Positions 1 to 64,000 of a stretch of 64,000 nt of DNA are shown one piece after another (the first letter of the stretch is position 1; every line of letters starts with the position of its first letter). Position numbers and translations under genes: made by a program. Below the pieces are notes generated by a model that saw only the letters and a list, made by a program, of their open reading frames with translations, did no database searches and was not told where the DNA came from. This DNA comes from Robiginitalea aestuariiviva (GTDB lineage Bacteria; Bacteroidota; Bacteroidia; Flavobacteriales; Flavobacteriaceae), in the NCBI RefSeq assembly GCF_029537735.1, contig NZ_JARPUQ010000003.1, forward strand, positions 183,015 to 247,014, read 5' to 3'.

Positions 1-303
1 CGCATTGGTGGGCGCAAAGACCATCAGGGGGCCGGCATTGACCAGGGCATTCTCCAGGTCTGCGGCCTGTACCGCAGCCACCAGGGTGGTGTGGTCCTGG
101 GAGCCCAGGGCTATCTGCAGCACATTGGGTTTGCCTACGTCGCCTTCAATAAAGGCCTGTCCCTTGGTTTTCTCGGCAGCCGTGGCATTTTCGGCTGCAG
201 GGGCGTTGGCGGTGGATGCCTCCTTATTCTGCTGCCCGCAGCCGAGCATCAGAAACAGCAGCATCCCCCCAAGCAAAAACATGCATTTGGAAATGGTTTT
301 CAT
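1..303 (-). CDS. Fasciclin (FAS1)-domain lipoprotein, C-terminus cut by window edge
   Basis: The visible 101 residues begin with a lipoprotein signal peptide (MKTISKCMF, hydrophobic stretch, lipobox LMLGC near residue 22), then a low-complexity Ala/Thr/Glu linker, then the start of a FAS1 domain: TLVAAVQAADLENAL followed by GPLMVFAPTNA, the family's hallmark. The 3' end lies left of base 1. It should be an outer-membrane or periplasm-facing lipoprotein. It begins 6 bp after the stop of the cytochrome c gene on the same strand, so the two are co-transcribed. FAS1 lipoproteins next to a small cytochrome c and an Rrf2 gene are found at flavobacterial nos loci, so a role around N2O reductase maturation or electron supply is my inference. 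Confidence 0.85.
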   Translation of the reverse strand, partial: MKTISKCMFLLGGMLLFLMLGCGQQNKEASTANAPAAENATAAEKTKGQAFIEGDVGKPNVLQIALGSQDHTTLVAAVQAADLENALVNAGPLMVFAPTNA

Positions 304-309
304 AGGTGA

Positions 310-819
310 TTATTTTAAGGTTCTGAAGTATTCCAGTACGGCGCGGGCCTGTTCTTGCGAAAGGCCCTGGTTGGCCATGGGCGAGCCGTTAAATTCCATG
401 AGCAGGTCCCGGGCCAGGGGGTCTTCATTCACCATGACTTCCGGGTTCAGGATCATGTTCATCACCCATTCGGGGCTGCGCCGTTCCAGGATGTTGTTCG
501 GGGCCGGCCCGATAAAACGCTTGCCTACCCGGTGGCAGGCCAGACACATCTGATTGAATACGGCCTCGCCCTGGGCGGCCAGGTCGGTATCGACTTCCGC
601 CGGCAGGGTTACCGAGGTGATGGGCCCAACGCCTTTGTTGGTCAGGTCTACCCGTTCGGAGGCCTTGGCCTGGGTGGTTTCGGGAGCTGGGGTTTCAGTG
701 GCGGCAGGGGCCTTCTGCCGCTGGATGCTAAAGTCATCAGTGGGCTTTTCGGCCTTGCCACCGCAACCCAGCAGGAGGGCGGCCACCCAAAGAATTCCTA
801 GGGATGAGGTTGTTTTCAT
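310..819 (-). CDS. Class I c-type cytochrome lipoprotein
   Basis: A protein of 169 residues. The start at MKTTSSLG is chosen because it gives a perfect lipoprotein signal (lipobox LLLGC, Cys19), whereas the longer open frame adds a charged non-signal leader that also runs across the promoter. Residues 25-75 form a Pro/Ala/Thr-rich linker, and a single haem domain follows with CLACH (Cys92, Cys95, His96). A Met in GSPMAN (about 148) is the likely sixth ligand. It is a periplasmic electron carrier tethered to a membrane. It is divergent from the Rrf2 gene and sits immediately upstream of the FAS1 lipoprotein. The context suggests a donor to a terminal reductase such as NosZ; that partner is not in the window. 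Confidence 0.88.
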   Translation of the reverse strand: MKTTSSLGILWVAALLLGCGGKAEKPTDDFSIQRQKAPAATETPAPETTQAKASERVDLTNKGVGPITSVTLPAEVDTDLAAQGEAVFNQMCLACHRVGKRFIGPAPNNILERRSPEWVMNMILNPEVMVNEDPLARDLLMEFNGSPMANQGLSQEQARAVLEYFRTLK

Positions 820-834
820 GGATATTTTTATTTT

Positions 835-907
835 AGGACAAATGTATCTTTTGATAAAAACCCAAAACATGATATCTCTCATAAAAAGGACAAAAACATC
901 TTTTAAT
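835..907. promoter_or_regulatory. Divergent promoter with two direct-repeat candidate Rrf2 operators
   Basis: Two 21-bp direct repeats, 835-855 and 887-907, agree at 17 of 21 positions (AGGACAAA, three variable bases, ATCTTTT, R, AT) and start 52 bp apart. Each is an imperfect dyad of the form AGGAC-N6-ATCTT. The first overlaps the minus-strand -7 box TACATTTG (839-846) of the cytochrome gene, which has TTTTG at 863-867 sixteen bases upstream. The second lies 26 bp before the Rrf2 start codon. That placement suits repression of both genes by the neighbouring Rrf2 protein. Binding is inferred. Confidence 0.55.
869..882 (-). promoter_or_regulatory. Dyad ATGAT-N4-CTCAT at the class II activator position
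   Basis: This 5-4-5 inverted repeat has one mismatch between arms. It lies exactly 22 bp upstream of the cytochrome c -7 box (839-846). The same spacing separates the GTAAC-N4-GTTAC dyads from their -7 boxes elsewhere in the window (tolC, cydA, peroxiredoxin, copper receptor). Arm sequences differ, so a related but different Crp/Fnr-type protein may bind. The assignment is tentative. Confidence 0.4.
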
Positions 908-933
908 CTTCGCAAACGATTCCTACCCGTATC

Positions 934-1362
934 ATGATTTCAAAATCCACCAAATCTGCAATTAAAGCTGTGATCTACCTGGTACGGCAGTCTTCCGAAG
1001 CCAATAAGGTTCTGGTGCGGGATATGTATCAGGAAATCCGGGTTTCCGAGGCCTACCTGGCCAAGCTGTTGCAAACCCTATCCCGCCATGGCCTGGTATC
1101 CTCGGCCAAGGGAAGGGGAGGGGGGTTTTACCTCAATGCAGCCAACCTGGAACACTCCCTTATGGATGTGGTCCGGGTTATAGATGGGAAAGAAAGCGTG
1201 GAAGCTTGTGTTCTGGGCATACGCGAATGCAGTGAAGTTCAACCCTGTGCTGTACACCATGTCCTGGGCCCGGCCAAGGCCGATTTTAATACTGCCCTGT
1301 ACCAAACGCGTTTCCGGGATCTGGCCCAACCGGAATCCAGCCCGTTCGATTTTCCGATGTAA
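934..1362 (+). CDS. Rrf2-family transcriptional regulator, probable Fe-S/NO sensor
   Basis: A protein of 142 residues, the usual Rrf2 length. The winged helix-turn-helix spans about 8-70, with the recognition helix around SEAYLAKLLQTLSRHGL and the typical wing AKGRGGGFYL (58-67). Three cysteines follow at 92, 99 and 105 (CX6CX5C), matching the place and number of the cluster ligands in NsrR (91, 96, 102) and IscR (92, 98, 104). A [Fe-S] sensor of nitric oxide or redox state is therefore likely. It is divergent from the cytochrome c/FAS1 genes and two candidate operators lie between them, suggesting local control and autoregulation. Which signal it senses cannot be decided from sequence. Confidence 0.88.
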   Translation: MISKSTKSAIKAVIYLVRQSSEANKVLVRDMYQEIRVSEAYLAKLLQTLSRHGLVSSAKGRGGGFYLNAANLEHSLMDVVRVIDGKESVEACVLGIRECSEVQPCAVHHVLGPAKADFNTALYQTRFRDLAQPESSPFDFPM

Positions 1363-1372
1363 TGCCCCCGGG

Positions 1373-2221
1373 TCAGGCCTGCCGGCACACCTGCCGCTGC
1401 CGGCCCAGGCCCGCAATGGTCAGTTCCACCACATCCCCTGCCTTCAGGTATTGGGGGGGCTTCATACCCAGCCCCACCCCGGGGGGCGTGCCGGTAGAAA
1501 TCAGGTCCCCGGCCTCCAGGGTCATAAACTGCGACAGGTACCACACCAGGTAGGTACAGCCAAAGACCATGGTGGCGGTGTTGCCCTTTTGCATGGGCAC
1601 CCCATTCACAGCGAGTGCCATTTCCAGGTCCTGGACGTCTTCCACTTCCTCCGGGGTGGCCAGCCAGGGCCCCAGGGGGTTGAAGGAATCACAGGATTTG
1701 CCTTTGGTCCACTGCCCGCCGCGTTCCAGTTGGAAGGCCCGTTCGGATACGTCGTGGGAAATACAGTATCCTGCAATGCAAGCCGCGGCATCGGCTTCCG
1801 AATCCAGGTAACGGGCGTCCTGCCCGATCACGATGCCTAATTCTACTTCCCAATCCGTTTTGGTGCTTCCCCGAGGGATCAGGATGGGGTCGTAGGGCCC
1901 TACCACCGTATTAGCGCCTTTCTGGAACAGGATGGGTTCTTCCGGGATGGGCATGCCGCTTTCGGCGGCGTGGTCCGAATAATTGAGCCCGATGCACACC
2001 ACCTTCCCCGGGCGGGCTACGGGCGCCCCCCAACGTTCGCTTTCGGGTACTTCGGGCAGATGGGCCCCGCTTTCGAGCAGGGCGCGCAGGCGGGGCAGGC
2101 CCCCGCTGTTGAAAAAGTTGCGGTCCCAATCCGGGAATTGGGTGGAACAGTCCAGGCGCACGCCCTGGTGGAGGATGCCCGGCTTTTCGGCCCCGGGTGA
2201 GCCAAATCGGATCAGTTTCAT
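1373..2221 (-). CDS. Fumarylacetoacetate hydrolase-family protein (probable 2,4-diketo-3-deoxy-sugar-acid hydrolase)
   Basis: A protein of 282 residues with the FAH C-terminal fold. Visible hallmarks are KVVCIGLNYSDHAAES (73-88), the metal-binding acidic pair in TDWEVELGIVIG (Glu125, Glu127), Asp157 in SHDVSER, and the C-terminal DLISTGTPPGVG. It is the last gene of a five-gene minus-strand operon and its start overlaps the stop of the lactonase gene by 4 bp (ATGA). In the non-phosphorylative L-fucose/L-rhamnose pathways an FAH-family hydrolase cleaves 2,4-diketo-3-deoxy-fuconate or -rhamnonate to pyruvate and L-lactate. All the preceding steps are encoded just upstream in this operon, which is the basis for the call. 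The exact sugar is not determined. Confidence 0.85.
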   Translation of the reverse strand: MKLIRFGSPGAEKPGILHQGVRLDCSTQFPDWDRNFFNSGGLPRLRALLESGAHLPEVPESERWGAPVARPGKVVCIGLNYSDHAAESGMPIPEEPILFQKGANTVVGPYDPILIPRGSTKTDWEVELGIVIGQDARYLDSEADAAACIAGYCISHDVSERAFQLERGGQWTKGKSCDSFNPLGPWLATPEEVEDVQDLEMALAVNGVPMQKGNTATMVFGCTYLVWYLSQFMTLEAGDLISTGTPPGVGLGMKPPQYLKAGDVVELTIAGLGRQRQVCRQA

Positions 2222-3129
2222 GGTTTTTCAGGTATGAAGGGCCCGCCAAAGCGGAAGGGTTCCCGGCCGCTGAAGCCGCAACCGGGTAAAACAAAGAGGG
2301 CGCCGGCTTCGGGTTGGGCCTCCCCGGCTGCGGGGTCCAGGCCTATCCGGGCCGAGGTGATATAGAGGTCGTCCAAATGGGCCCCGCCAAAGCAGCAGGA
2401 GGTAATCCGGGCGGCCGGCAGGGGCACCCCCAGGAGTTTTTCACCCGTATGCGGGTTCCAGCGGGCTACCTGCCAGCCGTCCCAGTGGGCAATCCAGAGC
2501 ATGCCTTCCGTATCGATGCACATCCCGTCCGGCACCCCTTCCTTTTCGGGGATTCGAAAAGCTACCCGGCGCCGGGAAAGCGCACCGGTCTGCATGTCGT
2601 AATCGAAGGCAAAAACCGCCCGCTCCGGGCTGTCGATATAATACAAAGTGCCGTGGTCCGGGCTCCAGGCCAGGCCGTTGGAAATACCTACGCCCTCTAC
2701 CATGGTGTGGGCCGTCCCGTCCGGGTCTATGCGGTACAGGGCCCCGGCCCCCGGGGCTTCGTCCAGGGCCATGCTTCCGACCCAGAACCGCCCGCCCGGA
2801 CCAACCTGGCCATCGTTGTAGCGGTTGCCGGATAAGCGGGCTTCCGGGTGGGCCAATGGGGCTTGCACCCCCGTGTCCGGGTCCAGGAGCACCACCCCGT
2901 TTTGCAATGCGGCCAGCAGGGCCCGGGTTTGGGTCAGGGCCACCGCCCCCACCAGGCTGCCCAGGTTACGGGTCTGGTGTTGGGCCGAAGCCGGCCGGTA
3001 GGAATGCAGTTGGCTTTCCAGGATATCTACCCAATACAGGGTGCCGGTGCGGGCGTCCCATAGGGGGCCTTCCCCCAGGGTACATCGGTGTGGCAGTACC
3101 ACCTGGTATGGCGGGAGGGGTGTGGCCAT
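2218..3129 (-). CDS. SMP-30/gluconolactonase-family sugar lactonase
   Basis: A protein of 303 residues, a six-bladed beta-propeller of the SMP-30/regucalcin family. Metal and substrate residues are recognisable: Glu20 in TLGEGPLW, the NRYNDGQ motif (about 101-107), Asn in GISNGLAWSPD (about 155) and Asp in GVPDGMCID (about 204). No signal peptide, so it is cytoplasmic. It should hydrolyse a sugar-1,5- or 1,4-lactone to the aldonic acid, the second step of the non-phosphorylative route after the SDR dehydrogenase. It overlaps the FAH gene by 4 bp and touches the upstream SDR gene by 1 bp (TAATG), so translation is coupled. Confidence 0.9.
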   Translation of the reverse strand: MATPLPPYQVVLPHRCTLGEGPLWDARTGTLYWVDILESQLHSYRPASAQHQTRNLGSLVGAVALTQTRALLAALQNGVVLLDPDTGVQAPLAHPEARLSGNRYNDGQVGPGGRFWVGSMALDEAPGAGALYRIDPDGTAHTMVEGVGISNGLAWSPDHGTLYYIDSPERAVFAFDYDMQTGALSRRRVAFRIPEKEGVPDGMCIDTEGMLWIAHWDGWQVARWNPHTGEKLLGVPLPAARITSCCFGGAHLDDLYITSARIGLDPAAGEAQPEAGALFVLPGCGFSGREPFRFGGPFIPEKP

Positions 3130-3902
3130 CAGGTATTCAGGGTTTTAAAGCCGCCGTCTATGGGAAAATCGGTGCCGGTCACAAAACCGGCCTCGTCCGA
3201 GCACAGGTACAGGGCCAGGGCGGCAATTTCCTCCGGCCGGGCCATGCGGCCAATAGGCTGGGTGGCGGAAAGGGCCTTAAACATTTCCGCTTCCCGCCCC
3301 GGGTAATGCTGTTTTAAATAATCGTCTACAAAGGGGGTGTGCACCCGGGCCGGGGAGATGCTGTTGCATCGGATCCCGAAGGGGAGGTAGTCCTTGGCCA
3401 CCGAGAGGGTCATGGTGGCAATGGCCCCTTTGGTGGCGCTGTAGGCAAAGCGCTCGGACAGCCCCACGTTGGCTGCAACCGAGGCCATATTCAGGATGGC
3501 CCCGCCCCGAACCTTCATCAGGGGCAGGAAAACGTGCAGCATATGGTATACCCCCTGAATATTGATTTTGAGCAGGCGTTCCATGTCTTCCGGCGTGGTG
3601 CTTTCTGCCGTTCCGATATGGGAAACGGCGGCGTTGTTCACCAGGATATCCGGCGGGCCCCAGGCCTTAGGCTGGGCTTCCGCAGCCGCCTGTACCGCTT
3701 CCAGGGAAGCCTGATCGCAGGGGATATATACCGCCTGCAGGCCTTCCTTTTTCAGGGCTGCCGCAAGGGCGTTGCCCTGACCGGTATCTATATCCAGCAG
3801 GCTTACCCGGGCACCCTGCCGGGCGAAAAGAGTGGCTATGGCGCGGCCAATGCCTTTGGCGCCCCCGGTAATTAAAGCGTGTTTCTGGTCCAGTCGGAAC
3901 AT
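3129..3902 (-). CDS. Short-chain dehydrogenase/reductase (probable 2-keto-3-deoxy-sugar-acid dehydrogenase)
   Basis: A classical SDR of 257 residues: TGGAKGIG cofactor motif (13-20), NNAA (about 88-91), the catalytic Ser in NMASVAANVG and YSATK (Tyr/Lys). Asp37 after beta-2 (SLLDID) suggests NAD+ preference. The C-terminal end CSDEAGFVTGTDFPIDGGF is typical. In the fucose/rhamnose operons of this type, one SDR oxidises the free sugar and a second oxidises the 2-keto-3-deoxy acid at C4. This one resembles the second kind (2-keto-3-deoxy-L-fuconate dehydrogenase-like) more than its neighbour does, but the two could be swapped. It is co-transcribed with overlaps on the downstream side and a 2-bp gap upstream. 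Confidence 0.85.
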   Translation of the reverse strand: MFRLDQKHALITGGAKGIGRAIATLFARQGARVSLLDIDTGQGNALAAALKKEGLQAVYIPCDQASLEAVQAAAEAQPKAWGPPDILVNNAAVSHIGTAESTTPEDMERLLKINIQGVYHMLHVFLPLMKVRGGAILNMASVAANVGLSERFAYSATKGAIATMTLSVAKDYLPFGIRCNSISPARVHTPFVDDYLKQHYPGREAEMFKALSATQPIGRMARPEEIAALALYLCSDEAGFVTGTDFPIDGGFKTLNT

Positions 3903-3904
3903 GG

Positions 3905-4663
3905 TTATGGGGTTTCAAAAGGTGAGGGGCTCACGGCGCTCCACCCGCCGTCCACCACCAGGGTTTGCCCGGTGATGTGGCGTGCCTGGTCGGAGACCAG
4001 GAACAGGGCGGCTTTGGCAATATCCGCTACGGTGGCCGGGCGTCCCATGGGGGTGAGGCGGGACCAGGTAATGTCGTAATCCGGGTCTTCCAGGGTGCGC
4101 TCGGTTTTGGTGGCCCCGGGGGCAATCGCATTCACGTTGATCCCCAGGGGCGAGAGTTCGATCACCAGGGTACGGGCCAGCAATTGGATAGCCGCCTTGG
4201 TCATCCCGTAGGCGCTCAGGGCTTTGTGGGCCTGGATTCCCGTTACCGACGACATAAACAAGAGGGACCCGCCTGTTCCCTGGACTTTCATCTGGCGGGC
4301 GGCCCCCTGCGCCAGAAAGTAGGTGCCGGCCAGGTTCACCTCCATCACCCGCATAAAATCGGCCCTGGGATAGTCCAGAAAATCCCCGAAATGGGTTACT
4401 CCGGCATTGGCAATGGCCATGTCCAACTGTCCTGTCGCTTCCACAGGCCCGGCCACAAGGGCCCGGATCACCTCCGGCTGGCTGCAATCTCCGGGTACCG
4501 GATAACAGGTCCTGCCTATTTCCGCGCAGGCCGCTTCGCACAGGTCCGGGTCCTGGTCGTTCAGCCAGACCCTGGCTCCGGCTTCCACCAGCTGGCGGGC
4601 AATTTCCAGGCCGATGCCCTTCCCGGCCCCAGTGATGATCGCGGTTTTGTTCTTCAGGTTCAT
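3905..4663 (-). CDS. Short-chain dehydrogenase/reductase (probable sugar 1-dehydrogenase)
   Basis: A classical SDR of 252 residues with TGAGKGIG (11-18), a variant ANAG in place of NNAG, the catalytic Ser in FMSSVTGIQ and YGMTK. Asp at the end of beta-2 (VWLNDQD) points to NAD(H). The C-terminus HITGQTLVVDGGWSA is standard. It sits between the dehydratase and the other SDR in the operon. The expected reaction is oxidation of the aldose (L-rhamnose or L-fucose) to its lactone, the first step of the route. SDR families are promiscuous, so the substrate comes from context only. Confidence 0.82.
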   Translation of the reverse strand: MNLKNKTAIITGAGKGIGLEIARQLVEAGARVWLNDQDPDLCEAACAEIGRTCYPVPGDCSQPEVIRALVAGPVEATGQLDMAIANAGVTHFGDFLDYPRADFMRVMEVNLAGTYFLAQGAARQMKVQGTGGSLLFMSSVTGIQAHKALSAYGMTKAAIQLLARTLVIELSPLGINVNAIAPGATKTERTLEDPDYDITWSRLTPMGRPATVADIAKAALFLVSDQARHITGQTLVVDGGWSAVSPSPFETP

Positions 4664-4675
4664 TTCCTTTCGATT

Positions 4676-6391
4676 TTAATGGGAATCCCGGGTAACCTCG
4701 CTCCCGGAACTGCCGCGCAGGAAGTCCAGGTCTGCCCCCAGGTGGGCCCCCTGCACATGTTGCTGGTACAGGGCCACATACCCCCGGGTAGCAGGGGTTT
4801 CCGGATTTTTCCAGGCCGCCTTCCGGGCTGCGATTTCCGCCTCCGGCACCTCCAGGTGCAGCAGCCGTTGTTCCACGTCCAGGACTATGGTGTCCCCGTT
4901 TTGCACAATGGCCAGGGTACCGCCTTCGGCGGCCTCGGGCGAAACGTGGAGGACTACCGTCCCAAACCCCGTACCGCTCATCCGGCCATCCGAGATGCGG
5001 ACCATGTCCGTAACCCCCTTTTCGAGCAGTTTGGGAGGCAATCCCATATTCCCCACCTCGGGCATACCCGGGTAGCCCTTGGGGCCTACGTATTTCAGTA
5101 CCAGGATGCTGCTGGCGTCTACCTCCAGGTCCGGGTCGTCTATGCGGGCTTTGTAATCGTCTATGTCTTCGAACACCACGGCCTTGCCCCGGTGTTTCAT
5201 CAGCCCCGGGGTAGCTGCCGAAGGCTTCAGGACCGCCCCGTTTTCGCTCAGGTTGCCCCGCACCACGGCCACCCCGGAAATGGGGTTAAAGGGGGTTTGC
5301 AGGGGGGCGATTACCTGGTCGTTATACCCCTCGGCCGCCCCAACGTTTTCGGCCACGGTTTTCCCGTTGGCCGTAACCGCATCCCCGTGCAGGTGGGGCA
5401 GGAGTTCCCGGATCACCACGGGTAAGCCCCCGGCATAATAAAAGTCTTCCATGAAGTGGTCGCCGGAGGGTTGCAGGTTGGCCAGCAGGGGGATGCCCCG
5501 GGAAAACTGGTCAAAGTCGTCCATTTCCAGGGAGACCCCTACGCGCCCGGCTATGGCCAGCAGGTGGATCACAAAATTGGTGGACCCGCCCACGGCCGCA
5601 TTGACCCGGATGGCATTTTCAAAAGCTTCCCGGGTAAGCAGGTCGGAAAGCTTGCGGTCTGCCTGGACCATACGTACAATTTCGGCCCCCGAGGCCCGTG
5701 CCAGGACCTTCCGGTTCCCATCCGGGGCAGGGATGGCCGCATTCCCCGGCAGGGAAAGCCCCAGGGCTTCCACCATACAGGCCATGGTAGAGGCGGTCCC
5801 CATTACGGCGCAGTGCCCGTCGCTCCGGCAAATGCCGGCTTCTGCCACCTCCATTTCGGCTTCGGTCATCTGCCCGCTGCGCTGGGCCTCGCTAAAGCGC
5901 CAAACGTCCGAGGTGCTAATGCGCTGCCCGCGGTAGTGCCCGGTAAGCATGGGCCCGCCCGAGACCACAATGGATGGCAGGTCCACACTGGCGGCTCCCA
6001 TTACCAGGGCCGGGGTGGTCTTGTCGCAACCGCAAAGCAGCACCACCCCATCCATAGGGTTGGCGCGGATGCTTTCCTCCACGTCCATGGCGGCCAGGTT
6101 GCGATAGAGCATGGCGGTGGGTTTCATCTGGGTTTCGCCCAGGGACATTACGGGGAATTCGAAGGGGTAGCCCCCGGCTTCCAGGATCCCTTTTTTGACC
6201 CATTCGGCCAGTTCGCGAAAATGAGAATTACAGGGGGTGAGTTCGGACCAGGTGTTGCAGATCCCGATCACGGGCCGTCCGTCGAAGGCATGGGAGGGGA
6301 CCCCGCTCTTGCGGAGCCAGGACCGGTAAATGATCCCGTCCTTGCCTTTTTTGCCGAACCACCCCTGGCTGCGGAGTGTTTTGTCTTTCAT
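4676..6391 (-). CDS. IlvD/Edd-family sugar-acid dehydratase
   Basis: A protein of 571 residues, close to the length of L-arabinonate/D-xylonate dehydratases. The start at MKDKTLRSQGWF is chosen because the longer frame adds 28 residues that match nothing and enter the promoter region. Cluster-ligating cysteines appear in CNTWSELTPCNSH, VLLCGCDKTTPA and ICRSDGHCAVMG, and the C-terminal signature VRISDGRMSGTGFG is intact. It dehydrates a sugar acid (rhamnonate or fuconate by context) to the 2-keto-3-deoxy acid in the cytoplasm. It is the first gene of the five-gene operon and is divergent from the carboxylesterase gene. A true dihydroxy-acid dehydratase for branched-chain amino acids is less likely given the neighbours. 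Confidence 0.9.
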   Translation of the reverse strand: MKDKTLRSQGWFGKKGKDGIIYRSWLRKSGVPSHAFDGRPVIGICNTWSELTPCNSHFRELAEWVKKGILEAGGYPFEFPVMSLGETQMKPTAMLYRNLAAMDVEESIRANPMDGVVLLCGCDKTTPALVMGAASVDLPSIVVSGGPMLTGHYRGQRISTSDVWRFSEAQRSGQMTEAEMEVAEAGICRSDGHCAVMGTASTMACMVEALGLSLPGNAAIPAPDGNRKVLARASGAEIVRMVQADRKLSDLLTREAFENAIRVNAAVGGSTNFVIHLLAIAGRVGVSLEMDDFDQFSRGIPLLANLQPSGDHFMEDFYYAGGLPVVIRELLPHLHGDAVTANGKTVAENVGAAEGYNDQVIAPLQTPFNPISGVAVVRGNLSENGAVLKPSAATPGLMKHRGKAVVFEDIDDYKARIDDPDLEVDASSILVLKYVGPKGYPGMPEVGNMGLPPKLLEKGVTDMVRISDGRMSGTGFGTVVLHVSPEAAEGGTLAIVQNGDTIVLDVEQRLLHLEVPEAEIAARKAAWKNPETPATRGYVALYQQHVQGAHLGADLDFLRGSSGSEVTRDSH

Positions 6392-6458
6392 GGTGGCGGT
6401 TTGATGCCGGGGCAAAAGGGAGCACCTCTCTATCCCGTCCTTCCAAAGTAGCCATTTA

Positions 6459-6471
6459 GCGTGTAAAACGC
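6459..6471. promoter_or_regulatory. Inverted repeat GCGT-N5-ACGC in the divergent promoter region
   Basis: A perfect 4-bp-arm dyad (GCGTGTAAAACGC) lies in the 156-bp region between the divergent dehydratase and carboxylesterase genes, 68 bp before the former's start and 76 bp before the latter's. It could be an operator for a sugar regulator. The arms are short and no second copy was seen near the rhamnose operon, so confidence is low. Confidence 0.25.
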
Positions 6472-6547
6472 ACATTTATCCGGGGATTTTTTGTACCTTT
6501 TTGCTTGGCTCCCCGGGAGGGGAAGCCCGTTGTAAAAACTTCTAACC

Positions 6548-8227
6548 ATGAAAACCAACCGAAGACATTTTATACAGACCATGGGCGCCGGTGCCGCCGG
6601 GATGGGCCTGGTGGGCGGGCTGTCCGCCGCCGGGTGCCAAACGGCCCAGGCGGCTCCCGCTGCCGACGGGCAAATCCTGTTTATCGGGGACGATACGGCC
6701 ATAGCCGATACCGTATACGGGCAGGTGCAGGGGTTCCTGCTTCGCGACATCTATCAATTCCGGGGCATCCCCTACGGAGCCGATACCGGGGGTGCCAACC
6801 GCTTTATGGCCCCGAAGCCACCGGAACCCTGGGAAGGCGTACGCCCGGCCCTTTGGTGGGGCAATTCCGCCCCCCAGATTATGGACAACCGCTATGCCAA
6901 CCCGTATTATTCCTACGCAGACCACTGGAATTATGACGATGTGAGCGAGGATTGCCTGAAGCTCAACGTCTGGACCCCGGCCCTGGCGGACGGCGGCAAA
7001 CGGCCGGTCCTGGTGTGGTATCACGGGGGCGGCTTCCGCAACGGCAATGCCATTGAACAGGACGGCTATATGGGGGAAAACCTGAGCCGTAAAGGCGATG
7101 TGGTCTTTGTATCCATCAACCACCGTTTGGGGCCTATCGGCTTCTCGGACCTCTCCGGGGTTGGGGGTGAGAAATACCGGGATTCCGGAAATGTAGGCGC
7201 CCTGGATATGGTGGCTGCCCTGGAATGGGTAAACGAAAATATCGCCAATTTTGGCGGCGATCCGAGCAATGTGACCATTATGGGGCAGTCCGGGGGCGGC
7301 GCCAAGGTATGTACCCTGGCGGCCATGCCGGCCGCCTCCGGCCTGCTGCACAAGGTGGTACCCTTAAGCGGGTCTTCCACCGAAGCCCTGGACCAGGACT
7401 ACGCCCGTAAACTGGGCGCGTATGTGCTGGAAGAAGCCGGGCTGCAGCCTTCGGAAATAGATCAATTACAGGAAATCCCCTGGAAGGAATACCTGTTGCT
7501 GGCCGGAAGGGCCCAGGCCAGGTTATCGGAAGAAACCGGCTCGGCCGGCGGGTTCCGCGGTGGGTTCCGCCCGGTGGCGGACGGGGTCCATATCCCCAAA
7601 GGCACGTTTTATAACGAAGCCTCCGGGGTATCCGCAGAAGTACCCATGCTTATCAGCAGCACCTTCCACGAATGGGCCATGTCCCGAACCGATCCGGACA
7701 TGGAGGAGATCACCGCCGATGCGGCCCGGGAAATGCTCAAAACCCGGGCGGGGATCCGCGGTGGGATGGGTGAGCGTGCCCCGGAAATCTACGACGCCTA
7801 TGCCGCCGTATTCCCGGAGGCCAAGCCCATCGAGATCATGTGCCTGATTGCCAGCAACCGGCAGGGGGTGGTAAGCACCGCCAATGCCAAAAAAGTACAG
7901 GGGGCGCCGGTGTACGCCGCCTGGTTCGGGTGGGAGCCCGATATGTTTAACGGGCGGATGCGGGCCTTCCACTGCCTGGACATCTGTTTCTGGTTTTACA
8001 ATACCGACCTGATGCTGACCCACACGGGGGGCGGTAGCCGTCCGCGGATGTTGGCCGAAAAAATGTCCGATGCCCTGCTGCAGTTTATGCGCACCGGCAA
8101 CCCCAATACCCCGGGCTTGCCGCAATGGCCGGAGTATACCGTGGAAAACGGGGAGGTTATGATCCTGGACGATACCTGCGAGGCCCTGAACGACCCGGAC
8201 CGGGAAGCGCGCAAAGCGCTGGGTTAG
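6548..8227 (+). CDS. Tat-exported type B carboxylesterase
   Basis: A protein of 559 residues. The N-terminus has a twin-arginine signal (NRRHFIQTMG) and a possible lipobox (SAAGC near residue 30), so it is probably a folded-exported lipoprotein or periplasmic enzyme. The carboxylesterase B features are the oxyanion loop YHGGGFRNG, EDCLKLNVWTP, and the nucleophile elbow GQSGG with Ser248. It lies divergent from the dehydratase operon and upstream of a sulfatase, in a rhamnose-catabolism island. Removing ester groups (acetyl, feruloyl or similar) from a sugar polymer is a plausible role, but the substrate is unknown. A strong terminator follows the stop. Confidence 0.88.
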   Translation: MKTNRRHFIQTMGAGAAGMGLVGGLSAAGCQTAQAAPAADGQILFIGDDTAIADTVYGQVQGFLLRDIYQFRGIPYGADTGGANRFMAPKPPEPWEGVRPALWWGNSAPQIMDNRYANPYYSYADHWNYDDVSEDCLKLNVWTPALADGGKRPVLVWYHGGGFRNGNAIEQDGYMGENLSRKGDVVFVSINHRLGPIGFSDLSGVGGEKYRDSGNVGALDMVAALEWVNENIANFGGDPSNVTIMGQSGGGAKVCTLAAMPAASGLLHKVVPLSGSSTEALDQDYARKLGAYVLEEAGLQPSEIDQLQEIPWKEYLLLAGRAQARLSEETGSAGGFRGGFRPVADGVHIPKGTFYNEASGVSAEVPMLISSTFHEWAMSRTDPDMEEITADAAREMLKTRAGIRGGMGERAPEIYDAYAAVFPEAKPIEIMCLIASNRQGVVSTANAKKVQGAPVYAAWFGWEPDMFNGRMRAFHCLDICFWFYNTDLMLTHTGGGSRPRMLAEKMSDALLQFMRTGNPNTPGLPQWPEYTVENGEVMILDDTCEALNDPDREARKALG

Positions 8228-8249
8228 GGGTAGCTTCCTTATAAAAAGC

Positions 8250-8284
8250 GGCAGATACACGGCTTGTATCTGCCCCTTTTTTTT
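8250..8284. terminator. Rho-independent terminator, probably bidirectional
   Basis: A perfect 9-bp stem GGCAGATAC / GTATCTGCC (8250-8258 with 8266-8274) has a 7-base loop and is followed by CC and eight T on the plus strand. An A-rich run precedes it (8241-8247), giving T's on the minus strand. It sits between the convergent carboxylesterase (+) and sulfatase (-) genes and can end both. Confidence 0.9.
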
Positions 8285-8358
8285 GTGGGCCAAATGCCAG
8301 GAGGTTGCAGGGCTACGGGATACCTTCCCGGTAGGGGGGGCGCCCCCAAACACCTACC

Positions 8359-10056
8359 CTAAAATTCCCGTCCCACTTCCACGCTCGGCAGGTACCCGAT
8401 CCGGTGGGCCCGGTACACCAGTTTTTTACCGGGTTCTATGGGCATCGGCCCCTGGTACACCTGCCAGGAAGCTGCAGGGGTTTCCCCGGCAGCCAGCCAC
8501 TGGTAGCCGATGGCTGTGCCCTGCGTTGGGGACGTCAGGGTAATTTTGCCATCTGTCACGGACAAGGTAGGGGGCTGGGTTACCGGCTGTTGCCCTTCGG
8601 GCCAGATTTGTGTCAGGTATTCGGTTTCCGGCATCATCCCCAGGTCTCCGGTATGGGCAATCCATCGGTCCATTTCGGCCCGCAGCGTATCGCGAATGCC
8701 AGCCAGATGGGGCTCCCGGATCAGGTTGCGGAGTTCAAAGGGGTCCTGCCAGGTGTCGTACAGGGCTTCCGGGTTATCCTGGGTTCCGAACCACAACATC
8801 GGGATGGAATCCAGCTGGCCTTCTTCCTTCAGCGCCAGTAACTCCTGCATGCTCGGCATCTGTTTGCGGTAGGGCACATCATTGTAAGACGGTTTTTCCG
8901 GGAGGTAGTTCCGAATATACTTATACCGTTGGTCGCGCACGGCCCGAAGCCGGCCATGGCTGCTGCCGTCAAAGTCGTCTGCTGCCGCATGCAGGTAGGC
9001 CCTGGGATTCGAATCCGTATAGGTTCCCAGCCAGGCCCGGCCATCCAGGTTGGCCGGGGACGGGGTGCCGGCCAAAGACATCAGGGTGGGTTTTAAATCC
9101 AGAAAGCTCAAGAGTTGTGGGTCTTCCATGCCGCCCATTTGCCCGCCGGGGAATCGCACAATCAGCGGGCTCCTGAGCCCCGTATCGTACAGGGTGCGCT
9201 TTGACCTGGGCAGTGGCCCGCCATGGTCTCCGTAGAAAAATATAATGGTGTTATCCAGCAAGCCGTCCGCTTCAAGCTGGTCCAATATTTCCCCCAGTTG
9301 GCGGTCCATTTCCAGGATATTGGAATACATGCGGCGCAGGTCCTGGCGCACTACCTCCGTATCGGGCAGGTAGGGCGGTACGGGTACTTCCAGGTTTTCG
9401 GGTACCCAAAGGGAATCCTGTGCCTTGGCCCAGATCCGGGATTCATGGGTGACTTCGAAATTAAAAATGGAGAAGAACGGTTGCCTGGCATCGGGCCGGT
9501 TCCTCCAGTGGGCGGAGCGGCTGCTTTCGTCCCAGGCGGTCAGTTCCACCCGAAACTGGTAGTCCTGTTTGGCGTTGTTGGTGGCGTAATACCCGGCGGC
9601 CCGCAGGTAGGTACTGTGCATATGGGTGCCGGCAGGGGGCAGGGCTTCATACACCGGGCGGTTTTCGCCCCAGGTAGCCGGAGGGTCCGGGTTGGGGGCA
9701 TACCAGGGGCCGGTGCGCATGTGCATAGCGCCGGTACGGGTCGGGTACATCCCCAGGGCTATGGCTGCCCGGCTGGGGGCGCATACCCCGGAGGGGGAAA
9801 AAAAGTTTGGGTAGCGCACCCCCTGGGCCGCCAGGCGGTCCAGGTTAGGGGTAACCACGGTGGAATCGCCAAAGGCGGGCAGGTGCGGGCTCAGGTCCTC
9901 GGCTACCAGCCACAGGATATTGGGTTTTTCGGGCAGTTGGAGTTTGGTGTAATCCAGGGATTTATTTGTGTCAGTATTGGAGGTATCCGGGGTTTGCCGA
10001 CCACATCCCCAGAGCAGGCCCATCAACAGGGTAATAGTAATGACGCGTACCAACAT
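8359..10056 (-). CDS. Type I (formylglycine-dependent) sulfatase, lipoprotein
   Basis: A protein of 565 residues with a lipoprotein signal (lipobox LLWGC, Cys18). The sulfatase domain starts at NILWLVAEDLSPH with metal ligand Asp54, and the modification site is GVCAPSRAA (Cys92 in CxPSR), the cysteine converted to formylglycine. Further family motifs are FYGDHGGPLPRSKRTLYD and LIVRFPG. The layout resembles sulfoglucosamine-sulfohydrolase/iduronate-sulfatase-like S1 enzymes. A C-terminal segment after about residue 480 looks like a small beta domain. It is divergent from a GH78 rhamnosidase, suggesting desulfation of a rhamnose-containing algal polysaccharide. Activation requires an FGE, and the FGE-fold protein in this window lacks the catalytic cysteines. 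Confidence 0.9.
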   Translation of the reverse strand: MLVRVITITLLMGLLWGCGRQTPDTSNTDTNKSLDYTKLQLPEKPNILWLVAEDLSPHLPAFGDSTVVTPNLDRLAAQGVRYPNFFSPSGVCAPSRAAIALGMYPTRTGAMHMRTGPWYAPNPDPPATWGENRPVYEALPPAGTHMHSTYLRAAGYYATNNAKQDYQFRVELTAWDESSRSAHWRNRPDARQPFFSIFNFEVTHESRIWAKAQDSLWVPENLEVPVPPYLPDTEVVRQDLRRMYSNILEMDRQLGEILDQLEADGLLDNTIIFFYGDHGGPLPRSKRTLYDTGLRSPLIVRFPGGQMGGMEDPQLLSFLDLKPTLMSLAGTPSPANLDGRAWLGTYTDSNPRAYLHAAADDFDGSSHGRLRAVRDQRYKYIRNYLPEKPSYNDVPYRKQMPSMQELLALKEEGQLDSIPMLWFGTQDNPEALYDTWQDPFELRNLIREPHLAGIRDTLRAEMDRWIAHTGDLGMMPETEYLTQIWPEGQQPVTQPPTLSVTDGKITLTSPTQGTAIGYQWLAAGETPAASWQVYQGPMPIEPGKKLVYRAHRIGYLPSVEVGREF

Positions 10057-10184
10057 TCCTTTTTATCTTTATGAAGCATCAGAAGATACGGATTCCAGTG
10101 GATTCCGGCATGCCCGCTCCGAACGGTACGGAACGGGCCTTTCCCTTCCCTGCTGTATCCTTGTTTAAATCAAATACCCTATCC

Positions 10185-13100
10185 ATGAGCATTTTCCGCC
10201 TTCCGACCTTTTTGATTGCAGCCACTCTGATCTGCTTTGGTATCTCTGCCCGGGGGCAATTACAGGTAACGGGCCTGCAGACGGAATACCTGACCACCCC
10301 CCTGGGGCTGGATGAAATCGCTCCCCGCTTCAGTTGGCGGATGGAGGATCCGCAGCAGGGCCATGACCACTATCAGGAGGCGTACCGCATTCGGGTAGCT
10401 GATGCAAATGGGCAGGAGGTCTGGGACAGCGGGCGTGTGACGGATGCCGAATCTGTATTGATTCCCTATACAGGAGCAGCCGTGCAACCCTTTACCCGTT
10501 ATGGCTGGGCTCTTTCGGTATGGACCCGGGACGGGCAGGAACTGCGGGCTGATTCCTGGTTTGAAACCGGGCTGCTGGACCCGGATCCGGAATCGAACCG
10601 CTGGGCAGGGGCCCAGTGGATAGGCGCCGGCCCCGAGGCCCTCCAACTCTATTCCCACTACCTGAGCGTATTCCAGTTGGAACTGGGCCTGCAACTGGAC
10701 CAGGCCTCGGGCAGTACCCGGGCCGCCTTTGTTTTTGGTGCCAACGATATGCGGCTGATGCACCGGGACTACAATATACAGGGGGTACAACAGGGGCGCA
10801 ACCAGAGCTACCTGGCCCTGGAGCTGGATATTTCCGGCCTGCAAACGGAGGGAGGCCATGCCAAGCTGCACCTGTACCGGGTGGGGTATGCCCCGGGGGA
10901 CGATCCCGAAGAGCCCTTTAAAAGCCTGGAGGTCCCGCAAGGCCTGGTGAACGCTTCCAACCAGTACGAACCCCACACCCTGTACCTGAAATCCAATTTT
11001 GGCATCCTGCAACTTTTTGTGGACGGGACTAGCCCCGATAACGAAGTGGGTGTGGACGGGCCGCGCAGCCCTTATGCACCGCCCGGTTTCAATGTAAATC
11101 CGGTAGGCTCGGGGAATAATTTTATCAGTTTTCCCATGGTGGCCGATATCGGGTTTTGGATGCGCCCGGGGCAACAGGCTATAGTAACCGAGTATGCCAT
11201 CCGGCATTTCCGGGAACCGGCCAACCTGCTGTTTTCGAAAGCCCATGACTTTGGGGGCATCTTTAACCCGGCCCTCGGCCCCGGGGCGGTCCTGCAACCG
11301 GAGGGCATTCGTTTATCCGGGCAGGCAGAAGGGTTGCTGATTGCCGCAGACCCCAGCCACCACGCCGCCCCCATACTGCGTACCGCTTTCCGCACCCCGG
11401 ACAAACCCATCCGTAGCGCCCGCCTCTACGCTACGGCACGGGGTATCTACGAAGCCCACCTGAATGGGGAGCGGGTCGGGGAGGCCTGGTTCACCCCGGG
11501 CCTTACCCAGTACAACCGCCACCAACAGTACCAAACCTACGACCTGACCGGCCAGATCCGTCAAAACGCCGAGAATGTGCTGGGCAGCTGGCTGGGCGAA
11601 GGCTGGTGGGCCGGGAACATTACCTATAGCGGGGAAAACTGGAATTATTTCGGAGACCGGCCTTCTTTCCGGGCCCTGTTGCGGATTACCTATGAAGACG
11701 GGACGGAAAGCACTCTGGTGACCTCCCCGGAGCAGTGGGACGTCTATACGGAAGGCCCACTGCGCTATGGCAGCTACTTCCAGGGCGAGGTTTACGATGC
11801 CCGCCTGGAGTCCGAAACGGCGGGCTGGTCACAGCCGGGCTTTGACGCATCGGCCTGGGGGTCGGCCGCAGCGGTCCCGCTTGCGGGAACTGCGTACCCG
11901 GGCCTGGATTACGATAACATGCAAATGATCGGGCAGATCGGGGACCCGCCGGCTATCGTTAGGACACTTACGGCTCAATCGGTGCAGGAGGTGCGCCCGG
12001 GGGTCTGGGTATACGACATGGGGCAGAATATGGTGGGCGTGCCGGAAATTGACCTGAGCGGGGGGCAGGCTGGCGATACCCTGGTGCTGCGCTATGCCGA
12101 GGTGCGCTATCCGGACCTGCCGGAATACGAAGGGCAGCAGGGGATGGTGATGCTGGAGAATATCCGGGCAGCCCTTACCCAGGACCTGGTGATCCTAAAG
12201 GGGGGACCCCAACAGGTCCGCCCCCGGTTCACGTTCCACGGGTACCGCTACCTGGAGCTTAGCGGAGTCCCGCAACCCCCGCCCCTGGAAGCCGTCCGGG
12301 GCCGGGTGGTGAGTTCCGTGCCCCACCTGGATTCCCATTTTGAGACCTCCAACCCCCTGGTTAACCGGTTCTGGGAGAACATCACCTGGTCCCTTCGGGG
12401 GAATTTCCTCTCCATCCCCACAGATACCCCTGCCCGCAATGAGCGGATGGGGTGGAGCGGGGACATCAACGTCTTCTCACAGGCGGCTACCTACCTGGCC
12501 ACCGTGGCCCCTTTCCTGCAACGCCACCTGCTGGCTATGCGCGACATCCAGCGGGAAGATGGCCGTTTTACCGACGTGGCTCCCGTAGGCGGTGGTTTTG
12601 GAGGTACCCTCTGGGGCAGCGCGGGTATGATCCTGCCCTGGGAGGTTTACCGACAGTACGGAGATGTGCGCATCCTGGAGGATCACTATCCGGCCATGGC
12701 CGCCTACCTGGCCTTCCTGGAGTCCCGGACCGACACACAAACGGGGATCCTGGATGAAGGCCCCCTGGGGGACTGGCTCAGCCCGGAAGGCAGCCGGAAT
12801 GACAACACCCTGCTCTGGACCGCCTACCAGGTGCGGGACCTCGATATCATGACCCAGGCAGCCCGCCTTTTAGGAAAACCCGAAGATGCAGCCCGGTATG
12901 CGTCCCGGGCCGCAGAGCGCAGGGCGTTCTTCAACAGCACTTATGTAGACCCCGAAACCCATCAAACTCGCCACAGTGGGGTGGCCGGCCGGTTATTCGG
13001 CCCCCCGCCACCCGGGTATCAGCCGCCTCAACCGGGGGATCTGGTCGATACGCAGGCCTCCTATGCCATTCCCCTGCACTTTGGGGTCTTTGCCCCGGAA

Positions 13101-13787
13101 CACCGGGAGGGCGCTGCACGCCACCTGGAAGCCACAGTGGCCCGGGAGAACCGGGACGACCTGGGCGTTATGCGCCCCGCATATTCCCTGATGACGGGCT
13201 TTATAGGCACGGCTTCCCTGAACCATGCCCTCTCGGAAACCGGCCGGCATGCCCAGGCTTACCGCCTGCTGCAACAGGAAGACTATCCCTCCTGGCTCTA
13301 TCCGGTACGCAACGGGGCGACCACCATCTGGGAGCGGCTGAACTCCTACACCCTGGAAGACGGCTTTGGCGGGAATAACAGCATGAATTCCTTCAACCAC
13401 TATTCCTTCGGGGCCGTGGCAGCCTGGATGTACAATTACGCTCTGGGGATCCGCAGGGGGGAAGACGGCCCCGGCTTCCGGCAATTTGTGCTGGCCCCCG
13501 TACCGGACCCGGATGGTTCCATGACCTTTGCCCGCGGGTATTACGACAGCCCTTACGGCCGCATCGAAAGCGGGTGGGAAATCCAGGATGGGGCGGTGGT
13601 CTATACCGTTGTGGTCCCGCCCAACACCACGGCTTCCCTGACCTTACCGGCCAGGGGCCTGAAGCAGGTCAGGGCTAACGGGAAACGCCTGAAACCCCGC
13701 CCGGGCATCCGGGAGATCCGCGGAGGTGGCGGCCAGGTACAGATGACCCTGGGCAGTGGCCGCTATGTATTTCAGGTGATGCGCTAA
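10185..13787 (+). CDS. GH78 alpha-L-rhamnosidase, secreted, with LamG-like insertion
   Basis: A protein of 1200 residues. The start at MSIFRLPTFL is chosen because it begins a clean signal peptide (cut near ARGQ); the longer frame adds an unlikely leader. Order: an N-terminal Fn3-like domain (about 25-140); an unusual beta-rich insertion (about 145-370) resembling a LamG/concanavalin lectin domain; the Bac_rhamnosid N domain (about 385-650); the (alpha/alpha)6 catalytic domain; a C-terminal beta domain. The general acid is probably Glu753 in DTPARNERMGW, with Asp760 in GWSGD, and the base is probably Glu1050 in TIWERL. It releases L-rhamnose outside the cytoplasm and so feeds the two rhamnose pathways encoded nearby. 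It converges with the permease gene, sharing 4 bp. Confidence 0.9.
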   Translation: MSIFRLPTFLIAATLICFGISARGQLQVTGLQTEYLTTPLGLDEIAPRFSWRMEDPQQGHDHYQEAYRIRVADANGQEVWDSGRVTDAESVLIPYTGAAVQPFTRYGWALSVWTRDGQELRADSWFETGLLDPDPESNRWAGAQWIGAGPEALQLYSHYLSVFQLELGLQLDQASGSTRAAFVFGANDMRLMHRDYNIQGVQQGRNQSYLALELDISGLQTEGGHAKLHLYRVGYAPGDDPEEPFKSLEVPQGLVNASNQYEPHTLYLKSNFGILQLFVDGTSPDNEVGVDGPRSPYAPPGFNVNPVGSGNNFISFPMVADIGFWMRPGQQAIVTEYAIRHFREPANLLFSKAHDFGGIFNPALGPGAVLQPEGIRLSGQAEGLLIAADPSHHAAPILRTAFRTPDKPIRSARLYATARGIYEAHLNGERVGEAWFTPGLTQYNRHQQYQTYDLTGQIRQNAENVLGSWLGEGWWAGNITYSGENWNYFGDRPSFRALLRITYEDGTESTLVTSPEQWDVYTEGPLRYGSYFQGEVYDARLESETAGWSQPGFDASAWGSAAAVPLAGTAYPGLDYDNMQMIGQIGDPPAIVRTLTAQSVQEVRPGVWVYDMGQNMVGVPEIDLSGGQAGDTLVLRYAEVRYPDLPEYEGQQGMVMLENIRAALTQDLVILKGGPQQVRPRFTFHGYRYLELSGVPQPPPLEAVRGRVVSSVPHLDSHFETSNPLVNRFWENITWSLRGNFLSIPTDTPARNERMGWSGDINVFSQAATYLATVAPFLQRHLLAMRDIQREDGRFTDVAPVGGGFGGTLWGSAGMILPWEVYRQYGDVRILEDHYPAMAAYLAFLESRTDTQTGILDEGPLGDWLSPEGSRNDNTLLWTAYQVRDLDIMTQAARLLGKPEDAARYASRAAERRAFFNSTYVDPETHQTRHSGVAGRLFGPPPPGYQPPQPGDLVDTQASYAIPLHFGVFAPEHREGAARHLEATVARENRDDLGVMRPAYSLMTGFIGTASLNHALSETGRHAQAYRLLQQEDYPSWLYPVRNGATTIWERLNSYTLEDGFGGNNSMNSFNHYSFGAVAAWMYNYALGIRRGEDGPGFRQFVLAPVPDPDGSMTFARGYYDSPYGRIESGWEIQDGAVVYTVVVPPNTTASLTLPARGLKQVRANGKRLKPRPGIREIRGGGGQVQMTLGSGRYVFQVMR

Positions 13788-15196
13788 GCCGGTTTTTGGT
13801 GGGCCAGGCGGCTGAACCACAAAAAGAGCAACCCGCTCAGGATCCAGGCCGGCAGCGTCATAAACGAGAGGAAGATGCCAAAGGAGACCGAGATCAGGTA
13901 TCCGCCAATGGCGCTGATCCCCCAGGCCAGCAGTACGGCCCGGCTAATGCCCAGCCCGTGGTACTCCGCATAATTGGGGATAATCCCGGCGCGTTTGCCA
14001 AAGAAATGCTCAAAGGCAATGACTGCGCCCACCGGGGCCAGGATAAAGCCGTACAGGGCCACAAAATCCAATAACTTCATGGCAAAGGCCGGGAACAACC
14101 CGGCAATGGTGGCAATGCCCCCGGCCAGGAGGGTCACCCAGAAAGTAGAGGCCTTGGGCAGGATGGCCTGGAAGGCCAGGCCGGCCCGGTAGATGGTCGG
14201 GTTGGCGGTGGTCCATCCGGCCAGCACCACGGCAATGATCCCGAAGAACCCGATGGCGCTGTAAGCCAGGGGGCCGGGGGCTACCGTGGGGGCATCCCCG
14301 CCCAGCAGCACGGCCTGGGCCTCCGGGGTACGCAGGTATACCGCATAAAGCAGGGCGGCGGCAATCCAGGCCATATAATGGCCCACGTACATGCCGGCGG
14401 CCGTGGTCCACCCCGCATTGGCCTTGCGCGCAAAGCGGAAAACGGAAAGGTCGGACATCCCGATGTGCATGGCGGCATTGGCGAACCAGGACCAGATCAC
14501 CACGTGCCAGAAGGTGTATTTCACCTGTCCGGGAAAGGGCTCGGAGCCTTCGCCCCAGATGTCCCAGAATTCCCCGAAAGACCCGATTCCGAGTTGCTTC
14601 AGCGCCACGATACCGCAGGCCAGGAAGGCCAGTACAATAAAGGGCGACATCCAGTTGGCGGCCTTGGAAACGGTTTCATATCCCTTGGCGGCAATCAGGG
14701 AAATCACGGCCCCGATGGCCAGGACAATAATGACCCAGGTGGGGCCATTGGGCAGGGTATCCGTCAGTTTAGGCATCTCCATGTTAAAGGGAACCCCCAC
14801 GGCGGTGGCCGAAACGGTAATCATGGCCCCGGCTAGGAAACAGAAGAGGATGCCGTTGGCCAGGTTGTAGCCAATCACCAGTTTTTTGCCGCAGATCCGC
14901 TCCAGGTGGTAGTAGAGGGTGAGGCGATGTTTTACCGCAATTTCTGCAGTAAGGTACCTCCAGGAGAGCACCGCCAGCAGGTTCCCCAGGAGCAGGCCCA
15001 CAATCAGGTCGAAGGCGCTGACTCCCGTGGTCAAAAACAGGGGGCCAATGACAAATTCGGTACCGGCGGCGTGCTCCCCGGCATACATACCCAGGAAGCT
15101 TTTCCAGCCTTTCAGACGGGAGGCGGGTACGGGTTGGCGTTCGAACTCGCCCCCGGCCAGTTCTTCTATTTGTTCTTCGATGTCGAATTGTGTCAT
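13784..15196 (-). CDS. NCS1-like (purine-cytosine permease-type) membrane transporter
   Basis: A protein of 470 residues with about 12 hydrophobic segments. The pattern resembles the cytosine/purine/NCS1 family: N-terminal GMYAGEHAAGTEFVIGPLFL, then WANAAMHIGMSDL-like and GWTTANPTIYRAGLAF segments. It is the last gene of the rhamnose operon, 10 bp after the L-lactate dehydrogenase gene. No RhaT or MFS rhamnose permease is seen here, so this protein may carry L-rhamnose, L-lactate or an oligosaccharide product. The substrate is inferred from the operon only and would be unusual for NCS1. Its 3' end overlaps the convergent GH78 gene by 4 bp. Confidence 0.75.
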   Translation of the reverse strand: MTQFDIEEQIEELAGGEFERQPVPASRLKGWKSFLGMYAGEHAAGTEFVIGPLFLTTGVSAFDLIVGLLLGNLLAVLSWRYLTAEIAVKHRLTLYYHLERICGKKLVIGYNLANGILFCFLAGAMITVSATAVGVPFNMEMPKLTDTLPNGPTWVIIVLAIGAVISLIAAKGYETVSKAANWMSPFIVLAFLACGIVALKQLGIGSFGEFWDIWGEGSEPFPGQVKYTFWHVVIWSWFANAAMHIGMSDLSVFRFARKANAGWTTAAGMYVGHYMAWIAAALLYAVYLRTPEAQAVLLGGDAPTVAPGPLAYSAIGFFGIIAVVLAGWTTANPTIYRAGLAFQAILPKASTFWVTLLAGGIATIAGLFPAFAMKLLDFVALYGFILAPVGAVIAFEHFFGKRAGIIPNYAEYHGLGISRAVLLAWGISAIGGYLISVSFGIFLSFMTLPAWILSGLLFLWFSRLAHQKPA

Positions 15197-15206
15197 GGCG
15201 GTGGGT

Positions 15207-16352
15207 TTAGTCGGTTATCAGGTGGTCCGGCAGGTCTGCTACCCGGGAGCAGCAGAGTTGTTCCATAATTTGCCGGAACTGGGTTTTGAGCATGGCAATG
15301 GTGTGGTCGCCTCCGTTGTTGCCCAGGGCACCAGCCCCGTACATAAAGGTGCGCCCCATAAAGGAAAAGGCGGCCCCGGATGCCATGGCACGGGCCACGT
15401 CCGGCCCGGAGCGCAGGCCGCTGTCTACCATCACGGTCATCCGGTCGCCAAATTCCCGGGCCAGGCGGGTGAGGGGTTGGATGGAAGCTTCCCCGGCATC
15501 GAGCTGCCGCCCGCCGTGGTTGGAGACGATAATCCCGTCAAAGCCCAGGTCCAGGGCCTGCTGGGCATCCCATTGGGAAGCCACGCCTTTCAGTACCAGT
15601 TTACCCTTCCACTGGTCGCGGATGGGCTTCAGTTTTTCCGGGTCCAGCTGCCCGGAGAAGGTCTTGTTCATAAACAGCCCCAGCTGTTTCAGGTTCAGGC
15701 CTTCGGGGGTATACGGTTTCAGGCTTTCAAAGGTGGGTTGCCCATGGCGCAGGGTCTGCAGGGCCCAGGTGGGTTTTCCCAGGATTTGCAGGATGTTGCG
15801 TGCAGACATTTTAGGGGGCAGGGCCAGGCCGTTGCGGATGTCGCGGGGCCGGTAGCCAAAGGTGGGGACGTCGCACAATACCACCAGCACCGGGCACCCG
15901 GCCTGGGCCGCCCGATCGAGCAAGTCATTTCGGACCTTTTCCTCCACGGGGTTATACAACTGGAACCAGGCGCGGCCTTCGGTGAGTTCCGCCGCCCGTT
16001 CAATGGACAGGGTGGTTACGGTACTTAAGATAAAGGGGATGTTATGGGCAAAAGCAGCCTTGGCCAGGATTTCCGGGGAATTGGGCCACATCAGGCCCTG
16101 CAGGCCCACCGGGGCAATCCCAAAGGGGGCATCGTAGCGGTGGCCGAAGAGTTCGCAGGAGGTGTCCGCCGCCTCAAAGGGGCGGATGTAGCGGGGCTCT
16201 ACCCGGACCTCCCGCAGCTCGCGGGTATTTCGGTCCAGGTTCAGGTCTTCGTTACACCCCCCGTCCAGGTAATCGAAGGCAAAGCCGGGCATGCGTCGGC
16301 GGGCTTTTTCCCGCAGGGCTTCCACAGAGGGGTATCGGGTATCGAACGGCAT
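15207..16352 (-). CDS. lldD: FMN-dependent alpha-hydroxy-acid dehydrogenase (L-lactate dehydrogenase type)
   Basis: A protein of 381 residues of the FMN TIM-barrel family (LldD/glycolate oxidase). Visible motifs are FDYLDGGCNED near 26-36, PVGLQGLMWP, the substrate-binding strand GRAWFQLYNP, KGVASQWDAQ and the active-site SNHGGRQLD with catalytic His279, then VMVDSGLRSGPDVARAM. It oxidises L-2-hydroxy acids to keto acids, probably passing electrons to quinone or a cytochrome. Its place in the rhamnose operon makes sense: both rhamnose routes here end in L-lactate, which this enzyme would turn into pyruvate. It lies 3 bp from the kinase gene and 10 bp from the permease gene. Confidence 0.85.
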   Translation of the reverse strand: MPFDTRYPSVEALREKARRRMPGFAFDYLDGGCNEDLNLDRNTRELREVRVEPRYIRPFEAADTSCELFGHRYDAPFGIAPVGLQGLMWPNSPEILAKAAFAHNIPFILSTVTTLSIERAAELTEGRAWFQLYNPVEEKVRNDLLDRAAQAGCPVLVVLCDVPTFGYRPRDIRNGLALPPKMSARNILQILGKPTWALQTLRHGQPTFESLKPYTPEGLNLKQLGLFMNKTFSGQLDPEKLKPIRDQWKGKLVLKGVASQWDAQQALDLGFDGIIVSNHGGRQLDAGEASIQPLTRLAREFGDRMTVMVDSGLRSGPDVARAMASGAAFSFMGRTFMYGAGALGNNGGDHTIAMLKTQFRQIMEQLCCSRVADLPDHLITD

Positions 16353-16355
16353 AGG

Positions 16356-17729
16356 TCAGTGGGTTTTATAGGGGTGGTGAGATTTCATGTGGTAGTGGGT
16401 TTGCAGGAACCCGGGTTCCAGTTCCCGGCCCGAAACCACAACGGCGGCGCCCAGGGCCGAACCCAGGGCCGCATCCGTGGTGTGCAGTTCCATGGGGTGC
16501 ATCAGCCGCGCCAGGATGGCCACAAAGACGGCGTTCTGGCCAAACCCCCCGTCAATATACAGGTGGCGGATTTCGGATGCCCCTATCACGTGGCGCAGAT
16601 AGCCTTCCTGCACCCGGCACAATTCATAGACCAGTTGGTGGTAGGCCCGGCTGAAATCGGGGAAATCATACCGGGTTTCCGCTGCGCCGGGGATACCCTG
16701 GAGGTGCTCCCAGTGAAAGCAGGGATCGGGCTGGCTCCTGGCCGCCTCAAAATGTTCCGGGTTAAAGCCCGCCTGCTGATAGGCATGGGCGTCCTGCCCG
16801 TAATGGGCACAAAGCCGTTTCACCTGGGCCTTGAATTCCTGCCCGAGGAAGAGGCGGGCAGCTTTAACGGGCTGGCCATCCACCCGCATGTAGTTGATGC
16901 AATTGTGGGCGCTGTCCGAAGGGCTCAGGACCCCGTCCGAGAAGGGGTTCATGGCCACGCTCCAGGTACCGGTAGACAACAATACAAAAGGTTCAGGCGA
17001 ACTTTCCAGGTAGGGCAGCAGGGCGGCAGAGCTGTCGTGGATGCCCACCCCGATGCGCAGGGTCTTGCCGTGGAGGGTCTGGGAATACGAGGTACCTGTG
17101 CCCACAATGGGCGCCAGGCGGGAAGCCATGCCTTCGGCCTCCACCCAGCGGTGGTACCCGCCCCGGGTGTAGTCCCAAAGGCCTGTATGGCAGCCAATGC
17201 TGGTGTAGTCGCTTACCGGGACCCCGGTAAGGCGGTAACTCAGGTACTGGGGCAGGTGAAGGGATTTGACTACCCCGGCAAAGCGCTCCGGGGCCTCGTG
17301 CTTCAGGCGGTAGAGCTGCAGGCCTGAGGTGAGCATCCCGGCCCGCGTGGTGCCCGTGGCCCGGGAAAATTCGGCTTCCGGCCCATAGGCGGTATAAAAG
17401 GCATCCTCCAGGGCTTCGGGGTATGGTTTGGTATAGTTATACAGGGGGGTGAGCACCTGGCCGTCCCGGCCCAGGTGGACCAGGCTGGCGCCATAGCTGG
17501 AGATGTTCAGCGCCCGGATGTCTATATCGGTGCGGGCCAGGGCCTCCTTCAATTCGCTGGCCATCCAGGCTTCCAGGGCCTGCAGGTCCTCGCAGGGGTA
17601 CCCGTCTTCGTCTTCGGTCTGGGGCAGTTGGGTGTATCGCCGGCCGACTTCCTTAAAGTCGGGCCCAAACAGGAAGAATTTCTTATTGGTCTTCCCGATG
17701 TCGAAAACGGCGGTAACTGGCTGGCCCAT
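16356..17729 (-). CDS. rhaB: FGGY-family carbohydrate kinase, probable L-rhamnulokinase
   Basis: A protein of 457 residues. The FGGY kinase fold is shown by the N-terminal phosphate loop AVFDIGKTNKKFFLF (7-21), the central GIHDSSAALLPY and LLSTGTWSVAMNP (second ATPase-domain phosphate motif), and the C-terminal LYIDGGFGQNAVFVAILA. It should phosphorylate L-rhamnulose at O-1 in the cytoplasm. It lies between L-rhamnose isomerase (10-bp gap) and the lactate dehydrogenase (3-bp gap), which is the main support for substrate choice. It is the FGGY form used by many Bacteroidota rather than a close relative of enteric RhaB, and L-fuculokinase activity cannot be excluded. Confidence 0.82.
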   Translation of the reverse strand: MGQPVTAVFDIGKTNKKFFLFGPDFKEVGRRYTQLPQTEDEDGYPCEDLQALEAWMASELKEALARTDIDIRALNISSYGASLVHLGRDGQVLTPLYNYTKPYPEALEDAFYTAYGPEAEFSRATGTTRAGMLTSGLQLYRLKHEAPERFAGVVKSLHLPQYLSYRLTGVPVSDYTSIGCHTGLWDYTRGGYHRWVEAEGMASRLAPIVGTGTSYSQTLHGKTLRIGVGIHDSSAALLPYLESSPEPFVLLSTGTWSVAMNPFSDGVLSPSDSAHNCINYMRVDGQPVKAARLFLGQEFKAQVKRLCAHYGQDAHAYQQAGFNPEHFEAARSQPDPCFHWEHLQGIPGAAETRYDFPDFSRAYHQLVYELCRVQEGYLRHVIGASEIRHLYIDGGFGQNAVFVAILARLMHPMELHTTDAALGSALGAAVVVSGRELEPGFLQTHYHMKSHHPYKTH

Positions 17730-17739
17730 CCGTTGCGTT

Positions 17740-19020
17740 TTAAAGTCCCGTTGCCCGTGATTCCGATCCCCGTTCCCCGGTCAGGTGCCGGCGTACCTCC
17801 AGGGCGCGGTAGGCTCCCAGGGGGTTTATGGCAGCCCCGGCCTGTTGGCGGGACTTGCGTACCAGGGGCCGCACATCGGTGCGGTAGGCATCCTGCAACA
17901 GCTCCTGGCAACGCACTACATCGTGAGCCCGCTGGGCTTCCTGCAGGGCGGGCTGGTCAATCAGCAGGGCTTTGGCATAGGCTTCCAGAATGGCTTCCAG
18001 GGATTGGATCAGGTCTTCCAGGGGGTCCTTAATGTTATGGCTGGCATCAATCATCCAGGCCGGGTAAGGGTTGTCCGGGTTGTGCCGCATCCCGTAGACC
18101 AGCTCGTTGAAGATCAAAAACAGGGCGTAGGGTTTGATACTGCCCACGGTAAGGTCGTCGTCCCCATATTTGCTGTCGTTAAAGTGGAACCCGCCCAGCT
18201 TGCCCCTGTACATCAGGGTGGCCACGATTTGCTCGATGTTGGTATTGGGCAGGTGGTGGCCCAGGTCTACCAGGGTGTAGGCCCGGGGGCCGCAGTGCTC
18301 TGCCAGCATAAAGGAAGTGCCCCAGTCCTGGATGACGGTGCTGTAAAAATTCGGTTCGTAGGGCTTGTATTCAATAAAGAGTTTCCAGGACTCAGGCAGG
18401 GCGCGGTAGATCTGGGAAAGGCTGTCTGCGGTGCGGTCCAGGGCCTGCTGGAAATTGTGCTGCCCCGGGAAGTTGATCCCGTCCGCCAACCAGACGGTCA
18501 GGCTTTCGGAGCCCAGTTTTTCGCCTATGCGGGCCACCTCAATGTTGTGGGCTATGGCTTGTTGGCGTACCTCGGGGTCCGAGTGGCAGAGGGAGCCATA
18601 GCGATAACTGTGGGGCTGCCCGGCCTGGTCCTGGAAGGTATTGGAGTTTACCGCGTCAAAAACAAGCCCAAGGGATTTGGCCCGCTGGCGGATGCCTTCA
18701 TAATCCTGGGGGATGTCCCAGGGAATGTGCAGGGAAATGGCCCCGGCCGTAGCCGTGAGGGCGTGCAGCAGGCCTACATCGTCCATCTTGTCCTCCAGGG
18801 TGGCCGGTTCCCCCGGGGTGCCAAAACGGCCAAAACGGGTCCCGCCTGCGCCCAGGGCCCAGCTCGGGATGGCCACCTGGAAGGCCTCCAGTTGTTTCAC
18901 GACGGCGGCGGCATCTACGCCCCGTTGCCCCAGTTTGTCTTCCAGGTAGGCGTAATCCGCCTCCAGGGTGGTGAATTCGGCCCGGTTCAGGTCTGCCAGC
19001 TGCTCGCTTGTGATCTGCAT
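17740..19020 (-). CDS. rhaI: L-rhamnose isomerase (RhaI type)
   Basis: A protein of 426 residues, the length of the Pseudomonas stutzeri-type L-rhamnose isomerase. The start at MQITSEQLADLN is preferred to an upstream Met that adds 13 residues without similarity. Recognisable pieces are SWALGAGGTRFGRF, the ISLHIPWD strand, VWLADGINFPGQHNF, FIEYKPYEPNFYST, the metal-site segment LVDLGHHLPNTNIEQ, GGFHFNDSKYGDDDL, and the Asp/His segment MIDASHNIKDP. It interconverts L-rhamnose and L-rhamnulose with divalent metals. It is the second gene of the rhamnose operon, with an 84-bp gap after the aldolase gene that contains a hairpin. Confidence 0.93.
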   Translation of the reverse strand: MQITSEQLADLNRAEFTTLEADYAYLEDKLGQRGVDAAAVVKQLEAFQVAIPSWALGAGGTRFGRFGTPGEPATLEDKMDDVGLLHALTATAGAISLHIPWDIPQDYEGIRQRAKSLGLVFDAVNSNTFQDQAGQPHSYRYGSLCHSDPEVRQQAIAHNIEVARIGEKLGSESLTVWLADGINFPGQHNFQQALDRTADSLSQIYRALPESWKLFIEYKPYEPNFYSTVIQDWGTSFMLAEHCGPRAYTLVDLGHHLPNTNIEQIVATLMYRGKLGGFHFNDSKYGDDDLTVGSIKPYALFLIFNELVYGMRHNPDNPYPAWMIDASHNIKDPLEDLIQSLEAILEAYAKALLIDQPALQEAQRAHDVVRCQELLQDAYRTDVRPLVRKSRQQAGAAINPLGAYRALEVRRHLTGERGSESRATGL

Positions 19021-19044
19021 ATGAATGTGTGCTATTTGAATGAT

Positions 19045-19071
19045 CCCCGGGTACCACAAGGGCGCCCGGGG
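19045..19071. other. Intercistronic hairpin in the rhamnose operon
   Basis: Arms CCCCGGG (19045-19051) and CCCGGGG (19065-19071) with a 13-base loop lie in the 84-bp gap between the aldolase/dehydrogenase and isomerase genes. No T run follows on the minus strand, so it is more likely an RNA-stability or expression-ratio element than a terminator. Confidence 0.45.
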
Positions 19072-19104
19072 CCATTCTCCTCGAATTAAATTAACAAAAG
19101 TCGG

Positions 19105-21204
19105 TTACCGGACAAAGGCATTGGCCATGCCCCCGTCCACATTTACGATATTACCTGTGGTTTTATCCAGAATTCCCACCACGGCATATACCCCGTTGGC
19201 AATATCCTCCGGGTAGATGATTTCGTTCATCAGGTTGCGTTTGGCGTAGTAGGCCGGCAGTTCCTCCACGGAAATACCATAGGCTTTGGCGCGGCCTTCC
19301 GCCCATTCGCCTTCCCATATCTTGCTGCCCACAATCACCCCGTCCGGATTTACGGTATTCACGCGGATTTTTTCAGGCCCCAGCTCGGCTGCCAGCAGGC
19401 GAACCATGTGTTGCTGGGCGGCCTTGGCAGTGCCATAGCCCACGTTGTTGGGCCCGGCCACCAGGCCATTTTTGCTGGCAATACTCACAATATCGCCACC
19501 CAGGTTTTGTTTCCGCATCACAGCTACGGCTTCCTGGGCCAGTTCAAACTGCCCTTTGACCAAAACGTCCTGCAGCAGGTCCCATTCCTTTTCGGAGGTT
19601 TCCGCCAGGGGTTTGGAAATGGCCAGACCGGCGCTGTGCACCAGGATGTCCACCCCACCGAAGGCCAGGCACGCCTCTGAGAAGGCCCGGCGTACGGATT
19701 CCCGGTCCGTGACGTCGCAGGTTACCGCAGCCGCCACATCCCGCTTATAGGTAGACAGGGCCTCCTGCAGCCGGTCCTCGGCCACGTCGGTCAGCACCAC
19801 GTTGGCCCCTTCCTCCGCCAGTTTGTCGGCAATGGCTTTCCCGATCCCGCCGCCGGCCCCGGTTACCAGGGCTACCTTGCCGGAGAGGGTCTTGGGTTTG
19901 GGCATCCGCTGGAGTTTCGCTTCTTCCAGCAGCCAGTATTCAATGTCGAAGGCCTCCTGCCGCGGCAGGGCGGTGTAGGCCGAAATGGCTTCTGCCCCCC
20001 GCATCACATTGATGGCGTTAATATAAAATTCGCTGGCCACCCGTGTGGTCTGTTTGTCTTTGGAAAAACTGAACATCCCCACGCCCGGAAACAGAATAAT
20101 CACGGGGTTGGGGTCCCGCATGGCCGGGCTGTTGTCCCGTTTGCAGTTTTCGTAATACTGGGCGTATTCGGCCCGGTATTGTTCAAAGGCGGGCTCCAGT
20201 TTCTTCAGGGTAGCCCTGGGGTCGGACAGGTCCTGGTCCGGGGCCAGGTCTAGCACCAGGGGCTGGATCTTGGTCCGCAAAAAGTGGTCCGGGCAGGAAG
20301 TGCCCAGGGGTGCCAGGCGCTCCAGGTCGTGGCTGTTGATGAATTCCAGTACGGCTTCGGAGTCGTTAAAGTGCCCCACCATTCGGCGGTGGGAAGAACA
20401 CAACCCCCGCAGCAGCGGCATCAGGGTGGCTGCCTGGCTTTTCCGCTGGTCTGCGGGCAGGGAGGTCACTTTCTGACCCCCGAAAACGGTTCCGTTTTCC
20501 TTTATTTTCCTGGCGATGTATTCAGAGGCCATTTCAATGACCTCCAGACTGTTGATATAGCACTCGAAGGAGGTGTCCCCCCAGGTAAACAGGCCGTGGC
20601 TGCCCAGGACGATCCCGCGGATCCCCGGGTTTTCTGCCAGGCATTTTTCCAGTTGCAACCCCAGGTCAAAGCCCGGTCGCTGCCAGGGTACCCAGCCCAT
20701 GGTGTCGCCCCAGATTTCCCGGGTAACCGCCTCGCTATCTTCGGCTGCCGCAATGGCAATCAGGGCATCCGGGTGCAGGTGGTCAATATGGGCAAAGGGC
20801 AGTAAGCCGTGCAGGGGGGTATCTATGGAAGGGGCCCGGCTGTCCAGGTCGTATATACAGTGGTTAAAGAGCCCCACCATCCGGTCTTCGTCGTGCAGGC
20901 CCTGGTATACGTTCTTCAGGTTGCGCAGGCGGTCGGTGTACAGCCCGGCAATCCCGGCCCGGGTCAGGGTGCCGATATCGCCCCCGGAACCCTTGATCCA
21001 CATCACTTCCACATCCTTGCCGGTAAGCGGGTCTTTTTCTACGGTCTTGCAACTGGTGTTGCCCCCGCCGTAATTGGTGATGCGAAGGTCTGTACCCAGG
21101 ATGTTGGACCGGTACAGGAACAGGGCTATCTGGTCGTCGCCCAGGGCGGCGGCCTTTTGCTCATCCCAGAGGTAGTCCACGTATTTGAAGGTTTTGATAT
21201 TCAT
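19105..21204 (-). CDS. rhaEW: Bifunctional L-rhamnulose-1-phosphate aldolase / lactaldehyde dehydrogenase
   Basis: A fusion of 699 residues. The N-terminal part (1 to about 410) is a class II, zinc-dependent aldolase of the AraD/FucA fold, with HGLLPFAHIDHLHPDA and GSHGLFTWG supplying metal-binding histidines. The C-terminal part (about 430-699) is an SDR: TGAGGGIG, HSAGLA, SIASKNG and YGTAKAA. Known enzymes of this build split L-rhamnulose-1-phosphate into DHAP and L-lactaldehyde and oxidise the latter to L-lactate. It is the first gene of the rhamnose operon, divergent from the GntR gene. A -7-like octamer TAGTTTTA lies at 21230-21237 on the minus strand, 26 bp before the start codon. Confidence 0.92.
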   Translation of the reverse strand: MNIKTFKYVDYLWDEQKAAALGDDQIALFLYRSNILGTDLRITNYGGGNTSCKTVEKDPLTGKDVEVMWIKGSGGDIGTLTRAGIAGLYTDRLRNLKNVYQGLHDEDRMVGLFNHCIYDLDSRAPSIDTPLHGLLPFAHIDHLHPDALIAIAAAEDSEAVTREIWGDTMGWVPWQRPGFDLGLQLEKCLAENPGIRGIVLGSHGLFTWGDTSFECYINSLEVIEMASEYIARKIKENGTVFGGQKVTSLPADQRKSQAATLMPLLRGLCSSHRRMVGHFNDSEAVLEFINSHDLERLAPLGTSCPDHFLRTKIQPLVLDLAPDQDLSDPRATLKKLEPAFEQYRAEYAQYYENCKRDNSPAMRDPNPVIILFPGVGMFSFSKDKQTTRVASEFYINAINVMRGAEAISAYTALPRQEAFDIEYWLLEEAKLQRMPKPKTLSGKVALVTGAGGGIGKAIADKLAEEGANVVLTDVAEDRLQEALSTYKRDVAAAVTCDVTDRESVRRAFSEACLAFGGVDILVHSAGLAISKPLAETSEKEWDLLQDVLVKGQFELAQEAVAVMRKQNLGGDIVSIASKNGLVAGPNNVGYGTAKAAQQHMVRLLAAELGPEKIRVNTVNPDGVIVGSKIWEGEWAEGRAKAYGISVEELPAYYAKRNLMNEIIYPEDIANGVYAVVGILDKTTGNIVNVDGGMANAFVR

Positions 21205-21294
21205 CGGCAGTAATTTTCCTAATATTGGATAAAACTAACCGGGAAGGATGGCTTTTCCGTTCTGCACTGTACCGGGTAAGATACGCATTTAAGA

Positions 21295-22314
21295 GTGGAT
21301 TATATCGACATTAAAGAGCATTCCAAGGTTCCGAAATACCAACAGATTATAAATTCTGTGGTCGATGCCATTGCCCGGGGCAAGTTGCAGGCCCAGGACC
21401 AGCTTCCTTCGGTAAATACCTTGCTGATCGAGTTCGATATATCCCGTGATACCGTGGTTCGCGCTTATGACCACCTGAAAAAGCGGGGGATCATTGAGTC
21501 GGTGCCCGGGAAGGGGTATTACGTCAGGAACGACCAGCTAACCCTTAAGGCCAAGGTATTTCTGCTCTTCAACAAACTCAGTGCGCATAAAAAACTGATT
21601 TACGATGCCTTTGCCAGGGAGTTGGAGGATAAGGCAACCCTGGACTTCTTTATCTACGAGAACAATTACAGGCATTTCAAGGAGCTTATCCATGCCGCGG
21701 GCAAGCGCGACTACACCCATTTTGTAATCATCTGCCATTTTGAAGAAGGCGGGGACGACCTCTGTGCTTTCCTGACACAAGTTATTCCGGCAGAAAAACT
21801 CATCGTGCTGGACAAGCGTCTGCCCGAAGGCTGCCCGTCTGCGGCGACCCTTTACCAGGATTTTCAACGCAATATTTATGATGCCCTGGTGGAGTTGAAT
21901 CCTTCTCTGAAAAAATACGGGAAGATCAAAATGTTGCTGCGCCAACCTACCTATCACCCTGTTGAGATCAAAAAAGGATTTATCCGCTTTTGTGGGGAGT
22001 ATGCCTACGATTTTGGCCTGGTGGAAGACGTGGAATCCGAAGTGTTGGAAGCCGGCACGGCTTACATCAACCTGAAGGAAGACGATCTGGTATCCCTGAT
22101 CAAGAAAATAAAGGCTTCAGGGCTAAAAGTAGGCCGGGATATAGGTATCATTTCCTATAATGACACCCCTTTAAAGGAGGTGTTGCTGGATGGGATTACG
22201 GTCATTTCCACCGATTTTGAAAACCTTGGGCGGCAGGCAGCTGCCCTGGTGTTGGGACAGGGGCAGCTTGTACAGGAAAACCCGTTTTATGTGATTGCGC
22301 GGAATTCGCTTTAG
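21295..22314 (+). CDS. GntR-family regulator with LacI-type sugar-binding domain, probable rhamnose repressor
   Basis: A protein of 339 residues that begins with GTG. The winged helix lies at about 10-75 (YQQIINSVVDAIARGKL, QLPSVNTLLIEFDISRDTVVRAYDHLKKRG, SVPGKGYYV). A periplasmic-binding-protein-like effector domain follows (about 85-339), ending in VISTDFENLGRQAAALVLG. This is the AraR/FucR-type build, with DNA binding modulated by a sugar. It is divergent from the rhamnose operon, separated by 90 bp, and thus the likely local regulator, with L-rhamnose or a phosphate derivative as effector (inference). A weak palindrome around 21219-21231 may be part of its operator. Confidence 0.88.
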   Translation: MDYIDIKEHSKVPKYQQIINSVVDAIARGKLQAQDQLPSVNTLLIEFDISRDTVVRAYDHLKKRGIIESVPGKGYYVRNDQLTLKAKVFLLFNKLSAHKKLIYDAFARELEDKATLDFFIYENNYRHFKELIHAAGKRDYTHFVIICHFEEGGDDLCAFLTQVIPAEKLIVLDKRLPEGCPSAATLYQDFQRNIYDALVELNPSLKKYGKIKMLLRQPTYHPVEIKKGFIRFCGEYAYDFGLVEDVESEVLEAGTAYINLKEDDLVSLIKKIKASGLKVGRDIGIISYNDTPLKEVLLDGITVISTDFENLGRQAAALVLGQGQLVQENPFYVIARNSL

Positions 22315-22379
22315 AGTGAATCCGAGTAGGCCTGATGCGGCAGCGATATTATTTGTATTTTCAGAGGAAAGCTACCGCA

Positions 22380-23282
22380 ATGAAGAAAAGTATTTTAGGA
22401 TGTTTCATGGGGATGGTTCTCCTTACCATGCAGGGGCAAACAGCTCCTTTTAAAACCATCCGATTAGCGTCCGCCCCCGCCACCCCGGAGATGGTCTGGG
22501 AAGGAGGCGAACGCACCCAGATTTCCGACTGGGACGGGCTGCCAACGGTTTCCAACGTTTCCGAGCCCACCCTGACGGTATTCCTGCCGGAGCCTTCCAA
22601 AGCCACCGGTACGGCCCTGGTGATTGCCCCGGGCGGGGGGTTCCACACCCTGAGTATCGACAATGAAGGGCGGGATGTGGCCCGGTGGTGTGTGGAGCAC
22701 GGGATAGCCGCCTTTGTGCTGAAGTACCGCCTGGTGCCCACGGGCGAGAACCCCGGGCGGGAATTTGCCGAAAAGCTGCAGCGCAGCCAGGAGGAACTGG
22801 ACCGGCAGATGTCGCCCTATATCGCACTGGCCAAGGCAGACGGCCTGGCGGCCATTGCCTACATCAGGGAGCACGCAAAATCCTACGGCGTAAAGCCGGA
22901 CCAGATCGGCATCATCGGGTTTTCAGCCGGGGGTACTGTAGCCGCTGCGGCTGCCCTGGAGTTTACTTCGGAGGCTAACCGCCCCAATTTTACGGCCCCC
23001 ATCTACCCGGCCCTGCATGTGCTGGACTATTTGCATCCGCCCAAGGAGGCCATCCCCGCATTTTTTGCCGTTACCGAGGACGACCAGTTTGGTTTTCAGG
23101 TGCAAACCCAACAGGCCTTCCAGGCGTGGAATGCAGCGCGGGTGGCGTCCGAACTGCACCTTTATCCCAAAGGGGGGCACGGCTTTGGCATGCGCCGGCA
23201 GGGCCTGCCCAGCGACGCCTGGATTACCGCCTTTGAAGCCTGGCTGGGGTACTACGGTTTTTTGGCGCCGGCCACCCGGTAA
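22380..23282 (+). CDS. Secreted alpha/beta-hydrolase esterase (acetylxylan-esterase/BD-FAE-like)
   Basis: A protein of 300 residues. The start MKKSILGCFMGM is chosen because it begins a signal peptide ending near MQGQ; the longer frame has a non-signal leader. The alpha/beta-hydrolase motifs are the oxyanion loop APGGGFH, the nucleophile elbow GFSAGG, an Asp in VTEDDQFG, and the catalytic His in KGGHGFGM. It probably removes acetyl or similar ester groups from sugars in the periplasm. It follows the GntR gene on the same strand by 65 bp. Its last 31 bp overlap the convergent PQQ-dehydrogenase gene, an unusually long convergent overlap. Confidence 0.85.
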   Translation: MKKSILGCFMGMVLLTMQGQTAPFKTIRLASAPATPEMVWEGGERTQISDWDGLPTVSNVSEPTLTVFLPEPSKATGTALVIAPGGGFHTLSIDNEGRDVARWCVEHGIAAFVLKYRLVPTGENPGREFAEKLQRSQEELDRQMSPYIALAKADGLAAIAYIREHAKSYGVKPDQIGIIGFSAGGTVAAAAALEFTSEANRPNFTAPIYPALHVLDYLHPPKEAIPAFFAVTEDDQFGFQVQTQQAFQAWNAARVASELHLYPKGGHGFGMRRQGLPSDAWITAFEAWLGYYGFLAPATR

Positions 23283-24997
23283 ACCTTGCCATCGTTCTTG
23301 GTGAACAGGTACAATTCCCCGGAGGCGTCCTGGGCAAAGCGGAGGTCTACCCTTGGGTGCAGGGACCGTGCCGCCAGGGTAGTGGCTTCCCCATCAATGC
23401 GCAAGGCAACCCGGTACACGGTTGCCGGGTCTTTTCCATCCATTTCGGCTACTTGAGCCCCGAAGAGGGTCCCCCGGGGGATGTCTCCGAAGAGGTACCA
23501 CCCTTGGAGTTCCGGGACCCGCATCCCCCGGTAGGCATAGCCGCCGGAAACGGCATTGCCTTCGTCGTGGTCGTATTGCAGGGCCGGGCCGGTGAACAGG
23601 GTATCGGGCTTATCCAGGGGGTAGACCAGCTCCGAATTGGCGTGTACATCAAAAAGGAAGGTCCCTTCCCGTACAGGCCACCCGTAATCCGCCCCGGCCC
23701 GGCCCAGGTTGATTTCCTCCACGCTGTGCTGTCCGATATTGCTGATAAACATCTGGTGGCTCCCGCCCCGGTCCCAGGTCATGCGGTGGGGGTTGCGGAA
23801 GCCCCGGGCCCAGATTTCGCCCAGGGCGCCTTCCTGCCCCAAAAAGGGATTGCCTTCCGGGATGCCGTACTGCCCGTTGGCGCTGCTGCGCCCCCCGGGG
23901 TCTATCCGGATCACGCTGCCCCAGATGTGCCGGGAGTTGTCGCACAATTCCGGGTGCCCGCCCAGGGCGGCACCCCCGTCTCCGATCCCCAGGTAAAGCA
24001 GGCCGTAATCCGGGTCGGACGGTTGCGCCAGAGGGTTAAAAGTAAGTTCCTGGAAGCCGTGGATCTGGGAGGTCATATCGGCTCGGAGCACTTCGCGCCG
24101 ACTGCCTGCAAAGGTGGCTTTGCCGGGATCGGTGGCTTGCCATTCGGTAAGCACCCACTGCAGGGCTGCCGGAATGCTATCCGGCAAGGCGAAATCTGCC
24201 CGGGCAGAACCGGCCTTTTCCGTATGGGTGGTGTACAACAGCCCGTTGGCTTCAAAGGCAGGATGGAAGGCGAAACTACCCAGGCCGGAGCCAAACCCCG
24301 GGGTATCGATAAAGGCCGGGGTTTTTGCTTTCAGATCCAGATAGGAGTGGACCGTATCCCCGTTTATTTCGTAAAGTATTCCCCGCTGGTCCGCCAGGAA
24401 CAGGCGCCCCCCAATCCCATCCAGTTTGTTGATTCGCGCCAGCAGGGGTTCGGTGGCGGTAGGGGGCGCGGTAAACCATTCCTCCAGCTCCAGCGCCAGC
24501 CCGGCCTCCGGGATGGGTTGCGGGATGGGGTTCACCAGGCCGCCGGTGCGGTTGCTGGTATTGCGTTTTTCTGCCTCCGAGAATTTATGGATAAAGCCCA
24601 GCAGGTGTTCCATATCTTCCCCCTGGAGGTGCGGAAACCCGGGCATGTACATCCTGTAGCGCTCAAACAGGGCGGCAGCCCTGGGGTCGCCCCCGTCAAT
24701 CATCGCTTTCGGGTCCTGGATATACGCCACCAGCCAGGCCTTGTCCACCTGAGAGGTCACCCCGCTCAGGTTGGGCCCGATTTCGCTGGCCTGGAAGTTG
24801 TGGCAGCTGGCGCAGTGCCGGTTAAAGACTTCCATGCCGTGCTGTATGGAGAGTTCGCCCCCGGCATACCGGGCTGCCACAGGGCCTGTATCGGAGGGTT
24901 TTCCTTTGGATTCCGGCCCGCAGGATAGCGGCAGGGCCAGCGTGATCAGGCCAAGCCCGAGGGAGAGGAATCGAAAAAAACAGCTTTTACTTTTCAT
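23252..24997 (-). CDS. Cytochrome c / PQQ-dependent sugar dehydrogenase fusion lipoprotein
   Basis: A protein of 581 residues. The start at MKSKSCFFRF gives a lipoprotein signal (lipobox LPLSC, Cys26); the longer frame adds 133 residues that look like shadow translation. An N-terminal cytochrome c domain (about 45-130) has CASCH (Cys62, Cys65, His66). A six-bladed glucose/sorbosone dehydrogenase propeller follows (about 160-580), with RNPHRMTWDRGG and IGQHSVEEINLG typical of soluble PQQ sugar dehydrogenases. The enzyme would oxidise an extracellular sugar and pass electrons through its own haem. It overlaps the esterase gene convergently by 31 bp. The substrate is unknown. Confidence 0.88.
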   Translation of the reverse strand: MKSKSCFFRFLSLGLGLITLALPLSCGPESKGKPSDTGPVAARYAGGELSIQHGMEVFNRHCASCHNFQASEIGPNLSGVTSQVDKAWLVAYIQDPKAMIDGGDPRAAALFERYRMYMPGFPHLQGEDMEHLLGFIHKFSEAEKRNTSNRTGGLVNPIPQPIPEAGLALELEEWFTAPPTATEPLLARINKLDGIGGRLFLADQRGILYEINGDTVHSYLDLKAKTPAFIDTPGFGSGLGSFAFHPAFEANGLLYTTHTEKAGSARADFALPDSIPAALQWVLTEWQATDPGKATFAGSRREVLRADMTSQIHGFQELTFNPLAQPSDPDYGLLYLGIGDGGAALGGHPELCDNSRHIWGSVIRIDPGGRSSANGQYGIPEGNPFLGQEGALGEIWARGFRNPHRMTWDRGGSHQMFISNIGQHSVEEINLGRAGADYGWPVREGTFLFDVHANSELVYPLDKPDTLFTGPALQYDHDEGNAVSGGYAYRGMRVPELQGWYLFGDIPRGTLFGAQVAEMDGKDPATVYRVALRIDGEATTLAARSLHPRVDLRFAQDASGELYLFTKNDGKVYRVAGAKKP

Positions 24998-25111
24998 GGT
25001 CCGGGAGGGTAAGTCGCGCCGGGTTTGGGGCCTCCATTTCCAAAGATAGGATTTCTCCCGGGCAGTCAGCCCCCCGCTGGCCAGCTGCTTAAAAAGGCTT
25101 ACCTTGTTGAG

Positions 25112-26029
25112 GTGAAGCCGCTGCTGATTTCCATGCTCCTGCTTTGGGCTTTCGGCTTTTGCCGGGCCCAGGAAGCCGCCTACACCGGGGAAGTGCCGGG
25201 TACGGATGCCCGGTTTGGCATGGCCTACATTGAAGGCGGTACCTATACCCCGGAAAGTCCCGAAGCGGGCACGCCTGCCCGTGAGGTAACCCTTGCCCCC
25301 TTCTGGATGGGGACCCACGAAGTCACCTGGGAGCTCTACCGCCTGTACCTGGAACGCACCGGGGGTGCGGGCACGCCTTCGGGCGATGCCGTACACCTGG
25401 ATGCGGATGCCGTTTCCGGGGCCACGGTGCCCTATGTAGACATGAGCCTGGGCATGGGCTCAGGGCCGGGATTACCGGTGGGCAATGTGACCCGCAAGGC
25501 CGCGGCCCGCTTCTGCAAATGGCTTTCCGCCAAGACCGGGCATTTCTACCGGTTGCCTACCGAAGCCGAATGGGAATACGCCGCCCGGGCGGGGGCTTCC
25601 ACGCCTTATTTCTTCGGGTCGGATACTACCCGCCTGGAAGCTTATGGCTGGTATGCGGGCAATAGCGCCGGGGTGTACCACCAGGTAGGGCAGAAGGAGC
25701 CCAACCCCCACGGGCTTTATGACCTCTACGGCAATGTTGCCGAATGGGTGATGGACAGCCCGGAAGCCGGCACAGATCCGACCCAAACCTTTTCTCCTCC
25801 GGCCCGGGAATATCCCGGCATCCTGAAAGGCGGCAGTTACCGGAGCAGCCCTTCGCAGACCCAAACCGGGGTACGCCTGCTGTCGGACCCGGTGTGGAAA
25901 CAGCGGGACCCTCAATTCCCCCGCAGCCAGTGGTGGTTTACCGATGCGCCCTTTGCCGGCTTTCGGGTGGTGCGCCCGCTGCACCCGCCCCCACCCGAAG
26001 AATACACCCTGTACTGGGACCTGAAATAG
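25112..26029 (+). CDS. Secreted FGE-sulfatase-fold (SUMF1/PvdO) protein without the FGE cysteines
   Basis: About 305 residues if translation starts at the GTG at 25112, which gives the signal peptide VKPLLISMLLLWAFGFCRAQ; an ATG at 25133 would leave too short a signal. The fold is clear: MAYIEGGTYTPES, FWMGTHEVTWELYRLYLE, GNVTRKAAARFCKWLSAKTG, YRLPTEAEWEYAARAG, HGLYDLYGNVAEWV, LKGGSYRSSP, and the final GFRVVRP. In true formylglycine-generating enzymes the segment after GGSY carries a copper-binding Cys pair, and none is present here. It is therefore unlikely to activate the sulfatase. It lies 28 bp upstream of the Gfo/Idh gene, with which it probably forms an operon. Confidence 0.82.
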   Translation: MKPLLISMLLLWAFGFCRAQEAAYTGEVPGTDARFGMAYIEGGTYTPESPEAGTPAREVTLAPFWMGTHEVTWELYRLYLERTGGAGTPSGDAVHLDADAVSGATVPYVDMSLGMGSGPGLPVGNVTRKAAARFCKWLSAKTGHFYRLPTEAEWEYAARAGASTPYFFGSDTTRLEAYGWYAGNSAGVYHQVGQKEPNPHGLYDLYGNVAEWVMDSPEAGTDPTQTFSPPAREYPGILKGGSYRSSPSQTQTGVRLLSDPVWKQRDPQFPRSQWWFTDAPFAGFRVVRPLHPPPPEEYTLYWDLK

Positions 26030-26057
26030 TCGAAAACAACCTTTTAAAACCATAGCG

Positions 26058-27386
26058 ATGAAAGCGAAACCAACCTCCGGCAAGACACGCCGGGATTTTC
26101 TGCAAACCTCTGCCGTGGCCGCCTCGGCCCTGATGCTGCCCACCCTGGAAATGCAGGCCATGGCCCGCGCCTTCAATGAGAAAAAACTCCGGATTGCGCT
26201 GGTGGGCTGCGGCGGGCGGGGTACCGGGGCTGCCAATCAGGCCCTGCAGGCAGACCCCCATGTGGAACTGGTGGCCATGGCCGACCTGTTTGAAGACCGC
26301 CTGACCAACAGCTACCAAAATCTGATGGAGCGCTATGCAGACAGCGGGCGGGTACAGGTCCCGGAAAAAAATCGCTTTGTAGGCTTTGACGGGTACCAAA
26401 AGGCCATTGATCTGGCCGATGTGGTGATCCTGACCACCCCGCCCGGCTTCCGGCCCTACCACTTCCGCTATGCGGTGGAAAACGACAAGCACGTCTTTAT
26501 GGAAAAGCCCGTGGCTACCGATGCCCCGGGCATCCGCCACGTCCTGGAGACCGCCCGTATGGCCGATGCGAAAAAGCTCAATGTGGTGGTGGGCCTGCAG
26601 CGCCATTACCAGGAAAACTACCTGGAAACCCTGAGCCGCCTGCAACAGGGCGCTATCGGGAAGATCCGCTCCGGGCAGGTGTACTGGAACAGCGCCGGGG
26701 TGTGGGTGCGTCCCCGCCAGGCCGGGCAAAGCGAACTGGAGTACCAGATGCGCAACTGGTACTACTTCAACTGGGTTTGCGGCGATCACATCCTGGAGCA
26801 GCACATCCACAACATAGACGTGGCCAACTGGTTTATTGGGGAGTATCCAGCCTCGGCCCAGGGCATGGGTGGGCGCCTGGTGCGCACCGGCCCGGACCAC
26901 GGCGAGATTTTTGACCACCATTTTGTGGAATTCACCTATCCCGGCGGGGCCGTAGTGGCCAGCCAGTGCCGCCACCAGCCCGGCACCATGTACCGGGTGG
27001 GGGAGTGCTTCCAGGGCACCGAAGGTTCCGTGGTCACCAGCGATGCAGGGGTGGCGCGCATTTACGACCTGAGCGGGGCGGAAACCGCGACCATATCCAA
27101 TTCGGAGGGGCATAACCCCTACCAGGAAGAACACAACCGCCTTTTTGCCTCCATCCGCGAAGGGGGGCAGCTCAACGATTCCTATAACGGGGCCAAAAGT
27201 ACCCTCACGGCCATTATGGGCCGTATGGCCACCTATAGCGGGCAGGTGGTTACCTGGGAAGACGCCCTGAATTCACAATTGCAACTGATGCCGGAAACCG
27301 TCACCTGGCAAACCGTGCCGCCTTCGGTGCCGGATGCCCAGGGGAAATATCCCATTCCCATCCCAGGGCAGACCCAGGCTTTCTAG
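26058..27386 (+). CDS. Tat-exported Gfo/Idh/MocA-family oxidoreductase
   Basis: A protein of 442 residues. A twin-arginine signal is evident (KTRRDFLQTSAVAASALML). The Rossmann domain starts at LRIALVGCGGRGTGAANQAL (about 44-63), and the family motif EKPVATD lies near 155. The C-terminal alpha/beta domain contains GDHILEQHIHNIDVANWF, the usual catalytic His/Asp helix. These periplasmic NAD(P)-containing proteins fold in the cytoplasm with cofactor bound and act on sugars, in some cases as glycosidases with an oxidation-elimination mechanism. It is co-transcribed with the FGE-fold gene and its stop overlaps the convergent GH78 gene by 4 bp. Substrate not known. Confidence 0.88.
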   Translation: MKAKPTSGKTRRDFLQTSAVAASALMLPTLEMQAMARAFNEKKLRIALVGCGGRGTGAANQALQADPHVELVAMADLFEDRLTNSYQNLMERYADSGRVQVPEKNRFVGFDGYQKAIDLADVVILTTPPGFRPYHFRYAVENDKHVFMEKPVATDAPGIRHVLETARMADAKKLNVVVGLQRHYQENYLETLSRLQQGAIGKIRSGQVYWNSAGVWVRPRQAGQSELEYQMRNWYYFNWVCGDHILEQHIHNIDVANWFIGEYPASAQGMGGRLVRTGPDHGEIFDHHFVEFTYPGGAVVASQCRHQPGTMYRVGECFQGTEGSVVTSDAGVARIYDLSGAETATISNSEGHNPYQEEHNRLFASIREGGQLNDSYNGAKSTLTAIMGRMATYSGQVVTWEDALNSQLQLMPETVTWQTVPPSVPDAQGKYPIPIPGQTQAF

Positions 27387-29764
27387 GGGCGGATCCGGAT
27401 CCGGTTTTCCCCTGGGGTAAGGGCCAGCTCCTGCCCCTGCCAGTACAGGGTGCCCGGGGTGCCTTCCGGCAGGGTTATAGTACCTTCCAGGCCGCCGCGG
27501 GCGGTTTGCCGGAGGGCGACTTCAACTTCCCCTTTCGGGTGGGGCATACGGCCGTCCAGGCGGTCCAGCCCATTGAAATGGGGGCTCACCCCCACGGTTT
27601 CAAACCCCGGGCTATCCGGACGGATACCCAGCATTAGCGAAAGGAAATGATAGAGGGGGGAGGCACTCCAGGCATGGCAGTCCGAACGGGTGGGTTCGGG
27701 TTCCTCGGCAAAGGTGGTGAGCCCGTTGGCCAGCATGGTGTGCCAGGGCCCTAGGGTACCCAGGTAACGGTTGCCCATCCCGGCCTGCAGCAGGGCTTCG
27801 GTCCGGTAAAAGGAGAAATAATAGGAGGTTTCCGCCTGGTCCTGTCCCTCCAGGACGCGTTCCATGAGCGGGGCAGCGGCTTCTTGTGGCACAGTTCCCG
27901 TCAAAACGGCCAGGGTATTGGTGTGCTGGCTGTAAAAGTCTTTGGCCGGGGTGTCTGCATACAGCCCCCGCACCGGGTCCCAACAGGTTTGCTGGACAGC
28001 CTGTTGCAGGGAGGCCACCCGACTGGTGAAGCGCTCCGCCTGCCCCGGGTACCCGAAGGCCTGCAGCAGGGGGATGGCTTTTTGCAGGGTATAGGCGTAC
28101 TGCAGGGTGATCAGGGCCGAACCCCCGGTTTCCGCCCCGGGCGGAATCCCGGATTCCCAGCCGTCGCGCACCACCCAGTCTACAAAATTCCACCACTCCA
28201 TTGGCCCCAGTAACCCGTCTTCCCGCAACCGGGCTTCGTACCATTCCAACACAGATAATATTTCCGGGACCAGTTCGCTTACGGTTTGGGTATCCGGGGT
28301 GTGCATCCAGTAGTCGTGCAGCATGGTGATCCACACCAGGGAAAATGTGGGGATCTGTTGGGGGTCGTAGCTGGGGTAGCGACTCTGGGTCAGGCCAAAG
28401 GGGCGTTTGGAATCCCGGTAGGCCAGCAGGGCGTTTTTAAAGAGACGGGTGTCTCCGGATACATAGGTGGTGATCAGGGCCTGGATACGCGTGTCGCCTG
28501 CGTATTGCAGTTGCTCGTAATAGGGGCAGTCAAAATAGTTCTCCCCGGCGCAGAGCCGCTGGGTGCGCCAGCCCACTTCCCACAGGTCTTCCAGCCCGGG
28601 GATGGCGGCTTCAAACACGGCCGCTTCCTCCAGGGGATACCCGGTAAACCGGCTGTAAAAGCGCTCCAGTACCAGCGGTTCGCCCCCGGTCTGTATCTCC
28701 ATTTCCACAAAGCGGAAGGTGCGCCACCACAGGGTTTCGAAGGTGCGGGAGGCCCCGCCGTCCAGGGTAATGCGGTCTGTGTTTCCCACTATATGTTTAC
28801 CTGCAACGGCATTGCGGTTTCCCTTGTTCCCCGCGGAATCCACCAGACTTTCGGCATAGGTCAGGGAAAGGCGCGCGCCTTTGCCGCCCCGGGTGGTTAC
28901 AATCGGGTAGGCGTTGGTCAGGTGCCCCTGGTCAAAAAGCAGGGTTACCTTCCGGTTGGCGGGGATGGTTAAAGCCTTTTCGCCCCGATAGTCCGGCCCG
29001 CCCAGGGCATTCGGGTTGCGACGGGGTACGGCGGCAAATTCCTGCGCCTTTTCCTCCATCAGGGGCAGGGTACGGGGCACCAGCACGTGGGAAGGGGTAC
29101 CCCCATAACGGCCCAGGCTGGCCTGGGGCCGGCCGGCCTGCAATTCCCGGGCGGCTACAAACCCGGGGGTATGGTTTGCGGGGTCCATCCAGCCCCAGGG
29201 GTAGTCCGAGGCGGCAATGCCTTCGCCCGGCCCCACCACGTAGTAGGCATTCAGCCGGACCGGCAGGGGGGTATAGGCCGGGTTGGCCAGTACTTCCCAG
29301 CTGGCATTCGTATTGGCCAGGCCCCTGGTTTCCGGGGCGCCCTGCAGGATAAAGCCGGTGCGCACCGTATGCTGGGCTACCGGCCGGTATTCGGCAAAGT
29401 TCCAGACCGTGGCCGCCAGGATATTGGTGCCCTGGCGGAGGTAGGGGGCCAGGTCCAGGGTTTCGTACCGCCACTGCAGGCGGTCTCCCCGGGCCGGGCC
29501 AAAGGTCAGGTACTGCCCGTTCACATAGAGTTTATAGCGGTTGTCTGCAGAGAGGTGCACCACAAAATGCTCCGGGGCCTGGTCCAGCTCCAGGACCTTC
29601 CGGAAATGAAACACCCCAAAGGTGTCCCCGGGGTCGTCCGGGTGTGCAATCCAGCGGGCCTCCCAGGGGCTGCGGGGGTCGGGTTCCTGCCCTTGGCTAA
29701 AGGCCCAGCCAAAGGTCAGCAGGGCAACGGCAAGCAGGCGAAAGGGCATCGGCAATGATTTCAT
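27383..29764 (-). CDS. GH78-like alpha-L-rhamnosidase, secreted
   Basis: A protein of 793 residues with a signal peptide (MKSLPMPFRLLAVALLTFGWAF, cut near SQGQ). A jelly-roll domain (about 30-150: WEARWIAHPDDP, YKLYVNGQYLTFGPARGD) precedes an (alpha/alpha)6 six-hairpin catalytic domain (about 390-720). The likely acid is the Glu in DCPYYEQLQYAGDTR, and acidic residues in TTFAEEPEPTRSDCHAWSASP are candidates for the base. A C-terminal beta domain closes the protein. It differs clearly from the other GH78 protein in this window (no lectin insertion, much shorter) and may act on unbranched or desulfated oligosaccharides. It converges on the Gfo/Idh gene with a 4-bp overlap, 3 bp downstream of the antiporter gene. 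Confidence 0.82.
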   Translation of the reverse strand: MKSLPMPFRLLAVALLTFGWAFSQGQEPDPRSPWEARWIAHPDDPGDTFGVFHFRKVLELDQAPEHFVVHLSADNRYKLYVNGQYLTFGPARGDRLQWRYETLDLAPYLRQGTNILAATVWNFAEYRPVAQHTVRTGFILQGAPETRGLANTNASWEVLANPAYTPLPVRLNAYYVVGPGEGIAASDYPWGWMDPANHTPGFVAARELQAGRPQASLGRYGGTPSHVLVPRTLPLMEEKAQEFAAVPRRNPNALGGPDYRGEKALTIPANRKVTLLFDQGHLTNAYPIVTTRGGKGARLSLTYAESLVDSAGNKGNRNAVAGKHIVGNTDRITLDGGASRTFETLWWRTFRFVEMEIQTGGEPLVLERFYSRFTGYPLEEAAVFEAAIPGLEDLWEVGWRTQRLCAGENYFDCPYYEQLQYAGDTRIQALITTYVSGDTRLFKNALLAYRDSKRPFGLTQSRYPSYDPQQIPTFSLVWITMLHDYWMHTPDTQTVSELVPEILSVLEWYEARLREDGLLGPMEWWNFVDWVVRDGWESGIPPGAETGGSALITLQYAYTLQKAIPLLQAFGYPGQAERFTSRVASLQQAVQQTCWDPVRGLYADTPAKDFYSQHTNTLAVLTGTVPQEAAAPLMERVLEGQDQAETSYYFSFYRTEALLQAGMGNRYLGTLGPWHTMLANGLTTFAEEPEPTRSDCHAWSASPLYHFLSLMLGIRPDSPGFETVGVSPHFNGLDRLDGRMPHPKGEVEVALRQTARGGLEGTITLPEGTPGTLYWQGQELALTPGENRIRIRP

Positions 29765-29767
29765 AGG

Positions 29768-31012
29768 TCAGGCGTTTTTGCGCAGGCGGGCCGCCAGTTT
29801 CCCGACGGTAAGGCCCTGTACGATAATAGAGAAGATCACCACGATGTAGGTGATGACCAGGAAGAGGTCGCGTTCCATCTCTGCGGTCAGGCCCAGGGCC
29901 AGGGCAATGGAGATGGCACCGCGCAGGCCGCCCCAGGTCATCATGGGGTGGGTACCGGGTACAAAGTCCAGCCGGCGTTCAAAGAATTTTACGGGCATCC
30001 ACAGGGAGAGGTGGCGACAAACCAGGGCCAGGGGGATCATAGCCAGCCCCGCCAACAGGTAGGGTGTTTTCAGGTCCAGCACCAAAATTTCCATCCCGAT
30101 CAGCACAAAGAGGACCGTATTGAGCAGCACATCCACCAGCTCCCAGAACTGGTCCACATAGCGCTCGGTGGTCTCGCTCATGGCCTGGGAGCGGGCATGG
30201 GGCCCGCCAAGCATCAACCCCGCGGCCACCATGGCCAGGGGGGCCGAGACGTGGAGGTATTCCGAAACCACAATACCCGTCATCACTACGGCCAGGGTAA
30301 TGATCACCTCCACCGAATATTCGTCAATACTGCGCATCATCCTGAGGGCCACCCAGCCCAGGCCCAACCCCAGCAAAAGCCCCCCGAACACCTCGTGTAC
30401 AAAGAGCAGGGCGGTATGCCCCAGGGAAAAGTCCCCGGCATCCCCGGCGGCCAGGGTATACAGCGTTAGAAAGACCACTACGCCCACCCCGTCGTTAAAG
30501 AGGGATTCCCCTACGATTTTGATCTCCAGTTTTTTGGGGACCCCGGCTTTTTTCAGGATGCCCAGCACGGCAATGGGGTCCGTGGGGGAGATCAGGGCGC
30601 CAAAGAGCAGGCATACCAGAAAGGAAACCTGCAACCCGAACAGGGGCAGCAAAAAATAGGTGGCCCCGCCAATCAAAAAGGTGGAGACCAGCACCCCGAA
30701 GGTGGCAAAGGCCAGCACCGGCCAGCGCTGGGCCCGCAGCTTTTCCAGGTCGGTGTGCAGGGCGCCGGCAAACAGCAGAAACCCCAGCAGGATATCCAGC
30801 AACAGCGACTCAAAATCGATCTGTCCGATGATGTACCGCTCGGCCTGCAAGAGGCGGGAATCTATGGCGCTCAACGCAAAGACGGCCAGGGTAAACCCGA
30901 TAGTGATCACCGTAAGCCCGATGGTGTTCGGGAGTTTGATCACGCGGGTATTCAGGTACCCGAACAGGGCAGAGAGTAACACCAGGATGGTGGCAATCAG
31001 GAAGTAATCCAT
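29768..31012 (-). CDS. CPA1-family Na+(K+)/H+ antiporter (NhaP type)
   Basis: A protein of 414 residues with about 12-13 transmembrane helices. The ion-binding core is visible: FGALISPTDPIAVLGILK, then VGESLFNDGVGVVVFLTLY with the ND pair, and in the C-terminal half MMTWGGLRGAISIALALGL with its Arg. It exchanges sodium or potassium for protons across the inner membrane, as expected in a marine bacterium. No cytoplasmic TrkA-C tail is present. It lies 3 bp from the GH78-like gene on the same strand, but a functional link is not obvious. The start is the first Met before helix 1. Confidence 0.92.
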   Translation of the reverse strand: MDYFLIATILVLLSALFGYLNTRVIKLPNTIGLTVITIGFTLAVFALSAIDSRLLQAERYIIGQIDFESLLLDILLGFLLFAGALHTDLEKLRAQRWPVLAFATFGVLVSTFLIGGATYFLLPLFGLQVSFLVCLLFGALISPTDPIAVLGILKKAGVPKKLEIKIVGESLFNDGVGVVVFLTLYTLAAGDAGDFSLGHTALLFVHEVFGGLLLGLGLGWVALRMMRSIDEYSVEVIITLAVVMTGIVVSEYLHVSAPLAMVAAGLMLGGPHARSQAMSETTERYVDQFWELVDVLLNTVLFVLIGMEILVLDLKTPYLLAGLAMIPLALVCRHLSLWMPVKFFERRLDFVPGTHPMMTWGGLRGAISIALALGLTAEMERDLFLVITYIVVIFSIIVQGLTVGKLAARLRKNA

Positions 31013-31082
31013 AGGGGGCTGGTTTTTTAGCCCCCTAAAGATAGAAAATCATGCCTATCCGGCCTGCTCTTTGGCAACCTGC

Positions 31083-31388
31083 TTACAGGGAGCGCTCTAT
31101 GGGGACCACCACTGCCTTTATGGGGTTGTTGGTTTCCAGGTGGGCATTGAACTCTTCCATGAGTCCGAACAGGGTGTCGATGTGGTCGGCATCGGTAAAG
31201 GAGAAAAACATCCGGGATTCATTCCCGCCTTTCTCCCCCGGGAACCAGCTCTGGGTCATCATCAGGGGGGGCAGGCTTTTATACCCGTCAATTTCCGAAC
31301 CGCTAAAGCTCTCAATCCCCGCCTTTTTAAACAAGGCAAGCACCTCGGACTTAAACTGGTCCACCACGGTAACGATCAGCAATTTCAT
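31083..31388 (-). CDS. PII-like protein coupled to the RND efflux operon
   Basis: A protein of 101 residues. The start MKLLIVTVVDQFKSEV is chosen because it lies 1 bp after the stop of the RND gene, indicating coupled translation; the longer frame runs into that gene. The pattern beta (KLLIVTVV), helix (EVLALFKKAGI), beta, a variable loop, MFFSFTDADHIDTLFGLMEEF and a final strand KAVVVPIE is that of the PII/CutA ferredoxin-like fold. PII-like proteins of the PII-NG kind are known next to heavy-metal RND pumps. It lacks an obvious T-loop Tyr51 motif. It may modulate or report on pump activity; ligand unknown. Confidence 0.7.
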   Translation of the reverse strand: MKLLIVTVVDQFKSEVLALFKKAGIESFSGSEIDGYKSLPPLMMTQSWFPGEKGGNESRMFFSFTDADHIDTLFGLMEEFNAHLETNNPIKAVVVPIERSL

Positions 31389-31389
31389 A

Positions 31390-34300
31390 TCAGGATTCTT
31401 TGTGGTTCTTTCTTTCAATGAGGTAGTACACCAGGGGCACCACCAGCAGGGTAAGGACGGTGGAGGCAATGGTCCCGCCCATAAGCGAAATGGCCAGGCC
31501 CTGGAAAATAGGGTCGAACAGGATTACAAATGCCCCAATAACCACAGTCCCTGCCGTAAGCAGTATGGGTGTGGTACGAACGGCTCCGGCTTCAATCACC
31601 GCTTGTTTCAGGGGAATGCCATCTGCCAGCCGCAGGTTCACAAAGTCGATGAGCAACACCGAGTTGCGCACCATGATCCCTGCCAGGGCGATCATCCCGA
31701 TAAAGGAGGTGGCGGTAAAAAAGGCGCCCAGCAACCAGTGGCCAATCACGATACCTACCAGCGAAAGGGGGATGGCCACCATCATAACCACCGGGGCTTT
31801 GAAATTCTGGAACCAGCCTACAATCAGCATGTAGATGATTACGATTACCCCGGCAAAGGCAAGACCCAAATCCCGGAAGACTTCCAGGGTAATCTGCCAC
31901 TCCCCGTCCCATTTCAGGGTGAAATCATCCTCGTATTCGGGCTGCCCCAGATAGCGTTCCTCCAGGGTGTACCCGGCGGGTAGCTCCAGGGCCTTCAACC
32001 GGTCGTCCATCCCCAATATGGCATAGACCGGGCTTTCCAGGGTGCCGGCCATGTCTGCCATCACATATACCACCCGCCGTTGGTTTTTACGGTAGATATT
32101 CTTGGCACGCGTCCGGGATTCCACCGAGACGAAATCTGCAAGGGGCAGCAGGTTACCCTGTTGGGATTTAACCCGCAACTGCCCCAGCGCATCCACGGAG
32201 GAGCGGTCCGATTCTCCCAGGGCCAGGACCAACTCCACGGGGTCTGCGGCCCGCTCGTCGTAAAGGCTGGCAATGGGGCGGTCCGAGAGCGCCATATGGA
32301 CACTGTGGACCAGTTGTTGGGGAGCCAGCCCGTGTAGCATGGCCTTTTCCCGGTTTACTACCAGCTCAAATTCCGTCTGGTCATCTTCGGTCATGCCGTC
32401 TACGTCCACCACATCCGGGGTTTCCCGAAGCAGGGTTTCTACCTGTTCTGCCAGGGCCATTTGCTGGTTGTAATCCGGGCCGTAGATCTCGGCAACAATA
32501 GTGGAGAGCACCGGGGGCCCGGGAGGGACTTCCACCAACTTGATGTTGGCACCGTAAACTGCGGCTATGGCCTGAATACCCGGGCGCATGGCCTTGGCAA
32601 TGTCGTGGCTCTGGGCGGAGCGGTCGTGTTTGTCCGTCAGGTTTACCTGGATGTCCGCCATGTTGCTGCCGCCCCTGAGGTCGTAATGGCGTACCAGGCC
32701 ATTAAAGGTGATGGGGGCAGAGGTTCCCACATAGGCCTGGTAATTCACTACCTCCGGGCGGGTCTTCAGGTATTGGCCAATTTCCCGGGCCACCACGGCG
32801 GTGCGCTCCAGGGTAGTCCCTTCCGGCATGTCGATCACCACCTGGAATTCGTTTTTGTTGTCGAAGGGCAGCATTTTCACCAGGACCGATTCCGTGAAGA
32901 ACATGGCCATGGAACCTAACAGCAACACTACGGTAATCCCCAGAAAGGCATACCTGCGGGTGCGGTTTTCAATCAGTGGCCGCTCCAGTTTTTCGTACCA
33001 GCGATAGATCAGGGTTTCCTCCAGGGGTTTGTGGACCTTGGGCGCCTTTCCTGTTTTTTTGTCCTTTTCCCGCAGGAAGAGGTAACCCAGGTATGGGGTG
33101 ATGGTGAGGGCCACAAACAGGGAGAGCAGCATGGCTATGGAAGCCCCTATGGGCATGGGCGACATATAGGGGCCCATCAGCCCGGAGACAAAGGCCATCG
33201 GCAGCACCGAGGCAATCACGGTAAAGGTGGCCAAAATGGTGGGGTTGCCCACCTCGTTAATGGCGTAAAGGGCCGCCTGCCGGAAAGGGAGCCGCTTCAT
33301 CTTGAAGTGGCGGTGCATATTCTCCGCAATGATGATGGAATCGTCCACCACAATCCCCGTCACGAAAACCAGGGCAAAGAGGGTAATTCGGTTTAGCGTG
33401 TAATCCAGCATGTAGTAACTCAGCAGGGTAAGGGCAAAAGTAATGGGCACCGAGAGGAAGACCACCAAGCCTCCCCGCCAGCCCATGGCCAGCATCACCA
33501 CAAAGGTTACGGCAATGATGGCCCCGATCAGGTGCATCAGCAGCTCGGACACTTTTTGGGAGGCCGTTTCCCCGTAATTGCGGGTAACCTCCACATGTAC
33601 CTGATCAGGGATCAGGGTTTGCCGCAGATGCTCCACCTTTCGAAGGATCTGGTCCGAGATCTTCATGGCGTCTGCCCCTTTGCGCTTGGCCACCGAGAGG
33701 GTCACAGCCGGGTATTCGGACGGGAATTCCCTGGCATTCGGGCTGGCGCCGCCAAAGCCCAGGGAAACGTAATGCACCGGGATTTGTGGGCCGTCCGTAA
33801 CCCGGGCCACCTGCCCCAGGTATACCGGCTGCCCCTGTTGTACCCCCACCACCAGGTGCTCAACATCCTCGGCGGATTGGAGGAAACGGCCAGTCTGCAC
33901 CAGGTATTCCGTATCTGCACGGTCAAAGCTGCCGGACTGCATCTGGGCATTGGCTCCTTCAATCCGGGCCGCCACCGAAAGAAAATCCAGGCCGCTGGCC
34001 GCCAGTTTTTCCCGGTCCAGGGCTATACGCAATTGTCGGTCCCGGCCTCCTATGCGTTTGGTGATGGAAACATCCCGCACCTTTTCGATTTCATCCTTGA
34101 GGCTCAGGGCCAGCTCGTTCAGCTGGTAGTCGTCGTAGGAATCGCTCCAGAGGGTAAGCCCCAGCATGGGGACATCGTCTATGGCGCGTGTCTTCACCAG
34201 GGGGAAGGTTACCCCCCGGGGCATACGGTCCATGTGTTTGTTGATCTCGTTGTACAGCTTTACAAAGGACCGCTCAATGTCTTCCCCCACATAGAACTGT

Positions 34301-34593
34301 ACGATCACCATGGCCTGTTCCGGCATGGCTGTGGCATATACGTATTCCACCCCTGGGATATTGGAAATGAGCTTTTCCAGGGGTTTCACCACCCGGGATT
34401 CCACCTCCGCGGGGCTGGCACCCGGGTAGCCCACAAAGATGTCGGCCATGGGCACGTCAATCTGTGGCTCTTCCTCCCTGGGGATCAGGAACGAACTGTA
34501 TACGCCAATGACCATAAACACGATCATCAGCAGGACGGTTAGTTTGGAGCCGATAAAGCCCTTGGCTATTTTTCCGGCTAATCCTTCTTTCAT
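31390..34593 (-). CDS. RND-family efflux pump, inner-membrane subunit
   Basis: A protein of 1067 residues with the AcrB/CzcA layout: TM1 (KLTVLLMIVFMVIGVYSSFL), a first large periplasmic loop (about 40-345), TM2-6, a second loop (about 560-880), and TM8-12. The proton-relay Asp pair is present in TM4 (VTGIVVDDSIIIAENM). The PREEEPQIDVPMADI segment near residue 38 is typical of HAE/HME pumps in Bacteroidota. It works with the adaptor (12 bp upstream) and the TolC-like channel encoded just before it. Substrate class is not clear; the PII-like partner hints at metal ions, but the canonical CzcA metal motif in TM4 (DFG-type) is not seen. Confidence 0.93.
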   Translation of the reverse strand: MKEGLAGKIAKGFIGSKLTVLLMIVFMVIGVYSSFLIPREEEPQIDVPMADIFVGYPGASPAEVESRVVKPLEKLISNIPGVEYVYATAMPEQAMVIVQFYVGEDIERSFVKLYNEINKHMDRMPRGVTFPLVKTRAIDDVPMLGLTLWSDSYDDYQLNELALSLKDEIEKVRDVSITKRIGGRDRQLRIALDREKLAASGLDFLSVAARIEGANAQMQSGSFDRADTEYLVQTGRFLQSAEDVEHLVVGVQQGQPVYLGQVARVTDGPQIPVHYVSLGFGGASPNAREFPSEYPAVTLSVAKRKGADAMKISDQILRKVEHLRQTLIPDQVHVEVTRNYGETASQKVSELLMHLIGAIIAVTFVVMLAMGWRGGLVVFLSVPITFALTLLSYYMLDYTLNRITLFALVFVTGIVVDDSIIIAENMHRHFKMKRLPFRQAALYAINEVGNPTILATFTVIASVLPMAFVSGLMGPYMSPMPIGASIAMLLSLFVALTITPYLGYLFLREKDKKTGKAPKVHKPLEETLIYRWYEKLERPLIENRTRRYAFLGITVVLLLGSMAMFFTESVLVKMLPFDNKNEFQVVIDMPEGTTLERTAVVAREIGQYLKTRPEVVNYQAYVGTSAPITFNGLVRHYDLRGGSNMADIQVNLTDKHDRSAQSHDIAKAMRPGIQAIAAVYGANIKLVEVPPGPPVLSTIVAEIYGPDYNQQMALAEQVETLLRETPDVVDVDGMTEDDQTEFELVVNREKAMLHGLAPQQLVHSVHMALSDRPIASLYDERAADPVELVLALGESDRSSVDALGQLRVKSQQGNLLPLADFVSVESRTRAKNIYRKNQRRVVYVMADMAGTLESPVYAILGMDDRLKALELPAGYTLEERYLGQPEYEDDFTLKWDGEWQITLEVFRDLGLAFAGVIVIIYMLIVGWFQNFKAPVVMMVAIPLSLVGIVIGHWLLGAFFTATSFIGMIALAGIMVRNSVLLIDFVNLRLADGIPLKQAVIEAGAVRTTPILLTAGTVVIGAFVILFDPIFQGLAISLMGGTIASTVLTLLVVPLVYYLIERKNHKES

Positions 34594-34605
34594 TGCAGCT
34601 GCTGC

Positions 34606-35688
34606 TTAAGGGGTGCTGATGCGTACCCCGTTGAACAATTTTCCTTCGGCCGAGCGTATATAGGTCTCCCCGGCCTGTAAACCGGAAAGTACTTCCACCT
34701 GGTCTCCATATTCCCGGCCTAACCGCAGCCAGCGCAGCATGGCGGTCTGTTGCTGGCTTACCGTATAGATCCCGGAAAGTTGACCCCTTTGTACAAGGGC
34801 GTCGCGGGGGATTAGGACCGTGACGGTTTGCCCGGAATCTTTTTTGGCTCCTGGGAAATGCAGGGTGGCATACATCCCGGAGCGCAGGCCCGGGTCTGTC
34901 TGGTCCAGCTGCACCGTAGCCAGGTATTGGCCACCGGTATTGCGGGCAGAGGTGCTGAGTTCACTTACATGCCCCCGAAGCTCCAGGCCGGCGGCCTCTA
35001 TTAAAACGGGAACGGTATCGCCCACGGCAACCCCGATAATGGCACTTTCCGGGATGCGGGCCGCTACCTCAAAGCGGCCGGGGGCCTCCACGGCCACCAG
35101 GGGCTGGCCCGGACTGGCCAGGTCTCCCGCTTCGGTAAACACATTGGTGACCACCCCGTCAAACGGCGCCTTGATTTGGGCATAGGCAAACTGAGCGGCC
35201 ACTTCCTGCCGCATTTGCCGGGCACCTTCCAGTTGTGCCTTTGCCATCTGGTAGCGGGCGGTCATGTCGTCCAGCTCCTTTTGGGTAGCGCTCTGCGCGG
35301 CAAAGAGCTCCCGGTAGCGCTGGTAATCCTTTTCGGCATTGGCAAAGCCCGCCTGCGCCTGGGCAATGCCCGCTTCGGCCTGGGCCATTTTGGCCCGGAG
35401 ATCTGCCAGGTCCAGGCTAAGAAGTAAGTCCCCGGCCTGTACCGGCTGGCCTACCTTAACATGCAGGGTGCGTACGTATCCCATCATCCGGGTACCCAGG
35501 TTGGCCTGGCGGGCGGCTTCCACCTTCCCGCTGGCTGTGAAATACGGGGTGGCAGACGCAGTTCCGGCCTGTGCCAGGGTTACGGCAACGGGTTGTTGGG
35601 CTCCGGATGGGGATTCGCTGGGATCGCCCCCGCAGCTTCCCATCAGGAGTGCGATAGCGATCAGGGAAAGGGTATATCTCGTTTTCAT
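34606..35688 (-). CDS. RND periplasmic adaptor (membrane fusion protein), lipoprotein
   Basis: A protein of 360 residues. It has a lipoprotein signal (MKTRYTLSLIAIALLMGSC, Cys19). The barrel-sandwich hybrid halves flank a helical hairpin: YVRTLHVKVGQPVQAGDLLLSLD, the coiled coil (about 90-165), then IKAPFDGVVTNVFTEAGDLASPGQPLVAV, followed by beta-barrel and membrane-proximal domains ending with VLSGLQAGETYIRSAEGKLFNG. It links the inner-membrane pump to the outer-membrane channel. It sits 12 bp from the pump gene and 11 bp from the channel gene, all in one operon. Confidence 0.93.
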   Translation of the reverse strand: MKTRYTLSLIAIALLMGSCGGDPSESPSGAQQPVAVTLAQAGTASATPYFTASGKVEAARQANLGTRMMGYVRTLHVKVGQPVQAGDLLLSLDLADLRAKMAQAEAGIAQAQAGFANAEKDYQRYRELFAAQSATQKELDDMTARYQMAKAQLEGARQMRQEVAAQFAYAQIKAPFDGVVTNVFTEAGDLASPGQPLVAVEAPGRFEVAARIPESAIIGVAVGDTVPVLIEAAGLELRGHVSELSTSARNTGGQYLATVQLDQTDPGLRSGMYATLHFPGAKKDSGQTVTVLIPRDALVQRGQLSGIYTVSQQQTAMLRWLRLGREYGDQVEVLSGLQAGETYIRSAEGKLFNGVRISTP

Positions 35689-35699
35689 GGTTTTTCAGT

Positions 35700-37037
35700 T
35701 TACTTGTTCAGGTGTTGGGTTTGCGGGGTCTGGCCCGGGGCAAGGAATTCCAGGTATGCCAGGGCGTAATTCACGGCGTATACCGTTTGGGCGTATTCCA
35801 GTTCTTTATGGGCGGCAGAAGCTTCGGCAGACAGCAGGTCGGTGGTTTTTTCCAAGCCCTCCCGAAAACGGTTGCTCCGGATGCGCAGGGCTTCACGCGC
35901 CTGTTCCAAAGAGAGGGTAACCCCTTGCAACCGGCTGCGGGCATCGGCCAGCGCCCGTTGGGCCTTTTGCCATTCCATCTGGCTTTGGGACTGGTATTGT
36001 TGCTGCTCCAGGCGCGACTTGTCATAGGCGGCCTTGCTGGCCTGAATGCGTCCTGTACGGCTGTTCCCTTTAAAGAGATCCCAGCTTAACTGGGCCCCAA
36101 GGGTATAGCCGCTGGCGCCAAACCGGAAGAGCTGGTCATCGTACAGCTCATAGGTACCAAAGGCATTCAGGCGGGGGAGGAAACCCGTTTGTTCGGCCTT
36201 ATAGGCATTCTTATAGGCCTCGGTTGCCAGTGAGAGGGCTTTGAGATCTGCCCGGTCAGAAGGCAGTTCAGGGGCCAGGGGGGCTGCCTGGGGGGCGGGT
36301 TTTAAGCTGTCCCTGGGGATATAGATCACCGAAGGAGTAGTGTCCATCAGCAGGGACAGGTAGTCCGAGGTATTGGCCACCTGGCTCCTGGCCTGGTGCA
36401 AATGGTTCAGTACCTCGCTTACACGTACCTGTACCGCCAGCAGGTCCGATTTTTGCAGGTACCCCTTTTGGTATAGGTTCCCGGCCAGGGTTTCATAAGA
36501 TTGGGCGGCCTGCAGGGCCTTTTCCAGGACCGTTACGCTTTTGTGGGCCAGTTGCAGCTCCATGTAGGCCCTGCGGATTTCCAGTTCCAGGTATTGGCGG
36601 CTGCGTTCGCCTTGCAGGGCGGTGGCCTCCATCTGGTAACGTGCAGCCTTACGTTGGTACAAACCATCCACATTGAGCAGGGGCTGTTGGACCTCCAGGC
36701 GTGTGGCGTAATTTTCGGTACGCTCCGGGTCGTTCAGCAGCTCCGGGTTAAAGTCCGCTGCGGTCAGGACTTCCTGGTTCAGGCGGGACCCGAAGGCCAT
36801 CAGGGGGTTGGTGGTTACTATACCGGTGTGGGAGGCCGATAGGGAAGGCAAAAAGATGGCCTGAGTCTGGCGGTATGCCCCCCGGGCTTCCCGGTAGGCG
36901 GCTTCGGAGATCTTCAGCTGGGTATTGGCCTTCAGGGCGCGCTGCATGATTTCCGCTTCGGATATGGCCACTTCCTGTGCCTGCACCGCCAGGGAGGCGA
37001 GCAGCAACAGGGAAGTTATGTGGCGGGTTCTCATCAT
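35700..37037 (-). CDS. TolC-family outer-membrane efflux channel
   Basis: A protein of 445 residues. The start at MMRTRHITSLLLLASLAVQAQ gives a signal peptide, and the 5' end of the mRNA predicted from the -7 box at 37058-37065 (about 37053) excludes the longer frame. Two TolC repeats are visible, each with a long amphipathic helix pair (about 25-230 and 255-440; YQTQAIFLPSLSAS and TGFLPRLNAFGTYE mark the corresponding strands). It is the first gene of the operon channel-adaptor-pump-PII-like, preceded by a GTAAC-N4-GTTAC dyad. Confidence 0.92.
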   Translation of the reverse strand: MMRTRHITSLLLLASLAVQAQEVAISEAEIMQRALKANTQLKISEAAYREARGAYRQTQAIFLPSLSASHTGIVTTNPLMAFGSRLNQEVLTAADFNPELLNDPERTENYATRLEVQQPLLNVDGLYQRKAARYQMEATALQGERSRQYLELEIRRAYMELQLAHKSVTVLEKALQAAQSYETLAGNLYQKGYLQKSDLLAVQVRVSEVLNHLHQARSQVANTSDYLSLLMDTTPSVIYIPRDSLKPAPQAAPLAPELPSDRADLKALSLATEAYKNAYKAEQTGFLPRLNAFGTYELYDDQLFRFGASGYTLGAQLSWDLFKGNSRTGRIQASKAAYDKSRLEQQQYQSQSQMEWQKAQRALADARSRLQGVTLSLEQAREALRIRSNRFREGLEKTTDLLSAEASAAHKELEYAQTVYAVNYALAYLEFLAPGQTPQTQHLNK

Positions 37038-37057
37038 TTCGTCGGATTTGATGGAGG

Positions 37058-37106
37058 CAAAATTAGAGGGGGCCGGCGCACGGATCAGTAACATTCGTTA
37101 CGGATC
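37058..37106 (-). promoter_or_regulatory. Efflux operon promoter with GTAAC-N4-GTTAC dyad
   Basis: The -7 box TAATTTTG (37058-37065, minus strand) fits TAnnTTTG perfectly. The dyad GTAACATTCGTTAC (37088-37101) lies 22 bp upstream and extends outwards to a 10-bp-arm repeat (37083-37106) with one mismatch. Its centre falls about 41-42 bp before the predicted start of transcription, the class II activator position of Crp/Fnr proteins. No -33 TTG is seen, in keeping with activator dependence. Confidence 0.7.
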
Positions 37107-37150
37107 GCACCAGCCCCCTTAGGAGCTTCGAATTATACCTGGCAGCAGGC

Positions 37151-37783
37151 TTAACGCCCGCAGCGTTCGTTACTGTTGGAAAGGATTACCTGGTATTCCT
37201 CAGCGGAAATATAGGCCGGGGCATACGTATCCCCCAGTGCATCCAGGGCGTTGGAAAAGGCCCGCAGGTGGTTACGGGAACCGCATTGCAGGCGCTCGAA
37301 GGTGCGGATCAGGTCCGGGTGGTCTGTGGCCTGTATAAAGGTCTCAAGGTCTGCAATGTCCAGGTCTTCGATCAGGGCCCCCACCTTCAGTGCCTGGCTC
37401 AGGTCTGTACGGCCCTGTTCGGTTAACTGGTCATAAAGGGCCTGGAGTTCCGGATTCTGGAATTCCCCGGGGGCTTCTACCGTAAAGGGAAGGGCATTGG
37501 CTTCGAGCAGGGTGGTTACTGCACTCATGTGCTGTGCTTCACTTTGCACAATGTTGAGGAAGGTCTGGTGGGACCAGAGATCTCCCAGGAACTGGTAGAC
37601 ATCCCGCGCCAGTTTTTCCTCTTCCAGCATGAAGTAGAGGGCCTCCTGGTCCGAAGGGGACAGGGGTTCCACAGCTATTTTGGCCGTAGGCGCGGGCAGG
37701 TCGGAAGATTCACAGGCGCTAAAGGCCCAGGTCAGGGGCACCACCACCAGGGCGGTTGCCGCAATTATCAAACGTGTTTTCAT
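37151..37783 (-). CDS. DUF2202 ferritin-like lipoprotein
   Basis: A protein of 210 residues. The start MKTRLIIAATAL gives a lipoprotein signal ending WAFSAC. A four-helix ferritin-like bundle follows, with carboxylate/His motifs in EEEKLARDVYQFLGDLW and SEAQHMSAVTTLLE, then ERLQCGSRNHLRAFSNAL, as in the DUF2202 family. A di-iron centre is likely; the function in this family is not established. It lies downstream of cydAB on the same strand after 81 bp. A degenerate copy of the GTAAC dyad sits at the usual distance from its TTTG-containing -7 box, so it may share control with cydA and the efflux operon. Confidence 0.82.
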   Translation of the reverse strand: MKTRLIIAATALVVVPLTWAFSACESSDLPAPTAKIAVEPLSPSDQEALYFMLEEEKLARDVYQFLGDLWSHQTFLNIVQSEAQHMSAVTTLLEANALPFTVEAPGEFQNPELQALYDQLTEQGRTDLSQALKVGALIEDLDIADLETFIQATDHPDLIRTFERLQCGSRNHLRAFSNALDALGDTYAPAYISAEEYQVILSNSNERCGR

Positions 37784-37806
37784 AGTCAAATCATTTAGAT
37801 GAGACT

Positions 37807-37851
37807 ACAAAGTACCCACTCTTATCGCTGGGGTTCAGCCATCTGGGTTAC
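37807..37851 (-). promoter_or_regulatory. Candidate DUF2202 promoter with a half-conserved GTAAC dyad
   Basis: On the minus strand GTAAC-CCAG-ATGGC (37838-37851) keeps one perfect arm and one poor arm. A -7-like GTACTTTG (37807-37814) follows after 23 bp, the same spacing as in the cydA promoter. The site is weaker than the other four. Confidence 0.4.
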
Positions 37852-37864
37852 ATAAGGCCCGGGG

Positions 37865-38902
37865 TCAGTAGCTGGTCTCGTCCAGGGTTACCTTCCCGCG
37901 GAAGGTACGGTAGACAAATATCGTATATCCCAGTACCAGCGGGCCGCCAATCGCCACAATGGTTAGCATGATCTGCATGGATTTGGTGGAAGATGCGGCA
38001 TTATAGATGGTGATGTGGTTGGCCGGGTCCTGTGAGGAAAAGAGCAGGACCGGATAGAGTTCCACCGCCACCAGTACCAACATCAGGGCAATGGTGAGGG
38101 AGGAAAAGACAAAGGCCTGCAAAAAGCGTTTGCGGTTGGCCAGGCGGGGTACGTTGGCAATACTCAGGAAGGTGAGTAAGGGGATAAGGAACAGGGCCGG
38201 CTGGCTTTTAAAATCGTCTGACAAGTGGGGGATATACAATAGGGTATAGAGGGTGGTAATCCCGAAACTGACCATAAAAAAGATCATCCCGCGTTTGAGC
38301 AGCATTCGGATTTTCTGGTAGAGCCGACCTTCGGTTTTCAATAAAAGGTAGATGGCGCCATGCATCATAAACAAGGACAGGGTGGTGGCTCCGGTCAGTA
38401 ACGCATAGGGACTCAGAAAATCCAGGAAACCATCTCCCTGGTACTGGTAATCCGGCCCCAGGTTAATGCCTTGGAGGACATTGCCTAGGACCACGCCAAG
38501 CAGGAATGCCAGCATGATGCTGGAGATACTGTAGGCCACATCCCATAATTGCCGCCACCATTTCATGGGTTCCTTCCCGCGGAATTCAATGGCAATGGCC
38601 CGGAAGATGATAAAAACCAGGAAGAGCATAAAGGGGATGTAAAGGGAGGAGAACAGGGTGGCATACATCAGGGGGAAACCTGCAAATAAGGCACCCCCGC
38701 CAATCACCAGCCAGACTTCGTTTCCGTCCCAGACCGGGCCCACTGCATTCAGGGCAATCCGCCGGCTTTTTTCCGTTTTGAAGAACAGGTGCCAGGCTCC
38801 TGCCCCGAAATCAAAGCCGTCCAGGATGGCATATCCGGAGAACAGACCGCCTACTACAAGGTACCACCAGGTGGGATAATCAAGGCCTAAAAAGGTTTCC
38901 AT
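37865..38902 (-). CDS. cydB: Cytochrome bd ubiquinol oxidase subunit II
   Basis: A protein of 345 residues with 8-9 transmembrane helices. The family start YPTWWYLVVGGLFSGYAILDGFDFGAGAWHLF is unmistakable, as is AVGPVWDGNEVWLVIGGGALFAGFPLMYATLFS. It pairs with CydA in the inner membrane to reduce oxygen to water with quinol, at low oxygen and under NO or H2S stress. It lies 6 bp after cydA, a two-gene operon. No cydX-like small gene was found in the 81 bp that follow. Confidence 0.96.
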   Translation of the reverse strand: METFLGLDYPTWWYLVVGGLFSGYAILDGFDFGAGAWHLFFKTEKSRRIALNAVGPVWDGNEVWLVIGGGALFAGFPLMYATLFSSLYIPFMLFLVFIIFRAIAIEFRGKEPMKWWRQLWDVAYSISSIMLAFLLGVVLGNVLQGINLGPDYQYQGDGFLDFLSPYALLTGATTLSLFMMHGAIYLLLKTEGRLYQKIRMLLKRGMIFFMVSFGITTLYTLLYIPHLSDDFKSQPALFLIPLLTFLSIANVPRLANRKRFLQAFVFSSLTIALMLVLVAVELYPVLLFSSQDPANHITIYNAASSTKSMQIMLTIVAIGGPLVLGYTIFVYRTFRGKVTLDETSY

Positions 38903-38908
38903 AGTTGC

Positions 38909-40288
38909 TTATTTACCGGTTATGACTTCGCTGATTTCACGGGTTAGGGGCCGGTCCGCCTCATTACCTTCGTCATAAGGTCCGTGCTTGATCTTTTTAT
39001 TGAGCAGGTACAGAAACAGGACAAATAACAAGGTGTAGATCAGGAAGAAGAGGATTAAGGAAAACAAAATCTGGTTGGCCGTCACCACCTGGGAAAAGGC
39101 TTCCGAAGTACGTAGCAGCCCGTAGACTACCCAGGGTTGCCGGCCCATTTCGGCAGTGAACCATCCCACTTGATTGGCAATTTGCGGCAACAGGACGGCA
39201 GCCACAAAAATCCAAAGCAGCCATTTTTTATCGAACAGACTGCCCCGCCAATAGAGCCAGCTGGAATAAAGGGTGAGGCCAATGAGCAGCATTCCAATCC
39301 CAATCATGATGTGGTAAAACTGGAAAACAGCATTTACCTGCCCGGGCCGATCTGCCTTAGGGAAGGCCCGCAGGCCGGTAACCGGTGTTTCCGTATCATA
39401 GTCCAGCAGGAAGGACAGGCCCCCGGGGATACGTACCCCGCTAACGGTTTCGCTATCTGCATCTACCCACCCAAACAGGTATAGGTCTGCAGGGGCGGAG
39501 GCTTTAAAATGCCCTTCCATAGCGGCCAGTTTAGCCGGTTGGTTGTGGGCAACTCCCTCGGCCGATTTATGGCCACTGGCCAGTTGGGCCAGGGAAAAAA
39601 AGGTAGCTACCCCCAGGGCAATCCCGAATGCCTGTCGGGAAATTTCCACATACCGCCCTTTCACCAGGTACCAGGCATGTACGCTCAGTACCAGAAAAGC
39701 ACCAGCCAGAAAAGCCCCAAGCCACACGTGCAGCAGGCGATCCACGCTGCTGGGGTTAAAGACCATGGCCCAGAAGTCGGTAATCTCGGCCCGGGCGTCA
39801 AGGCCTTCGCCCACTATATGGAAGCCGGCTGGGGTCTGCTGCCAGCTGTTGGCCACTACAATCCAGATGGCCGAAAACATGGAGCCCAGAAAAACCCCAA
39901 TAGTTGAAACCAGGTGTACCCAGGCCGGTACCCGGTTCCATCCGAAGAGCAGGATGCCCAGAAAACCGCTTTCCAGGGCAAAGGCAAAAATGCCCTCCGC
40001 AGCCAGGGCACTTCCGAAAACGTCTCCTACATAGCGGGAATATACGGCCCAGTTGGTACCGAATTCAAATTCCATTACAATCCCGGTAACCACCCCAATC
40101 CCAAAGGTAAGGGCAAAGATGCGGGTCCAGAACCGGGCCAGTAGATGGTAGGACTCTTTGCGGGTTCTGAGGTACAGGCTTTCAAAGATAACCAGCAACA
40201 GCCCCAGTCCAATACTGAGTGGGGGATAGATATAATGGTAAGCAACGGTAAAGGCAAACTGTATGCGTGCGAGCACTTCGGTATCCAT
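38909..40288 (-). CDS. cydA: Cytochrome bd ubiquinol oxidase subunit I
   Basis: A protein of 459 residues. The start MDTEVLARIQFAFTVAYHYIYPPL is the family's; the upstream frame would run through the promoter. Haem b595 ligand His18 lies in VAYHYIYPP, GFLGILLFGWNRVPAWVH and WIVVANSWQQTPAGFHI are the conserved helices, and MGRQPWVVYGLLRTSEAF carries the conserved GRQPW. The Q loop is of the short type. Its promoter has a perfect -7 box and a perfect GTAAC-N4-GTTAC dyad, pointing to a redox- or NO-responsive Crp/Fnr activator. It is divergent from the small membrane protein/copper-receptor operon. Confidence 0.97.
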   Translation of the reverse strand: MDTEVLARIQFAFTVAYHYIYPPLSIGLGLLLVIFESLYLRTRKESYHLLARFWTRIFALTFGIGVVTGIVMEFEFGTNWAVYSRYVGDVFGSALAAEGIFAFALESGFLGILLFGWNRVPAWVHLVSTIGVFLGSMFSAIWIVVANSWQQTPAGFHIVGEGLDARAEITDFWAMVFNPSSVDRLLHVWLGAFLAGAFLVLSVHAWYLVKGRYVEISRQAFGIALGVATFFSLAQLASGHKSAEGVAHNQPAKLAAMEGHFKASAPADLYLFGWVDADSETVSGVRIPGGLSFLLDYDTETPVTGLRAFPKADRPGQVNAVFQFYHIMIGIGMLLIGLTLYSSWLYWRGSLFDKKWLLWIFVAAVLLPQIANQVGWFTAEMGRQPWVVYGLLRTSEAFSQVVTANQILFSLILFFLIYTLLFVLFLYLLNKKIKHGPYDEGNEADRPLTREISEVITGK

Positions 40289-40306
40289 GGTGGCTTCTCT
40301 TTGCAA

Positions 40307-40351
40307 CAAAGGTACGCTGCCCCAGGGGAGTGGGTAGGTAACGCAGGTTAC
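40307..40351 (-). promoter_or_regulatory. cydA promoter with GTAAC-N4-GTTAC dyad
   Basis: The -7 box TACCTTTG (40307-40314, minus strand) is a perfect TAnnTTTG. The dyad GTAACGCAGGTTAC (40338-40351) lies 23 bp upstream, centred about 42 bp before the predicted transcription start. This is the class II activator arrangement, and the predicted 5' leader is short (about 15 nt). Confidence 0.75.
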
Positions 40352-40374
40352 ACTTCGGGGATTTATAAGATTTG

Positions 40375-40418
40375 GTGACAATTGTCAGATTACAATGCAG
40401 GCAATAGCCATACCTTTG
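40375..40418 (+). promoter_or_regulatory. Copper-receptor operon promoter with related dyad GTGAC-N4-GTCAG
   Basis: GTGACAATTGTCAG (40375-40388) contains the perfect 12-bp palindrome TGACAATTGTCA. It lies 22 bp upstream of a perfect -7 box TACCTTTG (40411-40418). The arms differ from GTAAC/GTTAC by one to two bases each. The box ends only 4 bp before the ATG at 40423, so the mRNA may be leaderless or translation may start later. Confidence 0.55.
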
Positions 40419-40422
40419 CCTC

Positions 40423-40815
40423 ATGTTCCCCCGGACGGCTTATATAGGCCTATTCTTTTCTTTCCTGCTCTGGACGGCTGTGCTGCGCATCCCCGTGATT
40501 TACGCCTATTATATGGTGGCCCAATCCGACTTTATTGCACGCCTCTGCGAGAACAAGGACAAACCGGAAATGAACTGCGACGGGAAATGCTACCTGAGTA
40601 AAATGATGCAAGCGGAACAGGAGGCAGACCAGGAACCGGCAATGCCCATGCTTAAATGGAGTGAAATCCGTCTATTCTGGGCAGCCGAACAGCGGGAAAA
40701 TTCCCGATTCGCTCCGGAGAAGGACCAGCCTGCCGATGCCTGGAACCAGCGGTATGCCTATCAGCCGCTTACCTATTGTTTTCGACCTCCTCCAGTGCTC
40801 CCTGCCATAGGTTGA
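40423..40815 (+). CDS. Small Cys-containing membrane-anchored protein upstream of the copper receptor
   Basis: A protein of 130 residues that I do not recognise as a named family. One N-terminal transmembrane segment (about 6-32: TAYIGLFFSFLLWTAVLRIP, then VIYAYYMVAQ) is followed by a hydrophilic tail with a cysteine cluster LCENKDKPEMNCDGKCYLSKMM (C-X9-C-X3-C, about 43-57) and several Met, a composition suited to soft-metal binding. It is followed after 66 bp, which include a strong hairpin, by a NosA/OprC-like copper receptor gene on the same strand. A role in copper handling is inferred from these two facts. Coding character is good and the start is set by the -7 box just upstream. Confidence 0.7.
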   Translation: MFPRTAYIGLFFSFLLWTAVLRIPVIYAYYMVAQSDFIARLCENKDKPEMNCDGKCYLSKMMQAEQEADQEPAMPMLKWSEIRLFWAAEQRENSRFAPEKDQPADAWNQRYAYQPLTYCFRPPPVLPAIG

Positions 40816-40821
40816 AACAGA

Positions 40822-40848
40822 AGGCCCCGCCACTTTGGCAAGGGGCCT
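40822..40848 (+). other. Intercistronic hairpin before the TonB receptor gene
   Basis: Arms AGGCCCC (40822-40828) and GGGGCCT (40842-40848), extended inside by GCC/GGC, form a strong stem between the small membrane protein and receptor genes. Only an A-rich stretch follows, so it is not a standard terminator and may act as an attenuator or RNA-stability element. Confidence 0.5.
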
Positions 40849-40881
40849 AAAGGTATTTACTCATTATTACCCTTTAGAACT

Positions 40882-42984
40882 ATGAAAACATTTGGCGTAG
40901 TGCTGCTATGCAGCTTGCCATTTTGGGTATGGGGGCAACAACATCCTCTGCCCGATCCTGCCGATACGCTGGGGTTACCCCTGTACCGGCTTAATGAAGT
41001 TATCGTGGTGGGCAACAGTATGGAAGACCCGGCCATGACACAACAATCCCAGGACCTTTCCCAGAACGTGGTGCAGCCTCGGAATGTGGCCGACCTTTTT
41101 GGAGACCTTCCCGGATTCCATCTGATCCGCAGGGGGAATTATGCCATTGACCCGGCGTTCCGTGCAGCCCAATACGAACAACTCAATGTACAATTCGATG
41201 CAGGCACCCGGGTGATGCATGCCTGTCCCAACCGGATGGATCCCATAACCACCCATGTAAGCCCCGAGGAAATCGAGCGGGTTGAATTGGTGCGGGGCCC
41301 TTTTACCGTGCGGTATGGTCCGGTCTTTGCCGGGCTGATCAACCTGGTGACCCAGGACCCGCGGGAAGCCGGAACCGGCCTTCATGGCGCCCTGAGCAGC
41401 GGGTACGAATCCAATGGGGATTCCTACCTCACCACCCTGCGGCTGCAACAGGTCTGGGAACACACCGACCTGGGCGCCAACCTGGGATGGCGGGATTTTG
41501 GGGATTATACGGATGGCGATGGCCAAGCCGTCCCCGCGTCCTTTGAAAGCCTGGATTACAAACTGCAGCTGGGCCATAATTTTACTGCCCGGCAGCGGGT
41601 GGAAATGAACTGGCGCCAATCCTTTGGACGGGATGTCTTACATGCAGGCCTGCCCATGGATACGGAATACGACAACTCTTCCGTGCTGTCTGCAGACTAT
41701 ACCTGGCGCGCCAATAGCCAGGCCTTTCGCGGGATTTTCGCCAAGGCCTACCACGCCTTTGTGGATCACCTGATGACCAATGAATTGCGTCCCAACTACG
41801 AAACCATGGAGGCCATAGCAAAGGTGCAGGCACGTTCCTGGGGTGGGCGTCTGGAATCCCGCTGGAAACCCGGAGGCACCCTGGATTTGTACCTGGGGGC
41901 AGACCTGAATGCCGTGGCACGAGACGGCAACCGGGACCGGCTGGTCAAGCGCAACATGATGGGGATGCCCCTGGCGCAGCCCATGGCCTATACCGACAAA
42001 ATCTGGCAGGACAGCTATGTAAACCAGGCCGGCACCTACCTGGAAACCCGGTGGGCGGCCTTCCCGTCAGGCCAGGTTACGGCTGGAGTGCGCATGGATG
42101 CCGTCTGGTCCGATATCCGGGATCCCGAGGCGGATTTTCAGGCTCTCTACCCCAACCTGGGGTATAGTGCCGCGGGATATGTTTCGGGCAACCTCTCCCT
42201 GAGGACACGCCTGAATCCCGGCCTGCTGCTGGAGATAGCCCTGGGCCGTGGCGTGCGCCCCGCTGGGATGATCGAACGGTATATCAATCATTTTACGGTA
42301 GGACAGGATCCTTATGAGTACGTGGGGAACCCCAACCTGCGCGCAGAAGTAAACCACCAGGCAGAGGTGGGATTTAAAGGGGAGTGGAACCTGCCTGCTG
42401 GGCCGGTATCCTATGAACTTTCTACCTTTTACAGCGCGCTTTCGGATTACATCATGGCAGTGATCGACCCCAGCCTCAGCCGGAAATACATGCCCAATGC
42501 AGAGCCTTCGGAGGTTAAACGCTTCATCAATCTGGAGCGGGCGTATAAAACCGGGTTTGAAGGCGCGTTGGGATTAGCCCTGTGGCCGGGTTTGCGTACC
42601 GAAGTAAACCTGGCCTATGTCTATTCCCGGAACCGGGACCTGGGAGAAGCCCTGCCCCTGACTCCGCCGTTTAGCGGAACTTTCCGGCTGGCGTATCAGA
42701 AGAGCCGGTACTGGGCCAGGGCGGATTTCCGGTTTACTGCCAAACAAACGTTACTGGCGCCTTCCTTTGGGGAAACCGAAACCCCTGGCTATGGCCTGGT
42801 AGACCTGCGCCTGGGGATTAACCCCACCCCGCAAATGCAGGTGGGTTTAGCAGCCCTTAATGTGCTGAACCATTCCTATTACGACCATTTGAATTTTGCA
42901 CTGACGAATCAGGGAGAAGTATCCGGAAACCGTATCCGGGAGCCCGGGAGGAATCTTTCGGTCTACCTGAAGTATACGCTCTAA
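40882..42984 (+). CDS. TonB-dependent outer-membrane receptor, NosA/OprC-like (copper)
   Basis: A protein of 700 residues with a signal peptide (MKTFGVVLLCSLPFWVWGQQ). The plug domain runs about 45-170 (NVADLFGDLPGFHLIRRGN, ERVELVRGPFTVRYGP) and a 22-strand barrel to the C-terminus (LKYTL end). The segment TRVMHACPNRMDPITTHVS (about 109-127) matches the CPNRMDPxT signature that marks the OprC/NosA copper receptors, where Cys/Met residues bind copper. No N-terminal carboxypeptidase-like domain is present. It should import copper with TonB energy, for cuproenzymes such as N2O reductase or oxidases. A bidirectional terminator separates it from the convergent peroxiredoxin gene. Confidence 0.88.
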   Translation: MKTFGVVLLCSLPFWVWGQQHPLPDPADTLGLPLYRLNEVIVVGNSMEDPAMTQQSQDLSQNVVQPRNVADLFGDLPGFHLIRRGNYAIDPAFRAAQYEQLNVQFDAGTRVMHACPNRMDPITTHVSPEEIERVELVRGPFTVRYGPVFAGLINLVTQDPREAGTGLHGALSSGYESNGDSYLTTLRLQQVWEHTDLGANLGWRDFGDYTDGDGQAVPASFESLDYKLQLGHNFTARQRVEMNWRQSFGRDVLHAGLPMDTEYDNSSVLSADYTWRANSQAFRGIFAKAYHAFVDHLMTNELRPNYETMEAIAKVQARSWGGRLESRWKPGGTLDLYLGADLNAVARDGNRDRLVKRNMMGMPLAQPMAYTDKIWQDSYVNQAGTYLETRWAAFPSGQVTAGVRMDAVWSDIRDPEADFQALYPNLGYSAAGYVSGNLSLRTRLNPGLLLEIALGRGVRPAGMIERYINHFTVGQDPYEYVGNPNLRAEVNHQAEVGFKGEWNLPAGPVSYELSTFYSALSDYIMAVIDPSLSRKYMPNAEPSEVKRFINLERAYKTGFEGALGLALWPGLRTEVNLAYVYSRNRDLGEALPLTPPFSGTFRLAYQKSRYWARADFRFTAKQTLLAPSFGETETPGYGLVDLRLGINPTPQMQVGLAALNVLNHSYYDHLNFALTNQGEVSGNRIREPGRNLSVYLKYTL

Positions 42985-42990
42985 AACCAA

Positions 42991-43019
42991 AAAAGCCCTC
43001 CGGATATGGAGGGCTTTTT
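42991..43019. terminator. Bidirectional Rho-independent terminator
   Basis: A stem GCCCTCC / GGAGGGC (42995-43001 with 43008-43014), a 6-base loop, AAAA before and TTTTT after. It lies between the convergent copper-receptor (+) and peroxiredoxin (-) genes and can stop transcription from both sides. Confidence 0.92.
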
Positions 43020-43037
43020 CTTTTAGTTTCAGGTGAC

Positions 43038-43706
43038 TTAGTTCTGCAGTTCCTTTTTGGCCAGGTACCAGTCGACTTTTTCCAGGGTTTCATCCGCCAG
43101 TCGGGTATTGAGCTCGTCCAGGGTTTTAGGCGGGGGCACAATTACTTTTTCGCCCCGCTTCCAATCCAGGGGAAGGGCTACCCGGTGCTTGTCTGAAACC
43201 TGCAACGCTTCCAGGGCCCTCAGGATTTCATCCATATTCCGGCCTACATTCAGCGGATAGTACATGATCAGCCGGATTTTTTTGGCCGGGTCGATGAAAA
43301 AGACCGCCCGTACGGCTGCAGTTTCACTCTCATTGGGCTGCAACATACCGTAGCGCTTGGACACTTTCATATCCAGGTCTGCGATAATCGGGAAATCGAA
43401 GTATACGCCGGTGTTTTCCCGTACGTTTTGTACCCATCCCAGGTGGGCGTGGATGCTGTCGATACTCAGACCAATCAATTCTGTATTCAGGGCGTCAAAT
43501 TCGGCCTTCCGCTGGGCAAAACCGCTCATCTCGGTAGTACAAACCGGGGTAAAGTCTGCCGGGTGCGAAAACAGTACTACCCATTTGTCCGGGGCAAATT
43601 CGGAAAATTTAATTTTCCCCTTGGTGGTCAGGGCTTCAAAATCCGGGGCTGTATCGCCGATCCTGGGCATCAGGTTGATGCTTTCAGGTGCATTCATATG
43701 TTCCAT
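43038..43706 (-). CDS. 1-Cys peroxiredoxin (Prx6 type)
   Basis: A protein of 222 residues, the Prx6 length. The start MEHMNAPESINLM follows the predicted transcription start at about 43730, which excludes the longer frame. The peroxidatic site is HPADFTPVCTTEM with the Cys in PVCTTE, there is an Arg in the C-terminal half (AAVRAVFFIDP), and the Prx6 C-terminal domain (RVALPLDWKRGEKVIVPP). No resolving cysteine is present, so reduction depends on an external thiol. It detoxifies peroxides and perhaps peroxynitrite in the cytoplasm. Its promoter carries a GTAAC-N4-GTTAC dyad like that of cydA. Confidence 0.95.
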   Translation of the reverse strand: MEHMNAPESINLMPRIGDTAPDFEALTTKGKIKFSEFAPDKWVVLFSHPADFTPVCTTEMSGFAQRKAEFDALNTELIGLSIDSIHAHLGWVQNVRENTGVYFDFPIIADLDMKVSKRYGMLQPNESETAAVRAVFFIDPAKKIRLIMYYPLNVGRNMDEILRALEALQVSDKHRVALPLDWKRGEKVIVPPPKTLDELNTRLADETLEKVDWYLAKKELQN

Positions 43707-43734
43707 AGGGTCATATTTTGTGATTAATTTTGTA

Positions 43735-43778
43735 CAAAGGTAGACCCGGGTCATCCGCTGTACAGTAACAAGGGTTAC
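43735..43778 (-). promoter_or_regulatory. Peroxiredoxin promoter with GTAAC-N4-GTTAC dyad
   Basis: The -7 box TACCTTTG (43735-43742, minus strand) is perfect. The dyad GTAACAAGGGTTAC (43765-43778) lies 22 bp upstream, giving the same class II geometry as the efflux and cydA promoters. Confidence 0.72.
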
Positions 43779-43810
43779 CCTTGGCATAAGGCTGCCCCGC
43801 CCAGGCCTGG

Positions 43811-43939
43811 TTACATCACCGACCGGATACTAAAGGAGATGGCATGGTCCAGGATGCGTACGTTTTCAATCCGGAACTTGCGTTCGGAATCCACCAGGAA
43901 CAGGTATCCGGACAGGGGGCGTTCTTCTTTGTCTTTCAT
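43811..43939 (-). CDS. Small hypothetical protein, 42 residues
   Basis: A short open frame, MKDKEERPLSGYLFLVDSE and onwards to IRSVM, lies 34 bp after the stop of the response-regulator/glycosyltransferase gene on the same strand. Codon use resembles the neighbouring genes (GC-rich third positions) and the alternation of charged and hydrophobic residues (GYLFLVDSERKFRIENVRIL) looks like a small beta-rich protein rather than noise. It may be the second gene of the glycosyltransferase transcript. No family recognised; existence as a gene is uncertain. Confidence 0.45.
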   Translation of the reverse strand: MKDKEERPLSGYLFLVDSERKFRIENVRILDHAISFSIRSVM

Positions 43940-43973
43940 TGCAGTGTGATTAGTGTTTAGTAAGCTTGGGTAG

Positions 43974-45206
43974 TTAATGGGTTTCACTCGGCACCTGCTC
44001 CGCCACCGGTACGGCGGGGAATTCCGTTACCTCTACCTCCGTGCGGGAGGTTTGCGGGCGGGGTTGCCAGAGATAGGTTTTTACAATTTTCAGTAGCTGG
44101 AATCCGATTTTCAGACTGTCGCGCATGCTCAGTTTGGACCCGTCGGCATGGATCCAGCGCGTGAGGGGCAGCTCACAGATCATTTCGCGGGCAGTATCCC
44201 GCCCGAATTGCTGGCGCAGGCGCATAAAGAGTTCCACGTCAAAGATCCACCGGGTTACAAAAGCCTCGCGGAACAGGGAGGGGACCAGCTGGCGGTGCAT
44301 TACCTTGGCGCCGCATTGGGTGTCTTTGAACGGCATCCCCAGGATGGTGCGGATTAGCAGGTTAATTCCCTTGCTGATGACCGCCCGGGCGGATTCCTTG
44401 GTGATATTGGCGCCCATCCGCTGGATACGCGAGCCGCTCACAACCCCGTACGGCCCGGTTTTCAGGGTCTGTACCAGGTTGTCAAAATCGGTGAAATCCG
44501 TGCTGAGGTCGGCGTCCAGAAAGCCGATATAATCCAGTTGCGGGTCCTGGGCCAGGTGCAGCATGCCCTGGCGCACGGCTTCGGCCTTGCCGCCGTTCTG
44601 GGCACAATCGTGGATGCTGATCTGGTTTTCACGCCCCTTTCGGATGCGCTGCAGCACCTCCAGGGTGTTGTCGGTACTGCCGTCGTTCACAAAACAGAGG
44701 TGGTACCCCAGGTTGCGGTCCACAAATTCCTGGAAGATCTCTTCCTGCAGGCGGTCGCCTTCGTTGTAACAGGGGATGACCACGCCCACGCAATGCTCCT
44801 GCACCCGGGAGGTCCCCATACGGGAATAGGGGTGCACGTAGGGTAGGGGGCAGCCCAGCAGGTTACGCACCCGCGCGGCCAGTTCTGAAAGGCTTACTGG
44901 CTTTTTCATGTAATCTACTGCGCCCAGTTCAAAAGCTTCGCTGATCACTTTTTCCTGAACGTTTCCGGAGAGGATCATGACGGGCACGGAAGCCACGCGC
45001 ATGGTCTGGATCTTGCGGATGAATTCCAGCCCGGACATCCCGGGCATGTTGATGTCGAGCAGGATGAGGTCTGGCCGTTCCTGACCCAGCAGGCTGATGG
45101 CGGTGTAGGGATCCGCCACAGCGGTTACGGCATAGCCCTGGTCGCGGAGGTACTTTTCCACGGAGAGCCTTACCAGTTGCTGGTCATCAATAATTAAAAT
45201 CTGCAT
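43974..45206 (-). CDS. Response-regulator receiver domain fused to a GT2 (DPM1/ALG5-like) glycosyltransferase
   Basis: A protein of 410 residues. Residues 1-118 are a complete CheY-like receiver: acidic pair Asp7/Asp8, phosphoacceptor Asp51 in LLDINMPG, Ser80, and Lys102 in KKPVS. Residues 138 to about 385 are a GT2 domain of the dolichyl-phosphate-sugar synthase type: VVIPCYNEGDRL, FVNDGSTDNT (DGSTD 175-179), GFLDADLSTD (DAD 231-233), FKDTQCGAKVMHR. There is no transmembrane segment. Its expected product is a polyprenyl-phosphate sugar, the donor for GT-C enzymes such as the one encoded divergently next door. The fusion implies that phosphorylation gates sugar-donor supply. Its promoter carries the AlgR-like element. 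Confidence 0.92.
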   Translation of the reverse strand: MQILIIDDQQLVRLSVEKYLRDQGYAVTAVADPYTAISLLGQERPDLILLDINMPGMSGLEFIRKIQTMRVASVPVMILSGNVQEKVISEAFELGAVDYMKKPVSLSELAARVRNLLGCPLPYVHPYSRMGTSRVQEHCVGVVIPCYNEGDRLQEEIFQEFVDRNLGYHLCFVNDGSTDNTLEVLQRIRKGRENQISIHDCAQNGGKAEAVRQGMLHLAQDPQLDYIGFLDADLSTDFTDFDNLVQTLKTGPYGVVSGSRIQRMGANITKESARAVISKGINLLIRTILGMPFKDTQCGAKVMHRQLVPSLFREAFVTRWIFDVELFMRLRQQFGRDTAREMICELPLTRWIHADGSKLSMRDSLKIGFQLLKIVKTYLWQPRPQTSRTEVEVTEFPAVPVAEQVPSETH

Positions 45207-45258
45207 AGGTTTAAGATTTGGGGGCGATCCCGGGGGATCATGAGTTCCATGTAGGGGG

Positions 45259-45349
45259 CAAAACTAGGGGCTTAAGGGTGTCTTCCCCGCGGAATTGGCC
45301 CGAGGGGGGCGGTTGTGTAGACGAATGGTAAGGGCCCTGCGGTGAATGA
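45259..45349 (-). promoter_or_regulatory. AlgR/LytTR-type promoter, copy 1 (receiver-glycosyltransferase gene)
   Basis: Reading the minus strand, CCATTCGTCTACA (45316-45328) is followed after exactly 49 bp by a perfect -7 box TAGTTTTG (45259-45266). A weaker half-site TCATTCACCGCAG lies 21 bp further upstream (45337-45349). The core matches the AlgR consensus CCGTTCGTC with one change. The site lies between divergent genes and may also influence the GT-C gene. Confidence 0.75.
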
Positions 45350-48300
45350 ATGGGGCAGAACGGGACAATATCCCTACTTTTAAGGTGTTATAAGTACGCT
45401 GTAAACCAACCTGTGGGAAAAACCAATAATTTACTGCTGCTGGCCCTGGGCATTGGCCTGGCCTTCCACGGTTCCGCCATCTTTTTTACCCTGGAGGACA
45501 CCTACGATGCGCTGGTACACCTGTTTTTTGCCGACCACTACCTGCAGCACTGGTTCGAAGCCTGGGAACCCCGCTGGTATACCGGCTTTACGGTTCAGGG
45601 GTACCCGCCCCTGGTCCACCAGGCCATGGCCTTTTTCGCCATGGCGGGCGGGCTAAAGTTCGGGCTCTACCTGATGGCCCTGTTGGCGGTGGTCCTCTTT
45701 ATTACGGGCATGTACCGCTTTTCCCTGATGCTGACCGGCAACCCGCGAATTGCCGGTACGGCGGCCCTGCTGGCCACCTGCTGTTCGGCCCTGGTGGAAA
45801 CCCTCCACCTGTTCGGGCAGCTGCCCAGCCTGGTAGGGTTGTCCCTCCTGTTGCACGCCCTGCCCGAGATTTACAGTTGGGTGCGCTACGGGAACCGCCG
45901 CTACCTGTTCCGGGCCCTGGCCCTGATCGGGGCCACGGTGTGTTCCCACCACGTTACCCCCATCTTCGGGATGGTCTTTTTTATTTTCCCCACCCTGGGG
46001 ATGGCCGTGATGGACCTGGCTGCCCTGGAGCGCGGGGGGGTACGCCAGGTAAACCTGTTGGCCTTCTGGCGGGTGCTGCGCCGCAGCCTGGGGCGCCTGA
46101 TGGCCTTTGGCCTGCCTACCCTGGTACTCATTGTGGTGCTGATCCTTCCGTACTGGCTTAATAGCAAGGCCAATCCGATTACCCAGGTCCCCATCCCGCA
46201 CGGCAGCCGGGACAACTACCTGGAAGTGTTTTCCTCCGGCCTGGTCTTTTTCCTGATTCCCTGGGGGGCCCTGCTGTTATTCCTGCCGTATATTTTCTAC
46301 CGCTATTTTAGCAAAAGGTATCTGTTTTACGGGCTATCCCTGGCCCTGCTTACCCTGCTGGGCACCGGGGGTACCACGCCCCTTCCCCGGATGCTGCTGG
46401 GGGAAAACGCCTTTAACATCCTGACCCTGGACCGCTTTACCCTTTGGGCCTCCATGATGAGCCTGCCCATGCTGGCCGAACTGGTATACCGCTATCTGGC
46501 CGGGGACCTGCGCGAAATCTGGCTGAGTCGCTATGGCAGCAATTATCACCGCCTGGTAGGCGGGGGCTTCTTTGGGGCCTACCTTTTTATGGCGGTCTTC
46601 ACCATGAGCCTGGGGTATTTCAGGCCCTCCCAGCCGGAACGCATCAATATGTTGCCTATCGTGAACTTCCTGAACCAGGACATGCACGACCACTGGCGCT
46701 ACCTCACCCTGGGCTTTGGCGACCAGATGGCCTGGCTCTCCGCCCAGACCAATGCCCTTTCCGTAGACGGCAACTACCACTCTGCCCGCCGCCTGCCCGA
46801 GCTTACCTCCCGGGCCGTGGAGCGCCTGGAAAACTCCAAATACCGGGGGCTGGAAGGCCTGGGCTCCCTGCAGCAGTTCCTGACCGTCCCGGAAAAATAC
46901 CACCTGAAGTTTATTTTTTCCAATGATAAGTTTTACGACCCCCTGCTCTATTTCTCCGGCTGGCGCCGCTTGCAGTTGCTGGAGAACGGCATTATGGTCT
47001 GGGAACGGGCCGGGGTAGCCCCCCTGCCCAACCTTTTGCCGCGCCCGGAACCTTCCCGCCTTCTCAACCTCTGGTGGGGGGTGGTGCCGCCCCTGAGTGC
47101 CCTGGTGGCCTACCTGGTTTGCATTCAGTGGGGGCTGACGGCCACCTGGCTCAGCCGAAGGGTTCCCAGTACCCACCCGGGGTATTCCGCCTGGTCCTAT
47201 TCCGGGATGCGGCGGCCCATGCTACTGCTTTCCCAGGCCTGGGGGTGGGTCGTTTTTGCTGCCTTGCTGTTGCTGGCCCTGATGCTGTACCGCAACAGCC
47301 TGCTGCAAGCCAGCCCGGAAAAGGCCGTGCAGGCCTATTACGACGCGGTGGATTTTAAGGAGTTTGAACAAGCACATGCCTACCTGGACCCGGAAGCCGG
47401 CCTGAGCCTGGACCAGTACCTGCTGGAGCTTTCCGTGGGGGATGGGCTGCTGAGTTCATATGCCAAGCTGGAATCGGTCCGCCCCCGGGTAGAAGGGCGG
47501 AAAGGGAACCAGGCCCGGGTACGTGCCCAGGTGCGGTATGTAACCCCCCTGCGGGTAGTGGAACAGGAGCGGGTGCACGACCTGGTGGAACGGGGTGGCC
47601 GGTGGTACCTGCTGCCCGAACCCCGGGATCCCGACCTGCCCCCGCAGCAGTGGGTAGAGCAGCGGGAAGTCTCTTATTTCAACCACGGCCGCAGGCGGGT
47701 TACCACCCAGCAAACCCACCATGAAGATGTCTTGCGCAGGCCCCGGACAGAAGTCTACCAGACCCGCGTCCTTGAGGCGGACAGCACCTACTCCGTAGTG
47801 GGATGGGTGCAGAACATCGATGCCTACCCGGCCGATGTGACCCTCACAGGCCGGCTTTTGGGAGCAGATGGTACGGAACTGGCCCGCTATAATGCCGGGC
47901 AGGTGCTCAAGCACCAGTTACTGCCGGGCGAGGGCAGTCCCTTTCGGGTGCGGTTCCAGGACATCGCCTGGCGGGTGGCTACGGCAAGCAAGCCCCTGAC
48001 CTATAACCCGGACCAGTTCCAGCCCCTGGACCTGGCAGAGATGCCGGGTGCATTCGAAGTGCTCTCGGAAGGCAACCAGGCCACCCAGGACCTCTATCAC
48101 CACCTGGCCCTGGAGGTGGATACCCTGACCCCCCAAACCCTATCCGGTACCGTGCATAACCTGGGGATACAGGAGGCCACCATTGTCCAGTTATTGATCT
48201 CCTATTACGATGCCCAGGGGCAGCCCCTGTGGGTAGACAGCCAATATCTGGAAGCCAGCGTACGCGTACAGCGGCGGCAGCCTTTTCGCCTGGAGCTGCC

Positions 48301-48463
48301 GGACCTCACCCACCTGCAGGCCTGGCCGCCAGACCAGGGCAACCTGACCCCGCCACCCCGGTTTCCCGAGGCCCTGCAGGCCCCGGAGCTGCTGCCGGTG
48401 CCCGGCAGGGGCTTTTCCTATATTCACGTAAAAGTAAACGCCTATGTGGGGGTGCCGCGCTAA
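45350..48463 (+). CDS. Large polytopic membrane protein, GT-C glycosyltransferase-like (PTPS-related family)
   Basis: A protein of 1037 residues. About 12 transmembrane helices (20-430), then one near 580-600 and one near 635-655. After helix 1 comes an acidic external loop TLEDTYDALVHLFFADHYLQHWFEAWEPRWYTGFTVQGYPPLVHQ-like (given here in part), with the Asp/Glu and WEPRWY features of GT-C enzymes that take sugars from polyprenyl-phosphate donors. The C-terminal third (about 660-1037) is extracytoplasmic, with an NTF2-like segment and beta-rich domains. Start uncertain: a GTG at 45413 would fit the -7-like TACTTTTA at 45375-45382. It overlaps the next gene by 20 bp. Confidence 0.72.
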   Translation: MGQNGTISLLLRCYKYAVNQPVGKTNNLLLLALGIGLAFHGSAIFFTLEDTYDALVHLFFADHYLQHWFEAWEPRWYTGFTVQGYPPLVHQAMAFFAMAGGLKFGLYLMALLAVVLFITGMYRFSLMLTGNPRIAGTAALLATCCSALVETLHLFGQLPSLVGLSLLLHALPEIYSWVRYGNRRYLFRALALIGATVCSHHVTPIFGMVFFIFPTLGMAVMDLAALERGGVRQVNLLAFWRVLRRSLGRLMAFGLPTLVLIVVLILPYWLNSKANPITQVPIPHGSRDNYLEVFSSGLVFFLIPWGALLLFLPYIFYRYFSKRYLFYGLSLALLTLLGTGGTTPLPRMLLGENAFNILTLDRFTLWASMMSLPMLAELVYRYLAGDLREIWLSRYGSNYHRLVGGGFFGAYLFMAVFTMSLGYFRPSQPERINMLPIVNFLNQDMHDHWRYLTLGFGDQMAWLSAQTNALSVDGNYHSARRLPELTSRAVERLENSKYRGLEGLGSLQQFLTVPEKYHLKFIFSNDKFYDPLLYFSGWRRLQLLENGIMVWERAGVAPLPNLLPRPEPSRLLNLWWGVVPPLSALVAYLVCIQWGLTATWLSRRVPSTHPGYSAWSYSGMRRPMLLLSQAWGWVVFAALLLLALMLYRNSLLQASPEKAVQAYYDAVDFKEFEQAHAYLDPEAGLSLDQYLLELSVGDGLLSSYAKLESVRPRVEGRKGNQARVRAQVRYVTPLRVVEQERVHDLVERGGRWYLLPEPRDPDLPPQQWVEQREVSYFNHGRRRVTTQQTHHEDVLRRPRTEVYQTRVLEADSTYSVVGWVQNIDAYPADVTLTGRLLGADGTELARYNAGQVLKHQLLPGEGSPFRVRFQDIAWRVATASKPLTYNPDQFQPLDLAEMPGAFEVLSEGNQATQDLYHHLALEVDTLTPQTLSGTVHNLGIQEATIVQLLISYYDAQGQPLWVDSQYLEASVRVQRRQPFRLELPDLTHLQAWPPDQGNLTPPPRFPEALQAPELLPVPGRGFSYIHVKVNAYVGVPR

Positions 48464-49709
48464 CATCCGCCTGGTAACTCTGCTCCCGATCCTGGCTATG
48501 GCCTGGGGTTGCCGGCAGGAGCCTGCCCTTCTCCCTGTGTTGGATGCTGAACTGCCCGGGGTTACCGTACAAGCACCGGATTCCCTTGGGGCCGGGGAAG
48601 CGCTTACCCTTTCCTTCAGGGCCTCCGCCGCCCTGGAAACGCCCTGGACGTTTGTATCCAATCCCTGGGGTGCCCTGGGCATTCCTTTGGAACGCAATGG
48701 GGAGGTATACCTGGCCCGGGTGCCCCTGGAAGTTACCCGGTTTGCCGGGCCCTTGCGGTGGCGGATGGGGCAGGGGAATACCCTGCTGGCCAGCGGGGTA
48801 GTGGAGATCCAACCTTCGGAAAAACGCCCGGAAGTGCTGGAGAGTTATGCCGGCCCATCCCATTTGCGTATCGGGCAGGACCCCTATGGGGATTTTATAG
48901 TCTTGCCCGTGGATGTCTGGGATAATCCCCTGCCGGATGGCACCGCACTTTCCCTGACGGTATCCGGGGATGGCTCCCGGGAAACTGCAACGGACCGCGC
49001 CAGCCACCTCATGGCTTATCGCCGTTTGGGCCCCGGGCAGCGCACTGGGATCCGCTACCTGGATGCCCGCCATGGGGATATCCGTTCCAAACGCCGCGAA
49101 GTTCGGGTAATGGCCGGTATCCCTGATAGCTTAACCCTGCTGGCTACCCGTCCGCATGATGTGGCAGACGGACACAGCCTGCTCCACCTGGCGGCTGGCC
49201 CGCTACGGGATGCATGGGGCAACCCGGTTCCGGATGGGACCTGGGTGGAATTCCGCCTGACCGATTCCCTGGGGAACCAAACCCGGACCCAGGGAGCCGC
49301 CCTCAGGGGGCTGGCCGAAATTGACGTGCCCTTCCCGAACCGGGCTACCCAATGGCGGATTACCGCTGCCGCGGCGGGCGGGGTCGTATCCCGGCCATTG
49401 GAACTGGCCTTTCTCCCGGCAGTGGTGGAGGTGCCCTTTGTGGTTGCTCCGAATGGACGCCTGGTGGAAATCGGGCCCGTCCCTTCCCTGGCAGGTGGCC
49501 TGGCGCCGGACGGCTTTCCCGTAAATGCCCGTCTGGAAAGTCCGGAGGGGGATACTGTACTTACCCGCCTGGCCTGGCTGCGGGACGGGCAGGCCAGTCT
49601 GCGCTTTCCAGCTACGGAGGTAGGGGCGGGCCGGTATCGGCTGCTGCTGCGCTGCGGGGACTGGCAGGGCGAAACCCGTTTAAACACCGATCGCGATGGG
49701 CTGGAATAA
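48444..49709 (+). CDS. Lipoprotein with tandem invasin/Ig-like (Big-type) domains
   Basis: A protein of 421 residues. The only usable start is the ATG overlapping the previous gene by 20 bp; it gives a lipoprotein signal NIRLVTLLPILAMAWGC (Cys23). The rest is beta-rich, with two Big1-like repeats recognisable by the pattern VDVWDNPLPDGTALSLTVSGDG and LRDAWGNPVPDGTWVEFRLTDSLG, and further sandwich domains on both sides. No enzyme motif is visible. It probably sits on a membrane surface as a scaffold or sugar-binding partner of the adjacent GT-C and GH5-like proteins. It also overlaps the following gene by 14 bp, so the three are translated together. Confidence 0.72.
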   Translation: MWGCRANIRLVTLLPILAMAWGCRQEPALLPVLDAELPGVTVQAPDSLGAGEALTLSFRASAALETPWTFVSNPWGALGIPLERNGEVYLARVPLEVTRFAGPLRWRMGQGNTLLASGVVEIQPSEKRPEVLESYAGPSHLRIGQDPYGDFIVLPVDVWDNPLPDGTALSLTVSGDGSRETATDRASHLMAYRRLGPGQRTGIRYLDARHGDIRSKRREVRVMAGIPDSLTLLATRPHDVADGHSLLHLAAGPLRDAWGNPVPDGTWVEFRLTDSLGNQTRTQGAALRGLAEIDVPFPNRATQWRITAAAAGGVVSRPLELAFLPAVVEVPFVVAPNGRLVEIGPVPSLAGGLAPDGFPVNARLESPEGDTVLTRLAWLRDGQASLRFPATEVGAGRYRLLLRCGDWQGETRLNTDRDGLE

Positions 49710-51225
49710 ACCGATACGCCGGGCAGGTATACTCCTGTCATTCCTGCTGGTCAATGCGCTGGTACTGCTGGGCATTGGGGGGGTGTGGAGTTACCTGAAC
49801 ACGGGGGCGGACCGCAGCCAGCTGCTGCAGGACAGCCGCAGCCTGCGCCTGCACCCCCAGGAGGCGGTTTGGCTGGACAGCCTGGCCCCGCATCCCGAAT
49901 TCAAGCCCCACCACCGCTCTGAAATCCTTCGGGATTACCTCACTTCCTGGGCCTACCGGAACCAGGCCATGGCCACCGGCAGCCCGGCCTGGCTGGGCGA
50001 TATTTACACGGACAGCGCCGCCGCAAAAGTTGGGGCCCAACTCCGGTTGTTCCGGGATACGGGCCTGGAGGTGCGGCAGGTAAACCTCTCCCACCGCCTG
50101 CGCCCCCTGTTTATGAGCGCCGACCAGACCCTGGCCGTAATCCGGGACGAAGGTGCCGAGCTTTTTCGGCAGTACCTTCAGGACGGGGAGGTGGTCTCGG
50201 AGGAGGCTGTATATACCGCCCAGGAAGTGGTCCTCCTCCTGGAGGATGGCTTCTGGCGCATCCGCAACCTCAGGGAAGTACCTGTACCGCAAGAGCTGGC
50301 CACCCCCATGCAGGAACAGGAAATTCCGGAGGTAGATCTCTCCGGGGTCCTGGGGGTAAATTATTATCCGGCCGCCCAGCCCTGGGACCATTTTGGCCCG
50401 GCCTATGACCCGGATGTAAACCGGGCGGACCTGCAGCGCATCCGCGCCATGGGCTTTACCACGGTTCGGGTCTTTTTCCCCTATGCGGCCTCAGGGGGTC
50501 CCCGGCCCTCCCAGGCTTACCTGGGCCACCTGGAGGATTTCCTGGACCAGGCCCGGCAGCAGGACGTGAAGGTGATCCTGACCCTCTTCGATTTTTACGG
50601 GGATTACAGCCTGCCGGACTGGCCGGCCACCCTGGCCCATGCCCGGGCCGTCTCCGACCATGTGGGGAGCCACCCGGCCCTGCTGGCCTGGGACCTCAAA
50701 AATGAACCCGACCTGGATTTCGAAAGCCGGGGCCGCGACCGGGTTTTGGCCTGGCTGGGGGTATTAAGTGCGAAGCTGCACGAATGGCAGCCCGGGGTGG
50801 CGCGTACCATCGGGTGGTCTGCCCCTGCGGCAGCCGGGCAAATGGAAAGCCAGGTCGATTTCATTTCTTTTCACTTCTACACGGAACCCGAAGGATTTAC
50901 CGACCAGGTACAGGCCTTAAAGGCCCGGGTTACCAAACCCCTGATGCTGGGGGAATTCGGGCGCAGCTCTTACGGGGGCGTTTGGAACCTGTTCCGCGGT
51001 TCTCAACAGGCCCAGGCAGCCTATGTACAGGCCGTCTATAAAGATGCCCAAAATCTGGGGGTGCCCTTGCTCTGCTGGACGCTATACGACTATGAGGAGG
51101 TGCCCCGGCAGGTGGTCGGCCAGTTGCCCTGGCGGCGGGCCCCTCAGAAGCATTTCGGGCTGCTGCTGCCGGACGGGACACCTAAGGCGGCGGCCCGGGT
51201 CTTTGCGCCCGGCCCCAAAAAGTGA
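49696..51225 (+). CDS. Membrane-anchored GH5-like glycoside hydrolase
   Basis: A protein of 509 residues. An N-terminal transmembrane anchor (RRAGILLSFLLVNALVLLGIGGVW, about 9-33) is followed by an NTF2-like domain (about 60-200) and a TIM barrel (about 215-500): GVNYYPAAQPW, MGFTTVRVFFPYA, acid/base Glu337 in DLKNEPDLD, FISFHFYTEP, nucleophile Glu420 in MLGEFGRSS. This is the clan GH-A arrangement with catalytic residues at the ends of strands 4 and 7. In a polysaccharide-synthesis locus such an enzyme often trims or edits the nascent chain (as BcsZ, AlgL or PslG do). Substrate unknown; a transglycosylase is possible. It overlaps the lipoprotein gene by 14 bp. Confidence 0.82.
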   Translation: MGWNKPIRRAGILLSFLLVNALVLLGIGGVWSYLNTGADRSQLLQDSRSLRLHPQEAVWLDSLAPHPEFKPHHRSEILRDYLTSWAYRNQAMATGSPAWLGDIYTDSAAAKVGAQLRLFRDTGLEVRQVNLSHRLRPLFMSADQTLAVIRDEGAELFRQYLQDGEVVSEEAVYTAQEVVLLLEDGFWRIRNLREVPVPQELATPMQEQEIPEVDLSGVLGVNYYPAAQPWDHFGPAYDPDVNRADLQRIRAMGFTTVRVFFPYAASGGPRPSQAYLGHLEDFLDQARQQDVKVILTLFDFYGDYSLPDWPATLAHARAVSDHVGSHPALLAWDLKNEPDLDFESRGRDRVLAWLGVLSAKLHEWQPGVARTIGWSAPAAAGQMESQVDFISFHFYTEPEGFTDQVQALKARVTKPLMLGEFGRSSYGGVWNLFRGSQQAQAAYVQAVYKDAQNLGVPLLCWTLYDYEEVPRQVVGQLPWRRAPQKHFGLLLPDGTPKAAARVFAPGPKK

Positions 51226-51258
51226 AGGGGAGCGATACCGGAGTATCGGCTCCCCTTC
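51224..51258. terminator. Strong hairpin between convergent genes, probable terminator
   Basis: A long stem, GAAGGGGAGC plus GATAC pairing with GTATC and GCTCCCCTTC around a CGGA loop (one bulged base), begins at the stop codon of the GH5-like gene. No clear T run follows, so the efficiency is uncertain, but it sits between convergent genes. Confidence 0.6.
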
Positions 51259-51279
51259 GAAGGAACTCAACCTATGATC

Positions 51280-52518
51280 TTAAATGTCTTCAGTCTCGTA
51301 AACGGGCTCTTTTAGCAGGGTTTGCCATGCAAAGCCTTCCTGCCGCCCGCGGATCAATGCCTTGAACAGGTCAATGTAGCGCTGTGTAATCACGGACATG
51401 GGCAGGGAACAGGCCGCCCGGTAATTTGCTTTCCCCAGGTGCATCCGGTAGGCGGGGAAGCTCAGGATATGGTCCAGGGCCTCAGCCAGGGATTTATGGT
51501 TTTCCGGTTCGAAGAATTCCCCTTTGTAGCCTTCTTCCCGTACCAGGATGCCCAGGTCTCCGATATCCGGCAGCACCACGGCTTTACCATAACTGCCGGC
51601 CTGGTGCAAAACCCCGGAGCTTCCGGTAGTGGAGGTGTAGGGGAAGGCCACTACGGCTGCCTCCGCAAACAGGGCGGGAACATCCGCTTCGGCAACGTAG
51701 CCGGTAAAGCGCAAACCGGGCACATGGGCGTATTTTTGGGCCACCCCTTCCAGGTATCCGGGGGTGTTGGGGCTGTCGGTGCCGGCAATGACAATTTCCA
51801 GGTCAAAATCGGTGCGGGCGCGAAGGATTTCCACGGCCTCAATCAGGGATTCTACCTTCTTGTAGGTGCCAAACTTGCCAAACGCCATGATTTGGCGGGG
51901 CCCTTCGGGCAGGCGGTAATCCGGTTCTTCCGGGATCTCAAAGGAACCGTGGGGCACCAGGGTAATGTTCCGGGCGCCGAATTTCTTTTCCAGGATGCCT
52001 ACGTATTTGCTGATGGTCAGGGCCAGGACATCGGATTGCAGGACAATGCGCGTAAGCCGGTTGCCGATTTGGCGATAGGCCCACTGTTTGATGGGGTTGG
52101 CGGTAAAGCCGGCATTTTCCAGGTCTACGGTTTCCATGATGTTGTGCAGCAGGGTCACGGTGGGGAAGCCGCGCCAGCGGGTAACCATGGGGGAAAACAG
52201 CCCCAGGGCAGCTGGGATGCGCTGGTCTCCGAATTTCAGGAATTGCAGGTTATACAGCACGGCATCCGGGCGATGCTGGCTCAGGGCCTTCTGGATGCGC
52301 CAGAGGTTGCTCCAGTCGTTAAAGGCCCAGCAGGGGACCACTTTTACCCGGCAACCCGGGTGGTCGGTTTCAATGTCTTTGGGGGCATCGCTCTGGTCGG
52401 TGAGCAGGATCAGCTCACTGATTTCAGGGTTATTGCGAAAGTGTTTCACCAGGTGGTATCCGTATTCAGACAAGGTAACCTTGCTGGAGGGATAAGCGGT
52501 GATGACAGCTAATTTCAT
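51280..52518 (-). CDS. GT4-family glycosyltransferase (GT-B fold)
   Basis: A protein of 412 residues. The start MKLAVITAYPSSKVTL is chosen because the predicted transcription start (about 52541) lies downstream of the longer frame's ATG at 52548. The GT-B fold shows in the N-terminal AYPSSKVTLSEYGYHLVKHF, the hinge region IMAFGKFGTYKKVESLIEAVEIL, and the nucleotide-sugar site FPYTSTTGSSGVLHQAGSYGKAVVLPD with a variant E-x7-E-like segment. It is cytoplasmic or membrane-associated and adds a sugar to a lipid-linked intermediate. It has its own AlgR-like promoter (copy 2) and ends at a convergent hairpin. Confidence 0.88.
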   Translation of the reverse strand: MKLAVITAYPSSKVTLSEYGYHLVKHFRNNPEISELILLTDQSDAPKDIETDHPGCRVKVVPCWAFNDWSNLWRIQKALSQHRPDAVLYNLQFLKFGDQRIPAALGLFSPMVTRWRGFPTVTLLHNIMETVDLENAGFTANPIKQWAYRQIGNRLTRIVLQSDVLALTISKYVGILEKKFGARNITLVPHGSFEIPEEPDYRLPEGPRQIMAFGKFGTYKKVESLIEAVEILRARTDFDLEIVIAGTDSPNTPGYLEGVAQKYAHVPGLRFTGYVAEADVPALFAEAAVVAFPYTSTTGSSGVLHQAGSYGKAVVLPDIGDLGILVREEGYKGEFFEPENHKSLAEALDHILSFPAYRMHLGKANYRAACSLPMSVITQRYIDLFKALIRGRQEGFAWQTLLKEPVYETEDI

Positions 52519-52545
52519 AGGTGGAGTGGGGTTTGAATTCGAAGT

Positions 52546-52636
52546 CAAAGATGCGGCAAATCCGGGGGGTAAATAGCCCGATATAGGCTGGCGGGCGGTA
52601 TGTGTAGATGAATGGGGAAGATGCGTCGGCTAAGGC
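52546..52636 (-). promoter_or_regulatory. AlgR/LytTR-type promoter, copy 2 (GT4 gene)
   Basis: On the minus strand CCATTCATCTACA (52603-52615; one base differs from the other copies) precedes the -7-like CATCTTTG (52546-52553) by exactly 49 bp. A half-site GCCTTAGCCGACG (52624-52636) lies 21 bp upstream of the core. Confidence 0.7.
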
Positions 52637-52666
52637 AAAACAGGGGCGAACGGGCTTTGGTTTCGG

Positions 52667-52696
52667 AAAAAAAAGAAGGCCGGATCAGATCCGGCC
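52667..52696 (-). terminator. Rho-independent terminator of the first flippase gene
   Basis: The stem GGCCGGA / TCCGGCC (52678-52684 with 52690-52696) has a 5-base loop. On the minus strand it is followed by TTC and eight T (52674-52667). It lies 30 bp after the stop of the flippase gene at 52727 and separates that gene from the GT4 promoter. Confidence 0.85.
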
Positions 52697-52726
52697 CCCG
52701 TAACGAACACGAAAAAAGCACTGGAG

Positions 52727-53962
52727 TTATTCACTCCGGTTAAATAGCATTAAGTAGGCGATTTGGAAGATTAGCAGGGCGGCCATGCAGATGATCTGGA
52801 TGTTTACGATTTCTTCCATGGTGTCGCAGATGGTAGACAGGAAGATGAGTTGTAAAAACCCATAATTGCAGGACAGCACCACAGGGATATAGTTGCGGAT
52901 AGCCACAAAGTGGTATACGATGATGTTGCTCAGGGAGAACAGGGACACCCCCAGGGCGTATTTCCAGAGCAGGGGGCTGATGTCCAGGTAGGCCCCGCCC
53001 AGCATAAAATTCATGATGTGCTGTGGAAACAGGCTGGCCCCGACAATCAGGACGCTGAAGACTCCGGCGGCAATCCCGAGCTGCCGGTAGAGCAGGTCCA
53101 GGCGCTCGTGCATGGTAACGGTTTGCCGTAGGTTGCGCAGCAGCATATAGGCCACAAACCCCCATCCGATAAAATAGATGGTCTGGCTCACCATTTTCAT
53201 GGCCATAAACTGGGAAGCGTCCAGGTTGGTGGCAAAGTGCTTTACAAAGAACACATCGCCCTGGTTGATAAAGTACTGGGTGAGTTGGGCAAAGAGCGAA
53301 AGGGCCAAAAAGCGGTTCAGTTCCTTTACCTCGGACAGGTTGGGGAAGGCTATGGCAGAGAATGGGTCCTTGCGCGTACGGATGGGCACCAGGCCCAGCA
53401 CAAAGGAAAGGACCATGCCCAGGGTCAGGATCAGGATGGGATCCCAGGGGGCCACCAGCAGAAGCACCAGGGTGAGCAGCAGTCGGGACCACAGCTCGGT
53501 GCCATAGGACATGGACAGGCCAAACAGGTCATTGCCTGCAAATTGCCTGCCGCGGGAGACGCACATAAAAAGGTATACCGGAAGCCCGAAGCCGAGGATC
53601 ACAAAGGTATAGGGGCTGGCGGCATTGAAAAAGTTCTGCAGGGAACCGGCAAAGAAGATCATGGCAAACCCCAGGACCAACCCGGCCAGGATGGCGCGGC
53701 GCCCTAGCAGCTGGATCATATGCTCCCGGCGCCCTTCTTCCAGTTGGGGCAATACCTGCGCCATGGTCAGTTGGAAGGTAAGTCCCAGGAAGGCAATCCC
53801 CATAACCAGGGTAAGGACCAGGGCCGCATCGGCAAAAAGGTCGGCCCCCAGCAGGCGGCCCATCACCAGGTTAAATACATAAACACCAAAGTGGACAAAG
53901 AGGATGCTGCCCAGGAAAACCTGTTCGGGAGCAAAGGACTTGGAGAGGGTGCGTGTGATCAT
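52727..53962 (-). CDS. Polysaccharide flippase-like membrane protein (Wzx/MATE-MVF type), paralogue 1
   Basis: A protein of 411 residues with about 12 transmembrane helices. The N-terminus (VFLGSILFVHFGVYVFNLVMGRLLG, ADAALVLTLVMGIAFLGLTFQLTMAQVL) shows the Wzx/PST pattern with the conserved GR-LG loop after helix 1. It should move a lipid-linked glycan across the inner membrane. It is a clear paralogue of the next gene upstream (54201-55439), sharing the same helix-1/2 pattern and length. It has its own promoter (copy 3) and its own terminator, so it is monocistronic. A soluble periplasmic partner was not seen. Confidence 0.85.
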   Translation of the reverse strand: MITRTLSKSFAPEQVFLGSILFVHFGVYVFNLVMGRLLGADLFADAALVLTLVMGIAFLGLTFQLTMAQVLPQLEEGRREHMIQLLGRRAILAGLVLGFAMIFFAGSLQNFFNAASPYTFVILGFGLPVYLFMCVSRGRQFAGNDLFGLSMSYGTELWSRLLLTLVLLLVAPWDPILILTLGMVLSFVLGLVPIRTRKDPFSAIAFPNLSEVKELNRFLALSLFAQLTQYFINQGDVFFVKHFATNLDASQFMAMKMVSQTIYFIGWGFVAYMLLRNLRQTVTMHERLDLLYRQLGIAAGVFSVLIVGASLFPQHIMNFMLGGAYLDISPLLWKYALGVSLFSLSNIIVYHFVAIRNYIPVVLSCNYGFLQLIFLSTICDTMEEIVNIQIICMAALLIFQIAYLMLFNRSE

Positions 53963-54002
53963 GGTTCAAATGTATTCTCGGGTTACTTTTTCATTTACCC
54001 TC

Positions 54003-54072
54003 CAAAACTCTTTAATTAAAGGAAGCCGGTCCGGCCGGCCGTGTTCAAATGCAACTTGGTGTAGACGAATGG
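54003..54072 (-). promoter_or_regulatory. AlgR/LytTR-type promoter, copy 3 (first flippase gene)
   Basis: On the minus strand CCATTCGTCTACA (54060-54072) precedes the -7-like GAGTTTTG (54003-54010) by exactly 49 bp. The second half-site 20-21 bp upstream is poorly conserved here. Copies 2 and 3 share GCATCT 9 bp before the core. Confidence 0.7.
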
Positions 54073-54152
54073 AATAGATGCAGCCATAAGCCGCTGTGCA
54101 CTTAGTCGGATTTTAACACCGTTCATAGAGGGAGTTAAGTCCTTTTTACAGC

Positions 54153-54175
54153 AAAAAACCCGGTAGTGGCCGGGT
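54153..54175 (-). terminator. Rho-independent terminator of the second flippase gene
   Basis: The stem ACCCGG / CCGGGT (54158-54163 with 54170-54175) with a 6-base loop is followed on the minus strand by six T (54158-54153). It lies 25 bp after the stop of the flippase gene at 54201. Confidence 0.85.
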
Positions 54176-54200
54176 CATATTTTTGTGGGAAAGTACAGGA

Positions 54201-55439
54201 TCAGGCCCGGGGGGCGCCCCGTAACAGGAAGTAGGCCAACTGTATAATCAGCAGGGTCCCCATACAGCCCACCTGCAGCCAGACTACGGCATCCAGGGTA
54301 GGGTGATAGGCGGCTACCGCCGTAATTTGCAAGGCCCCAAGGACGGCAGCGATCCACATGGGGGTATACTGGTCCAAAGACAGGAAGTAATAGGTAAACA
54401 GGTTGGCCAGGGCAAAACAAGCCGTAGCCAGGGCATAGGGGCCCAGCAGGCCGGCCAGTTCCAGGTAGGCTTCTCCGAACAGCAGGCGAATGGTGGCCTC
54501 GGGGAAGAGGAAGCAACCCAAAACGGCCGCCCCGGAAAACAACCCTACCATCAGGCCGTGGCGCATCAGCAGCGGGCGGGTATCCACCCCGTTTTTCCGC
54601 TGGCGGATCACCTCCGGCAACAGCACCATCACAAACATCCAGGTTACAAAGTACACTACCCGCCCCACCAGGGCCAGGGAGGCGTATTGCCCGGCCGTAT
54701 GCGGGTCGAAGAAATGGGTAACCAGCACCATATCCCCGTTGTTGATCAGGATCTGGGAACACTCGTAGAGGGCGGTCATCCCTATAAAGCGGTACACCAG
54801 GGTTCGGTCTGCGGGCAGCGGAGCCTCCACAGCCCGTGCCTTATCCTGTACCACACCGCGGGGTGCCACCCACCCGAAAAGAAAGGAGGCGGCAATGCCC
54901 ACCCCAACCGCCAGAGCAGAAGGCAGGAGCCACAGCAACAGGGCGGTAAGCAGCAGGCGGGCCCACATTTCGGCCTGGTAGCTTACGGACAGCCCGATAA
55001 AATCCTGGGCACCCTGCTGCCGGCCCCGGGAAAAGCTCATCCCAAAATACAGGGGGATACCCAGGCCAAATGCGATAAAGGGCAGCCCATTTTCAAAATG
55101 GAACCAGCTTGCCAGGTAGGGGTGGGTCAGCACCATGGCCAGGCCAATGGCGACCCCGGCCCAAAGGGCGCGTTTGCGGAACCAGCCGTGAAAGCGATCC
55201 CAGCGCGAGCCATCCCATTCGCTGCGGTATTTGGCGGCGGTGAGCTGTACGGTCATCCCGATAAAGGCCACCACCAGTAATAAGGTAATCAGCAGGGCGG
55301 CTCGGGCAAAGGCCTCGGGCCCCAGCCACCGGCCCAGGATCAGGTTGTAGAGGTAGTTCCCCCCGTTAACCAACAGGGCGCTGAGCATAAAGATGCGCTG
55401 GGGGCTGAGTTGCCGCGCCAGCAATACGGTTGAGCGCAT
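54201..55439 (-). CDS. Polysaccharide flippase-like membrane protein (Wzx/MATE-MVF type), paralogue 2
   Basis: A protein of 412 residues. The start MRSTVLLARQLSPQRIF is chosen because the -7 box at 55485-55492 puts the transcript start near 55480, downstream of the ATG of the longer frame (55487). About 12 helices; the first segment FMLSALLVNGGNYLYNLILGRWLGPEAFARAALL closely parallels that of paralogue 1 (VFNLVMGRLLGADLFADAAL). Two such genes side by side, each with the same regulatory element, indicate an old tandem duplication with retained co-regulation. The pair may act as a heterodimer or serve two glycans. Confidence 0.85.
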   Translation of the reverse strand: MRSTVLLARQLSPQRIFMLSALLVNGGNYLYNLILGRWLGPEAFARAALLITLLLVVAFIGMTVQLTAAKYRSEWDGSRWDRFHGWFRKRALWAGVAIGLAMVLTHPYLASWFHFENGLPFIAFGLGIPLYFGMSFSRGRQQGAQDFIGLSVSYQAEMWARLLLTALLLWLLPSALAVGVGIAASFLFGWVAPRGVVQDKARAVEAPLPADRTLVYRFIGMTALYECSQILINNGDMVLVTHFFDPHTAGQYASLALVGRVVYFVTWMFVMVLLPEVIRQRKNGVDTRPLLMRHGLMVGLFSGAAVLGCFLFPEATIRLLFGEAYLELAGLLGPYALATACFALANLFTYYFLSLDQYTPMWIAAVLGALQITAVAAYHPTLDAVVWLQVGCMGTLLIIQLAYFLLRGAPRA

Positions 55440-55484
55440 GAATCCGGTTTTATCCGGAGCACCTCCATGCCCCGGAATTCCCAA

Positions 55485-55554
55485 CAAAATTGGGCGCTTT
55501 AGCCCTTGTTCAGGGCTGGCGTTCGCCGGATGCCCTATTACTGTAGACGAACGG
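55485..55554 (-). promoter_or_regulatory. AlgR/LytTR-type promoter, copy 4 (second flippase gene)
   Basis: On the minus strand CCGTTCGTCTACA (55542-55554), containing an exact AlgR consensus CCGTTCGTC, precedes the -7-like CAATTTTG (55485-55492) by exactly 49 bp. A weak half-site lies 21 bp upstream (55563-55575). The divergent TPR/barrel gene starts 104 bp away, with its own -7-like TACTTTTA at 55591-55598. Confidence 0.72.
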
Positions 55555-55658
55555 GAGGTAACTGACTTCCAAAAAGGAAGGGGGTGGAAGTACTTTTATA
55601 CCAGGGATTTAGAGGCACAAAAAACGCCCGTAATCCCTGGAATGCAACCCTATGACCT

Positions 55659-57719
55659 ATGCTTGTAAAACGAATCTTTTACGCCCTGCTGTTGGGCCTG
55701 CCCCTGGCAGGACTACAGGCCCAGCCTTCCATGGAAGCGGGCTTTGCCCTGCTGGAAGCGGGAAACTACCAAAGCGCCGCTGCCTTTTTTGACGCCTACC
55801 TGCAGGCCGATCCGGCCAACCGCACCGCCCGTTTATGCCTGGGCCGGGCCGTGGGCCTGGACGGGGCCCCGGGGCGTGCCCGTGGGATTTTCTCTGAATT
55901 GCTGGAGCAGTACCCGGGCGACCTGGAACTGGAACTGAACTATGCCGAAGCCCTGCTCTGGGACGGGCGGTATGCCGAGGCCAAACCCTATTACCAGGAA
56001 CTGATGACCCGGTACCCGAAGCAATTCGGGGTCCTGCTCGGGCTGGCCAATACGCTTTCCAACCTGAAAGAATATCCCCGGGCGGATTCCCTGGTTACCC
56101 TGGCCCTGGGTCTTCAACCGGGAAATCCGGAGGCGCTCACCTCCCAAAAATACATCCGGATGGGATGGGCGTACCAGGCCATGCAGGGGCAACAATACGC
56201 CAGGGCGGAAGCCCTGCTGGATACCCTGCGGCTGGCACGACCCGGGGATCGGGACGTACACCACCTGCGCGCGGATTATTTCCTGCAAACCAAGGCGTAT
56301 GGGCAGGCACAGGCGTGTTACACCACCCTGGAGGCCCTGGGTGATACCCTGCTAGCCTGGCGGGGCCGCGCCCTGGCCTGGCACCTGCAAGGCCGTCCGG
56401 CTAAAGCCCTGGAATGGGCCCGCAAGGGATGGGAGCAGGTACAGGAAAGGCCTGCAGATACCCAGTATTGGCCGGCCTGGGAACGCTATGTGCAGGCCCT
56501 GATCTGGAACCGGCGTTATGGCAAGGCTCGTATCGAATTGCGGAGGCAAAAGGCCGTTGCCCCCAGCGGTACCCATGCCGCCCTTTCGGCAACCCTGGAA
56601 ATGTACACCGGGCAGTTTCGGAAAAGCCTGAACGCCTATGATCGCCTGCTGCATGCAGACAGCAGCTCATTTGACGGCTTGCTGGGACGGGCCAATGCCC
56701 TCTTTGCCGCGGACCGGCCCGTGGAGGCCCTGGCGGCAGGCTGGCGGGCTTCACGTATCTTCACCGGCCAGCAGGATGTACAGCAATTTGTGGAGAAAGT
56801 CCGCAATGGGTTTTCCCCTGAGGTATCCAATACCTCGGGCGTGAGTTTTGACAACGGGAAAAACCAGGCCTATTTCAGCACCTTCCAGGTGCGCCTGCCG
56901 CTTTCCGGTCGCTGGGAAGCCGGGTTGCAGTTCGGGCAGCGCCTGACGGAGAACCGCGTGGCGGGTATCCGCGCAGAGACCCAATCGGCCCAGGCCTCCA
57001 TACGCCTGAAGATGATGCCCCATACCGTCTTGCAGGCCTCCCTGGGCGGGTTTAAGACGTTGCTTTCCGAAGGCGGGGTGTTCCGGCCGGAAGGCCGACT
57101 GGGGTTGCAGTTCCAACCCTTTCCACGACAGAACGCCGAGGTGTTCTACCAACGCAAGGTGCAGGATTTCAACGCACAACTCCTGGCGCAAAACCTCCTG
57201 ATGGAACAAATGGGGGGCAACTACCACCTGAAAACTACCTTTGGTCTGGGCTTTTTTGGCCAGTGGATCCACCAGCGCCAAAGTGACAAAAATACCGGGG
57301 ATGCGGTCTTCGCTTCCCTCTATGCGGAACCGCTCACCAAACCCGTGCTCAAACTGGGGGTAAACGGGCAGTACCTGGGTTTTGCCCAACAACGGCCCGA
57401 ACAGTATTTCAGCCCTGGGCGCTATGTAGCCTGGGACGGTTTTGCGGAATACCGCCCGGACCTGGGAGAGAAAACCCGCCTGATGGCCATGGCGGCCCTG
57501 GGGGCACAGCGCATAGAGGCCCTGCCTGCACAGGGTACCTTTCGGGCCCGCCTGGAGTTCACCCGCCTCTGGGGCAAACGTTGGGAAACCGCTCTGTACG
57601 GGCAGTACAGCAGCCAGGCCTCCAGCAATGCAGCGGGGTTTGAATTCGGGGAAGCGGGATTTCGAATCCGTTACCGGGTCGCTAAGCTGTTATTCAACCC
57701 GGAGAAGGGATTAAAGTAA
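55659..57719 (+). CDS. TPR / outer-membrane beta-barrel protein, probable polysaccharide export or assembly component
   Basis: A protein of 686 residues with a signal peptide (MLVKRIFYALLLGLPLAGLQAQ). TPR repeats fill about 25-400 (FALLEAGNYQSAAAFFDAYLQADP, YAEALLWDGRYAEAKPYYQELMTRYP and others). From about 415 to the end, amphipathic beta strands form a barrel (AYFSTFQVRLPLSGRWEAGLQFGQRL ... FRIRYRVAKLLF). This TPR-plus-barrel build is that of YaiO and of the PgaA/BcsC exporters, so an outer-membrane export or docking role for the polysaccharide made by the neighbouring genes is likely. The gene converges with the LytTR gene, overlapping it by 9 bp. Confidence 0.82.
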   Translation: MLVKRIFYALLLGLPLAGLQAQPSMEAGFALLEAGNYQSAAAFFDAYLQADPANRTARLCLGRAVGLDGAPGRARGIFSELLEQYPGDLELELNYAEALLWDGRYAEAKPYYQELMTRYPKQFGVLLGLANTLSNLKEYPRADSLVTLALGLQPGNPEALTSQKYIRMGWAYQAMQGQQYARAEALLDTLRLARPGDRDVHHLRADYFLQTKAYGQAQACYTTLEALGDTLLAWRGRALAWHLQGRPAKALEWARKGWEQVQERPADTQYWPAWERYVQALIWNRRYGKARIELRRQKAVAPSGTHAALSATLEMYTGQFRKSLNAYDRLLHADSSSFDGLLGRANALFAADRPVEALAAGWRASRIFTGQQDVQQFVEKVRNGFSPEVSNTSGVSFDNGKNQAYFSTFQVRLPLSGRWEAGLQFGQRLTENRVAGIRAETQSAQASIRLKMMPHTVLQASLGGFKTLLSEGGVFRPEGRLGLQFQPFPRQNAEVFYQRKVQDFNAQLLAQNLLMEQMGGNYHLKTTFGLGFFGQWIHQRQSDKNTGDAVFASLYAEPLTKPVLKLGVNGQYLGFAQQRPEQYFSPGRYVAWDGFAEYRPDLGEKTRLMAMAALGAQRIEALPAQGTFRARLEFTRLWGKRWETALYGQYSSQASSNAAGFEFGEAGFRIRYRVAKLLFNPEKGLK

Positions 57720-58433
57720 ATTCAGGCGGCGCATCAGTTCCGGCCGGTTGGAACGGCTGATGGGGATCACGTGCTTACCGATCAGCACGCTGTTGTCCTC
57801 GATGTCGATGATGCGCTTCAGGTTGATGATATAAGAGCGGTGAATCTGCAAAAAGATGCTCTCCGGCAGTTTGCCCTTGATGCTTTTCAGGGTATTGTGC
57901 ACCCGGATGATCTCCTTCTCCGTCTTGACCTGGATGTAGTCGCCTTCGGCCTCAATTACCAGAATGTCCTCGAACAGGATTTTGATCAGGCGGCGGTCGA
58001 TATTCACGAACAATTCATTACCGTGTTCCCCGGATTTGGGGGCAGGAGCATTGGATGAGGCCTCCCCGGCCGGCTTCTGCTTGAGTTGGGCCCGGACCTT
58101 GTCCACCGCCTTGGCAAAGCGTTCCGGCAGCACCGGCTTTACCAGGTAATCTACTACGGAGTTGTACTCATAAGATTCCAGGGCAAACTGGGCATCGGAG
58201 GTGGTCAGCACTACCTTTGGGGGGTGGCGTACCGTCTCTATAAAGTCAAAACCTGTAAATCCCGGCATGTGGATATCCAGAAAGGCCGCATCAACCTCGT
58301 CCTTGTTCAGGAACTTGATGGCGTCTATGGCATTTTCAAATTCCGCAATCACATCCAGGTCCGGGATGCCCTCGCAGAGTTGGCGGATAATGGCACGGGC
58401 CGCGGCTTCATCGTCGATGATAATACAGGTCAT
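57711..58433 (-). CDS. LytTR-family response regulator (AlgR/LytR type)
   Basis: A protein of 240 residues. A receiver domain (1-118) has Asp7/Asp8, phosphoacceptor Asp53 in AAFLDIHMPG, Thr in VVLTTSD and Lys99 in YLVKPV. A charged linker (about 120-140) leads to a LytTR DNA-binding domain (142-240: ILFEDILVIEAEGDYIQVKTE, IRVHNTLKSIKGKLPESIFLQIHRSYIINLKRI, VLIGKHVIPISRSNRPELMRRLN). LytTR proteins bind tandem 9-13 bp direct repeats; AlgR prefers CCGTTCGTC. Five matching elements lie in front of genes in this locus, including its own operon, so this is their most likely regulator. It is the last gene of the sensory operon, 3 bp after the Hpt gene. Confidence 0.95.
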   Translation of the reverse strand: MTCIIIDDEAAARAIIRQLCEGIPDLDVIAEFENAIDAIKFLNKDEVDAAFLDIHMPGFTGFDFIETVRHPPKVVLTTSDAQFALESYEYNSVVDYLVKPVLPERFAKAVDKVRAQLKQKPAGEASSNAPAPKSGEHGNELFVNIDRRLIKILFEDILVIEAEGDYIQVKTEKEIIRVHNTLKSIKGKLPESIFLQIHRSYIINLKRIIDIEDNSVLIGKHVIPISRSNRPELMRRLNLL

Positions 58434-58436
58434 AGT

Positions 58437-58754
58437 CTAGAGTTCGTTTAAGAACTGCGCCATGCAGTCCAGTAATTCCCCAAATTCGGCAGGGTAGGCA
58501 TCCCGGCCTTCCCGAAGGTGTTCTTCGTAGTCTTCGGCCAGGGCATATCCCTTTTTCAGGCCTAAAATACTGATTTTGTGCTTTAGCTTATGCACCATGA
58601 GCCGGGCTTCTTCGAAATCCCCTTCCTGCAGGGCTTTTTCGTAAGCCTGCCGCTCTCCGGGGAACTCGGATTTCAGGATGCCCGTAAAGCGTTCTCGGAA
58701 TTCCAGGTTGTCCCCGGCCAGGGCGTTCAGGTAATCCATATTGGGGGTTTCCAT
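58437..58754 (-). CDS. Hpt-domain phosphotransfer protein
   Basis: A protein of 105 residues, a stand-alone histidine phosphotransfer domain. The motif VHKLKHKISILGL places the phosphorylated His at residue 55 with Lys58 at the usual +3 position, on the second helix of a four-helix bundle. It is located between the kinase (5-bp gap) and the LytTR gene (3-bp gap). The kinase lacks its own receiver, so this protein may take phosphate from one receiver (for example the single-domain regulator at 61720) and pass it to another, such as the LytTR protein or the receiver-glycosyltransferase fusion. The routing is an inference. A Met at 58739 is an alternative start. Confidence 0.9.
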   Translation of the reverse strand: METPNMDYLNALAGDNLEFRERFTGILKSEFPGERQAYEKALQEGDFEEARLMVHKLKHKISILGLKKGYALAEDYEEHLREGRDAYPAEFGELLDCMAQFLNEL

Positions 58755-58759
58755 ATTGC

Positions 58760-61126
58760 TTATTGCTTCCTTATAGTAAAAGTAAAGGTGGTGCCCTGCC
58801 CCGGAGTACTGGCTACCCGTACTTCGCCCCCGTGGAGTTCGGTGATTTTCTTAACGATGGACAAACCAATACCTGTGCCTTTTCGCTTCCCTGAAATGGA
58901 CTGGAACATCTGGAAGATCTTCTGGTGGTATTCCGGGGGGATACCCACCCCGTTGTCCTCCACGTAGAATTCCCAGAAGTCCCCAATATCGCGGCAGCCC
59001 ACGGTTACCAGGCCTTCCGGATTTTCAATGTGGGTTACGGCATTGCTGAGCAGGTTTTGGAACAACTGGTGCATCTGGGCCGGGATGGCCCGGATCACCG
59101 GAAGCTCATCCATAATCACAATGCGCACATGGTCTGGAATAAAAATAATTTCACGGATATTGGAAACCACCTGGTTCAGGTCTACTTCTTCCTGGGCTGC
59201 AGCATCCTGCTGAATACTGGAATAGCGCAGGATATCGTCAATCAGGTGGTCCATCCCCTCAATCTTGTCCTGCATCATCTGCAGTTGTAATTGGCCTTCG
59301 GGCCCCAGCTTGTCCCGGTAGTCTTCCTGCATCCAGCTCACCAGGGCATTTACGGAACGCAGGGGGGATTTCAGGTCGTGGGATACGATATGGGCGTACT
59401 CGCTCAACTCCCGGTTACTGGCCTGGAGTTCTTTCAGCAGGAGTTCCTTTTGGGCTTCGAGTTCCTTTTGCATGGTCACATCCAGGTGGATGCCGATGGT
59501 CCCGGCCAGCCGGCCTTTTTCGTCGTAACGGGGCGCCCCGCTCACCAGCCAGTATTTGCGTTCCCCCTTTTTGGTGGCCACTTCCACCTCGTAGGAATCC
59601 GAATATCCTTTCTTGCGCCGCTCGAGCATTTCAGGGATGATTTCCTTGTTGCTTACCCGAAGGATTTCCGTGGCAGTCTGGCCCAGCAGCTCGGTTTCGC
59701 CATAGCCGCTCATCTGGCTGAAGCGCTTGTTGACCATCTGGATGGTATCGTCCAGGTCTACCTCGATCATCCCCAGGTTCATATTGGCAATAATGCTGCC
59801 GTATTTGTTGCGTTCCTGTTCTATGGTTTGCTTGTAAAGGCGGGGCAGGGTAACATCTGAATAGGTCCAGAGGTGGCCCTGGTAATGCTCGTCCGAATAA
59901 ATGGGAATATAATCCCGTTCCAGGATACGGCCGTCCTTCAGGAGCAGCTCCTCCCCATGCACCAGTTCCCGGGCCTTCAGGATTTCATCGATGCGATCCA
60001 GGAAACCGTTTTCATCTTCAAAAAGCCCCATACTCTGGCGTGCGGCTGTATCGCAATCGTACCCTTTGAGGGACTCCGGGGGTGCGGTGATGCCAAAAAT
60101 GTCGCAGAATTGCTGGTTGGTCAGGGCAATTTTGCGATCCTGGTCCTCCAGCAACACGGCCGTGTTCAGGTTTTCAATCAGGTTGGAGAGCCGGCTCTCG
60201 GAGGCGTGTATTTTCAATTCTGCCTCCCGTTGGCGGGTGATGTCTTCCAATATCTTTACCCGGTATACCTCTTTACCATTTTTATCCCTAACCGCACTTA
60301 CGGTGGCTTTGGCGAGGATGTTCCGCCCATCGGCACGGACATACCGTTTAACCAGGTGGTAGGTATCCCGTGTTCCTCTGGCCATTTCCCTTTCCAGCCG
60401 GGCGCCAAGGTCCGGATCTTCCGGTGTGGACAGGGAAGCGAGTTTTTTCCCGATCACCTCCTGGTGCGGATACCCGGTGAGTACCTCAAAGGCATGGTTG
60501 GCTTTGATGATTTGGCCGTCCACAGTAAGGACAATCCCCAGGGGGGAGTGGTCCACAATGATGTCGAGTTGCTGTTTCTGTTCCCGGATCAGGTCGGCTG
60601 CTTCCCGTTCCCGGGTAATGTCGCGGATAATACCCTGGGCAGCAACCGGCTTGTTGTCCCGGTCGTAAATGACACTGCCATTGATCTGCACAAAGGGTTC
60701 GTGCCCGGGGGCCACCTGTATGCGGGCTACGTAATTTTTCAGGAAACCGTCCCGGAAGAGCTGCCTGAGGGAATCCCGGGTGTATTGCTCGTAATCCGGG
60801 TGGACCAGCTCTGTAAGGTTCTTCGGGTTTTTCGCATGGTCGAACCCCAGGAATTCCTTGGCGGCGCTGTTCATGCGGATCACATTCCCATAGGTGTCCA
60901 TCACCACATAGGGATCCACAATATTCACAAAGATTCCCTGCAGCTCGGCGGTTTTCTCACTGAGTAGCCCCTCCAGTTGCTCGTTGGCTTCCTTCAGTTG
61001 GCGGGCCGTGTCGAACAGCTCCCTGGATTTGACCTCCAGGATGCTTTCCGCCTGCCGCCGGGCTTTTTTTTGGCGCTCCAACGCCCGCTCCAGGATTTCA
61101 ATCCGGTTTTCAGCCATTGCGGACAA
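58760..61126 (-). CDS. Soluble multi-PAS sensor histidine kinase, H-NOX partner
   Basis: A protein of 788 residues with no transmembrane segment, hence cytoplasmic. An N-terminal coiled coil (about 5-62) is followed by four PAS domains (about 65-175, 190-300, 315-430, 445-560; DITREREA, DITRQREA, SDVTLPR and LDVTMQKE mark their C-terminal caps). The kinase core has an H box HIVSHDLKSPLRS with phospho-acceptor His583, an N box (LFQNLLSNAVTHIENP), and G boxes (DNGVGIPPE, GTGIGLSIVKKI). It has no receiver domain. It overlaps the H-NOX gene by up to 17 bp, the standard genetic sign of an H-NOX-regulated kinase. The ATG at 61117 (MAEN) is an alternative start. Confidence 0.93.
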   Translation of the reverse strand: MSAMAENRIEILERALERQKKARRQAESILEVKSRELFDTARQLKEANEQLEGLLSEKTAELQGIFVNIVDPYVVMDTYGNVIRMNSAAKEFLGFDHAKNPKNLTELVHPDYEQYTRDSLRQLFRDGFLKNYVARIQVAPGHEPFVQINGSVIYDRDNKPVAAQGIIRDITREREAADLIREQKQQLDIIVDHSPLGIVLTVDGQIIKANHAFEVLTGYPHQEVIGKKLASLSTPEDPDLGARLEREMARGTRDTYHLVKRYVRADGRNILAKATVSAVRDKNGKEVYRVKILEDITRQREAELKIHASESRLSNLIENLNTAVLLEDQDRKIALTNQQFCDIFGITAPPESLKGYDCDTAARQSMGLFEDENGFLDRIDEILKARELVHGEELLLKDGRILERDYIPIYSDEHYQGHLWTYSDVTLPRLYKQTIEQERNKYGSIIANMNLGMIEVDLDDTIQMVNKRFSQMSGYGETELLGQTATEILRVSNKEIIPEMLERRKKGYSDSYEVEVATKKGERKYWLVSGAPRYDEKGRLAGTIGIHLDVTMQKELEAQKELLLKELQASNRELSEYAHIVSHDLKSPLRSVNALVSWMQEDYRDKLGPEGQLQLQMMQDKIEGMDHLIDDILRYSSIQQDAAAQEEVDLNQVVSNIREIIFIPDHVRIVIMDELPVIRAIPAQMHQLFQNLLSNAVTHIENPEGLVTVGCRDIGDFWEFYVEDNGVGIPPEYHQKIFQMFQSISGKRKGTGIGLSIVKKITELHGGEVRVASTPGQGTTFTFTIRKQ

Positions 61127-61652
61127 TCTGAAATTCTACTTTGGTACCGTTAGGTTCAAGTAACTTGTAGGTTACCTGGGCATGCTGGTCAAAGTGCTGG
61201 AAGCAACTTTCCATCAGCCCGTGAGCAATAGCGTACAGGCCCCGTTCGGACTGGTAGACCAGGGTCAGATGGTCCGGATTCCGGTCCAGAATGGTGAAGG
61301 TGGGCAACTGGGCCTCCGGGTAGAGTTTGCGCACCTGCACATGAATGTGGTCTTCAATGCCGTAAATCAGTTCCAAGGGGTCCTTATAACTGGCAATGAC
61401 CTCGGGGTGGGCCTTTCCCAGGCCTCCAAACAAGTAGTGCCCGAAAGCGTACAACAGGGATCCAGGGTCCATTTCAACGGTCTGGCTTAAGGCGGTTAGC
61501 AAAGACACCATTTCGTTAAAATCGTAGGTGCCCACGGCGGTATATACCCCGCCGGATTCCAGGGAGGTGTTTTCCAGGATCTGGTCTGCCACTTCCAGGC
61601 CGAATTTTTCTTCTACCATCTCCAGAAACTCGGTAAAAATGATCCCTTTCAT
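61110..61652 (-). CDS. H-NOX (HNOB) heme nitric-oxide/oxygen sensor
   Basis: A protein of 180 residues, the stand-alone bacterial H-NOX length. Starting MKGIIFTEFLEMVEEKFG, it carries the proximal haem ligand His104 in HIHVQVRKLYP with the conserved Pro112, and the propionate-binding YxSxR motif as Tyr133-Ser135-Arg137 (YQSER). All haem-binding hallmarks are therefore intact. H-NOX proteins bind NO (and in some cases O2) and inhibit or activate a co-encoded kinase. The overlap with the kinase gene makes that partner clear. It follows the single-domain response regulator by 67 bp. Whether it binds oxygen depends on distal-pocket residues that cannot be judged here. Confidence 0.96.
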   Translation of the reverse strand: MKGIIFTEFLEMVEEKFGLEVADQILENTSLESGGVYTAVGTYDFNEMVSLLTALSQTVEMDPGSLLYAFGHYLFGGLGKAHPEVIASYKDPLELIYGIEDHIHVQVRKLYPEAQLPTFTILDRNPDHLTLVYQSERGLYAIAHGLMESCFQHFDQHAQVTYKLLEPNGTKVEFQIVRNG

Positions 61653-61719
61653 ATTTGGGTGGGTGTTGAGTTCTTACATTAAACATTTCCGGAACCTCAG
61701 GGATTCCGCTTCGGATGTC

Positions 61720-62121
61720 TCAGGATTTAACCAGTTCGTTTACCTCCCAGTACTTCAGGAATCGCAGGATCATCTCTTCGTAATCCTCGTATTTCAGGGG
61801 TTTGCTGAGATAACCGGCGATGCCCACCTTATAACATTCCAGCAGGTCCGATCGGTTTTGGGAGGTGGTCAGGATTACCGTGGGCAGGTACCGCAATTTT
61901 TCATCTGCTTTCAGGATGCGTAAAAATTCGATGCCGTTCATGCGCGGCATGTTCAGGTCTAGCAGGATGATGTCCGGCAAGGGTTTGCCGGATTGCAGAT
62001 ATGCCAGGGCCTCTTCCCCGTTTTTGGCCTCGGTAATCTGGTGTTTGGTTTCGGATTTGGCGATGGTTCGGTGCAATTTCATGCTTTCGATCGCATCGTC
62101 CTCAATGAATAGTACGTTCAT
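61720..62121 (-). CDS. Single-domain response regulator (Rcp1/CheY-like)
   Basis: A protein of 133 residues. The start MNVLFIEDDAIESMKL is the receiver's first strand; the predicted transcript start near 62143 excludes the longer frame. Acidic residues Glu7-Asp9 form the usual pocket, the phosphoacceptor is Asp55 in ILLDLNMPRMNG, Thr85 lies in VILTTSQ and Lys107 in YLSKPL. There is no output domain. It heads the operon RR - H-NOX - kinase - Hpt - LytTR and has the AlgR-like element (copy 5) upstream. It may be the phosphorelay intermediate between kinase and Hpt, or a phosphate sink. Confidence 0.93.
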   Translation of the reverse strand: MNVLFIEDDAIESMKLHRTIAKSETKHQITEAKNGEEALAYLQSGKPLPDIILLDLNMPRMNGIEFLRILKADEKLRYLPTVILTTSQNRSDLLECYKVGIAGYLSKPLKYEDYEEMILRFLKYWEVNELVKS

Positions 62122-62147
62122 AACTATAATTTCCCCATTATAAGTTC

Positions 62148-62237
62148 CTAAAGTAGGGCAATCCTCACGCTTACATCCATAACGCCGTCCGATGGGCAAC
62201 TAGTGTAGACGAATGGAACTTTTGTGTCGGCCAATGG
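62148..62237 (-). promoter_or_regulatory. AlgR/LytTR-type promoter, copy 5 (sensory operon)
   Basis: On the minus strand CCATTCGTCTACA (62204-62216) precedes the -7-like TACTTTAG (62148-62155) by 48 bp. The upstream half-site CCATTGGCCGACA (62225-62237) is the best conserved of the set, exactly 21 bp (two helix turns) away. This would make the LytTR operon autoregulated. Confidence 0.75.
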
Positions 62238-62320
62238 TTTTGAACGAAGGTAAAAGGATGGCTAAAACCCCTGCGGGGATTGGATGCCGTTGTGTATCTT
62301 TAGCACTTAAATCTTAACGT

Positions 62321-63241
62321 ATGGCATTCGAATGGCAAGGGGTCATGCCGGCCCTCACCACCAAATTCACCGAAGGGGACCAACTGGACCTCCCCATGTT
62401 CGAAAAAAACGTGGCAGCCCAACTGGAAGCGGGCGTATCCGGGCTTATCCTGGGGGGTACCCTGGGGGAAGCCAGTACCCTTACGGCTGCGGAGAAGGAC
62501 CAGCTGGTAGCCTCAGCCCTGAAGGTTTCCGGCGGGCGTGCTCCGGTAATCGTCAATATTGCAGAACAAACCACCCGCGGCGCCGTAGAAGCGGCCCAAC
62601 GCGCCAAAGCCACCGGGGCAGCCGGGCTTATGCTGCTACCGCCCATGCGCTACAAGGCTACGGCGCGGGAAACCGTGGTCTATTTCAAGGCCGTGGCAGC
62701 TGCCACGGACCTGCCTATCCTGATCTACAACAACCCCGTGGATTACGGCATTGAGGTAACACCGGAGATGTTTGACGAAATGTTGCAGGACTGCCCCACA
62801 GTACAGGCCGTGAAAGAGTCTACCCGGGACGTTTCCAATGTGACCCGCCTGCGCAGCCGTTTCGGGGACCGGCTTAAAATCCTGACCGGGGTGGACACCC
62901 TGGGGATGGAAAGTATAGCCATGGGGGCCGATGGCTGGGTAGCCGGGCTGGTCTGTGCCTTCCCGGCCGAGACGGTAGCTGTCTATGCGCTTACCCGGGC
63001 TGGCCGCCTGGAAGAGGCCCTGCCCATTTACCAGTGGTTCCTGCCCCTGCTGGAGCTGGACATCAGCCCCCAGCTGGTGCAGAACATCAAGCTGGCCGAA
63101 GTAGCCACGGGCCTGGGCACCGAAAACGTGCGCCCGCCCCGCCTGCCCCTGGCCGGGGCCGAACGGGAGCGGGTGCTGGAAGTGATCCGTCTCGGGATGG
63201 CTTCCCGTCCGGAATTGCCTGAATACAAGCATTTACTGTAA
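62321..63241 (+). CDS. Dihydrodipicolinate synthase/N-acetylneuraminate lyase-family protein
   Basis: A protein of 306 residues with the class I aldolase TIM barrel. Family motifs are GLILGGTLGEASTLT (substrate carboxylate site), the conserved Tyr in PILIYNNPVDYG and the Schiff-base Lys in VQAVKESTRDV. DapA of lysine synthesis is possible, but the following aldehyde dehydrogenase resembles 2-oxoglutarate-semialdehyde dehydrogenase. That pair is typical of trans-4-hydroxy-L-proline catabolism, where a DHDPS-family enzyme deaminates 1-pyrroline-4-hydroxy-2-carboxylate. I favour that role. A -7-like octamer TATCTTTA lies at 62295-62302. Confidence 0.82.
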   Translation: MAFEWQGVMPALTTKFTEGDQLDLPMFEKNVAAQLEAGVSGLILGGTLGEASTLTAAEKDQLVASALKVSGGRAPVIVNIAEQTTRGAVEAAQRAKATGAAGLMLLPPMRYKATARETVVYFKAVAAATDLPILIYNNPVDYGIEVTPEMFDEMLQDCPTVQAVKESTRDVSNVTRLRSRFGDRLKILTGVDTLGMESIAMGADGWVAGLVCAFPAETVAVYALTRAGRLEEALPIYQWFLPLLELDISPQLVQNIKLAEVATGLGTENVRPPRLPLAGAERERVLEVIRLGMASRPELPEYKHLL

Positions 63242-63251
63242 GCATCGATTA

Positions 63252-63265
63252 GGGGGGTACCCCCC
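63252..63265. repeat. Perfect 14-bp GC palindrome
   Basis: GGGGGGTACCCCCC lies in the 46-bp gap between the DHDPS-family gene and the aldehyde dehydrogenase gene. It has no loop and no T run, so it is a poor terminator. It might lower read-through or mark a protein-binding site. Confidence 0.5.
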
Positions 63266-63287
63266 GCACAAAAAATAACGCACCACC

Positions 63288-64000
63288 ATGCAACATCCCA
63301 TCAGTGGAGGCCAGCTTATCGGATTTTCGGAATCCCGGGCAGGTCAGTCCCATTTTACATCCCATAACCCGGACACGGGCAAACCTAACCCCTGGACCTT
63401 TCTGGAAGCCACCCGGGAGGAAGCCGATCAGGCCATGGCACTGGCTGCAGCGGCTGCCGCACCCTATGCCTCCCTTTCCGGGGCGCAGCGCGCGGTATTC
63501 CTGGAGGCCATAGCCAGTGGCCTGGAAAGTGGGGCGGACCAGGTGGTTCCCCTGTACACTGCAGAATCCGGATTACCGGAAGGGCGTGCCCGGGGCGAAC
63601 TGGGGCGTACCGTGGGGCAGTTGCGAAGCTTTGCCGCCCTGGCCAGGGAGGGTTCCTGGGTGGCCGCCCGCCTGGAACCGGCCCTTCCGGACCGGCAACC
63701 GATGCCCAGGCCGGACCTGCGCAAATGCCTCGTGCCCCTGGGCCCCGTAGTGGTCTTTGGCGCCAGCAATTTCCCCCTGGCCTTTTCCACAGCCGGGGGT
63801 GACACTGCATCGGCTCTGGCTGCCGGCTGCCCGGTGGTGGTTAAAGGGCATCCGCTGCATCCGGCCACCGGGGAATGGGTGGCCCGTGTAATGCTGCAGG
63901 CGGCCCGGGAATCTGAGATGCCCGAAGGGGTCTTTTCCCATTTGCAGGGCAGCACCCATGCCCTGGGGGAACAACTGGTGATGCACCCGGCAACGGCTGC
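63288..64000 (+). CDS. Aldehyde dehydrogenase (NADP-type, 2-oxoglutarate-semialdehyde-like), C-terminus cut by window edge
   Basis: The first 237 residues are present. They start MQHPISGGQLIGFSES and continue with the N-terminal cofactor domain: FTSHNPDTGKPNPWTF, EEADQAMALAAAAAAPYASL, the helix VFLEAIASGLE, GELGRTVGQLRSFAALA, then LGPVVVFGASNFPLAFSTAGGDTASALAAGCPVVVKGHP, which is the ALDH dinucleotide site (Asn in SNFP, Lys in VVKGHP). The catalytic Cys lies beyond the right edge. The sequence style (PRPDLRKCLVPLGPV) is that of type III 2-oxoglutarate-semialdehyde dehydrogenases, which finish hydroxyproline or pentonate breakdown. It is 46 bp after the DHDPS-family gene. Confidence 0.88.
   Translation, partial: MQHPISGGQLIGFSESRAGQSHFTSHNPDTGKPNPWTFLEATREEADQAMALAAAAAAPYASLSGAQRAVFLEAIASGLESGADQVVPLYTAESGLPEGRARGELGRTVGQLRSFAALAREGSWVAARLEPALPDRQPMPRPDLRKCLVPLGPVVVFGASNFPLAFSTAGGDTASALAAGCPVVVKGHPLHPATGEWVARVMLQAARESEMPEGVFSHLQGSTHALGEQLVMHPATA

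Follow-up and report, generated by a model that had tools for sequence, protein, structure and literature searches.

AlgR of Pseudomonas aeruginosa is a LytTR protein governing exopolysaccharide genes, and the sites it uses vary in position, many of them being distant, and need not form direct repeats 12 bp apart (PMC4064291). The LytTR activator AgrA of Staphylococcus aureus uses direct repeats just upstream of P2 and P3, centred near -60, at promoters whose -35/-10 spacing is non-optimal (PMC4227749). A gas input is described for RcoM and CoxC, which are one-component, CO-sensing regulators whose operators hold three direct repeats spaced by roughly two turns of the helix; CoxC acts as a repressor and overlaps the -35 box (PMC11347149). 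In Vibrio fischeri, H-NOX tunes a kinase that works through the Hpt step of SypF on transcription of the exopolysaccharide cluster syp, and does so by NO-dependent inhibition (PMC8738867). The output regulator there, SypG, is of the NtrC type and not a LytTR protein. In addition, NO sensors of the NosP (FIST) family are encoded beside histidine kinases, and FIST genes occur near hnox genes (PMC8738867). Not every FIST protein is an NO sensor.

We analysed a 64,000-nucleotide stretch of the genome of the marine flavobacterium Robiginitalea aestuariiviva (the window), in which five promoter elements are likely to be operators of the LytTR protein encoded at 57711-58433, within an NO-linked phosphorelay that activates a surface-polysaccharide regulon. 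The arrays and their spacing, conservation, strand and co-occurrence are shown by sequence; binding, activation, phosphate flow, NO as the gas and the polymer are inferred. The system resembles AlgR in its presumed exopolysaccharide output and in a partly matching core, but AlgR sites are scattered or distant whereas the arrays here have a fixed spacing. It shares with AgrA a LytTR response regulator, direct repeats that immediately precede the promoter and are centred near -60, a presumed activating role and a promoter of non-optimal -35/-10 spacing, and differs in its sensor, its site sequence and in not using a Firmicutes promoter. Since their direct repeats are spaced by roughly two turns of the helix, as for RcoM and CoxC, the arrays meet the criterion for a LytTR operator, without binding data. 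In the open-access literature that we searched, no paper names the element or joins H-NOX with LytTR in Bacteroidota, no described LytTR site in Bacteroidota was met, and, of the papers containing a fragment of the motif, those examined by title did not concern flavobacterial regulation.

The sensory operon and its LytTR regulator

The operon starts behind a site and encodes, in order, a receiver, H-NOX, a kinase, Hpt and, last, LytTR:

61720..62121, minus strand: stand-alone receiver protein, from the first ATG
61110..61652, minus strand: H-NOX (haem-NO-binding) protein (Pfam HNOB, E 5e-37)
58760..61126, minus strand: PAS-domain histidine kinase
58437..58754, minus strand: Hpt phosphotransfer protein
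57711..58433, minus strand: LytTR response regulator, the proposed array binder (Pfam LytTR and Response_reg over cut-off; orthologue set)

What the initial annotation had called a sensory operon was refined to a set comprising H-NOX, a kinase, Hpt and LytTR; the regulon was also extended to a FIST-kinase pair outside the window. The HNOB protein, whose nearest solved relative is 6bde (E 2.8e-53), adjoins a histidine kinase and so meets the criterion for an H-NOX operon, its haem and NO binding being inferred. The regulator combines a receiver with a LytTR DNA-binding domain, as required of a LytTR response regulator; the receiver Asp53 is invariant in 21/21 aligned proteins, and the best NCBIfam models, BtsR and LytR, both score under their cut-offs. 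The genome has seven LytTR genes, and no other DNA-binding protein was recognised by Pfam among 18 window proteins scanned (40423-63810). In the proposed mechanism the operon would be a phosphorelay tuned by gas bound to H-NOX, and would probably be autoregulated because an array lies at its own head.

Five direct-repeat arrays and the genes they precede

Besides the sensory operon, four genes lie downstream of the elements:

43974..45206, minus strand: receiver domain fused to a family-2 glycosyltransferase (receiver-GT2), 410 aa
51280..52518, minus strand: GT4 glycosyltransferase, from the first ATG
52727..53962, minus strand: flippase-like membrane protein 1, no Pfam match
54201..55439, minus strand: flippase-like protein 2, from the first ATG (Polysacc_synt, below the Pfam cut-off)

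The listed reading frames at 51280, 54201 and 61720 begin too far upstream; their first ATGs are at 52518, 55439 and 62121. The two flippases appear to be related, having shared matches in relatives. The elements, with each strong half-site an exact match to the 13-mer CCRTTCRTCTACA that was also recovered by a profile built without the window, are as follows:

45316..45328, minus strand: strong half-site CCATTCGTCTACA before receiver-GT2 (profile E 0.0044 in the window)
45259..45266, minus strand: -7 box TAGTTTTG, 49 bp past the half-site, receiver-GT2
52603..52615, minus strand: strong half-site CCATTCATCTACA before GT4
52582..52594, minus strand: weaker half-site CCGCCAGCCTATA, 21 bp downstream, GT4 array
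52546..52553, minus strand: -7 box CATCTTTG, 49 bp past the half-site, GT4
54060..54072, minus strand: strong half-site CCATTCGTCTACA before flippase 1, second repeat poor
54003..54010, minus strand: -7 box GAGTTTTG, 49 bp past the half-site, flippase 1
55542..55554, minus strand: strong half-site CCGTTCGTCTACA before flippase 2
55521..55533, minus strand: weaker half-site GCATCCGGCGAAC, 21 bp downstream, flippase 2 array
55485..55492, minus strand: -7 box CAATTTTG, 49 bp past the half-site, flippase 2
62225..62237, minus strand: half-site CCATTGGCCGACA, 21 bp upstream, operon-head array
62204..62216, minus strand: strong half-site CCATTCGTCTACA before the sensory operon
62183..62195, minus strand: half-site CCATCGGACGGCG, 21 bp downstream, operon-head array
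62148..62155, minus strand: -7 box TACTTTAG, 48 bp past the half-site, sensory operon

Most of what the initial annotation had read here was confirmed. The 13-mer is exact at all five coordinates it had given, each time on the minus strand with a minus-strand gene downstream; the TAnnTTTG-like box follows at 49, 49, 49, 49 and 48 bp; and the genes served are the receiver-glycosyltransferase, GT4, both flippases and the sensory operon. Its view that such constant spacing is unlikely by chance also held, with 0/5000 leader shuffles reaching five sites in a common offset window (best 3/5). The leaders of the five genes are otherwise dissimilar. Allowing up to two mismatches to the 13-mer, the window has 8 matches (shuffles: mean 2.53, largest 6), and the profile trained without the window recovers all five sites and no others there at E up to 5. 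The AlgR-like core held only as a 9-mer resemblance: CCGTTCGTC is exact in one of the five sites, the others reading CCATTCGTC or CCATTCATC with one or two changes. Since AlgR sites, in addition, need not be direct repeats at a distance of 12 bp, the claim that the protein is of the AlgR class was not shown and is not adopted.

The 13-mer is only one part, the strongest half-site, of an array of direct repeats with a 21 bp period. Over the relatives' sites the half-site recurs most often at exactly +21 and -21, and the second repeat is poor at two of the five window sites (54060 and 45316). The TAnnTTTG consensus and its position are those of the flavobacterial sigma-A promoter (PMC9723704); the box is perfect in one of the five window promoters and has 5/6 fixed letters in the other four, and 80 of 108 relatives' sites have a box with at least 5/6 letters at 48-50 bp. 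The strong half-site would lie at about -74 to -62 relative to the expected start, and the weaker one at about -53 to -41. A site placed like this, ahead of the box, is as expected of an activator, activation itself being inferred. A -33 TTG is not enriched at these promoters, and therefore phosphorylated LytTR would probably stand in for it by recruiting RNA polymerase. The predicted output is a surface-polysaccharide machine of receiver-GT2, GT4 and the two flippase-like proteins, the polymer being inferred.

Conservation in Flavobacteriaceae and matches outside the window

Sampling 148 other genomes of the family showed LytTR orthologues in 60. In these 60 loci together with the window, exact sites on the LytTR strand outnumber those on the opposite strand by 53 to 0, and one-mismatch sites by 61 to 2. 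A further 68 named loci, with no overlap with the first set, gave 79 vs 0 and 71 vs 2, and 102 of their 140 sites are followed by the box at 48-50 bp (19 control windows: 0-12). In 12/60 and 6/68 of these loci no site was found even when one mismatch was allowed. Across 149 genomes, the orthologue-bearing ones hold 93 exact matches, of which 58 lie no more than 50 kb from the orthologue, all but one of these (57) on the same strand as it; the 35 distant ones (0.57 per genome, vs 0.35 in genomes without the orthologue) are mostly background. Within the genus, locus sites are present in all three other orthologue-bearing genomes, and a LytTR paralogue (35-37%) is kept in orthologue-less genomes with no such site cluster there. 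A good box at 48-50 bp is lacking, however, at four of the genus sites: the R. myxolifaciens operon head, the two in G153 and the one in G156.

H-NOX is present in 46/61 loci and was not found in 15/61, some of them cut by the sequence fetch. In 25 of the 60 relatives, the LytTR operon also includes a FIST (NosP-type) gene, homologous to that of R. aestuariiviva, and one more reading frame; all 25 FIST genes are followed by a frame of 348-382 aa, whose domain content was not scanned, and three of the 25 relatives' genes scanned carry both FIST_N and FIST_C. In contrast to the NosP systems above, 22/60 relatives' loci place H-NOX and FIST genes together in a single operon with Hpt and LytTR at its end, any haem binding by these FIST proteins being only predicted. 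In R. aestuariiviva the FIST-kinase pair lies outside the LytTR operon with its own array ahead; this array is an off-window profile match, with E 0.056 genome-wide, and its box lies at 49 bp. Its FIST_N and FIST_C domains beside a kinase meet the NosP sensor criterion, haem-based NO binding being inferred, and the pair may give the phosphorelay a second gas input. Genome G011 has genes for a NarX-like kinase and nitrite reductase upstream.

A genome-wide search for the 13-mer gave 6 exact matches in 3,221,834 bases, five of them in the window (reversed-pattern control 0), and 13 matches with one mismatch vs 6 for the control. The sole exact match outside the window, C2:37092, is antisense within a 521-aa reading frame and has no promoter-profile match at E up to 0.5, and is therefore read as chance. 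Two profile matches, C1:120506 and C1:1446473, rank close to the FIST match and have no box of at least 5/6 in the stretch examined; they are left undecided. The match at C1:1446473 precedes a BLUF gene. At C1:643187, CCATTCGTCGACA has a perfect box TATGTTTG at 49 bp, without a long reading frame ahead of the convergent gene and with a strong hairpin and T run about 170 nt further on. A small RNA is possible, and is kept only as a lead: other DNA matches to the stretch in 149 genomes were of only 20-35 bases in five genomes, Rfam gave no match over threshold (only tRNAs elsewhere passed), and the hairpin was not among the calls of a terminator scan. We also looked for an opposite-strand divergent box at a fixed distance, as expected of bidirectional operators, and found none.

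Alternative readings and significance

That the five promoters form a regulon of the local LytTR protein, as initially annotated, is strongly supported because the element and its spacing are kept in dozens of genera, with sites almost all on a single strand, with clustering at orthologues and co-presence within the genus; there are no binding or transcript data. Another LytTR paralogue might bind the arrays, the nearby gene being merely linked, since the genome has several such genes and this type of site is common to LytTR proteins. We consider this unlikely, given that sites cluster at 57711-58433 orthologues across genera and not around the genus paralogue that is retained without it. Even less probable is an operon-linked regulator of a different family: binding data are lacking and sites also adjoin other genes of the locus, but direct repeats with a 21-bp period and a CCRTTCRTC core are what LytTR sites would show, and the Pfam scan of 18 window proteins (40423-63810) offered no other candidate. 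Chance, or promoters copied by duplication or as repeat remnants, can be all but ruled out. The apparent relatedness of the flippase genes means that two promoters could be copies; however, the leaders are otherwise dissimilar, the shuffles never matched the spacing, and conservation in the 60 relatives' loci and the 68 named loci contradicts this reading.

It remains possible that H-NOX is incidental, with another signal driving the phosphorelay and gas sensors only modulating it, or that LytTR represses. PAS or PAS-GAF kinases are kept in the four H-NOX-less loci examined, and the upstream genes of G011 point the same way. Against this stand the presence of H-NOX in most loci and of a second sensor type, from the NO-sensing FIST family, in 25/60, and a site upstream of the box speaks against repression. 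Keeping to an activating LytTR regulon, a bolder reading is that two unrelated kinds of NO sensor, H-NOX and NosP-type FIST, each with a kinase, converge via Hpt on one LytTR in a system widespread in Flavobacteriaceae. LytTR would drive surface polysaccharide genes and itself, and through the receiver fused to the glycosyltransferase this signal would also reach the enzyme directly. This reading is tentative, and we lean slightly against it.

With these arrays, a LytTR regulator of Bacteroidota would gain an operator, a defined promoter layout and a list of targets, and is tied to H-NOX and FIST sensors, which in the literature examined are mainly from Proteobacteria. Since the element predicts targets in many marine genera, and singled out a FIST-kinase pair that is operon-encoded in other genera, it allows a test of whether slime, attachment and biofilm in flavobacteria are switched by nitric oxide.

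A repeated element at fixed promoter spacing

We identified the exact 13-mer at five places in the window by direct scanning, every one on the minus strand, and a TAnnTTTG-like -7 box follows it after 49, 49, 49, 49 and 48 bp. When the leaders were shuffled 5000 times, at most three of the five sites reached a common offset window. The five exact elements, their strand and this spacing had all been claimed in the initial annotation, and all held. A genome-wide search for the 13-mer returned six exact matches in 3,221,834 bases (4 contigs), five of them inside the window, and a reversed-pattern control gave zero in the same bases; the sixth match lies antisense within a reading frame. The sites and the surrounding genes, with Pfam assignments, are as follows.

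45316, minus strand: site before the receiver-GT2 gene
52603, minus strand: site before the GT4 gene
54060 and 55542, minus strand: sites before the two flippase-like genes
62204, minus strand: site at the head of the sensory operon
43974-45206: receiver and GT2 fusion
near the sites: GT4 glycosyltransferase
near the sites: two flippase-like proteins, one matching Polysacc_synt below the cut-off and the other without a match
plus strand: a GH5-like protein and a TPR protein
62121 to 57711, minus strand: operon of receiver, H-NOX, PAS kinase, Hpt and LytTR

The genome carries seven LytTR genes. In other genera, the same array precedes relatives of the receiver-GT2 fusion (43974-45206) that are 50-60% identical, and it is possible that the phosphorelay directly switches this enzyme.

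Conservation at loci of the LytTR orthologue

We sampled 149 genomes of the family, including this one, and the LytTR protein was matched in 129 at E 1e-30 or better. Orthologues were taken from 60 other genomes with a best match 49-69% identical, and up to 20 kb was fetched around each; some loci were cut by contig ends, and some stretches were set off-centre so as to take in known matches. Across these 60 loci and the window, exact sites numbered 53 on the LytTR strand versus 0 opposite, and one-mismatch sites 61 versus 2, with at least one site in 48 of the 60. A simple reading-frame picker placed 111 of the 113 sites between genes. Counting tandem pairs twice and including the window's five, the gene after the 113 sites was an operon-head receiver (34), GT4 (18), flippase (9), receiver-GT2 (6, identity as low as 24%), Hpt (1) or another gene (35), with none in reach for 10. 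The other genes include 13 for related proteins of 815-876 aa (the single one scanned has Por_Secre_tail), 11 for related proteins of 80-123 aa (all three that were scanned match STAS models, and two exceed the cut-off) and a UDP-sugar dehydrogenase. Matches to the receiver, the kinase and Hpt each occur in 58 of the 61 loci, and matches to H-NOX occur in 46; four loci lacking H-NOX retain a PAS or PAS-GAF kinase. At L048:2951-10440, a relative's locus, genes for nitrite-reductase-type, Rieske and NarX-like kinase proteins replace the H-NOX set upstream of the LytTR orthologue.

An independent set of 80 named loci, reduced to 68 by removing 12 that overlapped the first, gave 79 exact sites on one strand versus 0 on the other (71 versus 2 with one mismatch), and 62 of the 68 have a site. 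The box stood at 48-50 bp in 102 of 140 sites (94 at 49), compared with 0-12 in 19 control windows.

Exact matches across the 149 genomes total 124. Among the 61 genomes that carry the orthologue, 58 matches fall no more than 50 kb from it (57 on its strand, from 35 genomes) and 35 do not; the 88 genomes without it hold 31. The signal is clustering at the orthologue, not the total number of matches. Ten genomes were searched in the genus comparison. Besides this genome, three carry the orthologue (47-69%), and these have sites at the locus, save the Robiginitalea MAG G156, whose sites are on a different contig next to a receiver fragment and DHDPS. The six without it have two stray exact matches, both without a box. 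Against the regulon reading, a good box at 48-50 bp was present in three of four sites of R. myxolifaciens and in none of those of G156 and another congener, G153. In G153 (L203:4107-12897), the sensory operon is bordered by DHDPS and by AhpC/TonB-receptor genes, which also flank the window's locus, and the interval contains no polysaccharide genes; from this comparison, the polysaccharide block may have been gained or lost as a unit.

Array anatomy and relation to known LytTR systems

The element is one half-site of a direct-repeat array: further copies of the half-site peak at +21 (z 6.7), with a weaker peak at -21 (z 3.8). Among the window's arrays, those at 62204, 55542 and 52603 show a plain second repeat and those at 54060 and 45316 a poor one. 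In the first set, the box was at 48-50 bp in 80 of 108 relatives' sites, and a minor peak at 69-71 bp fits a strong half-site placed one repeat further out. Since the flavobacterial promoter box is set at -12 to -5 (PMC9723704), the strong half-site spans -74 to -62, with the proximal one at -53 to -41. TTG was not enriched 17-23 bp upstream of the box (4 of 79, versus 7.9 in shuffles).

Known LytTR operators consist of direct repeats spaced by about two turns and, for activators, are located upstream of the promoter (PMC4227749, PMC11347149). By analogy, the arrays would work at the promoter as those of AgrA do. The core is common to AlgR sites, but the AlgR arrangement is not. The predicted system parallels the control of Syp by H-NOX in V. 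fischeri, but its output domain is another one. Our analyses establish the element, its spacing, conservation, strand and co-occurrence, while binding, activation, phosphate flow, the gas, autoregulation and the polymer are inferred.

Further arrays and a putative second sensor

A sequence-only model built from 80 relatives' sites, with the window left out, recovered all five window sites with no other hit there at E up to 5. Genome-wide, these are five of the eight best among 11 hits, the other three being C1:643173 (E 0.005), C1:993296 (0.056) and C1:120506 (0.11) on contig C1. For 14 relatives, the locus held most of the strongest hits, many of which were training sites. Eighteen further places were fetched; none was flagged inside a picked frame, some overlap a frame edge, three stand ahead of full-length relatives of receiver-GT2 (58-59%), and another stands ahead of a weaker relative (35%).

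An orphan promoter in this genome (L122:6188-6447, C1:643187 onward) reads CCATTCGTCGACA, and a perfect TATGTTTG box follows at 49 bp. The next 170 nt or so contain no long reading frame and lead up to a strong hairpin that carries a T run; the promoter may serve a small RNA or short peptide. On the same fetched stretch, two close 96-aa frames (L122:7459-7749 and L122:7886-8176) share identical first 60 residues, with tRNA genes downstream. In two relatives (L171 and L172), hits far from the locus point towards a convergently oriented gene whose product is a similar membrane protein in both, and the reading frames downstream of the hits are all short. A BLUF (blue-light) gene (L125:4461-4877) lies downstream of a hit without a box (C1:1446473).

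At C1:993296 the array has three repeats at 21 bp and a TTTTTTTG box (5 of 6) at 49 bp, and it lies directly upstream of a FIST_N/FIST_C gene and a histidine kinase. The FIST protein was matched in four of 59 genomes searched at E 1e-15, namely this one and three others, in which the match is no more than 3 kb ahead of the LytTR orthologue. Among the 60 fetched loci, 25 hold a FIST relative at a similar place, 2.5 kb ahead of LytTR, and in every one of them a frame of 348-382 aa comes next; both FIST domains were found in the three relatives' genes scanned. H-NOX is also present in 22 of these 25, and the remaining three loci were fetched only as far as 2.5-4.4 kb ahead of LytTR. NosP, of the FIST family, is a second NO sensor, and FIST genes occur near hnox (PMC8738867). 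The array in this genome therefore precedes a sensor pair that many relatives keep inside the operon. We regard this as the strongest evidence that nitric oxide is the input, which remains an inference.
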